Shown one piece after another: positions 1 to 64,000 of a stretch of 64,000 nucleotides of DNA. The notes beneath the pieces were generated by a model. The model saw only the letters and a list, made by a program, of their open reading frames with translations. It made no database searches and was not told where the DNA came from. Source of the stretch: Nautilus pompilius (lineage: Eukaryota > Mollusca > Cephalopoda > Nautilida > Nautilidae); the NCBI GenBank assembly GCA_018389105.1, contig JACATO010000589.1, positions 1,414,001-1,478,000 of the forward strand. Reading direction: 5' to 3'. Both the position numbers and the translations under genes were made by a program. Numbering within the stretch: position 1 is the first letter of the stretch; each line of letters starts with the position of its first letter.

Positions 1-858
1 CACTGTACAAAAGAATTTCTTATAAATGTTTATAAACGATAGATTTTTTTAAAAAAAGGATTCTCGTGTCTGATAGATGTCGACTCTATTATGTTTTGAA
101 AATAAAATATTATTTTATTAATAAAAGCCACTCGATGAAAATGAAAATTAATGAAAAATAAGGTTAATATAAGCGGAGATATTTTCTCATCGGCAGTAAA
201 AAAATGCACATAGCATTTGGTCTTCCACAAGAATTTTTTTCGTGTGAGAACAGATTTTAAGTTATTTTAAAATTTTGATACTTACCTTTTATGGCTAAAT
301 ATCTAAAAGATTTATAATATTCATTTGCATTTGCAGTCCTTTAAAGTGTAAATTAATATTTATTTTAGAGTAGTTTATTAAATTAATTACACTGGTCAAC
401 ACAATTTTTGATGACTTATACCTGAGACTTGTTTCTGACTAATTTGAGGGCGCTGAACTCAAATTTCACATTGGTTTTTGCATATCGCGTCAAGTTTTTG
501 CTCTACAGCATACCCCCATTTTCGATCAATCGCCATAAAAAAGTACCCGATTACAATGATTTCCACAATCACTTCAATCCTATTCTTATCATTTTATTTA
601 GAATACCATTCCAAACAACAATACCATGAATCAATTTTGAGTTTAACAAATATATTGGTTAACTATGACATATCAGTTCAAAATATGGAAATAGAAAAAT
701 ATAAATCGATGCTAGAATTGAATGAGTTTTAGTAAAAAAATGGCACAAACTAATCCAGAACATTCCTATCATTTCATTTAGAATACCGTACAAACAAAAC
801 AATGACAGACATGGGTTTATTTACATTAACTGATGTCAGTAAATGACACATTCTTCCT
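1..858. other. AT-rich non-coding DNA with a spaced direct repeat
   Basis: No coding signal is convincing here. A segment of about 40 bases is present twice, at roughly 583-622 and 763-802, almost exactly 180 bases apart. Both copies carry the core 'catttagaatacc'-type sequence (one has tattta) followed by a 'caaacaa' stretch. The region lies just downstream of the C-terminus of the minus-strand relic that starts at 859, so it may be that element's 3' flank. The short open frames in it are AT-rich and look like chance. Confidence 0.4.
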
Positions 859-1640
859 TCATGGATTAAATCTTTGTTTATAGGCTTTTCTGGAGTCCTT
901 CATTTCCAGACAGTCTCTTTTAATACTCCAACAATAGTCGGCCATCATGTGAGTATCCCACCTTCCTTGGTATTGCTCCTCCATAGCTTGTATCTCTTGA
1001 TGGAACCTTTCACCTTGCTCATCACTTACATCACCAAGATTTTCAGGAAATTTATCAAGATGACTGTTGTGGAAATGAACCTTTATGCTCATGTTGCAAT
1101 CCAGACGATGAAAATTCTGAAGCGATGTTTGAATAAGATCATTGTAATTTTCAGCTTTTTTGTTTCCCAGGAAATTTTTCACGAAAGAATTCCATGCTCT
1201 TTTCTCCATATCATTCATGGAGCTTGTGAAATGTCGATCTCTCATCAGTTTTCTGATTTGTGGCCCGTCAAACACACCAGCTTTTATGTTTTCATAACTG
1301 AGGCTAGGAAATGTTGTGCATGTGTACTTAAAACCAGCACCTTCTATGCTCAGAGCTTTAACATGCTGCTTCATTAGACCCAGTTTGATGTGGAGAGGGG
1401 GAAAGAGGGAAAGATGACTTTTACCCGATCTACTAGTGGTTGGTTTCTGATATTTGGTTCTCCGACATTTTAATCATGTTCTCACCAGCCAGTACCTCTG
1501 AGTCCAATGCTTGTCCTTAGCTCTACTATCCCACAGGCACAAGAAACATGGATATTTCGTGTATCCTCCTTGTTGACCAAGTAAAACGTTAACCGTTTTA
1601 AGATCCTGTAGAACAAAAACTTGACGTAATAGGCAAAAAC
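859..1640 (-). pseudogene. Decayed copy of an uncharacterised repeat-borne metazoan gene family
   Basis: Reading leftwards, an open frame from about 1640 to 1490 encodes DLKTVNVLLGQQGGYTKYP, then a CFLCLWDSRA block and KHWTQRYW, and ends at a TGA. A frame change follows. The next 171 codons (1374 down to 859) carry GVFDGPQIRKLM, a W-N-SFVKNFLGNKKAENY block, a DEQGERFHQEI block and YQGRW..MMADYCWS..RD, ending in a natural basic C-terminus. From memory these blocks belong to a protein family annotated only as uncharacterised that occurs in many copies in arthropod, cnidarian and mollusc genomes, which suggests spread by a mobile element. The CxxC in CFLCLWDS may bind metal. The stop and the frame change show this copy is dead. 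I know of no established function. Confidence 0.75.
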
Positions 1641-4600
1641 CGATTTTATTTTTTAAATCAGCGCCTCAAAATTAGTTAAAAACAAGCGTCAGTTCTTAGT
1701 CAGCAGAAAAAAGTGAAAAAAATGTTGGGTTGTGTACCCTCAGGGTGGAGAATTGGGTGGATTGACTGATACTGAAATCCTAGTTAAAGTAAATAATAAG
1801 TCAAAGTCCGTGCGTACTAAAATCTAAATGCTACCCATTTTAATTTGCACGAATCCGGTCAAACTCATAAATGGTAATTTATTCTTTGAAACCTATTTTT
1901 TAAAAGTTATTTATTTTTATTGTAATATTTCTGCTCCCTTGCTCCTCGTTACTCTCTTCTATCTTGCACAAGCAGTTGATTAGCTTCAGTGGGATCAAAG
2001 AAGGCAGAAGATCAATGCTTTTCACAAATAGTAGATGGAGAGGAAAGGTCACGGAAGAGTCTTTTTTAATTGAAGTTAAACAGGCGCTTTTAGATCACTC
2101 CCAGGTGCTCCCCATGAACAGGGATGAGCAGATCTGTGAAAATTGCGATTCTATTACGGAACTCGATTGATGGGTCCCCTACTACCACAAGGCAAAAGAT
2201 CGATGACGTTATCAGTTTTATTGAATCGATTGCACGCTGACAAATTCTTTGTTGCACTAAGCAGAACCATTTCTTTTTCAGTTCAGATTTCTTCCGATAA
2301 AGCACGCATGGGCAGTTAGGGTAGTGAGTAACGAACGATTCATAGACATGAAGACAATGGCTTTGTTTTGCTTTTTTTTATACGTAGTAGGTAAAGTAGC
2401 ACAGAATAAAACACCGGCCGTGATTTATCTTTTAAAGATTAGGGCTCTCCTAAAACCGGCCAGTGCTTTTTAACCGGCACGTTACCACAGAAACAATTGA
2501 TGCTCTTGAACCAGCCGTTAATCACGCAGATTATTCACGGATGACTAAAAGTAGAAGATGCGTATTTCAGTATTTTAATTACAATTTTAAAAAAATATAC
2601 ATATTTCTTCTTTTCTTAGGTTTGAAATATATATATATTTTTACTGTTTCCTCTAAATCAACACCGCGCCTCATGGAGGTCAAGTATGACATAATTAAAC
2701 AGTTATGTCATTACGTGGTGTATGAAATATTTAGGATAGCAGTGATTAAAGATCATCCGAGCTTTGTTTAATTTCTGTTCCAACACGTACTCGTTGTCAC
2801 ATATTGCAAGGCTCACGGACAAAGAGAGGGTTGGTCTCCTTTCTTTTCGGATAGATTTCAGCAGCCTCGGGTGACTGGCTCCAGCCGGATTGTGTACGTA
2901 ATGGAGAATAGCAGCAGCCTGCTACGAGCCAGCAGTACGCAGAGCCTATAAACCATTTAGGTCCTTAATGAATGAAAGACTCTTCCAGGCTCTATTTTCA
3001 GCCAGTCTGCTATTTGTCAACGTCGGGTATTTAGTTACAGAAAAATAAAAACAACACAATTTTGCCAACATATGATAAATAACAAATATATAAAGCCATT
3101 AATATAAATAAACTAAAGTAGGAGTTCTCTAACTGTTGATAAAACGAGGCAGATTATTTTTGGCCCCAGCGTCAGAGTAAACGCAGTTACACAACCGTAT
3201 AATATTTAAAAGTTAAAAGTTTATAAATAATTACTGTGCATTACGTAAGGTTTGCTTACATTCGGCAAGCACCATACAACTTGGCTCCCGCTAACTGGCT
3301 GCAGTCTGACCGACATAGAGACAAAGAATGCTCTTTCCCTGACGTTTTGCCGGTTAAAACATAGAGATGTTGAAGTTCACTTTCTAAAATCTTGGCGAAA
3401 CTCATCTACACAATTCAGAAGCGACATCAATTGTTTGAACTTCGAGTGAACCGCATCCGCGTGCAGCTGAGTCTACGGCCTTCTGGCAGGTTTCTGTACA
3501 AGTCTGTGGCGTTCAGCCGTAACATCACCGAACTGCTTTCGTATCCACTCATCACTATTCTTTATTAAAATATGAAAAGGTTTTTTTCTCATTATAAAAT
3601 GATAAATAGCCAGACTCATCTGAGCGTGAGCTAGGTGTTAAGTCGGACTAATGACATCGTAAGGTTATTTGTGACTTATCAAATAGGGAAAGTAAGTACA
3701 CGAGTAGTTTGCGTATTTTTACCTTCGCTGTGGCCATCAGAAGAATGTAGGTATAAGTAACAATTCAGCGCGCACGGTGGATAGTTGCAGTAAGTGCTTC
3801 TATTTTTAGATACTGAAAGTCGTTAGCGTCTGTCCTGAACACGCGACCGCGTCTCTTAATGCAGTTTTAAGACTAAACTCTTATCCCAATGGTGAAACCC
3901 TACAATTCAGATAGTACAATTTTGGTATATTCTAGCGAACTCATTACCGGGTTTGCTCACTATTTTTTGGTGTTAAAGTCACGTGGATCGCTTTTTCTAC
4001 TTTCCTTTTATAGCCGCGCTGCTCACGATCGGCGATGGCACTCTCTGTCCTTTGGACATCCATGCCTGATCCATTAATGGGGATTTTCTGCGTGACCTTT
4101 TGTGCTTTCCCACTATAATTTTGGCAAGACTCTGTTGCACCAGTGTATCCTTACCACAACCACAAGCGTTAGGGAAAATTGTACCCTTAGTGGATAATGA
4201 ATTTTGCTTTGGGATTAGATGTGTTCACTAATTTCTTAATCCTGCAGTAATTTTGCGAATGATTGATTACGAATTCGCGCAGAGTCGGGCCAAATGTTCG
4301 GAAGTTCCTTTAATGTAAGGTGTCATTAAGTTTTGTTCTGTTGTCCTAGTGATTAATCCGTTTTACTGTATTGACTTTGTGACAAATTGTGAACGATAGC
4401 CATTCTTAACAAAGTTGGATATAAAGTGCTGTTTTATCACTTATGCGCTATGGCATTCATTCTGCTGTTATTGAAAGGCACTTAACGATTCCTTTCGTTA
4501 CTTCCAAGTGGTGACTGGCGTCAATATGCGGGCAGTGCCCACTATGTCTCCCTATACACATCGGTAATCAGTTTTTTTTCCTCTTTTCTGGTAACCAGAA

Positions 4601-4824
4601 CATCCAGGAAAAGCAATTGGTTCTTGCTTTCAGAATCCACGGTGAAATTCCACAACTAGTTAAATGTTGCTTCAATGTTCTAAGAACTGTTTTGAATCTG
4701 TCTTAATGAATGACAGAAGAATAAGTTATCATCGAATAACCTTATACATTTCTTTGCGACATTTGTCTGCAGGTTTTATTGCTGATTATTCGAAATCATC
4801 TTTATCGATATTTGCAAGGATAGC
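1641..4824. other. Intergenic DNA, no supported gene
   Basis: The sequence is AT-rich with a few GC-richer patches, near 2.83-2.96 kb and 3.28-3.55 kb. Open frames of 60-100 codons occur at the level expected by chance and carry no motif I recognise. No tRNA-like promoter boxes or transposase motifs were seen. Confidence 0.4.
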
Positions 4825-4954
<130 letters not shown>

Positions 4955-6840
4955 CGATGAGTCCATAGCCATTCCTTAAGTTTATTCATAGAAAGCATCC
5001 CAGAATTAAAAAGTATTTTTTTGCAGCACAGAACTTTGTTATTTTCATGATTTTCATACAATAAAGAAACCTCCGAACGTTTGACCAAGAGTCCGCGAGG
5101 TATTTAGCATCAAAGTAATTCGCAAAAGTACTGTGACATTAAAAATTCAATTAACATCTGGCCCCAAAGCAAGACTCATCATCCACACAAGGATGCAATT
5201 TATTTCTTTGCGTGTGGCTGCTGTAAAAATACATTGCTGCAAAAAAGAGGCCTACCTCCAATACCAGAGGGCAAGATAAAACGTCGTCTAGGCTAGTTCG
5301 GGTAGAAAGGTAAGTATTAGCGGATAGTGTGTGATCACGCTAGATGCCTCTATCTGTCAGTTTTAATATCCCTAAATTGCAATCAGTTAAGAGCTGTGAG
5401 CTAAAACGCCGGTCTGAAAGTTACATCAAAAGACTTGCAGCTATCAGATCGTGTGTTCCCCATCTAAAAATAAGAAACAACTGCTGCAAAAATCCTGAAT
5501 GATAGGAAAGCCATGCAGTATACGGTCCAGACACGGAATCCTTATTATTAACGATATATTGGTCGTTTAGAAAAGAGTTTAAAAGTAATTATAATTATGA
5601 AGAATGACTACATAGATTAGCATTGCCTTGTGTATTTTATCGTCGTTTCGATTTGATTTCTGCAAACTTTCAAAATTTTTTTTGGTATCGCCAAAGTATC
5701 TACAAATGCTTTCTGAATGAATAATGTAATCTTATTAGATTTTATGAAATTTTTCTTTAGCAATCAGCTTGCGAATGCTTCTAACCACTCACTAGATAAA
5801 GTGGCGGACGTTCGCTGTAGCAATTGTTCTAGATACCTGTTTGATGCCTGTATTAAAGCGGGAAAAGGAATTTATAAATTAAACGTTTTCCGCTTCTTTG
5901 ATCGTGATTTATGTATGCTATTTTCTATAGTTTTTAGTCCTTCAGTTTTGATTGTACAACCAAAAATGTGTAAAAGAGAATTAACCCTTTTACACACTAT
6001 TCTTTTGAGGGATTCAGTTAATTTTGTACTTTAGAATCTTTAGAAAATTGTTTCAAAATTTAAGAAAGTTGTTAATTTTATACTTTCCATTATCACAGCA
6101 TTTGAAAATGTAAATTCAAGTTCAAGGTATAATTTTGAATTTCAACACCGAAATAATATGAATATTAATCTACAAGACTTTTCTTCGAGGCAGGCAGTAA
6201 GTTTCTAACTTATGAAAGTTTGTGATAAAAAATTTTCAGCAGAATTAATTTCATTCTACGGTAGTGAATTTTCTGGATAATGTGAAAAACTGAAACTATA
6301 AGACGTTCTCCAGCTGCCCACCTGTCTTGTCATTATTTACCAACAAATAGAAATGTCGATAGATATTTATAACATTAAAATAGCGAATTAGATTCGAAGT
6401 GCAATTCAAAGAAAAGAAAACAATATTCTCTTCATTTGTATCTTCAAGGTTTTTCAGTACAAAAACAGTCTGTATTTTTATTTCTGGTTAGCTTCTGAAC
6501 ACAGTAATAATGTCGGGAAATTTTTCGTGTCTTATGTAAAGTTGTCAGGAAGACAACAATCTGACGGTCATCTCGGAACATTTGTCTTTTAGGGTCGCAA
6601 TGGCAACGGTCAGAGTTGATCTGCCTGAGTTCGCCAGATTCGATAACCTTCATATTACGTTTCTGGTCTATTTGACTTAAGAACAGTTTTAAGCTGCCAA
6701 ACTCCTCTGTTAAAATTTGGTTTTACGATCAATTTTTTAAATGACTTTTCCTAATTTTGAGTGATAAACACATTAGCAAAAATATTAAAACCATTGAATC
6801 TTTACTGTTTTCCACAAACATTTTGTACACGTACGTCATG
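4955..6840. other. Intergenic DNA, no supported gene
   Basis: An open frame of 105 codons at 5717-6034 (+) and one of 69 codons at 6444-6653 (-) are AT-rich, lack recognisable domains and have no convincing splice or start context. Nothing else stands out. Confidence 0.35.
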
Positions 6841-6845
6841 TTTTG

Positions 6846-6858
6846 GGTCACGGTGACC
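6846..6858. promoter_or_regulatory. Perfect inverted-repeat nuclear-receptor site (IR3)
   Basis: The sequence GGTCA-CGG-TGACC is a perfect palindrome of two nuclear-receptor half-sites spaced by three bases, the arrangement of an estrogen-response-type element. It lies about 230 bases before the start of the piggyBac remnant. One 13-base match (10 fixed bases) can arise by chance, and binding is not shown. Confidence 0.3.
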
Positions 6859-7087
6859 TAAAGCATGTGTGCGTGCGTGTACTTAAAAGTCCTTTGTTTA
6901 TACAAAATTAACTTTTTTTGTTATTTTTGTTTTCACAATTTTAATTTAATTAATTGTTTTTATTTCTAGTGGTGTGAGCTTATCGGAGTAGTGTTTTTCT
7001 TGATATTATCCTGACAGTATCTCTATAGATTTATAGTAGAATATAAGTAGTCTTAGACGCTTTCCGGTTGAAGGAGTTTTAAAACAG

Positions 7088-8110
7088 ATGGAGAGAAGCG
7101 GTGATGTCGAGGAGGAAGTATCAGAAATTGAAGATGCCACTGATGATCATGAACTCCATTGATTCATTATCTTAAAAGTCTGGGGACTTAGATAACGTAT
7201 CTACCCTAAACCGAAGTGAAATCTGGAGATCTAGAGATGGAAAATGCAGGCGTACACTGGAAAACTGCCTGGCAAAGCCCTGGTACGTAATCAAAAGATG
7301 CGCGTGGTACTGGATGTCCCAGGGATTGCGAGGCCATGACATCACAGTGGATAATTTTTTTCTCACATGGTATCGGCTCGGGGCCGAGCTGCTCAAGATA
7401 AAACTTACAATGCTTGGGATGATAAGAAGGAATAAGCCGGAGCTTGGGTCTAGTGTCCTACAGAGAGAAGATCGCCGAGTTCATTCCTTGATATTTGCTT
7501 TCGCGTCGAAAAGTATCGTCGTTTCTCACTGGGCCAGGAAGAACCAAAATGTTCTCGTCACGAGCGCCTCCCGCAGGGACACGACAGCGAATGGAAAAAA
7601 CGAGAGGAAGCTCCGCATCATTCCTGACTACGACGACAGAAAGCGAGGTGTGGATAACCTCGTAACCTCGACACTATCGGCTGGCTACACCTGCCGATGA
7701 AGGACAGCCCGCTGGCTGGCTGTTGGTGTTGTCTTGCAACATGTTGGATGTGTCGGCACACAATGTCTTTGGTTTGTGGACGGAAATCCATCGAGAGTGG
7801 AACTCCTAGAAACTATGCCAACGCAGACATTTTTGGAGATGTAGAGAGAGGCGCTATTTGAACACTTCATCTGAACCAGATCAGGGGGGAGCTTGAGGAT
7901 TTGCAGAGATTGCTGTAGTGCAGAATGATCAGGAAAGGATGAATGAACATGCACCAACAGCAAACGAAATAGGCAAATATCAAGCTAGATGTCGCTTTTG
8001 TTCATCCAACAATCACAAGACGACCATTACCAGCGTGCGATGACGAAACACCATCTCTGCAAACAACATAGCTTCATATCCTGCCAGTCCTCTGCTATCT
8101 GTTATATACT
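7088..8110 (+). pseudogene. Degenerate piggyBac (PGBD-like) transposase
   Basis: A start codon at 7088 opens an acidic N-terminus (MERSGDVEEEVSEIEDATDD) that stops near 7160, typical of piggyBac transposases. Most of the central catalytic region is deleted. The frame at about 7240-7335 gives MQAYTGKLPGKALVRNQK and RVVLDV. After a shift, 7314-7700 gives GLRGHDITVDNFF, GAELLKIKLTMLGMIRRNKPEL, VVSHWARKNQNVLV, DYDDRKRGVDNL and GYTCR, all in the conserved family order. After a stop and another shift come TARW, then CNMLDVSAHNVFGLWTEIH. Near 7965-8105 the cysteine-rich zinc-binding tail is recognisable in two frames as RCRFCSSNNHKTT and KHHLCKQHSF..C. Deletions, stops and several frameshifts make it non-functional. 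Terminal repeats and TTAA flanks were not located. Confidence 0.88.
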
Positions 8111-9463
8111 AGTGGCCTTTCTACCTAATCCTAGATACATTAGCGATTTATTTTTTAAAATTTTATTGTTCATGGGAAGCTTTTTTGTAATTTGATCATA
8201 TGTATCTACCAAGCTTATGTTTTTGACTTTATGCTCAAACAATTATTTTACCTTGTATTAAAAAGCCCCTTTTCAAATATATATATCTTTATTGTAGTTA
8301 CAACTGAAAGCTTTAACGATTATGTTTTGTCCAAGGCACTAAACATTCATGCAAATATTTCCGGTCTACTGACCGAAAAAAACAAGCATACTTAAATTCT
8401 CGAGGTGATATAAAGGTTAAGTGTTTGGAATTAAACTGTAAAATTAATATTAATTATTGCTTGTGTCCAGTACAATATTACAAAAAATAATTTAGATTAC
8501 TACTCCGCATATTGATATAACGTTGCCTAGAAATACACCTATGAAATTTCAGAGTTAACGTTTACTGTTTTTTAGTAAAATATTTTCGGTTAAAATGAAT
8601 TCCATATTTTTTTTTAGGAAAAAAGTTTAAACTTAAAGAATAAATACTGTAGCCATTTGAAATCGAAAGATTTTATTTATTAAATTAGAATATAAATGAA
8701 ATTTATATAAAACATCGGTTTATGATGTCCTGGAAAAAACATGGAAACATCCTGTTCGAAATTTACTGCAAATTCAATATGTATGACATCATGTTTAACA
8801 GGTCTAATCTTAGAAACATCACACCGAACGGAGTTTATAATACATAACAAGCTGTTCGTTAATTACCATTGGTCATTATTTTGTGTCTAACTTCTTTACA
8901 TGTACAGCGATTACTTAACGTTTTGTATCACTTTAGAATTTTCTAATTTTGCTTTATACGGTCGACTTAAAAATAATTTGCATGACAATGTTACCATAAC
9001 ATGCTAGAGCATACCGATTTTGTAGTATGGGAAAACGACCAGAAAAATTTGACAACTGTAATCTAACTTGCAGATATATAATTTCCGAAAAGTATTAAAT
9101 CTGGTAATGCCCAGCTGCGCGATTCGAGGATGATATATTTTGTATTTTATTTATAGGGTTACTGCAAAACTTTCGTCAATGGCTGTAGTTGCAAAATACA
9201 ATATATTTCATTACTTTTTTGATGGTTTTTCCACATGACTGTACACTAATACACATTTTCATTTCACTAAGAGCATTGTCTCAACCGTTTTAAGAAAACA
9301 CATCAACAACGATAATGACTGGCAAATGAATAATGATTACAGCAACGGTATTGATATATAAAGAATCGAAAATAATATTAAGCAACACTATGCTGTTTTC
9401 AAATATAAAATTAATTAACAGAAGATATGATCTAGAATATTTGGTTTTTCCGTTAACTATATA
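8111..9463. other. AT-rich intergenic DNA, no supported gene
   Basis: The stretch between the piggyBac relic and the first mariner is strongly AT-rich. Its short open frames carry no motifs, and no repeat family was recognised. Confidence 0.4.
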
Positions 9464-10719
9464 TTAGTTCGTTGCAAAGATTTTGTCAGTTTTTATATTA
9501 TGTTAATTTGGAGTTCGTTTTATGCATACTTGTGAAGGTTTATATAGATAAGTTATATGTCATTTTGTAGCGCGTATTTTGGCATACATTATGCAAAACC
9601 TACCTTTTTAAAAATCATAAAACGGATATTTGTTTCAGGGTTCTGAGTGAAGCTTGATAGAAAAGTTTTCCGTGCCATTTTGCTTCACGAGTTCAAACCA
9701 GGCCACAAAGCGAGCGAGGCAACTCGTAATATTAAGCAAGCATAGGGGCGAGGAAACAGCAAATGAGTGCACAGTACAACGGTGATTTACAAGGTTTTGA
9801 TCAGGAGATGTGAGCCCCAAATATAAGGAACGTAGTGGACGTCCTTCCGGCTGAGATGACAACCGTCTGAAAGCTCCAGTTGAAGCCGATCGAAGAAAAA
9901 CTGCGAAAAATTGCTGGATAATCTGACGTATGCACTGCGACTGTTTCTCGGCATCTTCACGCAACCAGTAAGGTGAAAGAGGTGGGTACCTCACGAATTG
10001 AAAGAACAACAACAAAATCGTCGATTGGAAATCTGCTCTTCTCTTGTCATAAAAAACAAAAACAACCCATTTCTGTACCGAATCACTACGTGTGATGAAA
10101 AATGGATTTATGACAATCGAAAACGATAGGCACACTGGCTCGTCAGAGAGAAGGTGCCTAGCCACATTAAAAAACCCATCCTCCACTCAATGAAAGCCAT
10201 GGTCACTGTCTGGTGGACTGCAACTGGTGTCACTCACTATAACTTCTTGCAACCTGACGAAACCATCACAGCTGAAAGGTACTGTCATGAATTAAACGTT
10301 GTTCATCAGAAATGTTCCCAACGATATGTGGCATTGGTGAATCGAAGAGGTTCAATCCTGTTCCATGACAGCGCTCGTCCTCATGTTGCTAAAGTGACTT
10401 TTCAGAAACTGAGCACGTTGGGGTACAAAGTTCCCCCTCACCCAGCCTATTCACCAGATCTTCACCTTTTTCAAACACCTCGACAGCTTCCTCTGTATGA
10501 AATCCTTCTCCAACCAAGCAGCAATTGAAACTGCCTTCCAACAGTTTATCAACTCCAGAAATCCAGATTTGTTTCAAAATGGTATAAATGCGCTTGTAAC
10601 TCGCTGGCAGAAGTATATTGATTGTAATGGAACTTACTTTAATAAATGTCACGTTCAGCAACGATATGAAGTCTCATTGCTGCGGTAATAAAACCGACAA
10701 AACCTTTGTAACAACCATA
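9464..10719 (+). mobile_element. Full-length but inactive mariner transposon, copy A
   Basis: A 1,256-bp element bounded by TA on both sides (9462-9463 and 10720-10721). The left terminus (GTTCGTTGCAAAGATTTTG, from 9467) is matched by the inverted right terminus near 10694-10719 (CAAAACCTTTGTAACAACC). Inside, the transposase is readable in several frames: TCDEKW near 10090 with the first catalytic Asp, VTVWWTATGVTHYNF and QPDETITAERYCHELN near 10200-10300, and ILFHDSARPHVA near 10360 with the second Asp. The C-terminal part is AIETAFQQFINSR..L..RWQKYIDCNGTYF. After SPDL the usual block holding the third Asp is deleted. The N-terminal helix-turn-helix part is broken by stops. Length, TIRs and motifs fit the SETMAR/Hsmar1-like mariner lineage. 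It is homologous along its length to the copy at 56792-58046. Confidence 0.92.
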
Positions 10720-11439
10720 TATATCAGGGGATAAAATTTATAACAGTGAAAAAACAAAAAAGATATCTTTACGCTCTGCGAAAATAGTTACCGTGTATTA
10801 CAGGAAGGCACTCGCAAAAGAAGCGGGCAGAAACAACGCTTTAAGACAACGCAAAAAATCTATTTGAAACAAAGCGACATTTATACCAATATCTGGAAAT
10901 TAACTGAAATGACAGGTTGTTAGCGTGTGGAAATTAAGTATAGAGTTCTTAGTTCAACACAAATGCCGTATGAACATAGAAACGAAGAGAAAAGTTCGCA
11001 GACTCAGCGGCCGGCACCTGCAGTGTCGCTTCATCACTCAGAATACATGTGCATCCACCATGGAAGAGACGTACCTTACGAATTGATCTTCTAAGAAATA
11101 GTCGCACGCTCAGGGAATCAAATCTCGTCAGCGTCTTTTACGATTACAAAAGATATAAATTTGAATGAGTGATTGATTGACACAAAAAATTCCATTTTAT
11201 GTGGAATTATTACGTTTTATTATCTTATAGTTAACGCCATGCAAGTTCCCCGTAAAGATATTGATATCGATTCCCACATAAACGTGATATAGTTGCTTCT
11301 TAATTCATAAAGTCCTGTATTGTAAATGATTTTCATTTCAATAGTTTCAGTTGACACAATAGATGATTGTAGTTAATGTCTCTCCTTTCTCCAACTGTTG
11401 AGAGTCAATTGAAAGTTAACGAATAACAAAGTGTAGACA
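10720..11439. other. Intergenic DNA, no supported gene
   Basis: Contains a short GC-richer patch near 11000-11100. No domain, TIR or tRNA-like box was recognised. Confidence 0.4.
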
Positions 11440-11515
11440 ATGGCTCACTGTTCTGACTGTCCCGCCGTGAAAATCAAGCAGCTGGACCGACTGTTGTCGC
11501 TTCTTACACTAGTTG
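11440..11515 (+). CDS. Possible first coding exon of an unknown gene
   Basis: An ATG in good context (acaATGG) opens 25 codons, MAHCSDCPAVKIKQLDRLLS then LLTLV, with balanced codon use. They are followed at once by a GTAAAA donor-like site at 11516. Beyond it the same frame stays open to 11820 but turns strongly AT-rich, as if intronic. No domain is recognisable and no partner exon was found, so chance is quite possible. Confidence 0.15.
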
Positions 11516-14500
11516 GTAAAATTTTAGACAAAAATCCTTGCCTAAAAAAATTTTTTTTCCTTTTTATTTCTCGCCTTCCGTTATGTTTTTCTAACTTGAT
11601 TTCATATTTTCACTTCAACGGTATCTTACCATACATAAGATTAGATCCATTAATTCCACTATTTTCCACTGCCTATGCAAGTTCAGAGAGCCACGACGGA
11701 AAAAGGTGGCACCATCGTAGAAATAACAATAGCGAACTCTGCCTCAATATCAAGCTCATAAAGCCCGACACTACATCTATGGCCACTTCTATCTGTCTTC
11801 TCTTGAATAGCTATTTCTAGTGAGCATCATTTCTCATACTCTATAAGGTGTTTTCGGAAATATTCTACTTGCGTGTTAAATCTCATTCTGTCACTTTAAA
11901 CAATTTTGGATATTTTTCTGTTTGTTATGTATGAAACCACGAAACAGTATATACCTAAATACATCAGCGTAACATTATCGTGTAAATTCAGCGGATTTTA
12001 TTCGACTTCAGCAAGCAAAATTAGAAAATTCTATGGTGATGCACAATTATTGGACATGGCTGTATGCAATGATGCTATATTTATTAAATCGCGGAATAAT
12101 TATCAATTTCTTTCCTCGTGTGTAATTATACCACAGCAAACGTAATGATTGTTTTATTTACAGTATATTTGTCTTTTATACATTTCTTCTGGTAAAGTAG
12201 TCAATCAGTCAGGACAATAGTGTACACTGCGCGTTTATTTCATATTTTAACTTTATTACTTGATTGTTGAATCTGAACAAAAAAGTACAATATGGATGTT
12301 AACACGGAGGAGGCTTTGTGTTTTATATCCGTATTGCTTAAGCAGCAGTAAATGCGTTTTCACGTTTCTTCGCACACAACCAACCACTCAAAACATATTA
12401 AAACAAGTTAGTTCCATAAATTTGGAAACCATTTTTGATGCTTGCATTTTAGGATTGTTTTCCTTTCCAGTAATAGTATGTGTGTGGGAGAGGTGTCAGC
12501 TCTTCTGCTTGCTAAGCCGTTTCCGCCCCGCAGGGGGACTCGTGCTAGGCGAGCAGATCAACTGGGGACACTCGTTATGGACTACTGGCAACTGGTCAGA
12601 CCTGTACGTGAATTATCAAAAGCCCCTACCTGAATCCTTAATTTCTATATGCCGAAGGGGAACCGGAGTGCTGAACCTAAGCACACGTATTCAGCGGAAA
12701 ACCATGCCAGATAGGTACGCCAAACTAAGCAGTTCTCTGCAGGAATGGAACACGTGCCTTCGACCACAGTAATCTAGTGAAGTAACAACCGGATCCCTTT
12801 ATTAGTAATAACAACGAGCTAACTTGAGTAAAGTAAGGGTATTCTGTCTTTTCTCACTATACTGCATCTGTGATTAGACTGATGAGTTTTATATGCGTAT
12901 TAATTGTGCCCGCACAAAAATGAAAGAATATTTTAAAAAGATAATGGTGGAATTTATAAATTTAAATAAAATCTTATCAAACGCTGTAAATTAACTAAAA
13001 AACATCAAATTTTAACCTCCAGACGGTCGTTCATTTAATCCGTAAAACTTTTACCTTTAAATGTCATAAAAATATTATATTTTTTTCATGCAAATATTCA
13101 ACAATAAACAGGACCGTTTACTCTCATAATAGGTAATAATAACAAAAATACCGGTGATCAGAAATGGAAACGCCTCTATCACAGTTCACCAGACTAGCTT
13201 GTCCATGAATAACAATTAAGAAAAAAACAGTTAACTCTTTTCACATCACTGCTCTAAACCAAAATATTGTCAGCAACTGCTAACAAGCCTGACTCTTGCC
13301 AAAGCTGATTTACGTTCATTACTCCAAACAGAAATGTATCCCCATTATAAATAATGCTTTTTTTTTCTCTCGCCTTCCCACTAGAAGTTGAGCCAAGATT
13401 AGTACTGTCGTTGTCCGTACGAAAACTAGCACAGTTAAGTACACCAGTAGTTTATACTAGATTTGGATTGGTTATAAGCTAAATCTACACAGAGAAAAAA
13501 AAAATAACTATAGCTTATTCTAAAAAAAATCATTTAAAATAAGCCTTTTATAATATACTTTCTTTAGCTAGGGAAACAACATTCTTAACTTTAGCGTACC
13601 AAGACGGCTTACGTGAAACATCTGAAGCAAAGTTCAAAATGCTTCAGTAGCAAAGAAAAAATTTTCTTGAAACAAAGCTATCTTTAACTTTTATCGCAAA
13701 ATACCCTGTTACTTAAGTTACTTTCTTTTCACTCGCATGACAATGACAGTGCTAATTAACGTTGAGTCTTTATTGCTGACGATACTCGCGTTGTTTTGTT
13801 TTATTCTTCATTTCCAGATTTGATAGCGAACGTCTTATGCAAAAGTTAAGTCTCCACGAAGGCGGCTTCCAGGTGACCAACTCTTTCATTGTTAGACGGA
13901 TATTTTCCAGAACGATCAAGCATCATGTCGGTCGGCCTCTCCCTGGTATGCGTCTGTCTGAGAAAGAACTTTCTTACTCAGGGCTTTTGGCTCTGTAACC
14001 CTTAACAATGGCAGTCCTAGACCCAGTGCTGGTAAGCCATCTACGAGAGATTACTTCATAATGTCCGACCAATAACAAAACCCACCGGAATAACATTCGA
14101 CAGATTTACCAATTCACACGTCGCATCACTCGGACGTTTGCGTTGATCTCGGATTAAACTAGGATTAGAGGCTGCTATAAACGAGACAAGCCAAAGTTTC
14201 GTTAGAATAATCAATGCGTCAGTAAACTTTTGCCGTTTAGAGGGTTAAAAAGTTTAGGTGATAATGTGAGTTTGATCAGCACTAACGCGGCGTATTTTGG
14301 CAGATCGAGTTAATGCCAATAATTAGTATTTAGGTTAATAAATCTTGGTTTAAGTAAATAAGGCACGCATTATAAGAGAGAACCAATCGAGCCGTGAACC
14401 CTTTCTACTGTAAATTGTAAGTGTAAGTACGTACGCGCGAAAATATTTATTTAATACTGTTGTCAAATAATTGTCACATTTTGCAACGGAAAAATAAAAG

Positions 14501-15639
14501 CGAAATAAATCAAAGTACCACGTATCATCTCATTACGTACCTCGTCTGATTGTTGTTTTTTTTAAAACTCAAACTAGAAACCTACACGTTCTTTAGAATA
14601 CTCGTAAGATGAATTACTCAGTATTCCTGTGGTTGTGTAATTATTCTTATACAGGTGAAAATGTATTAATAAAAGATAACGATTAATAATTCGAAGGCGT
14701 GGATATAAAGTTACTGACACAGGTAAATTTTTTTTAAATATTCTTTTCCAAAGTAGCTTTAAGTAATTACAAACAGCCACGTGTAAAAAAATAAAACAAC
14801 TGCAACAACTGTTAAGTAATATTTTTTAAAAGTTTTAAAATAAATTTTAAAAATTTTAGCAGACAATAAAAAAACTTTGTGAAAGTTTTTTTTCCACCCA
14901 ATATATTACCTGGGGTAGTCGTTCCTTTGTGATAACGCGAGTTCTGCTCAAGCGATTCTTCATAAATAAAGAGAAATAATTTCTTTCTTTCTCAAATACT
15001 TCAATTCGTTTATCTTTGTCGTAGGGTAATTTGTTTTTTCTGTGCTTTTCACGTTAAAACCCTCAATTCCTTAACCTCGAAGCTTTAGCAGCTATAAAAG
15101 AATTTTTATCTTTCTTAAAGCAGATTTGCATATCACGCTACCAGTTATCACTGCCATTAGAATGATTTACGAGTTGGAAAATCATTAAGATTTTTCGGAA
15201 CATAAAGCATGGACAGCGAATTGCTTTTGAAATGTAAACCTTTCAGTTATAATTAAAAATAAAGAAGCGTACAGTGAATGCCAATATAAAAATCAGCTTT
15301 TATTAACGTAATTAACTTTTCCAAAATTTTAGTCAGGCCTCGTTTTATATAGTTTGTTTGAAACTTTATTTTGAGTAGGTGAAGAATTAATTACGTTTTT
15401 TTAAAAAATAAAATTATCATGCAGGATTTTTATTAGTAAAATGATTCTGGTTGGTTTACCACCATAAACACTTTCACAGAGTAGTGAAAAAAGTAAAATT
15501 ACCATGGTTTTAATCTCTGTACAATGGAAAGTTTCTAAAGAGCCTTTGACTTTTTTCAGTGGATGTCAGAATTAAATCTAAAATCTCATTCACAGAGACA
15601 GTAACGAAAGAAAAGATTGCTTTCCTGAAGTTAAAATTT

Positions 15640-15642
<3 letters not shown>
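11516..15642. other. Mostly AT-rich DNA with GC-richer patches
   Basis: Apart from the 12260-12772 open frame, listed separately, no gene was supported. A GC-richer patch at about 13840-14060 contains an ATG followed by seven codons and a GTAAGC (around 14010-14035), too little to call an exon. Confidence 0.35.
12260..12772 (+). CDS. Hypothetical open frame, 170 codons
   Basis: One of the longest uninterrupted frames in the window. The first half is AT-rich. The second half (about 12480-12772) is clearly GC-richer, is open in more than one frame for part of its length, and encodes a soluble-looking segment with GEQINWGHSLWTTGNWSDLY. No domain was recognised. It could be an exon of an unknown gene, a fragment of an uncharacterised repeat, or chance: a frame this long is only marginally unexpected in 64 kb on six frames. 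Confidence 0.2.
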   Translation: MIVESEQKSTIWMLTRRRLCVLYPYCLSSSKCVFTFLRTQPTTQNILKQVSSINLETIFDACILGLFSFPVIVCVWERCQLFCLLSRFRPAGGLVLGEQINWGHSLWTTGNWSDLYVNYQKPLPESLISICRRGTGVLNLSTRIQRKTMPDRYAKLSSSLQEWNTCLRPQ

Positions 15643-15717
<75 letters not shown>

Positions 15718-15737
15718 GAGAGAGAGAGAGAGAGAGA
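15643..15737. repeat. (GA)n microsatellite
   Basis: About 95 bases of GA dinucleotides with one GACGAG interruption at 15715-15720. The Ser-Leu and Arg-Glu open frames crossing it are repeat artefacts. Confidence 0.97.
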
Positions 15738-18700
15738 ACAATCTTGCACCGACAATCATGGATTCAATCCAACAATAATATGCTACCCGAACTGTTCCTC
15801 CTCAAACTAATACTCTGGACAAAACACATCTCTGTTCGCTTTTCAAAAATCCTTAAATACTATTACAGGCTGCTGTAGTTCCAAGGATCTGCGTCACATT
15901 AACCTTTGCAGATTTTCCCCTCTCAGATCCCAAATAATACCGAGAACTGTCAGCTTTGCATTGTGGGAATGATTTCCTTAATGATCATCGAAGGTTAAGT
16001 GGAGAAGTGGATGTTACGATGAAAACTATTAGGTGAACATCAGGCCGAGGCTACACGGTTGCTGAATACATTTCAAAGGACACTAAAAAAATCTCAATTT
16101 TTGATTGATGGCACTGATCTTACAACTACCTGCAAAATGGACCAATTTTTTTAGCCATATTAAAGATAATACAACTCGGGTATGGGCTCTTCACAATTTC
16201 CAGCATAGAAAATGGTTGATAAAGTTAGTGTTGACTTGATAAAATCGCGAGATGAAATTTGTCTACAGATATTGGATCTGGGAAAACTTCCGTTATTTTC
16301 CTCGTTTAAAGTTTCAGAGGTCGCCTTGCATTGTATCATCTACAACTATAATAATAGAATTCTTTATGCAGTTTGACTGTAAAACAGTAAATAAGAACGG
16401 GAATTCTTGAAAACTGTTTATGGATATTATCTGAGTTTTCACATTTTCAAACATATAGCATTCCTATTAAAATGGTTTCCAAATTAACATATTTCAAGTA
16501 TAATTTTGAAATGTTATACGAAACAAAGTAAAGGACACCAGACATTTCGCCAAAACATTGTATAATAACTTTCTAAAAATTGTATATCATTTAAACAATA
16601 AAATATATTTTAGATCAACTCCTTAGACATCTCTAACAAGTTATTGCAATCTTTTTATTTAAATATATGACCTGAGTTAGAATGCTATTATTTTATGTTT
16701 TAATTAAAATATTTTAAAAATCTTATTTTCAAAGTAGAGTCAGGGCAAAAACGTTTGCGTTACCCAAGATAGAAAAAGGACAAAATCTATCTATAGATCA
16801 TGCTGATAGTTGGACATCGTACCCATAGCCATTTCTAAATTTCCTTTCTAAATGAGTCAAACTCGTCATGATTTTATAAGGACTTTTTAAAATCATGTGT
16901 AAACATTTTAGATTTGAAAAAGGAAAATAAACAAAGTGGTATGCACCTCAATGTGTTTACATTATTATGCAAATTCAAGTTTAGTTATATTCTTTCAAGT
17001 AGAATCTTAAAATTATAGGATGAGTCTGCCGTAGACTATCAGATTTTTTAAAAGATGAATGCTTAAAGTCGCAAACCAAGATATCACTGTTTCAGTACAG
17101 TTTTAGTAAAAGCAGTATTTATTTGTTATATATTGTATAGTGAAGGTTCCTTAATTTGACTGAATTATTACTAACAAGATAACTTAAAGATTTCTACTAT
17201 TATCGATTTGCCCAGTTTGAAGTGAATAATTTTAGATTACTCTTTTTCATGTTTTAGCCTTTATAAAAATCCGTTTCAACAATCTGAAACCAAAAAGTGT
17301 CGTTTTATAAACAGCCAAGAAGTTAAATTATTCTGCGGGAAAAAACAGTTTTATCTGTCCTAGGATTGATGACTCACTCTTTTCTCCTTCCACCGCGAAA
17401 TTCATGTCGTACGGTGTTAACATAGCAAAAGGATAACGAGCACGTTACAGAGAATTAATCAGTCGGTAGATCATAGGTGTTACTGTCAGCCTTTGATGAT
17501 TCAGCTGACAGAGTCAGAGTTGGCTGCTCAAAACAGAAGATTACAAAGTTTTCCATTCTGTAAAGAATATTTTAAAAAATGATTAATCTTTGAAAAAAAG
17601 TGAAAGACAAAGTTAAAGTTTAAGGTAACCAGTCTGAATGAATTTTTTTCAAAAATAAAACAATAGAAAATATCAAATGAAAGTAAACATGTACTCTATT
17701 GATGAATTAAGATACGTATTTGTGACAAATATATATATATTTTTTCTTTCAATACGTTAATATAATTATATAATTTGTGCTTTTTAAACTTGATTAGATA
17801 TAGACTTTAAAGTATATGCCTTTTAATTATTTAATTAATTTTTTTAAAAAACAAAACTAACATTCAACATTAGATGTAATCTGAGATCCCACATTAATTT
17901 CATACCTGCATAAATTCTCATTTCTCCTATGTAGTAGCCTGGATGTAAAATGCAGATATTTTTTCCCTCTCACGCTTAGCTGAAATTCACTTCCGGTATG
18001 CTTATATCTGATCTTCAGAATTAAACATCGTTCAATTTAGTGGATATTATCAGCTACAAATTTTAGGGGCTGTTAGTGGGCGCCATGTTGTTCTGTAATT
18101 AATCTGCCGATGAGTGGCTACTCGCACAAAATGTACGGTTCTGTTTGAAAAATGAAATATAATTCTTTCTTTAAAAAATAAACTTTGAAATTGCATATTG
18201 GTAATGATTTTAATTTAGATACTAGAGTTTCTCTTAAAGAATGGCTATGGCTATTTTCTTAAGTTCCAGGTAAAATAATTCTTCTCTCTTGAAGTAAGAT
18301 CTTTGGAGGTTGAAACTCGAGACAGCGAATGCTCTTGGCTGCGCAAGCGTACACGCAGGTAATCAAACAAAGAGGAAGTTTAATAACTTAGGTAAAGTAT
18401 CCAGGAGATTCTGCAAAGCATCGGCGCATTTTGCTTCTGTTATTTTGATCAGGCAATCATTTTAAAGGTTTACCCCTACTTAAAAGTAATTTCCAAACAA
18501 ATAAACCTTCACGCTTGTTTAGTGTCTCTGGGTGAGCACGAGTTCCAAGGTAGTGTTTTTCATATTGAAGAAGCTTTTTGTAAGTTCCTTACTCTTATCC
18601 TAGAAGAAAAGTTTCATAGTTCACCATGTATGTACGTTTTTTAAAAGGTGAAATTATAAACTTGACTGTTATAATCTTTGCGTTCGATCTTGCCAAATTA

Positions 18701-21700
18701 AAATGATTATTCTAAAGTTTCCTATGAACTTGCTCCAAACAAATCACCTGGGCTTAAGAATATGTTTCAAAGGAAATGAATGTGAAACGTTTCTGAAAAC
18801 ATCAGTACGATTTAAGATGCCAAACACTATTTTTTTGCTGCATATGTTTTTAATTCACTGATGTAATAACAAAAATATCGGTCATCTTTTACTTTTAAAT
18901 CTATTTCAATTCTTAAAAGTGAGAAATCTAACATGTCGGGAACAAAGAAAAAGTATCTAATAACTTTGAATTAAATTTTCTTTTAAATTACCATTTGATA
19001 AAAGATTCAAATTTTGTTGCATACGTTTATATCATTCTCGACATTGGCTCTATTATATATTTTTTATACGGCCTTAAATTTCATGATACAACTGAAGATA
19101 CTGCTATCCATATAGTCTTTCCTGGGAATAACGCTATGAGTACATCTTATGTTACATTGTTAAATTCAGACATAGTAATATCAAGAACAACAGAGTTATA
19201 TTAACTTGCCAGTTTTCCGCTTTACTCTGATACACGTGCACTTCATTTCTGGTGCTTGTTCCCTTCCGATTCATTCGGGAGCTGTTTTACGGAAGTGCAA
19301 TGTTGTACTGTTGTTTTTTTTTCTAAATAAATAATCTAGATTAAGACAATCGTTTTTATAGGTAAAAGCTGTTGTTCGCAGTAGATTTATCTACACATTT
19401 CATTTCATTAATTTTGAAGCATATGAGCCGTTTACTTTTGGTGAGCATTTATCTTACGATACTGAGTAGAATATAAATCTTCCGCACTCGCTAAAAGCCT
19501 TTTGTGTCACCTTGGGTCGGCAGATCCCACCACACTTTTTTTCACTTGTTGGACATTGCAAGTGCTTGCTTACTTTTGTTTTCTTCGGTCCAATGTAAAA
19601 CCACATCAGAGCAAGGTCTTGAAATCTTAAATGCGTACATTGCATTGCTAAGATTAAAAACGAATCAAGTCTGATCGACTAAGGCTTGCTATCTAATTCG
19701 ATTTAATTGGCAATTTAATGCTTGCTTTGATTGAACATCTAGACTGATGCTTTCTGTGTATGCGTGTGTAAAAGATTCTTAGCTGTGTTGTGGCGCCGCT
19801 ATCTGTATTATGCCCGCCCCTGGAGCACAGTAGATGGGCGAAAGAGCAGGGATGATGCGATGGAAATCATCAGCGCTATAAACAACGATTCATGTCAAAT
19901 TTGATCGCGAAGGGCAGCAATATGCCTATATATCATATTATTCTAAGATTGGTATCTTAAAATCAATAGATCTAGGCAGAAATCTTTCATTATTTACTGA
20001 CATTTTTCAGACATTACACATTTTTACTTTCAGCTAAGGAGTATTGAAATACTCGTAATCAGTTTTTAGAGATCTTTAACCATATTTTGAAATCGGTGTA
20101 ACTTTCCACATAAAAGAGCAAAGTACGCTGGCAAATGCTCTCCTAGAGAAATCTCAAAATCTGAGTTCACTGGCATGCCCTTCATACTTTGTAAAAAATA
20201 TTGTTTTAAAAAGATTTTGCGGCATTTCCGAACTTTATTTTCTAAACGTAATATCGCCGTCTTGTCCTGTGTTTCTGTTTTGTTTGACGAAATGTAGTGT
20301 CATATTGCAAGCGCTTCGCTTGGGTTGGCCTCACGCATGTTTTCAGAAGTTATTTGCGATATGAATCGTGAGCTTGACAATCGCAAATTCGTCACTTTTG
20401 AACATCTAGACACCCCAAATGACCTGAAATGGGTACGTGAAACATCATACATTTCAATTCAAATTGTGTCGAGGTTGTAAGGCAAAGATTTAGAAGAAAC
20501 TAATTTTAATTTTAAGCGCACCGTTTGTTTACCGCAGTCTTGGAAAATATACCTAAAATATGGATGGCGCATTTGGTATTAGGCACACTTTTGCTGGCAC
20601 CCACATTGTCAAGTAAAGGCATTAGATTTAGATAGATCTCACACTTTGCTCTCTTATACAAAAACTTACACTGATTTGAAAATGTGGTCAGTAATCTTTT
20701 TCTTAATTGATCATGAGTGTTATCAACACGTCTTAGAATAGCAAGTCCACAGAATAACTACAGGATAAAGGAAAAGGGAAGTTGCAGGTTACTATAAAAA
20801 GTATATATATATATATGACAGTAATAAAGTGTAATGCATCATTCTATAAGTAAAAATTTATATTGTCAACAATAATTTGCAACAATTTCTGTTTAAAATA
20901 AAAATAAAAGAGCAGTGATGATTGTTTGTCAGAAATTCGTTGATATTTTTAGCCCTTGAGGCAATACTTGATGAATGGAGTGACCCGCAGTCATAATACA
21001 TCAATGTTAAATAGAATGTTTTTTTCCAAGGTGCCCATTGTCAGAATTGACTATAATAAAATGCATCTCTAAAAGGATTTTTCTTGCTCGCAATTTTGCC
21101 TTTTTATTAAACTTTTCCATAAAAGATTAATATAATTAAGCTTTATCATCAATGCTTTATTATTTTATTTGCTAAACAGCCAACAGAATTACCATTTTTC
21201 AAAAAAACTGTATTCTATCTTTTAATTAATAATTTTATCGGGATGTTACATAATATTCTTTAGCAACGGTTGTCTAGTTAGCGTTATTGTAATTTTGATG
21301 TCAGCTGGATAGAAAAACTACCAGCAGCATTTCAAATGTAACATTCAAGTCTTATAGAATTATCCAATCGTGTGCTTAAATAAAACTAACACATTTCGTT
21401 AGAATCAACTATTGTATACGTAATCTGGTTAAAAATGGTAATTATCAAAGATTTCGCTACTTTGAATTCTGGATTCAATTTTTATATACAGGAAAGCTGG
21501 GCGAGGTCTTAGAATTAATTATGATACAAAGCTGTTTCTTAACAAAGCAGCTAACAAATGTCATAGAAATGAATTAAATGTGTATCTTTCGTGTTTACAA
21601 GTAACATTTTCTTGTTATTTACATTTAAAAAATACAAAAGGTGTTAACTGAAAATTAAACTTTTATATTTCAATCCATTCCACAATTTCCCATGGATCAT

Positions 21701-21924
21701 TGTTCGACCTCATGTTGCATATGCAGAGCAGGTTCCACCTTCTTTGTCTCTTAATGCGAGAGTGGGACATAAGTTCAATAGTGATTTATCATTTTAAATA
21801 GAAATTCTTCATTAGCTAAATCAAAAATGTCAAATAAATGTTAATTATTAATCTCGCAATTACGGAAGTCTCGTTTCTTTGGTATTCTAAATTAAAGCAT
21901 GGTAAACAAAAAAGGTCCTCTTCA
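15738..21924. other. AT-rich intergenic DNA, no supported gene
   Basis: Over 6 kb without a recognisable gene. Minor GC-richer islets occur near 18.07 kb (with GCGCCATGTTGT, a YY1-like sequence), 19.78-19.92 kb and 20.26-20.44 kb. A cysteine-bearing minus-strand frame at 19454-19645 has no known motif. A short TA run lies near 20800. Confidence 0.35.
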
Positions 21925-22135
21925 CCAGCCAGCCGTGAGTTTTTCCTCAACTCTCCAGGTTTTCTCCCACATCTAAAATAAAAAGAATTCTTGAGGGCAC
22001 TTCCTTCAGTAGGCTTATAACATGAATAACCTCTGTATCTCGTTCTCCTCCGCCTGGATTAGGAAAGATAAACCAGAAGCGTCAGTCTACTGGATACCTT
22101 TGTGCCCCGGCCGATGTCGGAAAGCAGGGATCCAA
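21925..22135 (+). mobile_element. SINE-like repeat, 3' part (copy 1)
   Basis: The block CCAGGTTTTCTCCCACATCT followed by AAAATAAAAAGAATTCTTGAG (about 21955-21995) closely matches 30707-30745 and, inverted, 49089-49120. Downstream, GGCCGATGTCGGAAAGCAG resembles the GTCGGAAGTGCAG of the 30.7-kb copy. The promoter-box head was not clearly found here, so this is probably a 5'-truncated copy. Its family name is not known to me. Confidence 0.55.
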
Positions 22136-22870
22136 GCGGAAAAATAAAATAAACAAAAACAGCTGAAACATAAAAAAGCAAACTAGAAAATGCAAAGAAG
22201 GAAAAAAGCATTTAATCAGTAAAACCTGAAGCTTTACCACTCAACAAAGTTCACATTTACATGTGAAAAAAACCTTTAAAAAATAAAGTAACTTATGAAA
22301 TATATTTTTCCATACGGAAATCTCTTGAAAGGTTTTCCAAAGTTTGGCTATGAAACGGTTTTTGAACGATAAAACAATATCTTTTACAGTGACAAAACTT
22401 GATTTGTTTACGAAGTAAAAACTGAAAACCATTTTCTTTTATTGTAAAGCTAAAGTATTGTATTCTTAAAATTTAATGAGTTTCGGCGAATTGTAAAGAA
22501 AAGCCATCAACCTTTAGCTGAGCTCTTGGCCGCACGTACATACGCTCCATTTACAAGCTACAATTTTTTTGGCTTCGTAACGGTATTATAATTCGATTTC
22601 GTGTAGGCTCGTTTCAGACAGTAGTCTGCAAGCGGAATGGAAGGCCGTCAGCTGTGATTATTAACAGACGGTCTCAAATGGTCTAATTTTAAAAAAGAAT
22701 AGAAGCAAGTAAAAGTGAATACGTATCTTGTTACCTTTTTTCTCTGTAAGTAGAGCTGTCAGTAAGAAACTGTAGCAAATTATTTTATTCTAAATAATGT
22801 TTGGTACAAGCAAATTACTAACCTTACACACAAGTTTGAGAAAAGCTAAAGATTTTAATTGCGATTCGAA
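22136..22870. other. AT-rich intergenic DNA
   Basis: No gene, repeat family or regulatory cluster was recognised. Confidence 0.4.
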
Positions 22871-22992
<122 letters not shown>

Positions 22993-22994
22993 GA

Positions 22995-23159
22995 ACAGCA
23001 TACATAAATGCTTTCCATAATATTTTGACCCACGTCAGAAAATTGCGTATCTCCATGATTAACATCGCCGACGTTGGCACCCGTTATCAAAGCGGTGCTT
23101 CCTAAAGTACCTATGGCAAATAGAATCATCCATTGGTTTGTCACATTATAAACTCTCAT
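22995..23159 (-). CDS. Possible signal-peptide exon next to the (ATT)n tract
   Basis: An ATG at 23159 (minus) opens about 54 codons before the microsatellite: MRVYNVTNQWMILFAIGTLG, then STALITGANVGDVNHGD. The hydrophobic run with a small-residue GA before NVGD looks like a secretory signal peptide with a cleavage site. A GTATGC donor-like sequence (minus strand) follows the ESIY codons just before the ATT repeat. Codon use is more balanced than in the flanks. There is no homology I recognise and no downstream exon was found. Confidence 0.22.
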
Positions 23160-26100
23160 AACGACTCAAAGGCTAAATATTTCCATAATTAATTTAATGA
23201 AAATACCTTGTGAATCATTTCTAGAAAAATTACGAAAAAATATGGAAATAGTGATGTTTTTTATTTTTTTATTTTTTACTGCCATTGTCTAAATTCGGGT
23301 AATTTTTTTTTTCATTCTCTGTATTGACTGCGAATTTCCTTTCCTCTCTGTGTATAGAATAATTGTTCCCTATGGGAAAAGGTGCAAACGCTCGTTATCA
23401 ACATTCTTGACGTCATACCACAATCGTTGCAGAAGCAAGAATTTTGGTCGTTAAAGTTTCAGGAATCGCCAACAGCCCGTTTTAGCTGTAGCAGAAACAA
23501 CACTAAATAGTCGTATTCTTAAAAGGGTTCCTGGACGAGGTGCGTAAGTCATTGTTGAAAAATATGAATAATGGTTTCTTCTTTCCCGAAACTATATGAA
23601 TATTGGCAAGCCTCTTGCATGTTAGCGGTCCGTTGTTTTACGAAATATTAATATCATCAAATCACAATCGCTGGACGCGTAAGAGTCGGAAGAAAGGTCG
23701 ATATATATTTTAGATCTCGCGTGTTTGCAGCAATAGCTCAGAGACAGCTTATTTGAAATGCTGCCATCGGATGGGCAAATGTTTGGAACGGTAATAAAAC
23801 GGATTTTTCTTCAATTGATAAAACTCTAATTTCAATGGTTACGTGTCGACCATTCTTAATAATTCTCCATAATTCACAAACGGATTTTCTGGCTTATAAA
23901 CTCCATTCCTGCGAGAGATAGAGAGATGCTGTATACCCGAAACCAATGCGACTTCAGAGACACGAGACTGCATTTATCTTTCTGGTGGGAGCAGAGTTCG
24001 AATATGAGCGCCATTTCAACAGACAACTGAGAATCAAGCAACCAAGACCAAACTCTCATCTGTATAGAAAACTACAGGAAATCTTGGTCAGGTTTTCATT
24101 GGTAACGCGAAGGAATTAATGCCGAAATGTTTGTGATCTATAATCGACGAAACACCTGCTTTTAGAAATAATAAAAGTTAATTTCCGAGCAATTATTACG
24201 CATAAATAAAAGACTAGATGCACCAGTGCAAAACCTACATAAATATGTGTTTTACATAAATTTTATGTATTGTACTAAACTTTTAAAACAAAATATTTGT
24301 TTTTCTTGTATTTTCCATGAACTTCGTTACACCTCAGGGAATTTCTGATCACAAGATCTAAACAAATTCCGTTATTGTTTCTTTATATTTTTTAAAAAAA
24401 GTTTTCAAATCTTTAATCTTTTAAAAATTGCTTTGTCTGAAACATTATTCAATGGTAAAATTAAAAAAAAAAGAATTATCTTAATACATGCAAAAAATAA
24501 AATTTGTCAATAAGAAGAAACTTTTATTTTATAAAAAAGTTAATAATAGAAAGTTAAGGATAAGTTTTAAATCCCTTTAAAATAAAAAAAATGTACATTA
24601 AAATCTGCTCTGATTATTTTTAATCAATTTGAAAGTAAACTATCTCAGAAACCATTAAGGCTTAATGTGTTTATTGTATTAGTTTTCTTCCATCTTTCAA
24701 CGTTTATTATAATGACCGCGTTCTGATAATCTTGAAACACTGGATTTTTTATTCGTTTATTTATATACAGAGAAATATGAATGGACCTTCATAAGGACTG
24801 TGATTCAACTGACTGAAATCTGTACAGTTGTCAGACTACCAACCTTAAGTAGCTGAAAGTTTTCACTTTCCAGAGTGGCTGGTGGCACTACTGTAACACG
24901 GCAAACACATCAATTACAAATATCATTGTAGCAAACGACTATAAATGAACTCATGTAATTTCTTTACCAATATAACAAAATTTTAAAAATACACTGCCAT
25001 TAAAGTGGTAACTTAGATAATTAGTAGTTTGCGACATCTCATTAAACAAATTGCTTTATCTACTTTTAAGAGGAGAATTGCGGATATTATTTATTACTTA
25101 TATTTATAAAATTTAATAAGACAATTCTATGGCTGTCGTAAAAATCATTTAGATATAGTCTTAAAATGCCATGTTTTTGGAGGCGTCATATTCGCGGAAT
25201 AGTGGCCAACGGTTTTTGTTTGAGATTACAGTAGATCTCTCTTTGATTATAACATACACCTTTTACTTCCTGTGAAACTTCATATTGTACTGGTCAGTAT
25301 TTCGTTCGCAAGTACTATTTCTTCATCCGTACTGCGGTGGATTGTAAAGATGACAATTACGTCTGCTTATTTTACTGTTTAATTTAGTTATCACGAGCAA
25401 AACGAAAGCTCTGTGGAATCTATTAACGAAAAGAATTCCTACCAGCTTGATTTTAATGTTTCATGCTGTCGCTATTTACAACTAACGACGATTATTATTT
25501 CATACATTTACTAGTCAGGTATCAAAACTATTTTCTAAAGTAAAGTTTTAATTTCTTAGTGCCCACGAACTCAAATTCGTCAATTACCTTAAAAGTTTCA
25601 CGTCTGGTCTTCGTTGAAACCTCTAATGTAAAAACTAGAAAAATTCGTAATTTATAATTGTTCGGGAATTTCTAAATTGCTTTCAATCTAAGAGATGCAC
25701 AGAATCTATGCTAAACATTTTGTAATATTTTAATATTTTCTTAAAAGCCTGACTGGTACATTTGCATTTAGAACATATTGAGTGCTTTAAAAGTTCGTTC
25801 CTTGTTTATAATTAGTTGATCTCTTCCCCATAACAGATTATTTTTAATATTAACCGACCTGATGAAATTAACTGAGATTTTTTAAAAAATAGTTATAAAT
25901 ATCATAATAAATAATTTCATGTAGAAAGTACTTTTAGTGCCAAATCGATTTGTATTTTCTAATACCAGATGTAGACTAACATTTGATGACGTCGTTGAAT
26001 CATCCAAAATCAAAATTACACTTGATTTCGAACTTCAGCTAGCAAATTCCATTAAGAAGATTCATTCATTTCCTTACCGATGTCTAATTCAGTGATTTGG

Positions 26101-26436
26101 AAAAGCCGTGCCACCTTTAGGGAGAAACTTTGATCTCTTAAGTCACAAAAGCGTCTTAGGGGTAGCATGAAAAACAGCAAAGTAAAATTAAATGTCTGGA
26201 ACTCTTGGTGGGATATTATTTCTTTTAGAATGGGTCATTCGAAAGTATGAAATACCGTTCTTGCTTTTGTTAATAAAAGAAAACCAACAATAGAAAACAA
26301 ATATGAGAAATATCTGCGATTTATGAATGTATTCGATTAATTTCATAGCAAATCCAGTTTATTCGGCGTATAGATTTTACACGACATTTGGTCTTTGTTC
26401 ACGCAGTAGTGCGTAATTACACAGTAACAGCATAAG
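23160..26436. other. AT-rich intergenic DNA
   Basis: No supported gene. A perfect CRE palindrome TGACGTCA occurs at 23408-23415, about the number expected by chance. A 61-codon minus-strand frame at 23874-24059 lacks motifs. Confidence 0.35.
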
Positions 26437-26673
26437 CTAAAGTACATAAACATCATGGACGTGCTTCTTCTTAGTTTCCAGAAAAGCCTGCCAACAAACA
26501 AAATCGCTCTGAATTGTGCCATTTCCTAAACTTTTCCAGAAAGAAGATACCAGTGAACCGTCTTCTTCGCTGATAACAGTTTTGAACCTATCGCCAAATA
26601 CGACACCGAAATCATAGAACAGTGATCTTGTAGGTTCAGATTCAAAAGAAGCATAAATTGTAGCGCTAGGAAG
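26437..26673 (-). CDS. Possible terminal exon of an unknown protein (no ATG)
   Basis: On the minus strand 78 codons are open from 26673 to a TAG at 26437, with codon use and base content distinctly less AT-rich than the surroundings. The product includes SATIYASFESEPTRSLFYDF, then GVVFGDRFKTVISEEDGSLV and SSFWKSLGNGTIQSDF, ending KKKHVHDVYVL. The 5' edge has in-phase CTTCCTAG, a possible acceptor. There is no ATG, so it could only be an internal or last exon or a transposon fragment. I recognise no domain. Confidence 0.25.
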   Translation of the reverse strand, partial: LPSATIYASFESEPTRSLFYDFGVVFGDRFKTVISEEDGSLVSSFWKSLGNGTIQSDFVCWQAFLETKKKHVHDVYVL

Positions 26674-28292
26674 CTATTTATGAAATAAATAGCAAAGATT
26701 GCGCTTATAAATAGAACTACTTTGTATTTGTATATTGAACGCGTAATTATATATTAAGTAGAATTAAAAATTACCTGGTAAATGTTTTAACTTATTATAA
26801 AATGAAGATTGCAGGATTTTAGTACTTAAAATAAAATTAAAATGCCATATTTGTTTATGCATAAAATTGGTACATTTTTTCACTTCCTTTTATGAAGACG
26901 TTAAGGTGAAAAGAGTTTTGTAAAAATACAAAAATGATCTGCTTGTGAAAATTTAAGTTAGTAAAAGTATATACATTAGAGAAACATTGGTCTTACAGTG
27001 CAAGAACAATATTTTATCAATACCAGCAATAGATACTTGTAATATACTTAGGCAGTTATTTAAAAACACAACATTGCGTTAGTTATAATAATACCGTGTG
27101 TACTTTCAAAACTGAATGATAATTACACAAAATAAGATAGTTCGTATTTAATATATTATTAGCAATGTTGAAAGATCAAAGTATTTTATCAAAATTGCAT
27201 CCTACCATTGTAAACATTAAGTATGTTTAGTCTGCTTGTAAAATAACAATAAATGATGTTTTTGTCATCAAACTGTTATTGCTCTTTTGTATATAGAGTC
27301 TACTAAGCCTTAATTCCAAACCATGTATTTCCCTGTATTACCGCTTAGATTAGCTTTTGAATTTAATGCAGTTTGTCGAGTCCACGCTTCTATCTTTCAT
27401 ACTGTAATATGTATGAAAATCTTTGCCTTTTGTGTTTTATCAAAGCTTTGCTATTAGATACTGCTTGATTGGATTTATAGATTCACTTAAGCTGTAATTT
27501 ATTTAAACCATAATAAAGAGATTGAAAGCTCCGTTGTAATAACCTATCAATATAGTGAATAAAATACAATATGCAAATGTATCATAAAAATAAAATTTAA
27601 AAAAGAGATGGAAAAGATGTTATTTTGCTGAAGGAAAGTTTTTTTTAATTATAAATAAATTCTGATAGATGTGTCTGCCTTCCGGTAGAATATTATTTAC
27701 TGCTGGCAAAGTCATTGGAAATCTAACATCCGGCTCAAGAACGGAGCGAGAGGGACTCACTTAGAAAATCCTGCTTAAGACAGACCAAGATCGTGAAAGA
27801 AGAAACATGCACTCGATAAGTACTTTTATTGATATTCCCTTCGTTTTGTTTATTTGCTTGTTTTCTTTTTAAAGCAAGTCGCTAAACTTGGTTCATACTG
27901 ATGGAAATCTGAAATAAAACTAGTAACGTTCTATAATTCAGAATTTGAACACACCAAAGTAGTAAATCTGGCCAAAATCATTGCGTCATATAAAATACTA
28001 CAGTTACTTTTTAACCCCTTACGATTCAGGTTGACAGAGTGGTCTCTCTTTCAGGTAAAAATGCGATGCAATTCTTCCACTTGCACACGGAAATCTTTCC
28101 GATATCCGCGGCCTGGAAAAAGATAAGAAACGGAGCGCGCGATTTGTCCGGAATTGAAACTGTTCTTAGAAGAAAACAATGAACCAATTTCATTCAGGCT
28201 GATAAAACAAACTTTCAGTCAGATATGCTTTTAACAAAGTAAGTAAATAGCTTATGGAACTGTAAAGAATGCAATTTTAAGTATGGAATAAC

Positions 28293-28293
<1 letters not shown>
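26674..28293. other. AT-rich intergenic DNA
   Basis: No gene is supported. A GC-richer islet with GGAGCGCGCGA lies near 28.05-28.17 kb. Confidence 0.4.
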
Positions 28294-28592
<299 letters not shown>

Positions 28593-30559
28593 TAGTTACT
28601 ATAGCATCAGTAGCATGTGCTACCAGAAAAAAACAAAAACAGTTAAAATTCTACGGGTGCAGTTTTAGTTGACATAATGAAAAGCCATATTATCTAAATA
28701 ATAAATGAATAAAATGAACTTCAGCATGAAATTTAAGGTAAAGAGGAACTAATCTCATTAGCTCAATACAATAAAATAGATACAGAATTCAGTTTGCAAA
28801 GTTTATAAAGAAAATTTCTGGTTCTTTGTCAAACCTGTTTTTTTTTTTGTTTTCGAAAAACAAAATTAATAACATTGCGCAAATATCATGCGGAATAATA
28901 GGAGTGTCAATAAACGAGATCATACCATGGCTATAAACCTCTAATGTGAATAATGCGAATGTTGTACATTTATCCATCAGAAATGAGAAAAAAAAACTGT
29001 GCATATATCGTTCGGATACCTGCAATACAGCAATACATGTGCTGAAGTTGACCAGTATTATTATTATATTTATTATCCTTGAAACATTCAGAAGAATAAA
29101 TGTGTCTAATATGTGTACAAAAGACGAAATTAAGCCAAATTAAATTGATTAACGCTGAGATAATAGCGTGTACAAGAGTTTATTAGTGAAAAAGTGAAGC
29201 AACGTTAAAATAACAAAGTGTTTTATCTTTAAGTTTAAACGATTTGGTAACAGAGAAAATGAAAAGAAATTATAATAACTTAAATATTAAACAAAAGCGA
29301 AACTATAGTTTTGAATATCTGTAAATCACTAAATAATTCGAATTGGGCAACCAAATTTTTGTACCTTTTGGAGACCATACCGAATACTCGTTGGTTTTTA
29401 ATCTGAGAACAAATTATTGTAAACATCAGATATAATATTGTTATCGGTTTTTAAAGAAAATACATATCTTTGCAGACGTCTTCCAAAAGTCTTGGCAAAC
29501 GTAAGCACAGATTTATTTATAGATTAAAATGTCTTGATATCAGAACTAATAAAAAAAATACTTAAAAATTAATCCCAATGGTAGTAAGGACGATAACAAC
29601 AGCTGAGAGTATTAAAACGATGGATTTCTTTTAAAATTGTTTTTTTATATCGATGAAAGCGTCGTTAGATAAGTATTTCATACTATAACAACAGGTGAAA
29701 ATAGATCTGATTATCAAAAATAATTCAGTTTCTTTGCATATAATTTCTTAATTAAAAAAGTCTACCAAAGTTCAATTTATTAAAAACAATAAAAAACTTA
29801 AGAAAAAGAGATAAAACAATTCAGTTCGCTCAAGCTCAAAATATAATCCGAACAATTTAAAATGACTTTTGTCGGGCATAACAAGTGAATATTTCTATTA
29901 GATTTATCGATAAACTGTACACTTTTCATATACAGAGATTTTATCAAACGGATTATTATCATACGTTTTAGATGTAAGCCAATGGGAAAGAACTTTGCAT
30001 CACCCGAGAATTTTTCTAATAAGTCAAATTAAACTTGCTGAATTGGCATGATGGCGTTAGGTAACTTATTGAAGTGACTACCGCTTTGTATTTTTCTTGT
30101 AGTTAATGAAAGAAAATGACCAGGATTGAACAATGAAACCTTTTGAAGTCTATCCTGAAAATACGTGATTTTCGTAAACACCCTATAAATTTTGTCGTAT
30201 GCTCCGTTAATCAGAAGTATTTAAAAAAACTGACATTCAGAAATGATCAAGCGTAAAGTATCAAGTTATGAAATGATTTGAGTGTACATCTTATTATTGT
30301 TATTTATAGAGTAATGCAAAATTCTTGTCCATGGCTGTGTGTAAAATGTCTGACTAGTTTTTACTATACGTTTAACGTATAATTTATGTAGATGTGAGGA
30401 AAACTGATAAATCACACAACAACTGGAATTTCTAATATTTCTCTGCCAAAGGACAAAGAAAAGTATTTCTAAGATTCTGTTTTATTTATTTGAAATATAT
30501 CGCTGAGACTATATGAACAGGTTTTTAAAATTTTTAAATGTTGTTTTATATTGAAATAA
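28593..30559. other. AT-rich intergenic DNA
   Basis: Short overlapping frames at 28789-29143 on both strands have no motif. Nothing else is supported. Confidence 0.4.
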
Positions 30560-30830
30560 AGAGGTTCGGGTACCGTGGTTAGTCCACCAGATATCCAGGG
30601 CTGAGCTTCTGAGTTCGGTCCCTGAACGGCTCGGTTTGGCTTATCTCTTTGGCGTGGTTTCTTCTGGTTCTTTACCAGTCAGTCACACGAATTTACTTCA
30701 GCCATTCCAGTTTTCCTCCCATATCTATAAATGAAGAGTTCTAGTAAGGATTTCTCTGCCAAAGTCGGAAGTGCAGCGGCGCTCATGGCGCTGTATGGAC
30801 AACTCTGTCTGGCGAAAAACCTCGGAACCG
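30560..30830 (+). mobile_element. tRNA-headed SINE-like repeat (copy 2)
   Basis: The head has an A-box-like TACCGTGGTTAGTCCACC (30571-30588) and, about 23 bases further on, a B-box-like GAGTTCGGTCCCTG (30611-30624), the layout of an internal RNA polymerase III promoter. The 3' part, CCAGTTTTCCTCCCATATCT then ATAAATGAAGAGTTCTAG (30707-30745), is shared with copies at 21.95 kb and 49.1 kb. The head, middle and tail together support a SINE; ends and target duplications were not fixed. Confidence 0.6.
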
Positions 30831-31690
30831 CGCCTTATTACCAGGATTTTCTCCATTGTAAAGAGGTAATTTCCGTTACAGATACTGGCGTGTGAAACAA
30901 AAAGTGAAGAACATTTATTCGCAAAATAAAGCAGTTTTTCTGTTTCAAAAATGAGAATAAATATCGCAATTAACAAGTTTTAATAAGAAACTTTCCATTA
31001 AAATCTAAAAAAACTTTTAAAATCAATTTCTTAAAGCTGTTACACCTGAAATTAGGTTGCTAAAATATTATTATTAGAGTCGTTTTCTTTTTTCTTTCTT
31101 CATTCTTTCTCTTTTCTGTCCCAGACGGTTTCGTACCGATTTTCACCACATGTTAGCTCCGCTTTTTATTTCAGCTTTTAATCAGAAAAGTTACACGGTA
31201 CTTATATTTCCTGCTAATGTCCAGCTATTTTTTACTGTAAAGTTGCTGGACATGTTAACCGGCGTAATATGTGATCCTCCCACTTCCAAAAATAATCATT
31301 TTATTATTGACTGGTTAAGTGTACGAAAGCAGATTTAAGAAAACTAAACTACAAATACACCAATATAAAAATTCACAGAACCGAGTTTTTGAAAAAGGGA
31401 TCGACTGATTACTAATCGAGTGATTGAGTGAGTTACACCCCTTGCGCACTCTCTAGTTAACGACCGAAGCAGTGCAACGGAGATCAGATAATTCAGTGCG
31501 CGCAGCATGCTGGGTGCTCGCCGTCAAGTTCGATGTTTTAATTTTACTTACAATATTACTAGAGATCCCCCGTCTCTTTAAAACTTTCAAAATTCAAACA
31601 AAGAAACATTACAATAAACTCGGACATCACGATTGTAGCTGTACGACGCTCATGCTGTCTCTACACTGACGTTGGTCACCCTTAACTGAG
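30831..31690. other. AT-rich DNA upstream of the GPCR exon
   Basis: No TM1-TM2 exon of the receptor was recognised here. Short frames at 30725-30976 (-) and 31150-31338 (+) lack motifs. Confidence 0.35.
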
Positions 31691-31704
31691 CCACTAGATG
31701 GCAG
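31691..31704 (+). promoter_or_regulatory. CTCF-type consensus site
   Basis: CCACTAGATGGCAG matches every position of the classical CTCF core (CCASYAGRKGGCRS). It lies about 310 bases upstream of the first GPCR exon seen. Related but weaker matches occur at 33103-33116 (CCGCTAGAGGGAAG), near 41495-41510 (inverted, TCTCTAGTGG) and at 58539-58552 (CTGTCAGATGGCGC). Binding is inferred from sequence only. Confidence 0.4.
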
Positions 31705-32015
31705 TAGCATTTGCTTGTGGACAGTTTCTTAATACGCTGATAAAGAAACACTGGCAAAACAAACCAGTGGTCATTGTCACACAATACGTTAAGCCATTGC
31801 CAAAAGTTCACGGGAACACGTCAGGGTTTATAGATGGAGAACGCATACCTTTAGTGTTGTCAACTTTTCGTAATAGTGAACCTGAAAATGCACATTCTTT
31901 TCCACTTTATTATAAAAAGGTTTTTATTACTAAATTTATTATATAAAAAGAAGAAAATCTAAGAGAAATGTATAAAGTCTGGAATAGTAATCGACTGACG
32001 TTCTTTTTTCTTCAG
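31705..32015. other. Intron sequence before the TM3 exon
   Basis: Ends in a strong polypyrimidine tract and acceptor, TTCTTTTTTCTTCAG (32001-32015). The 82-codon frame at 31698-31946 shows no receptor features. Confidence 0.5.
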
Positions 32016-32137
32016 TGTGCGGCTTTCTTTACGTTCACCTGGTCATTTGGGAAATTCCTGTGCAAGTTCGTACATTACATGCAGAACGTGTCTATGATTT
32101 GCTCCGTGATGACTCTGACCGCTATGAGCATAGAAAG
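32016..32137 (+). CDS. Class A peptide-type GPCR, internal exon (ECL1-TM3)
   Basis: This exon encodes part of a seven-transmembrane neuropeptide or hormone receptor of the plasma membrane. It is flanked by a strong acceptor (TTTTTTCTTCAG) and a consensus donor (AAG|GTAAGT at 32138). The 122 bases give 40 codons plus two bases. They read a W-x-FG first-extracellular-loop motif (TWSFGKFLC), the conserved disulfide Cys 3.25 at residue 16, the TM3 run KFVHYMQNVSMICSV and TLTAMSIE. The last two bases (AG) need a G from the next exon to make Arg 3.50 of the E-R-Y motif. The exon at 63626 supplies exactly that, and C3.25 to R3.50 is then 25 residues, as it should be. By eye the joined segment shares features with TRH/ETH-type and kisspeptin/galanin-type receptors, but I cannot name the ligand. 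The larger open frame over this region is a different frame and is a shadow. Confidence 0.9.
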
Positions 32138-33059
32138 GTAAGTAGCCCTGCTGACTTCCTTGTATTTTATTGTCTTTTTATGCAGTACCTAGGCATTTGT
32201 GTCCACAATACATTTGCTACAAATGCTCCAGGAAGAAACACTTAGAAGGGAAATTAGCTGGACATTGCTGGTCGGTGTCTTGAATACCTACAAGGTGAGA
32301 GCGACTTAGGTCTGTACTAGGTGGCTAATCAGGGAATGAACTCCATGGAGGAATTTACCGCTAGAAAACTCCGCTTAAACTGTCTGATCCCAAACTATCA
32401 CGTGTCAAGGCATCATTATTTATCTCCAAAAAACGATATATGTGACATTTGTAGTGTTACGAAGAAATTTTATTTTCTAATTCTTAAGCGCGAAGCTGTC
32501 CCGATAAATAATATTAATTACCATCATGTGGTTTATCCGACACGACTGACGAAATACGAGACGAGTCTATTTGAGAAAATCTATTTAAACACCGCTTTTC
32601 TAAAGGACAAGCAACTTTTTGCTTTGTTTTTTTGAATGCGCTGTTCAACATGGCAAACTGTTATTTCAATAGTTTGCCGATTAAACATTTTATTTAATAC
32701 ATACATTTATGCACAAGACCTTAACTTGCGATTAACGAGCATAAAAGCTCAAATGCCAAACAGACAGTGAATAGACATTGGGAGAACGGCTGAGTAAAAG
32801 TGACGTCACAGCCTGTTATCAACATCTTTCGAACAGCTGACCTTCCCTTAGAATCTCTGACATCGGATTCCTGATTCAAAACCTTTTGGCTCTGTGCTGA
32901 AATAAACGAGTACCATTTGTTTTGCTGTTTGTTTTTTATGCAGAACTTCAGATTTAAAAGAAAACAACTCCGGCAGGTTTTCCGGTAATAACCACGCGAC
33001 ATGAATGACAGTATCAACAGCTTAACCGCTGATGCTGTATTTTGTACACCGGTGTCTAC
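32138..33059. other. Intron start, no separate gene supported
   Basis: Open frames at 32321-32635 (+, 104 codons) and 32721-33071 (-, 116 codons) have no recognisable domain. The latter begins right beside the promoter-like GC cluster at 33.1 kb. A perfect CRE (TGACGTCA) sits at 32801-32808. Confidence 0.35.
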
Positions 33060-33310
33060 AACGGAGGACAAGGCTGGTGAGGAAACGTAGTGTCTCGGTT
33101 GTCCGCTAGAGGGAAGTGTCTATCCCGCGCGAAAGGCCGGCACTTCCGACTTCGGCAGGGTAATCCCCACCAATGCTCTTTATTGTTTAGATACGGGAAG
33201 AAGGGGGAGGAAATCCATTCCGAGGAGATACGACAAACCAAGCGGAACCTGATTGGGCCACCGGAAGTGCTTTCACCTGCCTATAGATGCCGCTCGTACA
33301 TCGAGCAAGA
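33060..33310. promoter_or_regulatory. GC-rich, promoter-like transcription-factor site cluster
   Basis: A GC- and CpG-rich islet of about 250 bases in AT-rich DNA. It holds, in order, a CTCF-like CCGCTAGAGGGAAG (33103-33116), an E2F-type TCCCGCGCGAAA (33123-33134), an inverted ETS site CACTTCCG (33141-33148), a reverse CCAAT box ATTGG (33252-33256) and a forward ETS/GABP site CCGGAAGTG (33261-33269). Facing ETS sites with a CCAAT box resemble a TATA-less, possibly bidirectional promoter. It could serve an alternative or nested transcript within the receptor intron, or be a fragment of an unknown repeat. Confidence 0.35.
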
Positions 33311-33948
33311 GGCCGTTTCAGTCTATCTTTAATGGTTACATTAAAAAATAAAAGTACAACCTTTATACAGAATTTACATGTTCAACATCCATTCAGATGT
33401 AATATTTAACAATTACTACTTAAATAGGGCGCTTCATGTCACTAATTAAAACATTTCTTGCCTAACTATCTGGTTTATCGAAAAACTGAAAATAGTTAAT
33501 GCTGTCCTTAAGTATCTGCTGGATAAAAGAGAAAGAAAGTCCGTTGTCAGCGGAAAAGGAAAAGAAAAATCGAATATTAATTTCTTTAAATTGTCAGATA
33601 ATCGATAAGGTTAGTATAAAAGACGTTAGTATTTCTTTCATGGTTAATTAAAATAAAAGATATTAAAAGGCCGGTCAGAAGTGGAAAGACAAGCAAGCGT
33701 CTGTTTTTCTCTAAATGTAGAATAAATTCTCCCGTAATATATATTTATATATTGTAGAAGATGCTCTACTCGTCATGTGTACACAGGTCTCTGTGATTCA
33801 CCGCAGCTTACATTTATATAGGTGCGAAGACAGGCCTAGTCTGGGAACTATTGTGTTTCTTAAGAAGTAACCGAAATATTTAGTTTGTTTTTAACGAATC
33901 TTTGCGAGAACCTCCACTGTAAATTTCTGAAGGATACACGAGCATGAA

Positions 33949-34413
33949 ATGGAGCAGATTCAGATGAATGTTTGCGCTGTACACTATGCAAGCAATCTGA
34001 TGTGTTACAGCATCAACATATTGTACTTGTACTGTGTATTGTCACATTTTTCGTTATCAATAGATTCTAGTTACTTTTGCCATCCCTCTGCGCTGTACCT
34101 GATTGTAACAATTAGAAAAAAAATAATAACAGTTCCCAATACACTAAATTTCTCTTATTTAACATGGCGCATGAAAAGACAGAGAATTTTTCTGCGTCAC
34201 TTCAGCTGGCTACTGCTAAAGCGCGTCACTAATGCGGATTTAACCCTTTCATTTTATTCATTACCATGTGTCAAACAACCAACCATCCAACGAACCACTG
34301 AAATAAAATATTTAGGCCGCATCAGCTCGTGGCGTCACCTGGTAACGATTGACTTTTTAAAAACTTCTTCGAAGCATTTTAGCGAGGAGAGAGCAAAGAA
34401 AAGACTTCGTTAG
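33949..34413 (+). CDS. Hypothetical open frame, 154 codons
   Basis: An uninterrupted ATG-started frame with two hydrophobic stretches near the N-terminus and a basic C-terminus (FSEERAKKRLR). No domain, homologue, signal peptide in the usual place or splice context is evident, and base composition is only slightly less AT-rich than the flanks. A frame of this length is borderline for chance in this window. Confidence 0.15.
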   Translation: MEQIQMNVCAVHYASNLMCYSINILYLYCVLSHFSLSIDSSYFCHPSALYLIVTIRKKIITVPNTLNFSYLTWRMKRQRIFLRHFSWLLLKRVTNADLTLSFYSLPCVKQPTIQRTTEIKYLGRISSWRHLVTIDFLKTSSKHFSEERAKKRLR

Positions 34414-36123
34414 GCGTCAGTTTTGAGGGAGATTACCGTTTATCACTGGTCAGGGTGCACTATTTTATTATTAGCTCTGCTTATATATTTATGGGTGATG
34501 ATTTAAAAGCCCATTTAAAAGTGATATATTTTACGATAATTACCCTTATAATACGGGCCACCAAGGTAGATGGCCAATTTTTGGTAATGTACAAGAGCGA
34601 AGGATTGTGGTAACCAAATTATTTCACTGCTTCGCCAATGTCATGAACGTTTGCCTTTTTCACCGCATGCGAAGTCAGCCTTGCCTGCCAAAGCTCCAGT
34701 GAACCCCAGCCTTTCACATCTTTTAAAGTACTAGGTGGTTCGCTCAGTGGAAGCTACCGGTGAGAGATTTAAATAAAGGCGTCGGCCTTTTCTGATGGAA
34801 AAATAGATATTGGACATTTTCTTGAATAATAGCGGTTTGTAGTCTCACAGATGAGTCGGGGATTTACTAAATCACATAATAACTGGATGGACATCGGTTC
34901 GAGAAGAAAAGGTTAGAAGGGTTTTTGAATGTGTCTAATCACATAAAGCACCGCGTAGTTTTTGAAATGCTGTTAACAAGTTTTTGATATGGAAGTAAAA
35001 TAAACAGATGTCTGAATACCGACTTTTATATATCCAGAATACGCTACAACTGGCCAGACTTTCAAGCAAGTTGCAGCTTAGAAATGTGGAATGGATAGAA
35101 TTTGACTTGATTGGATCTCACAGAGCTGACAATGAACTTCATTATTCACTCATTGGAGAGTTCTAGCCAATTTGCACCAGCAATTCAATGAATGCCGAAA
35201 CCTTTGCGTCAAACCAGAATTCTGTCTCTATTAATAATCTAATATATTTCAATCTTAAATATCTACAAGTTCTACACGGTGCAATAAGTTCTCTTACCAA
35301 ATAGTAAAAAATGACTTTTCGACCAATGATTGTACATATTGAGGTTGTTTAAATTATTCCGGAAAATTTTTTTTTTATAAAAATTAAACATCTGATAGGC
35401 AATTAATTATTTAATTTTATAGTGACATTTTATTAGTAAACTACTGATGTTGTTCACGTTGATGTTTCACATTCTAATGTCTCTCAGTAAATAATATTAT
35501 TTGACTTAATAATATTTTTACCAGTTAGAAAGTTTGTTTTTCAAATTAAGTGCATTACCAGTTTAGTAAAGTATTTGGTTCAGATTAGTTTAATTTGAAA
35601 TGCCTGTTACTTTCCTTTTATACTCTTTATACTGTTGCAGTTCTGTTCATAAAATATTAACATTAAGCCAAGCTGAAATTTGAGATCTGTGACTCCTATT
35701 ATTTATGATCCTAGAAAGTCACAGATAATTTGACTATATCCACATCCGTAATACTCTTAGTTATTTTTGTGAAATCCCACATATTTCTTCTAGAAGATCT
35801 AATACCTCAAAAGTAGATAAATCTAACAAAATATCGGAGTTTTAAAGAATAATGTAAAATCTTGACTTGTGGATTGAATAATGAAAATGGAAACTGTAAA
35901 ACATTATGCATCTAAGGATTATATTTAATAATTAGTCTAACGTATTCTATAAAAATAGGATATCACACCTAATCAGTAATTTAATCTATTGTTTAAGAAA
36001 AGAGCCTCATAATTAATAGAAGTACATTATTCGCATTCCATGCTCTAAACTATGTGCACATCGCTTTAATTTTTCGAACGTGTAACGTTTTAATCTAAAA
36101 CTTTTTCCCGGACTTATACTCAG
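34414..36123. other. Intronic AT-rich DNA
   Basis: No gene or known repeat was recognised. Confidence 0.4.
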
Positions 36124-36252
36124 GAATGACGGCTCTTACTGGCACTTTACGCTGCACGTGAAGGCAAATGATAAATCGATTCTGTCAGTTACTCCAGAAA
36201 AATTAAACATTACGACTCTGGAGCAGAGAAAATCTTTCAATAACATTGAGCT
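36124..36252 (+). CDS. Candidate internal exon, 129 bp, phase 2/2
   Basis: A strong acceptor (CTTTTTCCCGGACTTATACTCAG, ending 36123) is followed by 129 bases and a consensus donor GTAAGT at 36253. A second good donor, CAG|GTAAGT, lies 10 bases further on. One frame is open throughout: NDGSYWHFTLHVKANDKSIL, then SVTPEKLNITTLEQRKSF and NNIE. The other two frames stop early. The exon starts and ends in phase 2, like the receptor intron it lies in, so it could be skipped or included without a frameshift. Inclusion would put 43 residues into the E-R-Y motif and should destroy signalling, so it more likely belongs to another gene or is a poison or decoy exon. No domain is recognised. Confidence 0.35.
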
Positions 36253-39200
36253 GTAAGTGCAGGTAAGTCTTGCTCACCACTACAAGATATTCGGAGAAGA
36301 GCTAGTAAAACTTAGGAAAAATCTGCATAAAAGTTTATCAGCTGTCATTAGACGTACTTATGTACGGCCAAACCACCATGAGAGATTCGTTGCTTATTAA
36401 GATATATTCTCTAGAAATTCGCATTTGGATAATTTTATTTTAGTTTTATGCGGTGCATTATCAAAGAAACATCAACGGTTCTAAAATAGTTACCCAATTA
36501 ACACCTAGAAGTGCTTCAATAAAACGGTTTTGCAGACAAGGTAATCATTAATCGTATTAGCTAGAAACATTAACTGCAAGCCTACATAACCTCATTTCAG
36601 CGAGAAGCATATTTTAGGAGAATAGTATTAATACTTGAGATTATTTCTAAAAGCTGACGAAACAATTAGAATTTATTGTGAATATTAAACAGTGCTTCTG
36701 GAAGTGGCCTTAATTTGTATCAGCAATTTACTTTCTGCCACTTAGAAGGTCTGGATTAAAGTCTAAAAATAAAACATTTTTCTAAAATCATTTTAGCGTA
36801 GGTCAGATGCTATTTGTTGAAGAATGACAAATTTTATGATAAACGGAAAGCAGTATGGTTTATGAAAATAGAAATTCTGGATTATGAATAATCGCTTCAA
36901 GTTTTACGATATATCGGTTATTTTTTATTTATCTGATTCAAAGGAATGAAGTCGTAATTTCAAAGCAAATCCGTTGCAGAGAAGCTATTTCTAAGTAAAT
37001 TACCTAAGATATCGAGGTTTTGAAATAAAGAAACTTGAAGAATGATTAAATATCGTAATCAAGTAGATTTCAAATAAAATGAATAGTCAGCCTTAAGACT
37101 TCAAGCTTAAAACACGTAATTAAGCAATACGATGGATAATAGATCGCTGTTTTACCATCTAGTTGATTTAGATATTTAATAAACTTAGAAAATGATATTT
37201 TCTCTTCGTCCCTTTTAAATTATATATATATAGTGTTTTAATTTGTCGAAAATTCCAAAGCTAAAAATCTATACATTCAGCCCAAGATATTAGCAGCCAA
37301 AACTCGTAGCATCACACAAATCTTGTTACGTGTGTGCGGTGTAGTACCGTGTATTAGCACAGGGAGAGTGCTATTCCGCAGGCTTAAATGAATCAGTAAA
37401 AACCACCGAAACAAATAAAAGAGAGCAAAAACATTACAATTTCTTCCATATATTAACGAAAGGCAAAAATAAATACCGCCGTTCGGCATCTAAAGGAGAG
37501 AACAAAGATTGTGGCATTTTAAATAATAATTTTAAAATGTTCACTACAACTGAAAGTTTGTTGTTTTTTCGCTTTCATGGGCTATTTCTATAAAATTGTT
37601 GAAAAACCTGAAACAATCGATAAAGTCATGATCATTTATTTTCCTTGGTGCCATAAATAATCATTTGATTAACTTTACGTAGCACGTGAATGACAAATGC
37701 AAAGTACAGGTGGCTTTCTTTTTCTCTAAGGCACTTGGGAAAGAGCAAGAAATGTACTTTTTGTCCGGTGAAAAAATCATTCGAGTGCTGATGAATTATT
37801 ATCTTGATGCTAGCACAAATAACTTGAAAAAAATTAAAATACAAATGTGGAAATTCAAAACACTCAGTCACTTCACTGATCTCCCAGAGAGCAACGGAAT
37901 TAGGTAAGGCAACGGAAAAGTCGTAAATTCAACTTTGATTAATAGAATTTAAAGGCTGACTGCAGCCATAAACATTAAACAAAAATAAAAAAATGATCTG
38001 TAAAATATGATTGATTGCTTCATAAAAATGTGCTGGAAGCGGTCACCTCCGCGATCAAACGTCATATACATAAGTTTTATGGTGCCTTTGAATGTCCGCT
38101 AGATGTGTCAGAAAACTTAAAATTTGAAAATTTTTTTGAAGTTGCTTTTAATGAAATATATATCAATCAGTCTTGTTCAGTTTTACGAATGTGCTCAAAA
38201 TTATTGCATCAACCAAAATATGTTTGATTTTTAAAGTGCAACTAAAGCAAGGTTAACTTTAACCAGTTTGTGAGTTATTCTCTATGTATTTGGTTTGCTA
38301 ATCAGCAAACTTTACTTCGGAGAACACTGCAAGTGTGCATTCATTAATGTGTACTGTTTTACTACATCTCCACAAGAAATCAATGCATTAAGGAGGATGT
38401 TTAGCGCAAAGAATATGAATATCGAACAATGCCTAACTGTCTTTAGATTTAAAATACATTTTACAATGTAAGAAATGACAATTGCTGAATATTTTGCTTA
38501 AAAACATAAGGCACTGCAATAACATTGTGTTTAAAAAGTTTTACTTTACTTTTGTCTGCATTGAAACTGCAAAAACATTTACCTGCAAAATAAATAAATA
38601 TTTGTATTTTCAGCATCATGATAAATCTTTTTACATCAGGTGACACACAACGTCACATTGACGTTCAAGAGGAGTCAGCTAAAAAATATTGGTTAAAAGC
38701 AAAACAATAACTGCCTGTTTGTCATGCGGTTTTTAAAAAAATTTTTAATTTTCACAGGAATTTACGGAAACAGAAAAGAGTTGAAATAAAAAAAATATAT
38801 ACGAATAATTTTAAATGTCATGACAAGAAATTAAAAAAAAAATTTTAAATATAAAAAAATCATAAATAAAAAAATATATATATTTACAAAAATTTAGTAA
38901 TGATGAAAGTGCATACACACGCATATCAGTCAATACCACAACATTCAATTAAATAAAGGAATCAAATTTGAATAAAGGAACAATAATAATAACTAACCGA
39001 AAAGAAAGTGCCCAAGCTGATACACAACCTTTTTTTTTCTTATTTTTATAATAATAATAATATCCTTTTAAAATGTTTAATTTTGTTCAAATTAATAAAT
39101 ACAAATCGTTTAACATAAAAATTAGGCGAGATAATGTAGTAGACTAAATGTTTGCATTTTTCGCTTTTGACAGATACTCGTCATTTTTCAAACGTAATGT

Positions 39201-42200
39201 GTAAGTGTCTTCGGAATTACTTTTTGAAACAACTGTGAAAGATTCTTACGAGCCGGTTTCGTAGATTTATAATATTTAATTTTTAATTTAAAAAGTTTTA
39301 ACGCAATGTGTCGAAATTACACATTTTAAAATATAAAAAGTAAAAAGAAATCAATTCGTAAACAGCACCGTTTGGATATTTTTGATGAGTACTAAAATCA
39401 TTGAAATATTAAGTGTGAAGAAGAATATTTATTAAGCTTCCCACGAACTGAATATTTATCTCTTTTTATTTTTGTAATTATAAAAAGGGGATAAATAATG
39501 CATGAATACAAAATACGAGAGAATAAAATTTAACAAAATAAAATTTTTATGTCAATTTATAAAAATGTTTATTTTTTGTACATTGGGGTTATTTAAAAAT
39601 GATATAAATCTTGTATATATTTTTCTTTTATTAAAGTACTTATTATAAAGATTGTAATCTTGACTCTTATTTGATGTAAGATTATTCTCTATATATTTAA
39701 GATATTCAGGCGTCAGTTGGAAAATTTATGAAGTGTAGAACTTGTATACTACAGGAATAAAAATATCATTCATTTTAAGGAATAAAAGGCCTAGATAGAA
39801 TAATTCAAGAAAAGCATGCATCGTTTAATATTGTGTAATTAGAGGCCTGTTAGTTATCATTTAATGAAAAAACATTTTTGAATGTTCCACAAGGTGGCTA
39901 ATTCTAAAATCACCCCAGGAAATATGTTGATACTAGCTTTAGGTTTCGATCAATGAACACAAATAATGTAAACGTTAGCCTTGTGAATAGGATGTAATTA
40001 AAATGGCAGTTTTAATTAATTACCGTAAAATTTTATATAGTTAAACTTTCCTTTTATTGTTTTTCTTGTAAAACAAAACTCACAATTTGGTAGAAGTTAT
40101 ATATTACACATATATGTATATGCACTACAATTTTTATTATATGAATTAAACTAAATTCTTTGTTAAATATCAAATATATCTCGATTGATACAATTTGCCA
40201 TTTTAATTTAAGTGAAAAAGTTTTGAATTAAATGCAAAATAATTATGAACATAAAACACAAACATCTGCTGTTCAATACAATTACTAAATTTTAAAAGGG
40301 ATTACCCACAAGTAATTACTGTTTAAATATTTAATTATAGAATATGTTATTTAGAACTCTATTAAACAAATTAAGAAAAAACGATAATTCACCGATATTT
40401 TGTATAAATATCAGTGTCCATAAACAGCAACAACATATAATGTTGAATGTAACATGATAGCTTTATTTCATAACAGTTTATATTTCTATACCATGGGCAT
40501 TATTATATTTTCTAACTCAAATGTGTATACACATTTCAAAGGACAAATTTGTAAAATAAATTATGTTTAAAAAATAAGTTAATGATGCATTGGTTAAAAA
40601 TTACATAAAATCATGTAATTAAAAAAGCTATTTTACTTAATATTTTTATTTAGAGAAATGCGAAGAAAATATATGCTGTATAAATTTTAAGGTCTCCTGA
40701 CAAACCAACCAGTTGATTCCGGTATACAAGATGTGTATGAATCATTCTTTTCTATCTTTTTTAAAATTCAAATTAAACTAACGTCTTTTAAAAAATGCAT
40801 ACAATAGATTTAAAATCAAATTAATGTTTTCGATAGTTTTCGCTCCACATAATCACCAGTTTGCACCTTTATTCCTGTTAAATAGAAGAGCAAAAAATCT
40901 TTGAAATGTTCAGATAGGGAGTCTCAGTTTTCCGATTACCATTTAAAGCTACAGATTTCACTTTTCTGTCATTTTGTGGTTTTATTGATAATTTAGAATT
41001 ATCTGCTTTTATTTAACTTTCTATAATTTTAAAGTAATGATGATCTTTTGAAAATGAATAGGACTGTTTAAAAAACTGTGTCACTTTTCATATATTAACT
41101 TTAATGCCAGACTCGCAGAACCAAAATGCCATGTTTACTTGACCTTTTCACGCAGCCATCATAAGAGTAAGGATCTCAGAAGAACCGGTAAATATTCCTA
41201 GCAGCATTGATCAAGCAAATACGTATAAAAGTTCCTCTAGCTTGCTTCTAATTTACAACTGACAAACTTCCTGCACTAAATCAACCTAATCAGCATTTCT
41301 CCATCAAGTATAAGCTTGTAACAAACTCAGTCAGCTTCGTATGAGAAAATACATCATTGCACCGTCTATTGGAGACACTTTTCTGGAAACCAGTAAACGT
41401 TCAAACCAGATTTTCTCTTTTAATTAAGAAAAATTTGGCGAAGCATATCCTCTAACTGGGAAGCGCCGTGTCCATCATGGAGATGAATAGACAACGCTCT
41501 CTAGTGGCTAACGGCGACACAACGCACTTTCGCCAGGGTTATCTCCGTTTGTTGAAACTGATTTACGACATAACAACTGAAATATATTTTGAAAATCAAA
41601 AACACACTTTTAGGGAACGTAATAACAAGAAGTAGAATACACATAAGGCTTTTGTTTAAGGTGTATTAAATTAATTATGGAATTTGATTAGATGGGATAA
41701 AAAAAACCTTTTTATTTTAAATTGTAAAATAAGATAAACAAATAAATTTTTTTAAAATAAAAAATTAAAAGCTGATATTCTGTATGCATTTCTAATTATA
41801 ATATGTAACCGGAGAATTTATGCAAAAACACAAGTTCTGATGATGAATCTAGAAATAACCATAAATTTTATGGTGGATCTGTATAAATTGTTTACCTTTG
41901 TAACGTTAAACTTTGTTAAAATCAATGGCAAATTTTAGTATTATTAACCTTTTTTAATAAAGCTTTATTCAAAATTTCTAAAAAAGAATAATTATATTAC
42001 TATATATATATGCATTTTGAAATATCTTTTTTATTTGATTAATTTGTTTCCTGCAAGATGTATTACCTCTGTCAGTACCTAAAGAACGAACAACTTTACA
42101 TGCAGGTGATCAGTTCCGTTTTACTTCGTGAAAACACAGATGTTACATCATCGGTAGTAAGGGATATTCACTGACAGTGAAGCTAATTTTTTACAGTAAA

Positions 42201-45170
42201 CCTAAAAATATTTAGGATTCTTAACAAACGAATGAGACTAAATGAAAATGATAGCATCATGAACATTTTTCTCGTAATTATTTCAATTAATGTGCACTAA
42301 AAGTAATATTATTTTTCATTTAACTGTGGTTTATTTCTTTAGTTTTAGTTTAATTTTCGAAACAAAAGTAAATCCACGTATAAAGCAGTTGGTAAGCCAT
42401 TTTTTACAGGAATTCCATTTGAGGATGTTCATGGTCGTTTTACAAATTCAGATAAAACTTAACGATAAACGACAATTTATTTGGCTTTCCATTTGAATTT
42501 GTTTTCTCTCATCAACTATACTTTCTTCCCAAAGAGAATAAGGAAATATGAGCATTCAAAAGAATACTGTGAATTAAAATAAACTTTATGATACGTAATT
42601 TACCAAATTGAAAAAAAAATAAAACAAAAGTTATTTCCTCAAATATTTCAAACGTTAAATATATATATATATGTTCTTAGTTAACTCAGCTCCGCCTTCT
42701 TTCGTCGGATTCGGCAACTTTAACCTGTTAAAAAAGGAAACGGGAAGTTTAGACGAAAATTTATTCACGGACAGCTGCAAACATGTCCGCGTTACCATGA
42801 TAAAAAAGACGTTAGATTCTCATCTATATCTTTGTTCATGCAGAGTAATCAGGACAATACTTTATCTGGGAAGTGGGAAATGTCAGATTCGTTGAAAAAC
42901 CCCCATGTAGGTGTTGCGCATTACAATAAATGGTATTATACTACAACTTCTATTTTCGAAAAGCGAACGCTCGTCGTGTGTAATATCTTTCCATTGTCGA
43001 ATGACAGCCAGCGATTATTCGTCAGCATGAGCAGTAGGCTAATCCCGTTAGACTACTCATTTCGTTTCAGAGGTAAATATATAAACAACAACAAAAAAAC
43101 AATTAAAATAACATTTTTTGCATATTTTTAAGATTTTTTGCACAAAATATCCCTATTCTTTTGGAGAGGGAGTTCACAAAAAGTTCCAGTTTACGCCGTA
43201 ACATAACATATTTATTTTAAAACATTCAGTTCTCCCTGAAAATTTTATTTAGCTGTACATAAGTTAGACTAAAGCTAATAGAACAGACCTGCAGTCTTGG
43301 TAACACTGTACATCATCTCTGCAAAGGAATAGATTAAAAATAATAAAGTTTCTGATACTCATTGTTGAGGAAAAGATTAGCAATTGGGTGGAATATAGAT
43401 TTAAACTACTGAGTCAGAAGATGTTGGAGGGTCTGTTTTCTAACAAAGACTCACTTGTTTAGAGTCAGTGTTGAAGAAGTAATTTCACTTTCAAAGTTTG
43501 ACAAAAAGTAATATATGTTGGTTTTTTTGTCTACTTGTTTACAAGAATAAGAAAGGGAACACAATTCCAAAAATAATGTTTATCTTCTCAAACATAAATC
43601 AATTTATCTTATGCAGAATTTTTAGTGCACATTCTACATAAAATATTAATTTTCATTCATCAATTCTATTTGCCATTCGTTCCATTTGTACCTGAAACCG
43701 ATAAATTCGGTTTTGCTTTTCTCATACATAATTTTATCAGTAGATATTCGTTGAGAAGAAAGTAGGGGATTCATTGAAGATTTATCCCCTTACTGTTCGA
43801 ATGCCGATGTTGTCGTCATAAGAGTAAATATTTAAAATGAATTTCAGTAAGCAAATATAGGTAATGGTTTACTTGCATTGCATTAACAGATGAAGGATTT
43901 TTTTACATTTGACATTTCCTCACCGTAGATAAATAAATAAGTAAAATTCATAGTCATTTTAATTATATTCTCATCAGAACGCTAACCCCCAACAAACAGG
44001 GTGAGTTTTGTAGATTTAAGTGTCTCCTTTAACATAATAATCTAAGATACATAGTTTTATTTCGTAGAAACTAATATTTCTCAAAGTATCTTTCAGTGAT
44101 AATATTTGTAGTATGTCTGAAGGAAAACAAACCCAAAGATAAACAAGAACCATTATAATTGCATCATGTGGAATAAAATAAATGATGAAATTTTTCCAGA
44201 AAGGTGAACCTAATACAAATTCCGTCACATAAAAGAAGGGAAAATGTGTGTCGCTTGTTGAAAATATCACATATTACACTTTTCAATATTATTTTACATA
44301 ACTTAGAATCCTTTGTTTTTAAAGATCGCTATTCAAAGATCCAGGATACTTAAAAGCGTTTAGATTAATTCATCTGTTAACCTGTAACAATGTCAGATAA
44401 CTTCGATCTATTGCAAAGACATCACCGACTGAAGTAACTCTACAAAGTTAAAACGAAAAGTAAAGTTTGACTGAAGTCTTTTTTGGGGGAATCAGAATTT
44501 ATCATATTTTCCTAATTTCTTTCCTAAAGGCAAGAATTCGAAGAAAAACATCGCAAAGAAAGTGAAGCGAAAAAAACAAAACGGTGAACGATACGGTTCA
44601 CTGCTAATAATTTCAAATTCTACGAATAGGATTTTTTACGAAGTGAATAATAAAAAAAAAAGATGAACAGCTCCTTTGTGAAGAAACAATGAATGTCTCC
44701 ATTCGCATGAAAGAAGCTGAAGTAGCACGAATTCTGTACATTTGTAAAACGAAAGTTGAACACAAATTAAAGAAACAAGTGGAGCATAAACAAAATCTGA
44801 TGTGGCGTACATCATCTAAATTCCATTGTTATTGTCTGAGGGTATACAGCTGAATGAGAATCCGTTTGGAGAGGAGTTAGTAGCTGCTTGTCAGCTTCAA
44901 CACGCCTGCAACAGCATAAACCTGACGTCTTCACCATCAGTGTGCTCTATCGATCCGATCAGTAATCATTGTCTTTGTGAAATGATAGTTCGCGTGCTCC
45001 ACTATTTGCTTCCGCAGGCTGCCAATGGCTCCATCCACTCAGTGTGTGTTCATCAACGCAATTAATGGACTTTCGTGATCTCATTACCAGTTTTCCGATT
45101 CCGAATATAATTAAGTCATATAAACAAACAAGATTTCCGTAAAACTGCTGTGTGTGTTTTTTTTTTCAAG
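36253..45170. other. Long AT-rich intronic stretch
   Basis: Nearly 9 kb of very AT-rich sequence with homopolymer and TA runs. Small frames at 37277-37489 (-), 37686-37907 (+), 38015-38227 (+), 42671-43131 (+) and 44826-45065 (+) have no motifs. A GC-richer islet at about 41440-41540 includes an inverted CTCF-like TCTCTAGTGG. No transposon was recognised. Confidence 0.35.
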
Positions 45171-45353
45171 TCCGACATTACAGTCATCACCCTGCCAGAG
45201 ATTTCGAAGATTAATTTCCGTTTCTCAGATGATCTACCCTCTTTCTGCTTTTCATTTAATTTAAAACCTGCAAATTTGGAAATGAAATTTACAGTCGAGT
45301 CGATAAACCCAACGATTATCAAATTGTTTGAATGCCACCCATTTCTTTTTTAA
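45171..45353 (+). CDS. Possible terminal exon of an unknown protein
   Basis: A long T-tract ending in CAAG (45151-45170) precedes 60 open codons ending in TAA: SDITVITLPEISKINFRFSD then DLPSFCFSFNLKPANLEM and KFTVESINPTIIKLFE. The alternating polar and hydrophobic pattern suggests beta strands. An overlapping minus-strand frame is also open, the acceptor base before AG is unusual (A), and no domain is recognised. It may be chance. Confidence 0.2.
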   Translation, partial: SDITVITLPEISKINFRFSDDLPSFCFSFNLKPANLEMKFTVESINPTIIKLFECHPFLF

Positions 45354-48300
45354 ATACTATTTAAGAGAAATTCGTGCTTTTAAAATATAAACGAATGTAT
45401 TTGTGCTGAAAAGATTTCAGTATATTTTCTATTGCGTGTGAGCGTTCAAATTTTGTGATTCTAAAGTTAGCGGAAGTTGGACTCAATAAAAATTTGATAT
45501 ATGTGCATTTAAGCATCCGATACTAAAAGTATGTATGGTAACCCTCTGTGTTTTTTTACCACCCGAGGTGCATTTGCATCCTACTACTCTTCAAATCTGT
45601 ATTACTCAGCAGGGGTTGAACCACAGAAGCTGGAACATTATAACTTATTCGTTAATTTAACCCTTTACCCTATTTTGAAATAGGGATGTTGACTAAATAT
45701 ACAGCCAGTCCAATACAAATACTATCCAGTGTTTACAGACCTCGTGGTGGCCTCAGTGAGGTAAAAAGCTGACTTTTTAGACGGGGAAGGGTAAATATGC
45801 CGTATCACCATTTTTTATTCTCTTAACAAATGGGATAAAGAGAAAGAATACAGTTCATTTAACAGAAACTGCAATGTGAAAAATGTACTGGGAGAGCAAA
45901 GGTAGAGTATATGGGACTTTAATTGATACTAATATTTTAGGGGGGGTCGTCCGCTGCTCTCGTTTCGTCGATGTATAACGGTTTATCCTCTGACATAAAG
46001 ATGGAAGACAAAAAAAAAAGAGATTTATAAAATTTTTTTACCTAAACAAAGCACAAAAAACCCGGAAAAGTTGATTTTTAAAACCATATAATTTAATTAA
46101 ACAACGAAATTTAAATGTTCGAATTAAACCTTGCTCTTTTTTTAAATGATCAGGTGTAGAGTCACTTTTGTTTGTGCTAGATTGGGTTTTTTTCGGTATT
46201 TTTCCTTTTCTATCTTTCTTTTTTTTTAAAAAAAAATACTTGCTTATTTAAATATATCTTTACATAGTGCTCTTGCTACATCGGTACTAAACGAGGTGTC
46301 CTTGAGATTTAGACCAATATAAAAGACTATCCTGTGCCTGTCGCAATCACCTCAAAATCGAATATTTATTATGAGTCATTTTAGTTTCTTGTTGTTTTTT
46401 TTTCCTATCAGTTTCGCTTTTCATCGAGCTTCTCCTCTGGCGAGACGGGCCTGCCCGAGAACAGTCAGGCGTAGAGTGGGAGAGGCAGAGACGAACAGCC
46501 AACTAATCCAACGAGCTCTCTGTTTATATACTTCTCGCTGTCTTATGGCGCACTTTAGACACCGCAGCTAGAGGCGTTAATGAATTCCTGTTATCTTCAT
46601 TTCTACAGGTATCACGTTTACTTATGTACCTACGTCGAGGTATTGGCAACGTATCAAATTATATGCTTTTTTGTTTTATATGGCATAACTTTGCTTACGC
46701 CATCTATTATTATTATTAGCTGCCTAATATTTTCTGCTGTTGTTATTATCTATTCTTGCTATGAAAGCCATCTTTCTTTTTAACAGAAATCATTACAATT
46801 GTTAAGGAATTTAAGTAAAATAAAGCAGGTGGAACATTTTTGTAGACTTACAATTATGTTACTGATATAAATTTCAGAAGCTTTTAAATATTATTTTACA
46901 TTTTTTCTATTTTCTTGCATGCTTTCTTTTCCGAATTGTATTATTATCATTATTTTACTTAATGATTTTATATAAAATTAATATTTGAACTATTTTATTA
47001 CTTAAAAATAAATTTATATTCTTTCTTTAGTTTAATTTACAATCAAAATTAGGACTGAAAAAATTACGAGACAGATAATTTAACAAGCCTCTTACCCCTT
47101 AATATATTTTTACTATAATATTATATAATTCTGTTATGGTTTTTTACTCGTGTGTAAACATTAATCTACTTTTCCCTTTTTGCAAAAAATAAATATTTAC
47201 TTTTCTGCTTGTAGTAAATATTACTGGTGCTTAAAACGAAAGGTTATGCTATAGTTAAAGCCATGGTGCTATGCTGACTGAACAGTTGGGGTGGGTTGGA
47301 CGTTTGTTAAAGAGCACTCGTTGAACCGTCTCCATGACGACCTCTATAAGAATGGCGGTGTTACTGGCGTGCCCTGTTCAAACCTCATAAAAACAAGCGC
47401 AGGCAGAGCCGATTCTAACTGTAAAATATGAAACGTTATCAATGATAATGTATTAAACCTAAAGAGTTCACTTGTTGTTTTTTAGTTCCGCCACTTTATT
47501 TTTACAAAGGTTGGAGTGAAAGAAACTGGCTTCAAGAATTTACTTTCCTATCTCCATAAATGAAAGAGCTATTTCGCAAAGAAAGGTAACTAACTGAGTT
47601 TCGTCATAAGATATAAATTCAACAACATCCTCCAAGAAAGTGTATCGCTGAAATAGGATAATTAACATAAATAAATAGCTCTTAAGCAATAGGTGGCGGT
47701 TTGAAGACATCTTTTGTCAATAATATCAAAAAATACCCTAACAAGCAAAACAGAAAACTGAATTAGTAAAAAGTAAAAGCAATAAATGATTTATTAAAAA
47801 TTAAACCACTGTCAATATTTTCACATGCTTATGATCGCTGTCATATACATTTCCAAAAGTTTTTATTATAAAAGAAAGGTGATTTAAAATGCATTTAGCA
47901 GTTAAAGTTGATTTTATGATTTAGAATGGTGAAATATGAATGAATTCAGATGTTGAATAGTCACTCTAAAAGGTGGATAAACTCGCTTGTCTAAATAAGT
48001 TAAATATCTTTTAAACCATATATACTGACCACAAAATTTAAACATTAAGATAGCTATACTTATTTGGCTTTGAATTTAAATTTCATTTTCCTTAATTTGA
48101 AAAACACTGGAAAACGATGTTATTGTCTTTAAAGCTATTATTTCAATAGATTTAACTACAATAGTTAAGGACACATTACCTCTATAGTTATTCACGTGTT
48201 CTGAACTTTAACCAGTTGTGGTAACTGCGACTGTCTCTCCATTAGTTGGGCACTTACTTGCTTTCACTAACCACGGTCATGTAATTGTTTGTCTATGTAT

Positions 48301-49050
48301 TTACAAAGAATGAGAAAGCTCATCACATCTATGTTTCATATGCAAGACATTACATTTAGAAAGATTTTAACTCTCTCACTCTCTCTCAAAAATTCAAGCA
48401 ATAATTTATACTTATTAACAAAACAGAAAATACTTATTAAAGTTTTATAATTGGCAGCAGTTATTAAAAATGAAAAACAAGTGTTACGCTTTATGAAATT
48501 CATCTAAATTAGCATAACAGACTAAATAAATGAGACAAAATTTATTATTTCGCATTGGATGCTGAAATAAATATTTTTTAATGTAATGTGATGTAAGACA
48601 ATGCTATATTTACATGCTTGCTTCACATAATAACAAAAACCTCAATGTAATATGGTTTGTAAAATTTTTACATTAAGTGGCAGTGTTGTTTAGAAAACAA
48701 ATTGAGTTTTAGCTTAATTTTGCACAGAAAAATACGTCGTGGCTTAAGATAATAGTAATTTGAGGTTTAGTGAAATCAGTAGATGAAACAAAACCGTATT
48801 ACAAATATAATGTGTAGCTTTTTGTAGGTGATACATTGCCACATTGTATTAAAGGTATATTTTAAACGTACCAGAGACAGCAGTCAGTAGAAGAAAAGTA
48901 ATTTTTAATTAAATTTCAATAACGAAGATATCACGAAAAAGGATTCATTAGGTAGTATTAAGCACATGTTAAAGATGTCGGAAAGGTTGGCTTTGTTTAG
49001 TTTTGGCTTATACGTAAATCACCAACATCTTTGTATATTTATGTAAATAA
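45354..49050. other. Intronic DNA, no supported gene
   Basis: Mostly AT-rich. GC-richer islets occur at 46.42-46.57 kb and 47.27-47.42 kb, the latter with AGAATGGCGGTG, a YY1-like site. A 67-codon frame at 46580-46783 has a TM-like hydrophobic run; see the rejected list. Confidence 0.35.
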
Positions 49051-49165
49051 AGAAATAAAATCCAGCATCTGTGTCCGGAAACATATACAAGAACTCTTTA
49101 TTTTTAGATGTGGGAGGAAACAATACTATTCAGCGAGGCGGCCGGCTGACGGAAACCATACCAGC
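49051..49165 (-). mobile_element. SINE-like repeat, 3' part (copy 3, inverted)
   Basis: On the minus strand, GTTTCCTCCCACATCTAAAA followed by ATAAAGAGTTCTTG (49089-49121) matches the tails of the copies at 21.95 kb and 30.7 kb. A CAGCCGGCCGCC stretch lies just upstream of the tail. Ends are uncertain and the head was not found. Confidence 0.5.
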
Positions 49166-50159
49166 GAAGCATCGTCTTTGTCTATTTTTCAATAGCATGT
49201 GCTGTTTAAATTCGGTGTAAAGATCGTCTGTTTTTTTTGTATCGATCATTAATGATGGTGTATAGATTATTACAGAGTTTGTAGAAATTGCATTGGATTT
49301 TAATATCTTATTAGATCAGTATTTGCCAGCTTATTAACAATTAAGACTGTTTTTCCGCATTGATTATAACAGATTTGTTTATCACAGTTTTATTTATTTT
49401 GCAAACATCGATTTTAATGATTTTATCCGAGCAGCAGCTTTTAGATATCTGAAGGGGTTTGGATCTACACCATTGGTAGTGAATACAAAAATTTCTGGAA
49501 ATTAATAGTATCATTAAAATAATTAGTCAAAATAAATTTTTCTCGAAACATTGAACATATTTCGTTTTCGTGGAAAATCGTTAAAATTTATTTTAATATA
49601 GATTATTTAAACAAAAAGAAAATCTTTACACATTTGATCAGCAAGAATTTTAGACCATTAAGCTAAATATCCCTACTGATGACACCATCTTATCGATCTT
49701 TGCTCTTTGCACTTAGTAGGAAACTTAGTATTTCATTGCTATTTGTTATTTATTTATTTATATAATTTTCTCATTTTTTATTTCTCTTGGGTTTTCGCAA
49801 AGCTATTTTAAATCCGATTTTATATGAACAAAAATAGAACATCAGCAAAACTCTGCTATTTTCTGACTCCAAAGTTTATTTCAGAACAGTCAGTAAAATA
49901 ATAACAAGATTTCCCAATTTCTTAATCCATCGTTTATGTTACAACTAACAAGTATAAACGGTTTAGACACAAGTTTTTTTGATAATTCTCTGTATCTGTA
50001 ACTGCCTTGAGACTACGATAAATGTCAGCTAAAATATATAAAATATTGGAAATAATTACGGAAACACACACACAGAGGATAATCGGAAACATATATAATA
50101 CGTACGCAATGCATTATGAAAGAAAATATACGAAACAAGATACGTTGTACTGTGAAATA
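49166..50159. other. AT-rich intronic DNA
   Basis: Nothing recognisable. Confidence 0.4.
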
Positions 50160-50890
50160 TTATTTGGTATGTGAGCTTTTTGCTTTATACGGAGCATAGC
50201 ACATTGGTTCCATGTTCTCAGACAGGTTATCAATGTGTGACTGAAATGTTGATCCAAATAACCTGCAGAAATTTTCACAATATCCAAGGTGTTTGGATGC
50301 TGTCCTCGTAGCCATTTAACTTCATGCAGTCTCAATATTGTGCATATCAGGACTTTGTGGCAACCAAAGCATCTCTGTGAGTGTTTCATCAGCATCTTTG
50401 TTCCCAATAGTTTCTCTCAACAGTTTTTGTGTTTTGGGATCACTGTCGTGTTGGAAGATGAATTCTCGCTTATCTTCCTAGGAGAATTTCATGATAGATG
50501 AGAACCTGCCAGCACCTGTTGTTAATCAGTATATCTTTGATTATTCTGCAAATCTCTGACATCCCTGGCCAATGTGCAGCCCTGCACTTGTAATGGTCCA
50601 CCCCATATTTCACAACAGCTGTTGTATACTGACGGTTATACCGCTCCCTGGTCCGACTTTGAACAAATTGTCACTGGTTATTGCTAAACAATTCAAACTA
50701 TAACTCACCTGTAAAGACACCCTCTTCCAGGTTTAGTCATCCCACTGCTCCATTTATGCTTCTCCTTTGCTTTCTTTTCCTAAGTAAAGGTTTTGCACAG
50801 CTACACATCCACTGAGACTTTTTACTGTTCTTGAAGAAACGATAACACATGCACTTGAAGCTAAATCATATGCAAGATCCTCACTGGCTC
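50160..50890 (-). pseudogene. Decayed Tc1-like transposase
   Basis: Reading leftwards, PLLRKRKQRRSI near 50770 matches the DNA-binding-domain end of Tc1 transposases. WKRV then FTGEL (near 50720) corresponds to W-x-x-V-x-FTDES, with the first catalytic Asp replaced by Gly. FQHDSDPKTQKLLRET and WLPQSPDMHNIE (about 50440-50320) match the F-Q-Q-D-N-D-P-K-H and W-P-x-Q-S-P-D-L-N-P-I-E blocks and keep the second Asp and the Glu. The end LSENMEPMC then YAPYKAKSSHTK with its stop at 50160 matches the family C-terminus. Several stops and frameshifts plus the lost Asp make it inactive. Terminal inverted repeats were not located. Confidence 0.88.
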
Positions 50891-53630
50891 GTCATCTATC
50901 ACGTAGAAAAGATACCAATAAGTACATGACAACAGTTGTGAAGAATTTGGATTTTATTCCTCTACTGCGTATATTCTCTACAGTACTAATTTCACTTATC
51001 CTCCTCTTGGGCTTCATACAACGTTTTCTGAAACATGATGTCGAACTTCAGTCTGCTGCACACAATAGCCTAAACTGGCTAAACCTTGACTTTTCTACTC
51101 TTCTCATGCGATCTGTATTCTTCAGGCGCCATATTATTTATCATAAATTCACCACACTATGATGATATCATTGCTTACGCTTTTACAGTCTTTCTGCATG
51201 TATGGCACTTTCTGATTGTTTACTTGACAACTAACCATATTATACTATATCCACACACGACTTTTCGACTTCACTATATAACCTTTCATTTTAAATATAA
51301 AATGCGATTATATCACGTGCTATTTGCATTTTATATGCAATTCTCCCTCTGTTTTCACAATTATTTTTAGTAGTGTAATTACAATGAAAAAATATGAAGC
51401 CTTAACTTGTGTTTGTCGTGTAATTATCAACGCGAGAATTTAATGTTTGGACGTCTTGTATAATATCCTTAAACAAATTTTCTGCTGTCAATTTGAATTT
51501 TTTAAAACAAATAAACGTAATATTATGTTTAGAGTCTCTCGTTGCAACATTATCGCTACCACGTGCGATCTTTTTAAAGGATGACACTTCTTAATTTCCT
51601 CTGTGATGGCAGCTTTAATTAGATCTAATAAAGTGAAACCGAAAATGATTAGATCGATAGAAAGGGAAGATGCACAAAAAAACGTCAGTCAATTGTTGGG
51701 ATAACCCTTAAATGTCAGATTCGTCCAGTAAGTCTCAACAATAGCTTATCTACACCGTCTATCGGCAGTGGAACATCGATAGCAGCTCCGGGCTAGCCGA
51801 CTTACCCCACCCCCTAATTCAGTCGGGTAGCATGTGCACTAACCACCCCAGTATAGCACAAAAATAATGAACAATATCAACGATTTTCTAAGAAAAACAG
51901 CTATTAAAAATATGAAATTTGCATGGCGATTGTTTTATTTTTACGAGTCATTATAAAACTTTCTAAAGGAAAACAAAATCTAAATAAAATAACTGTTCAA
52001 AATGTATCAAACATATGGCAAATTTAAGTTGTAAAATTACATTTAAAATTTCTCTTTTTTATATAATTCTGATTTGATTTTGGCTGAGAATAATATTCAT
52101 TAAAGATAAACAATAGGCAATGCATTTGTCTTTAACCTTTCAGTAATTATCGTGTTACTTCCCTCAATCAAGTTTCCTGTAGATTTTAGGTAAAGTGGAT
52201 ACATTAACCTTTATTGTATATTGTATATCAACACTGCGTTTTTAAGTTTGTTGCGCACATTGGAATTTTTTGCAGCTGCACAATAAAACGTTTTGGAAAT
52301 AGAAACTGGTGATGTCACTGACTGGGCATAACTCGTCAGCCATCTTTATTGCCATAATAAGAAAAGATGTGGCCGTCTGAAAACTTGTTTGCCTTGCCAC
52401 ACAATTTTGGTTTACAATTAACTACTGTAGACAGAATTTACTAATATTTTCAGTTGGATTTTTCCTGCAGCTGAATAAAAGTTACGCCTACTTCCAGAAG
52501 CTCTCTAAATGTAATTAAAAGCATTTACTAAAACTTACTAAAGATCACAATGTTAACCTTTAAATTTTTCTTTCAATACCAAATATTTATTAAACCTAAT
52601 TTTGTCCAAGGAAAATCAAATGAATTGCCAATTGTGCTAGTTGCGTTGCTGGTGGGTATATACAGACGTAATTACAAACTATTGACTACTTTTAATATCC
52701 ACTTTTCATTCGCTATCGAATCTTTTTTTTAAGCTGGGTGGGGGGAATACATAAATGGCAGACACAGTGAGACCAACATTACAAAAGGTATGAAAAGTAA
52801 TTTACTTGCTTTAAAATTCTTCAAGTTGGCCAAAAATGTTTAATTTAATTCCAAAAGCATAAACAATCGCTAAAACGTTTTAAAAATCAGTTTTCATTTA
52901 GAAGTGAATCCAAAGTTCAAGAAAAAAAAAATAAACAGTACTAAACATTCTGACCCGGTTTCGGTGAGTGTCGTATTTACATAACTTCAACAATGTTTCA
53001 TAGTTAATACCACAAGTGTACAAATACGCTGTGGTGGTTTAGTTTTTTTTCTTACATAAAAGCCTGGTAATAATCGGTTGTTTCGCTGAAGTATTTTGTT
53101 CGTATGATAGAAAAATGTTAAAATTCGATTGATTCACCGTCACTTAACACGCATGTCCTTCACGTTGAAACTTTTTACTACGGAAACACTTGGCAATGGG
53201 AAAATGTGTCAGCGACTACACTAAAGGACACAATTGCTATAAACATCGTGTACAGGAGGTCCTTCTAACGCAGCCATTAAAGCGCAAACAAGTAACGTGG
53301 TGGAAAGACTTCAGGTTCGGCACAGTGTTCTCACTTTTCTTTTATATTGATACTATCACAATAACATAAACTCAGTGTTCTCCAGCCAGTCTACGAAGCG
53401 TTTTAAATAAATAGTCATTCCTGGAGATTTTTTGATTGTTGCTTTCTTCATGTTAGGAAAAGAAAAATTCTTCTTTTACCAGTCTGTGGCTCAGAATCCA
53501 AAATCTCCATGTAAACATTATAATCGGGAGAGACGTACGTGCATCTTTCGCATAGGCTGTAAAATCAAGGTAACCCTTCTTTTTTTTTGTTTTTTGGAGT
53601 GGTGTTCGCGTCGTGTGGTTCGTGTAAGGT
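50891..53630. other. Intronic AT-rich DNA with a possible degenerate SINE head
   Basis: Frames at 50926-51162 and 51086-51370 (+) are hydrophobic and AT-rich without motifs. At about 51720-51860 (minus) GGGGTGGTTAGTGCACATGC resembles an A box, but no B box follows at the right distance. Confidence 0.3.
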
Positions 53631-53631
53631 T

Positions 53632-53650
53632 TGTGTGTGTGTGTGTGTGT
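53632..53650. repeat. (GT)n microsatellite
   Basis: A short run of GT dinucleotides at the left edge of a GC-rich block. Confidence 0.9.
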
Positions 53651-54060
53651 TGTGTGCGTGCGCATCTCCGGAGAGAATGGGGAGGGTAACGAGGCGAAAC
53701 CTCAGTGGATCGAAGTCCGCGTTGGAGACAAGCTGCGGTCAGGGCCGAAACCCTAAATGGAGGCGTTACGCCTCCATCTGTTGAGACCAGACAAGATCCG
53801 AGGTCTGACCCCAAAAGCCGAAATGTCCTGACGTTCCACGGGGCGGAGCGATTATCCCTATGGCGGAGATTCCACCCAGTGACCGCTTCCCCAGCCGAAA
53901 CCCTCAGGGAGGAAGCCTCGGCGTGCTCAGTCCCCGATACGGTCTGCGTTAGCGCCTAACCCTTCCCAGCCAGATGGTGGGCCCAGGGAAAAAATCGTCC
54001 CTCGCCTCCACCCTTGCGGGCAGAGGGCTTTACTAGCCTCTTAGTTGGCGTTCGGATAGC
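53651..54060. other. GC-rich block with small hairpins, unclassified
   Basis: About 400 bases that are far more GC- and CpG-rich than anything nearby. The motif GCCGAAACCCT occurs twice (near 53744 and 53892), and variants GGCGAAACCTC and GCCGAAATG occur too. Several are bracketed by short complements (GAGG..CCTC, AGGG..CCCT). A perfect 8-bp stem TGGAGGCG-TTA-CGCCTCCA lies at 53758-53776. Multiple frames are open because stops are rare in GC-rich DNA. It may be a retroelement 5' region with structured RNA, an unknown GC-rich SINE or a CpG islet. I see no reverse transcriptase. Confidence 0.4.
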
Positions 54061-54989
54061 AACAGTAATAAAAATGAGTTTTGACCGGTGATGTATTCAA
54101 TTCCTAAGTTACAAGAAAAAGCAACTTGCATTATTTTCACGAAATATCCCTATTCACTTACCTGTATAAAAGCTAAAACAGAGGCAGGTGAGGCCAGAAG
54201 CATTATTTTAACTGTAAGGTGCTGTGGGCGTTGACGAAACTAATCTAGAACTAGTGTGAAACGTTTGAGATGTGCGTCAGCGGTATTCGGCCCAGGACTG
54301 ACTTTGTGTGCTTTGCAAAGTAGGATAGCAATTGTTAATATTTTTAAGGTAAATCATGATTAAAAAAAATTTCTTCTACTGATCATAGCATTCAAGTCTC
54401 TGAGTTTTCTTCTTTTATATTAGAAACATGACGCACACGATAATATGTTCAAACCAAGTCAGACAAATACTGTTAGATTTGAATGCAACCAAACAGACCG
54501 TTAATATTTCTGGCAAAATAACTGATTATAATAGCCGTTTTATACAGTATTGATTTGATAAATATCTAACTCTCATTGTATGGAAAGAAACTTACAAAAA
54601 CGTAATCGGAAAGAATCTTTAAAAGAACAAACTGCCCCAGTGACAAGTGATTGGATCATTAACTTCTTTACACTCGAAGGAGACCAGGCAACATTTGGGT
54701 CATGGCTCCCAAGTATTCGCTGCTGGTTTTTGCTAATCTGATTCAAATGCAGATTTTATTATAGATGATGTCTTTGCCTATTTATAGTGTTCTTAAGAGA
54801 TCAAATGCTTAATTAGAAATATTTTTTTTTGAATTTATTCTTTTACATTCCTTTTGTACCAAACCCAAGTGTATTGTCTTTAGGATATGCTCCTATTTTT
54901 TGAGAAATATACTGATCTTCCTTTTTCCTAATCTAAGCTTAACATATTATTCAATGATTTAAAAAGTTTTTTTTCCAACTTCTACAGCT
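54061..54989. other. AT-rich intronic DNA
   Basis: Nothing recognisable. Confidence 0.4.
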
Positions 54990-55770
54990 AGAATCGAACA
55001 TTTAGATGTGTTGATTCAGGTCTTTAAAAAAATTAGCATACTTTTGTGTCATATTCACGATGTTGTGTTTTCCCATCATTAAGTCGAATAGCAGGATAAG
55101 GTCAATGAGAAAGCAGGCTTTCACTTCTTCTAAACTGAGAACTACGTTTGAGCGCTTTCTTGATAATCGAATTACCTCAGGGCAACTTCCTGTGCTTTTC
55201 CAAGTCTGATACATCTTCCAAATCTCTTGTTTGGTTCAGTAACCCTGTAAATGAAGTAATTCACTTTACACCTGTACTCTAATGCTCATGGCATCATGTA
55301 CACAGTAGCATGACTGTCAAGGCCCCGGTTTTGTCTTTTTGTGTATTTACCCAAAGCTAAAGAAACATTGTATGACGACAAAATATGATCTTGTGACTGT
55401 CTTTCTCCACATAGAAGAGACATTTCATCTGCTATTAACACTGAACGAGGTTTACTTGTGCTGGAATCAGATCGTAGGTAACTCTAATAAAGTTACTAAG
55501 TCGTATAGGGACTAGATGTCATTCCATATCAAAAATTTGTGGAAAGATTTCTTCCATGTTGTCCAACGGTTTTGTTTGGGTTGTTACACAATCTTTTAGA
55601 GGCGCATGTTACTTTAATTTTGCCTAATCCCATGAATGACTTTCTCTCTTTGCTCTTGGATAATCTTTTGATCGTGGCTTATTAGTTTCACCATATCCAA
55701 ATCCTCCTCTACTGGTTTGAAAGTGTCCTATCCCCTTCTTTCAGCAACAGTGATTGCTTCGATCTTTCTA
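54990..55770 (-). pseudogene. Unrecognised decayed coding relic
   Basis: Consecutive minus-strand segments read as protein with several frame changes. About 55740-55630 reads DTFKPVEEDLDMVKLISHDQ then KIIQEQREKVIHGI. About 55480-55290 reads SDSSTSKPRSVLIADEMSLL, CGERQSQDHILSSYNVSLAL, GKYTKRQNRGLD and YMMP before a TGA, then resumes as ALEYRCKVNYFIYRVTEPNK. About 55214-55002 reads MYQTWKSTGSCPEVIRLSRK and then FLIDLILLFD. Codon content is better than in the flanks. The mix of open segments, stops and shifts looks like an old transposon or retro-copied gene, but I recognise no family. Confidence 0.3.
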
Positions 55771-56791
55771 TAGCTGTACACATCTTACATCTAAGACCAG
55801 TTCTAAGGTTACAACTGTTTTACATTGGCAAGGATAAACAAATCACTTGTTTTGTTTAATTTTCCTTTGCTCTCTGTTGAATAGAACTATAAGTAAAGGG
55901 CCTCATCTGGTCACAACAAAAGCCACATTTGTCTGTACACTAGGTATTGTAATATTATTGTTCCATAAAATGAATGTACAATAAAAAATGTAATGGCCGA
56001 AAATATTTTAGTATTTCTGGTTCTCAAAAATGTATCTAACTTAAATTGCAACACAAATTAAAGTTTCATTTTTATTAAAATTGGGAAATTAAGCGTTGTT
56101 TTGATATTCATATGATCCGTGTGCTAAACATCTTTTACATAAGGATTTTTGCTAGGGGTGGGATAATGAAACAGTACATTTCAATAAATGCTCACCTCAC
56201 AACATTGATTTCATTTAAATATTATTTCTTTAAAAGGCATAAATACAAAAATCAGAACAACAACAAATGATTAAAAAATTTTATTAATCGTGGAATAATT
56301 ACAATTGAGTAACTATAAAATCGGAATTATTTAGGATGATGCAATAATAGTGCTGGGGTTAGGCCATTAAAAAGGGCATCTTTCTGTACTTTTCTCAAAA
56401 CAAATTTCGCTTTTAAAAGGAAGATTCTCCTTTATTTAAAGGAACAGATGACCATTCTAACAGAAACTATTACTGCAGTTAGAATAAATTCGTTCGCTAA
56501 ATTTTATTAACAAGCTGCCTTACTATACTTCTACACAACACAAATTTGGTAACTGATTTTACTTTTCTTTTTATTACCATTCGAACATTTTCAGGCAACA
56601 TCACAGTTTTCGATTTTACAAAAACGCCACAAACGGCTTCGTGTTAGTCTCATCTCTGAACAACCGCTGGTGTCCAAAATGGTCTAATAAATGGCGTCTC
56701 TATTGGTTCAAATCTCGCTTTAGAAAAGCTCAAAACACGCAGTGATGGCTTTCAAAGTATCGATATAAAAAAATGTAATTATTTTTGTGTA
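55771..56791. other. AT-rich intronic DNA
   Basis: No gene recognised. Near 56680-56710 AATGGCGTC and ATTGGTT (YY1-like and reverse CCAAT-like) lie close together. Confidence 0.35.
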
Positions 56792-58046
56792 TTACGTCGT
56801 TATAAACGTTCTGTTGGTTTTTATATTATGTTAATTTGAGGTTTATTTTAGCATACTTGTGATGGTGTATATAGATAAGTTATATATCGTTTTGTAGTAT
56901 CTGCTTTCTCATACATTATGCTAACTTATCTTTTAAAAAATCATAAAATGGATATTTGTTTCAGGGTTCTGAATGAAGCGTGGATAGAAAAGTCTTTCGT
57001 GTAATTTTGCTTCACGAGTTCAAACCAGGCCACAAAGTGAGCGAGGAAACTCGTAACGTTAAGAAAGCATGGGGCGAGTACACAGCAAATGAGCGCACAG
57101 TACAAGGATGGTTTGGAAAGTTTCGATCAGGAGATGTGAGCCTCGAAGTTAAGAACGTATCGGACGTCCTTCCAGCTGTGAGGACGACCGTCTTAAAGCT
57201 CCATTTGAAGCCGATCCAAGAAAAACTGCGAGAAATTGCTGGAGAACCTGACGAAAGCATTGCAAATGTTTCTCGGCATCTTCACGCAATCGGCAAAGTG
57301 AAAATAGCTTGACAAGTGGGTGCTTGAGGAGTTTGATGAACAACAACGAAATCGACGATTGGAGATCTGCTCTTCGTTTGTAATAAGTAACAAAAACGAT
57401 CCATTTCTTGACCGAATTACGTGTGATGAAAAATGGATCCTTTACGACAATCGCAAACGTTAAGCGCAGTGGCTCAAAAGAGACAAGGGGCCTAACCACA
57501 GTCTAAAACCCAGTCTCCAGTCAAAGAAGGCCATGGTCACTGTCTGGTAGACTGAAACTGGTGTTATCCACTATAACGTCTCGCAACCTGGCGAAACAAT
57601 TACAGCTGAAAGGTACTGTTGTGAATTAAATGTTGTTCATCAGAAACTCTCCAAACAACAAAGAGGCCCAATCCTGCTCCACGACAGCGCTCTCCTTGTT
57701 CCAAAGGTGACTATTCAGAAACTGAACACTTTGAATTACGAAGTTCTCCCTCATCCAGCCTATTCGCCAGACCTTTTTCCCCACAGACCACCACCTTTTC
57801 AAATACCTCGACAGCTTCCTCCGTATGAAATCCTTCTCCAACCAAACAGCAATTGAAACTGCTTTCCAACAGTTTATCGACTCCAGAAATCCAGACTTTT
57901 TTTTACAAAATGATATAAATGTACTCATTGACGTAAGTGTCTGATTGTAATGGAACTTACTTTGATTAATAAACTTCACGTTCAGCAACGATATGAAGTC
58001 TCACTGTTGCCTTAAGAGAACCAATAAATGGTATGTAACCACCTAA
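56792..58046 (+). mobile_element. Full-length but inactive mariner transposon, copy B
   Basis: A 1,255-bp element flanked by TA (56790-56791 and 58047-58048). The left terminus TTACGTCGTTATAAACG pairs imperfectly with the inverted right terminus TTAGGTGGTTACATACC (58030-58046). The paired-type DNA-binding domain is well kept at 56980-57312: VILLHEFKPGHKVSEETRN, NERTVQGWFGKFRSGDVSLE and ANVSRHLHAIGKVK, then a TGA. Further on come TCDEKWILYDNRKR with the first catalytic Asp (near 57420) and then a stop, VTVW and TITAERYC, ILLHDSA with the second Asp, and SPDLFP followed one frame over by TDHHLFKYLD with the third Asp position. AIETAFQQFIDSRNPDFF is the C-terminal part. Stops and shifts inactivate it. 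It is the same family and nearly the same length as the copy at 9464-10719, with better N-terminal and catalytic-block preservation. Confidence 0.92.
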
Positions 58047-58429
58047 TAAAAGGTGATTAGTAATATTCGTTTTCAAAAGGGATCATAAATGATACCAATA
58101 TGGGTCAGAACTGTGACGTCAGCGTTGTTCATTAAGTGAGAATGCCAAACAAATTAGTTATATTCAAAGATTAGTAAATCTAAACGATGTACCACTAAGG
58201 TCATTAATGTTTTATAGCTGCTAAATGCGAAGTTATCTAGAAACAGCAATATTTCAAAAAATTGTTCACCAATATTAATTAAAATTTAATAGAGATTTAC
58301 TGCAATGGGTAAAGTTATCGTACAGCGCTAAATCAAACTTTAAAAGCGAAATAAAGATTAACTCGCGATGAATAAAGAGAAACAGAAAATGTGAAAAGAG
58401 GGTGGATGCAAAATTGTCAAGTACATTGG
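58047..58429. other. Short AT-rich stretch after the mariner
   Basis: Contains one perfect CRE palindrome TGACGTCA at 58114-58121. Nothing else was recognised. Confidence 0.4.
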
Positions 58430-59175
58430 TTTCAGATGGGCAGTGAAGCAACTAGCAAAATCTAGCAGAGATTGGGTGACTGAAGTTATACGCCGCCAGA
58501 TGATGGTGAAGCCTTGGACTGCAACAGAGCTTGGCCTCCTGTCAGATGGCGCGCCGGCTCTAACATGTCTTCTGATGAACTAAGCCGACCCCAGTAGCGT
58601 CACAAGTATTCCAGAAGCTCAGTGAAAGCCGCATTTTATCCAAGGACTCGGTGCGACGTTTACCACCATTGGTCGCTATCGAGTGGTGGCGATAGCAGTA
58701 ACTCCCCCCCCCCGGATGGGTCGTCCCACTGCCTCCTTTCTCTTTTCCTGCTGTCGGAATTCAGAACCAAATTTCCGCCTGTCTTTCTATCAGCGACTTT
58801 CAAAATTTTAAAACCCCGATTAAATAGTTTTCCTTATTTTAGCCCGACTTCTATTATTTTAGAGACACTTACATGACTGTGGGTCTAACCCCTTCCTCCA
58901 AACTTAAAATGAGAGAAAAAATATATGGTTTTTCATTTTGTTTTCTTATTTTTTTCAAAATCTTTCGGTTGAATTGGCTTGTATTTTTTTTTTCTTATAA
59001 GAGTGCGAATAAGTCGAAACAACAAGGTCTCCCCCGCCAAACCGCGCCAAGAAGGTTTGGAGATGATCCTGTGCCTCGCGTCCGTGCTAGGAATTCCGGG
59101 AAGCAATTACGAAGAATTAGATGAAAGTTAAGGGCCAAATATCTTTGCGCTGGCGGCCAATTACTGCGCAGGTAA
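58430..59175. other. GC-richer block of unknown nature
   Basis: Less AT-rich than its flanks. It holds a partial CTCF-like CTGTCAGATGGCGC (58539-58552), an inverted repeat GCTATCG..CGATAGC (58675-58681 with 58690-58696), a run of ten C residues (58704-58713) and CTGGCGGCCAATTACTGCGC (near 59150). Several frames are open on both strands with no recognisable domain. It could be a degraded retroelement or a regulatory region. Confidence 0.3.
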
Positions 59176-59966
59176 AAGCTCTGAGTCAATATTCGTCTTG
59201 TTAAATCGGAGTTTATTACTAACAAAGAATAAATAAAGCATTAAAACTCCACATATAAATTAAGCGAGTGGTCACGTTCTGTCAATGGTTTGGTGAATAA
59301 AATTGTCTTTAGTAAGAAGGAACGTGTGGCAGTCTATTGTTTCTTTTATATCTTAACCATGGAAGTTGCAAGCATCGTTTTTTAATGAAGCCGCAGCGAA
59401 AAGAGGAGAGGGATAACTTATGTAGATATCGTTGATTGTGTAGTCAGTTTATAAAGAAAACAACTCTAAGCCATTAATTCTAGGTGTTGGGCTGTTGCAT
59501 CTACGCGTTCCCAAACTTAAATATTCCTGACTATAACACGAATTAAAAGCTTTGCTTTATACGCCATATTTTTCCCCTTTTCGGTAATAGAGCAGTAAAA
59601 CCCTTGAAACTTGTACTGTGGCAATGAGAGAATGAAAACATCCGCTCGTTAAATTAGCGAAAGGTCTGTAAAGTAGGAAGAAAACTTTCCGGGTAAGAAA
59701 CACGGAGCTGACTCTTTCGCTGTCGATACAATCACCTGAAAAACGCTTAAGAGGAATGAGTCAGTTCGGCGAAACTATCACAGAAATCAGTAGGAAAGTT
59801 TGCAAATCATAGGCAGATGTTGTCATTTCAGAGTAGAGCCGGAACATGTAGTTTTACATCGCTTTATAATTTTTCTTTAAAATACGGTATAATGAGTACG
59901 AGAAATACAGGTAAAGGAGGGTGGGGTTGAAAAATATCGCGCGTTCATCACCACGTCGCTCGACGT
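59176..59966. other. Intronic DNA
   Basis: No gene or known repeat was recognised. Confidence 0.4.
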
Positions 59967-60208
59967 TCACTCTAGTCCCTGAGTGACGTAACTTCCGATG
60001 AAAGCGGGGCTCCATTCAAGTCGATATGTCGTATTTCTATCTCCTCCTGTGGGACTCGAATATTCGTCATGTCCTTCCTGGTGAGGTGGCTTCTCATTTG
60101 TTGTATCGCTGACGGGTGGGGGCAATGATTCGACTTTACAACTCTGGGGTTGGGGAAGTCTACACGTGTGGCTACGATTATTTCCTCTCCACAATATCGA
60201 TTTGTCAT
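59967..60208 (-). CDS. Coding-looking segment open in two minus-strand frames
   Basis: Two overlapping minus-strand frames are open for more than 70 codons and both look protein-like. One reads SCKVESLPPPVSDTTNEKPP, then HQEGHDEYSSPTGGDRNTTY and SPAFIGSYVTQGLE before a stop. The other reads VVKSNHCPHPSAIQQMRSHL, then MTNIRVPQEEIEIRHIDLNG and APLSSEVTSLRD before a stop. The composition resembles a disordered cytoplasmic tail. CTTCCCCAACCCCAG near 60150 (minus) could be an acceptor just before the segment. Base content is clearly higher in GC than the flanks. It may be the last exon of a minus-strand gene nested in the receptor intron, perhaps with 61330-61695. No domain is recognised. Confidence 0.3.
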
Positions 60209-61329
60209 ACATCCAGAAAAGAAAAGTGTTTAAATCCCAGAAATTTGGATTTCTCTTGTGACTATGTCTATTTTTTCCATTGATAATAATAGTCACTGTT
60301 ATTCGACCAGTTTTTAATTAATAACTTTGAAAAGATACAAAAAGCAATCCATTATGATTTATATGAACACTGGTTAGAGTTCCTAATTAAATTTGCATCT
60401 TCCGGCATCAGATAATTACTGTTTTCTTAGCCAGTGTGTCATGTTCTATTTAGTACAGCTGCATCTGCAAATATTAATTTTAAAGCAAATAAAATAGTTG
60501 TTTTTGTTACTTTATTACATCTAATAATTATAAGTATTAAAAATTGTAATTGCTTACGCATTGTGGACTTTTTCATTAAGGATACCGTACACGGTGTAGC
60601 CAAAAAAAATTTCTTTCTTTTGTTTTTCAGATATAATCTAGTAAAAAGGATTATAAGGAAACTTTCATGTTCCAGTAAATTTAATTACCTTTCCTAGAAT
60701 GCTCGTTGGGGCAGTAAATGCTTATTTGAATTTTAATAAAGGTATCCCGAATCTGCAATGAATGCATTCCGGTATTTTAAATGCAAATGACATTTGAGCA
60801 TTATAAAAGGCAAACAGGGTTAATTATGTACGTGGATGAATTAACAATTAAAATCATTGCTCTGTATTTTTTCTAAAAATTAGTCTTATAAAATTATCAG
60901 TAATATTTTTTTCAGGTGAAATGCTTTAAAGAGCGAGTTCTTTTTTAAAAAAAAAAAAACACCTGATAAATTGAAATTTAATATTTGCTGCAGTGCGTCT
61001 TCTTGAGAGTTAATCTTTTCTGGATGCGTTGCTATGGTAACTTATTTCTAAATTAAACCGATGATTTATCAATACGACAAAATGTACAATAATAATAATA
61101 TGCCACTTCGTACATCGATTTTGAATTATTCTTCTGTGCTAAAAGAGCAGCGACCACTTCGGTGAAATCATGGTGAGTTTTCATTTATTTGCATTTTTTT
61201 TCCCCGATCTTTTCCCGCAGCTGACAGGGGTAGATTTACTGTCGTCCCCCCTCCCACACACACACACACACGCACGTGAAGAAGAGAACAGACTTTCGGA
61301 GAGGTCCAGGGAGCCCTCCTGGGCACTTT
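60209..61329. other. AT-rich DNA between two coding-looking segments
   Basis: An 87-codon frame at 60434-60697 (+) is AT-rich and without motifs. A pyrimidine- and GC-rich patch lies at 61200-61330. Confidence 0.35.
61255..61271. repeat. (CA)n microsatellite
   Basis: A short run of CA dinucleotides. Confidence 0.85.
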
Positions 61330-61695
61330 CTAGCTAGCCGTAATTTCCGGTGTACGATTCCCGATACACGCTAAAGGCTCAACTTGGACGATTCCAGTGA
61401 GTTTGACAGAATTTCCGGTGTCTGTCGGATAGTGTAAAACGAGGCCAGGGTTATTATACGGTCTGGAATTTTTTTCCACAAATTTTGCTTTTGTATTCAA
61501 ATTAATCAGAATGAAATACCGCAAATCGACACACGGCTCGTTACAGTTACTGTTCTCTGCTGGTTGAACAGCGTCGACACTATAAGAGCAACTCAAATTG
61601 CTTGTAACATTTATTTTAATGATAATTATCCCCTGTTTTATAATTATTATGTGGCGTTTGAAATTGAGATTTTCTTCAAATCGTATATTTTTCAA
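61330..61695 (-). CDS. Candidate exon of an extracellular-type protein
   Basis: An open minus-strand frame of 121 codons. The first 30 residues are AT-rich and probably intronic. From about residue 31 the translation looks real: NVTSNLSCSYSVDAVQPAEN, then SNCNEPCVDLRYFILINLNT, KAKFVEKNSRPYNNPGLVLH, YPTDTGNSVKLTGIVQVEPL and ACIGNRTPEITAS, then TAG. It has N-glycosylation sequons (NVT, NLS, NRT) and four cysteines, as in an extracellular domain. No clear consensus donor precedes the stop, so it would be a last exon. I recognise no family. It may form a minus-strand gene with the segment at 59967-60208, or be a separate relic. Confidence 0.33.
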   Translation of the reverse strand: MKNIRFEENLNFKRHIIIIKQGIIIIKINVTSNLSCSYSVDAVQPAENSNCNEPCVDLRYFILINLNTKAKFVEKNSRPYNNPGLVLHYPTDTGNSVKLTGIVQVEPLACIGNRTPEITAS

Positions 61696-62440
61696 ACTGA
61701 AAACGAATTCTCCCTAATCCAATCCAATTCTGAGAGTCACCACGAGTCTCGATATAAAACCCGAGAAAGCGTCATTGAAAGTGTTTAAAATATATCATCA
61801 AAAGAAAGACTCTAGCATTGAAAAAAGTCTCTTTTTGTTTGTTCTGTATTTAATATCAATAAACTGTCTGTACACGTTATTTATTTAATAGTGTTAATAA
61901 TAGATGCAATATTTTTTTCCCCCTCTGTCTGAGAGTGTATGCGATCACGTGATGCCGTTCGCGGGAATGACGGTATTTACGTCATTATACCAGAATTAAA
62001 ATTACAACGACACGGCTATTCATCAAGTATATATATAATAAGTAATTATATTTAACCGTTTTGCTAGTTTTATTTTTTTTTCTTTCACTGTAATCTTATA
62101 GGTAGATTATTCGGTGCGGAAGGTGGCCGGCTGACTTATTACGTTCGTGTGAATGTTTTGTGCGAACTTTCGACAACCCCCTGCTAAAAGTGGAAAGCAT
62201 ACCGCGGTTTATTTACTGAAAATGCGAGTTAATACATTCCTGGCACCAACTATCAGCATACCTTTTATTTTTTTGCTTCTTCCGGGATAGGGGGTAGAGT
62301 TCTGGTTACGATACCGCTCGAACTCATCTTAGACGACTTACAGGAATTCTATAAGTTACCAAAACCTATTCATTGCTCCGTTGTCTTTCTCTCTGTCGAC
62401 TTACACATTAAAGTCCGAAATAAAGACCGGCTGGTTATAT
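61696..62440. other. Intronic DNA
   Basis: AT-rich for the most part. No gene was recognised. Confidence 0.4.
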
Positions 62441-62800
62441 GCAGGAACTGGCTCAAGAGGGCAGCCGCAGAGGAGTGTAGCGTGCTAAAGCCGGGTTGTT
62501 CTTCCAGAAGCGCTGGCTCGTGACTCCTCCAGCGAAGTGCGTTAGGTTCCCTGCGTGGGCACACACCAAAGATGTGACATCACCAAACGGTTCTATGCGA
62601 ATGCGAATTAACCAGAAAATGGTACACGGTTTGTCTGTGACACAGGGCGGAGACATTATGTCGGTAAGAACTCTGGGATAAAAATACCGCACTGAATATT
62701 CGAGCGGGGCCGCTCAATCAGTTCAATCAAACTAGACAGAACCTGACACAATAACCCCTCACCCCTCCCTTTTCCAGGGTCTGGTCCCTAAATGTCCTTA
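62441..62800. other. GC-richer block with overlapping open frames
   Basis: Minus-strand frames at 62370-62564 and 62453-62692 and a plus-strand frame at 62496-62681 overlap. The minus frame reads SPPCVTDKPCTIFWLIRIRI then AHAGNLTHFAGGVTSQRFWK. On the plus strand GACATTATGTCG|GTAAGA (near 62660) resembles a donor. With three frames open and no domain, this may be an unclassified repeat as easily as an exon. Confidence 0.25.
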
Positions 62801-63084
62801 CTAATGAGCTCTAGATGAGTGAAAACGTTGAACACACAACGGCAGTTATAAACAGTCAGTCAAAAACCAAAAGAAAAATATCCAGGAGGTTTTCAATACA
62901 CTTTTCGTTTGACAAACAATAACCATGTCGACAATGAAACGTATTATATTATAATCTGCATTACTTTTCTCCTTCTTTAGCGAAACCGCGCACCGACATC
63001 AAAACTCCACCAGAACAAAGACCCTGGTGGCAGTTTCCTAAACCAACGAATAGAAGACGGCGTGTAGTTGTGAGCTGTACGCCT
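62801..63084. other. Intronic DNA before the SINE
   Basis: Nothing recognisable, except that the minus-strand frame derived from the neighbouring SINE extends into it. Confidence 0.35.
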
Positions 63085-63270
63085 ACCACAGGTAGTCCCT
63101 ACTATAGGTCTATTTTTGGGGGGGATACCGAAATATCCGGAGAAACCCACGCGGCCGGCTGGAGATAAAGTGCGAGAAGAAACTCTGCTACGGAAGTACA
63201 CCGACCGAGATTCGAACTCGAACCCTAGATCTCGGCGATCCAGCAGTCTAACCAAAGGCCGTATTAAAAT
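63085..63270 (-). mobile_element. tRNA-headed SINE, inverted
   Basis: On the minus strand the head has an A box, TGGTTAGACTGCTGG (63254-63240), and a B box, GGGTTCGAGTTCGAATC (63225-63209), spaced as in a tRNA. The body follows, with CAGCCGGCCGCGTGGGTTTC and TCCGGATATTTCGG, then a C-run and AAAAATAG. The tRNA-like part is not flanked by a plausible acceptor stem, so it is a SINE head and not a tRNA gene. The 98-codon minus-strand frame at 62977-63273 is a by-product. It lies about 360 bases before the TM4 exon of the receptor. Confidence 0.65.
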
Positions 63271-63625
63271 CACGCGAAGATTTATTTTATAACAACGTTT
63301 ATAATGTTAAAATGTGAACATACTGAACACTGTAACTAACAAAGTACCTAATGCAGACTTACTGGGTGATGCCATAGCTCTTGTTAAAGAGAAAATCTCA
63401 ATACATAAAAACTAAGCAAGGAAAATACAGAAATGTTTACTTCCGTATTGGACTTTTATATAAACCGTTTCTTTTGTTTTGGATTACCATCTGACAGACG
63501 TTATGTAGTTAAGCAGAAGAATTTCATGATGTCGAGTTTTATTATAAAACATCGGTCGGAACATCAGCTTAACTGATGCGTTTTGCGAATTTTTCTAACG
63601 TGTGTTTTGTCTTAATTATTTAAAG
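63271..63625. other. End of the receptor intron
   Basis: AT-rich, ending in the acceptor TTAAAG before the TM4 exon. No other feature was seen. Confidence 0.5.
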
Positions 63626-63749
63626 GTACGTGGCCATTCTACATCCCCTCCGAGCTAAGTACCTGTGCACCATAACCCACGCCAGGGTAGTGATTGTCGT
63701 TGTGTGGGGTCTTTCAGTCATAATGGCGTCACCTATTTTGGTTGGTCAG
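63626..63749 (+). CDS. Class A peptide-type GPCR, internal exon (ICL2-TM4)
   Basis: The exon is 124 bases. Its first base completes the Arg codon of the E-R-Y motif left open by the exon ending at 32137. It then gives 41 codons: YVAILHPLRAKYLCTITHAR, then VVIVVVWGLSVIMASPILVG and Q. Diagnostic residues are the P of ICL2 (HPLRA), the basic ICL2/TM4 entry, Trp 4.50 and the Pro near the top of TM4 (ASPIL). The donor is CAG|GTAAGT at 63750, phase 0. HPLRAKYLCT..A resembles the same stretch in TRH- and ETH-type receptors, and TLTAMS..R....PLRA resembles kisspeptin-type receptors, so the exact subfamily is open. The open frame that continues past the donor to 63833 is intronic. Confidence 0.9.
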
Positions 63750-64000
63750 GTAAGTTTCCACTTTTATTCAATTTTGTTTTTTTACCGCTGCTTTAAAGAA
63801 CATTTACCACGCCGCTCTGCCACAATAGTTTAGCAACCTGTTGTCTGTTACTGGAGTAGTTTATTTTACTTCTCTGTCTTAAAACACAAGAAAAGACACG
63901 CAACGGAAAGAGGCTCTGTGTTTCAGTACTTGCCGGAGCCACTTGCAGCACGAAGAGTTCTTACCCTATCTGGAGATGGATTGGCAAGATTTTATACCAC
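63750..64000. other. Intron after TM4, with a possible acceptor near the window end
   Basis: Starts with GTAAGT. At 63926 CTCTGTGTTTCAG ends, a good acceptor, and from 63927 a phase-0 frame (YLPEPLAARRVLTLSGDGLA..) is open to the end of the window. Phase fits the receptor, but the peptide does not look like a typical second extracellular loop and lacks the conserved Cys so far. It is unresolved. Confidence 0.25.

What the first reader, a model, noticed from the sequence alone, without database searches (positions are those of the whole stretch)
32016..63749. A neuropeptide-type GPCR reconstructed across a 31.5-kb intron that splits the Arg of the DRY motif
Two small exons with good splice sites, missed by simple ORF listing or read in the wrong frame, join precisely. 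The AG|G split codon gives Arg 3.50, C3.25 to R3.50 is 25 residues, and W-x-FG, E-R-Y, P (ICL2) and W4.50 all fall in place. The subfamily cannot be fixed by eye: it shows TRH/ETH-like and kisspeptin/galanin-like features at once, so it may be a poorly described invertebrate receptor.
Basis: partly seen in the sequence, partly recalled or inferred. Interest (0 to 1): 0.75.

Follow-up and report, generated by a model that had tools for sequence, protein, structure and literature searches.

The report
Elevenin receptor gene, probably chambered nautilus
The two exons are real and belong to an intact, long gene for a brain-hormone receptor of a known type (the elevenin receptors) in a mollusc, probably a nautilus; it is an ordinary member of its family, although the gene sits in an interesting cluster of three sister receptors.

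Summary
Exons 32016-32137 (122 nt) and 63626-63749 (124 nt) have GT/AG borders, join in frame across 31,488 bp, split Arg3.50 of ERY as AG|G, and are the only two of 2,916 open frames in the window that score well against a family profile; their profile ends meet. Flanking DNA shows they are coding exons 2 and 3 of a six-exon gene (R1; 460 aa, 98 kb, introns 37.0, 31.5, 22.0, 4.1, 2.4 kb) that runs beyond both window ends. The subfamily can be fixed: R1 falls in one family (100/99 against five vertebrate receptors) with deorphanised elevenin receptors of Nilaparvata, Aplysia and Platynereis, not with TRH, kisspeptin, galanin or QRFP receptors. Database names for its relatives (QRFP-like, galanin, AstA, CCK, GPR54, opioid) are inconsistent. 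R1 is the first of three elevenin-type receptor genes (+, -, +) within 480 kb of one contig; all three share the DRY-Arg intron. The genome (727.6 Mb, cephalopod-like) is probably Nautilus pompilius; it also holds what looks like the C-terminal exon of an elevenin peptide. DRY introns are common in class A GPCRs. New member of a known kind.

The parts
1..32015 (+). 3' part of intron 1 (37,033 bp in all). Coding exon 1 (start codon, N-terminus, TM1-TM2) lies upstream of the window at window -5368..-5018 = contig C566:1408632-1408982
   Evidence: tblastn of relatives and GT/AG join, phase 0
32016..32137 (+). coding exon 2: end of TM2/ECL1 to Arg3.50 (CAAFFTFTW...AMSIE|R), phase 0 in, phase 2 out
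32138..63625 (+). intron 2, 31,488 bp, splitting the Arg codon of the ERY motif as AG|G; holds mariner-type transposase remnants
63626..63749 (+). coding exon 3: end of TM3/ICL2 to end of TM4 (R|YVAILHPL...SPILVGQ), phase 2 in, phase 0 out
63750..64000 (+). start of intron 3 (22,026 bp in all). Exons 4-6 lie beyond the window: 85776-85978 (ECL2-TM5), 90051-90186 (ICL3), 92613-93059 (TM6-TM7, C-terminus, stop) = C566:1499776-1507059

Best explanation
The two exons are coding exons 2 and 3 of an intact six-exon gene for an elevenin-type neuropeptide receptor (R1, 460 aa) in a cephalopod mollusc, most likely Nautilus pompilius. Proposed working: the 98-kb coding span is spliced (the 31.5-kb intron falls in the DRY Arg codon, as in many class A receptors); the seven-helix receptor with its Tyr/Asp-rich N-terminus binds elevenin, a short peptide with one disulfide bridge, and signals through Gq to inositol phosphates and calcium. 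Shown here: gene structure, family membership by sequence and tree, two paralogues on the same contig, and an exon that looks like the C-terminal part of an elevenin in the same genome. Inferred: splicing in vivo, ligand, Gq coupling, species name.
For: Complete open frame over six GT/AG exons with consistent phases 0,2,0,2,0. Best relative is Octopus P0005: 69% identity, E 2.2e-179 (best 120 of 318 listed). In the tree all 50 family rows stand apart from the 5 vertebrate rows (100/99), and these 50 include Nilaparvata A42 (P0086), Aplysia 'elevenin receptor 1' (P0132) and Platynereis 'Elevenin receptor 2' (P0145). R1 is 44.2-44.5% identical to each of the three, against 26-32% to six human receptors (different methods, MAFFT and BLASTP). 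Elevenin activates three Aplysia receptors with EC50 of 1.2-25 nM in an IP1 assay (PMC10175484, sections read). Elevenin-like exon: RFVFAPVCRGVAA-KR behind a CAG acceptor at C1771:6409.
Against: R1 sits in a molluscan subclade (21 rows, weak support 81/55) that holds none of the three receptors named as verified in my tree. That Aplysia apElevR3 belongs to this subclade is inferred from its non-Tyr DRY motif alone. Invertebrate sister families (CCHamide/EP, leucokinin, ETH, trissin, AstA receptors) were not in the tree. The N-terminal half of the elevenin peptide, with its first Cys, was not found, and the peptide match has an E-value of only 0.73. No expression data.
Confidence: 0.87

Rival explanations
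1. R1 is a molluscan paralogue that has moved to another ligand: a member of the elevenin receptor family by descent, but an orphan by function.
For: It lies in a molluscan-only subclade apart from the three named verified receptors. In this subclade 15 of 15 non-cephalopod rows have lost Tyr3.51 and two of them also Arg3.50, a sign of changed signalling there.
Against: R1 itself keeps ERY. apElevR3, which by its motif belongs in this subclade, answers to elevenin at 3.1 nM (PMC10175484).
Confidence: 0.12
2. R1 is a TRH/ETH-, kisspeptin-, galanin- or QRFP-type receptor, as the first reader or the database names suggest.
For: Joined 82 residues hit human GALR1 best in the PDB (65.7 bits); many orthologues are named QRFP-like, galanin, GPR54 or AstA.
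Against: Full length: 340 bits to Nilaparvata A42 against 152 QRFPR, 150 CCKAR, 137 GHSR, 132 KISS1R, 124 GALR1, 121 TRHR. Vertebrate rows stand apart at 95/95, 100/100 and 100/99 in three trees. ETH receptors were not tested.
Confidence: 0.01
3. The two exons are decayed pieces of a pseudogene or a chance join.
For: Very long introns with transposon remnants.
Against: All six exons open, splice sites present at all five introns, motifs intact, 69% identity to octopus; only 2 of 2,916 open frames score well.
Confidence: 0.01

Closest known systems
Octopus orthologue P0005 (named 'pyroglutamylated RF-amide peptide receptor', Octopus bimaculoides)
   Same: Sister of R1 at 100/99; 69% identity over 85% of R1
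   Different: The name: automatic annotation as an RF-amide (QRFP) receptor; 31% of aligned residues
Aplysia elevenin receptors apElevR1-3 (PMC10175484; apElevR1 = P0132 by its name)
   Same: Same family and class A motifs; Nautilus-like R3 groups with apElevR1 (100/98)
   Different: R1 and R2 lie in the other molluscan subclade; they keep ERY where apElevR3 has Asn for Tyr
Nilaparvata lugens NlA42 (P0086), elevenin receptor in body-colour control
   Same: 47% identity, E 7.4e-110; same family
   Different: Arthropod branch; one receptor described (PMC10175484)
DRY introns of class A GPCRs (PMC3151243)
   Same: Intron in the Arg codon of DRY, same phase
   Different: Nothing new that I can point to; the length, 31.5 kb, was not compared

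Membership tests
Class A (rhodopsin-like) GPCR | Significant match to 7tm_1 and the TM3/TM4 motifs | tested here: met
   82 aa: 79.6 bits against a cut-off of 30.5; full length aligns to CCKAR over residues 65-394
Elevenin receptors | Groups with deorphanised elevenin receptors apart from vertebrate peptide receptors | tested here: met
   100/99, 50 of 50 family rows against 5 vertebrate rows, three named verified receptors inside; 100/100, 51 against 6 rows
Elevenin receptors | Groups with them apart from invertebrate sister families (CCHamide/EP, leucokinin, ETH, trissin, AstA) | not tested
   No verified sequences of these families were fetched
Elevenin receptors | Activated by disulfide-bonded elevenin at nanomolar dose, Gq/IP1 | not testable with these tools
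   Needs a cell assay
Elevenin receptors | Ligand gene in the same genome | tested here: inconclusive
   C-terminal exon RFVFAPVCRGVAA-KR at C1771:6409-6454, E 0.73; upstream exon with the first Cys not found in the first 6.4 kb of that contig
TRH receptors | Closer to TRHR than to other families | tested here: not met
   26% identity, 121 bits, the lowest of six human receptors
ETH receptors | Closer to ETHR than to other families | not tested
   No ETHR sequence fetched
Kisspeptin / galanin receptors | Groups with KISS1R/GALR | tested here: not met
   KISS1R 132 bits, GALR1 124 bits; they group with each other, outside R1's family
QRFP receptors | Groups with QRFPR | tested here: not met
   152 bits, 29%; outside the family (dropped); only pieces of QRFPR were used

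The most novel reading that the evidence does not exclude
Molluscs inherited a chromosomal cluster of elevenin receptors, kept compact in this genome as three genes in 480 kb (+,-,+). One subclade (R1/R2 type) lost the DRY Tyr, and in limpets even the Arg, in every non-cephalopod sampled (15 of 15), while cephalopods kept ERY (6 of 6). The cluster would then be a natural series of one ligand's receptors with normal and altered G-protein switches.
Probability: 0.35. Interest if true: 0.45.

Novelty: new member of a known kind. Interest (0 to 1): 0.25.

Why it matters
It turns an unresolved exon pair into a complete, testable gene and corrects a scatter of misleading names (QRFP-like, galanin, AstA, CCK, GPR54, opioid) on one protostome receptor family. 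The three-gene cluster gives a cephalopod reference for the question, left open in PMC10175484, of how many elevenin receptors molluscs have; and the DRY variation in one subclade is a test case for how class A receptors signal without the canonical motif. The intron itself is not a surprise.

Tried and rejected
Rejected: TRH-, kisspeptin-, galanin- and QRFP-type assignments; trissin receptor, my own first guess from memory, dropped when verified elevenin receptors came up, not tested; pseudogene or chance join; a nearer TM4 exon. The short-segment PDB search pointed to galanin receptors and was misleading; full length put CCKAR and QRFPR first, at about 158-162 bits.

Led nowhere: Rfam at gathering thresholds (no match); a search for the N-terminal exon of the elevenin peptide in 6.4 kb of C1771; a pattern search for that exon and a search with Biomphalaria P0044 for a further receptor type did not complete, so absence of that type from this genome is not shown. 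Structure prediction was not run: R1 is a join of exons and a 7TM fold was not in doubt. The joins among long vertebrate branches are unreliable, as the tool warned.
Full report
OBSERVATION. They are 122 and 124 nt, phase 0 to 2 and 2 to 0, with GTAAGT donors; the junction codon is AG|G. Joined, they score 79.6 bits to Pfam 7tm_1. As a chance control, a profile of 24 family members was run with filters off on all 2,916 open stretches of at least 15 codons in the window, both strands: these two score E 2.3e-24 and 3.9e-20 and meet at profile position 142; the next has E 0.049. No rival TM4 exon was found in the window.

THE WHOLE GENE. The window is C566:1414001-1478000 of an unnamed 727,640,739-base genome in 2,558 contigs. 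With 100 kb on each side and tblastn of 29 relatives I found the remaining exons: -5368..-5018 (start, TM1-TM2), 85776-85978 (TM5), 90051-90186 (ICL3), 92613-93059 (TM6-TM7, stop), in window coordinates. All five introns are GT-AG, phases 0,2,0,2,0, of 37,033, 31,488, 22,026, 4,072 and 2,426 bp; protein R1 has 460 aa and its coding span is 98,428 bp. So the 31.5-kb intron is the second longest of five. The start codon and the ICL3 acceptor are my choice by homology and phase; non-coding exons were not sought.

WHAT IT IS. R1's best relatives are molluscan, with octopus P0005 at 69% identity (120 of 318 hits listed). The relatives' names disagree: QRFP-like, galanin, AstA, CCK, GPR54, opioid, cannabinoid-like. 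Among them are sequences named after deorphanised elevenin receptors: Nilaparvata 'Neuropeptide GPCR A42' (P0086), 'elevenin receptor 1 [Aplysia californica]' (P0132) and 'Elevenin receptor 2' of Platynereis (P0145). That NlA42 is the planthopper's elevenin receptor I take from passages of PMC10291777 and PMC5818035 and from PMC10175484; the primary papers were not seen. Against six human receptors R1 scores 121-152 bits, against NlA42 340 bits. Three maximum-likelihood trees (59, 57 and 55 rows; 50 relatives were picked by hand from 131 fetched proteins for the first) separate the family from the vertebrate rows at 95/95, 100/100 and 100/99. For one search I dropped eight rows (human TRHR and GHSR, Gordionus, Frankliniella, flea, Tetragonisca, Tetranychus, Tachypleus b) and added six (R3, P0132, P0145, P0146, P0147, fish GALR2a P0168); for I dropped human QRFPR and Capitella P0146. 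Vertebrate branches are long and their mutual order is not reliable.

THE CLUSTER. A tail-to-tail neighbour R2 lies on the minus strand at window 188747-138352 (429 aa; exons 291, 122, 124, 203, 130 and 420 nt; same phases; DRY intron 35,455 bp). A whole-genome search with R1 (111 matches) shows a third, R3, on the plus strand of the same contig: exons at 1799339-1799620, 1839314-1839435, 1844985-1845108, 1856866-1857068 and 1888325-1888723, ICL3 exon not located. Its DRY intron is 5,549 bp. Exons 2, 3 and 4 have 122, 124 and 203 nt in all three genes. The cluster spans C566:1408632-1888723, 480 kb. In one search no place outside C566 matched R1 at more than 47% identity (short matches), and those over 150 or more residues were 21-35%, which I read as other GPCR families; the tool scores only its best candidates, so a further divergent member is not excluded. 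R1 is 52.5% identical to R2 and 57.8% to R3, the latter without its ICL3 exon. R1, R2 and R3 each join octopus sequences first (100/99, 100/99, 100/100); R3 groups with Aplysia elevenin receptor 1 (100/98).

HOW IT WORKS. PMC10175484 (abstract, the whole results section and the first part of the discussion read) shows that disulfide-bonded elevenin activates apElevR1, R2 and R3 with EC50 of 25, 1.2 and 3.1 nM by IP1 assay in CHO cells, without added promiscuous G protein, and that elevenin without the bond does not. Its authors suggest that each of the three might be a separate molluscan clade. By descent the same is expected of R1; this is inference. In this genome the Aplysia peptide finds one place (E 0.73, 75% identity over 16 residues): behind a CAG acceptor at C1771:6409-6454 an open frame reads RFVFAPVCRGVAA-KR, like the C-terminal part of an elevenin with a dibasic cleavage site. 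The E-value alone is not significant; the residues conserved in the family at an exon border make it credible.

DRY MOTIF. Of 51 family rows aligned (counted), all 30 outside the R1/R2 subclade have Tyr3.51. In the subclade 6 of 6 cephalopod rows have it and 15 of 15 others do not (Phe, Asn, Trp, Leu, Val; Lottia P0011 and Patella P0012 also have Lys for Arg3.50). apElevR3 has Asn there (Fig. 6 legend), so I place it in this subclade by motif. The subclade's own support is weak (88/82, 81/55).

THE INTRON. Introns in the DRY motif, in the same phase, are recorded in many vertebrate class A receptors, GALR2, tachykinin, NPFF, endothelin and TRHR2 receptors among them; whether they are ancient or repeated insertions is debated (PMC3151243, passages and section 13). 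So the split Arg is a known trait. Its presence in R1, R2 and R3 suggests that here it predates the duplications.

SPECIES. Inferred: each receptor's nearest relatives are octopus genes, and the assembly size of 727.6 Mb fits the 730.58 Mb of Nautilus pompilius (PMC8257504, passages). No species marker was tested.

LITERATURE ON NOVELTY. Searches for 'elevenin receptor' (19 papers), 'elevenin'+'cephalopod'+'receptor' (13) and 'elevenin'+'Nautilus' (1; its passages concern peptides and libraries) listed no title on cephalopod elevenin receptor genes or a receptor cluster. Most of these papers were seen as listings only, and subscription journals are not held.

Noticed in passing
contig C566:1408632-1888723 (window -5368 to +474723): Three elevenin-type receptor genes R1(+), R2(-), R3(+) within 480 kb, with identical lengths of exons 2-4 and the same DRY-Arg intron (31.5, 35.5, 5.5 kb).
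   Followed up: yes
relatives listed: In several molluscs two or more family members share the same 'longest contig' length (Gigantopelta 3, Babylonia 4+2, Patella, Solemya, Littorina, Pinctada, Octopus vulgaris P0009+P0033 two each), which hints at linkage on one chromosome. Against it: Ostrea edulis P0072/P0095, one of three in Saccostrea echinata, and Octopus bimaculoides P0005/P0065 differ. Clusters may mix species or isoforms.
   Followed up: partly
family alignment: Tyr3.51 of DRY is lost in 15 of 15 non-cephalopod rows of the R1/R2 subclade, and Arg3.50 is Lys in the limpets Lottia (P0011) and Patella (P0012), while 6 of 6 cephalopod rows keep ERY.
   Followed up: partly
G000 C1771:6409-6454 (L034 from nt 1509): Exon like the C-terminal part of an elevenin peptide, RFVFAPVCRGVAA-KR, behind a splice acceptor; the N-terminal half was not found in the first 6.4 kb of the contig.
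   Followed up: partly
window 10130-10528 (+), 56977-57312 (+), 57551-57856 (+): Mariner/Mos1-type transposase remnants (Pfam Transposase_1, HTH_48) inside introns 1 and 2.
   Followed up: no
window 859-1473 (-): 204-codon open frame with no Pfam match; from memory it resembles a repeated protein of uncertain nature common in spider and squid genomes.
   Followed up: no
window 22871-22992, 28294-28592 and beyond the window 85708-85752: Long ATT/TTA repeats, the last one ending about 23 bases before exon 4.
   Followed up: no
G000 C2019:1176410-1177225 and C2314:1030149-1030964: Two GPCR frames with equal score and length; perhaps a recent duplicate or an unmerged haplotype.
   Followed up: no
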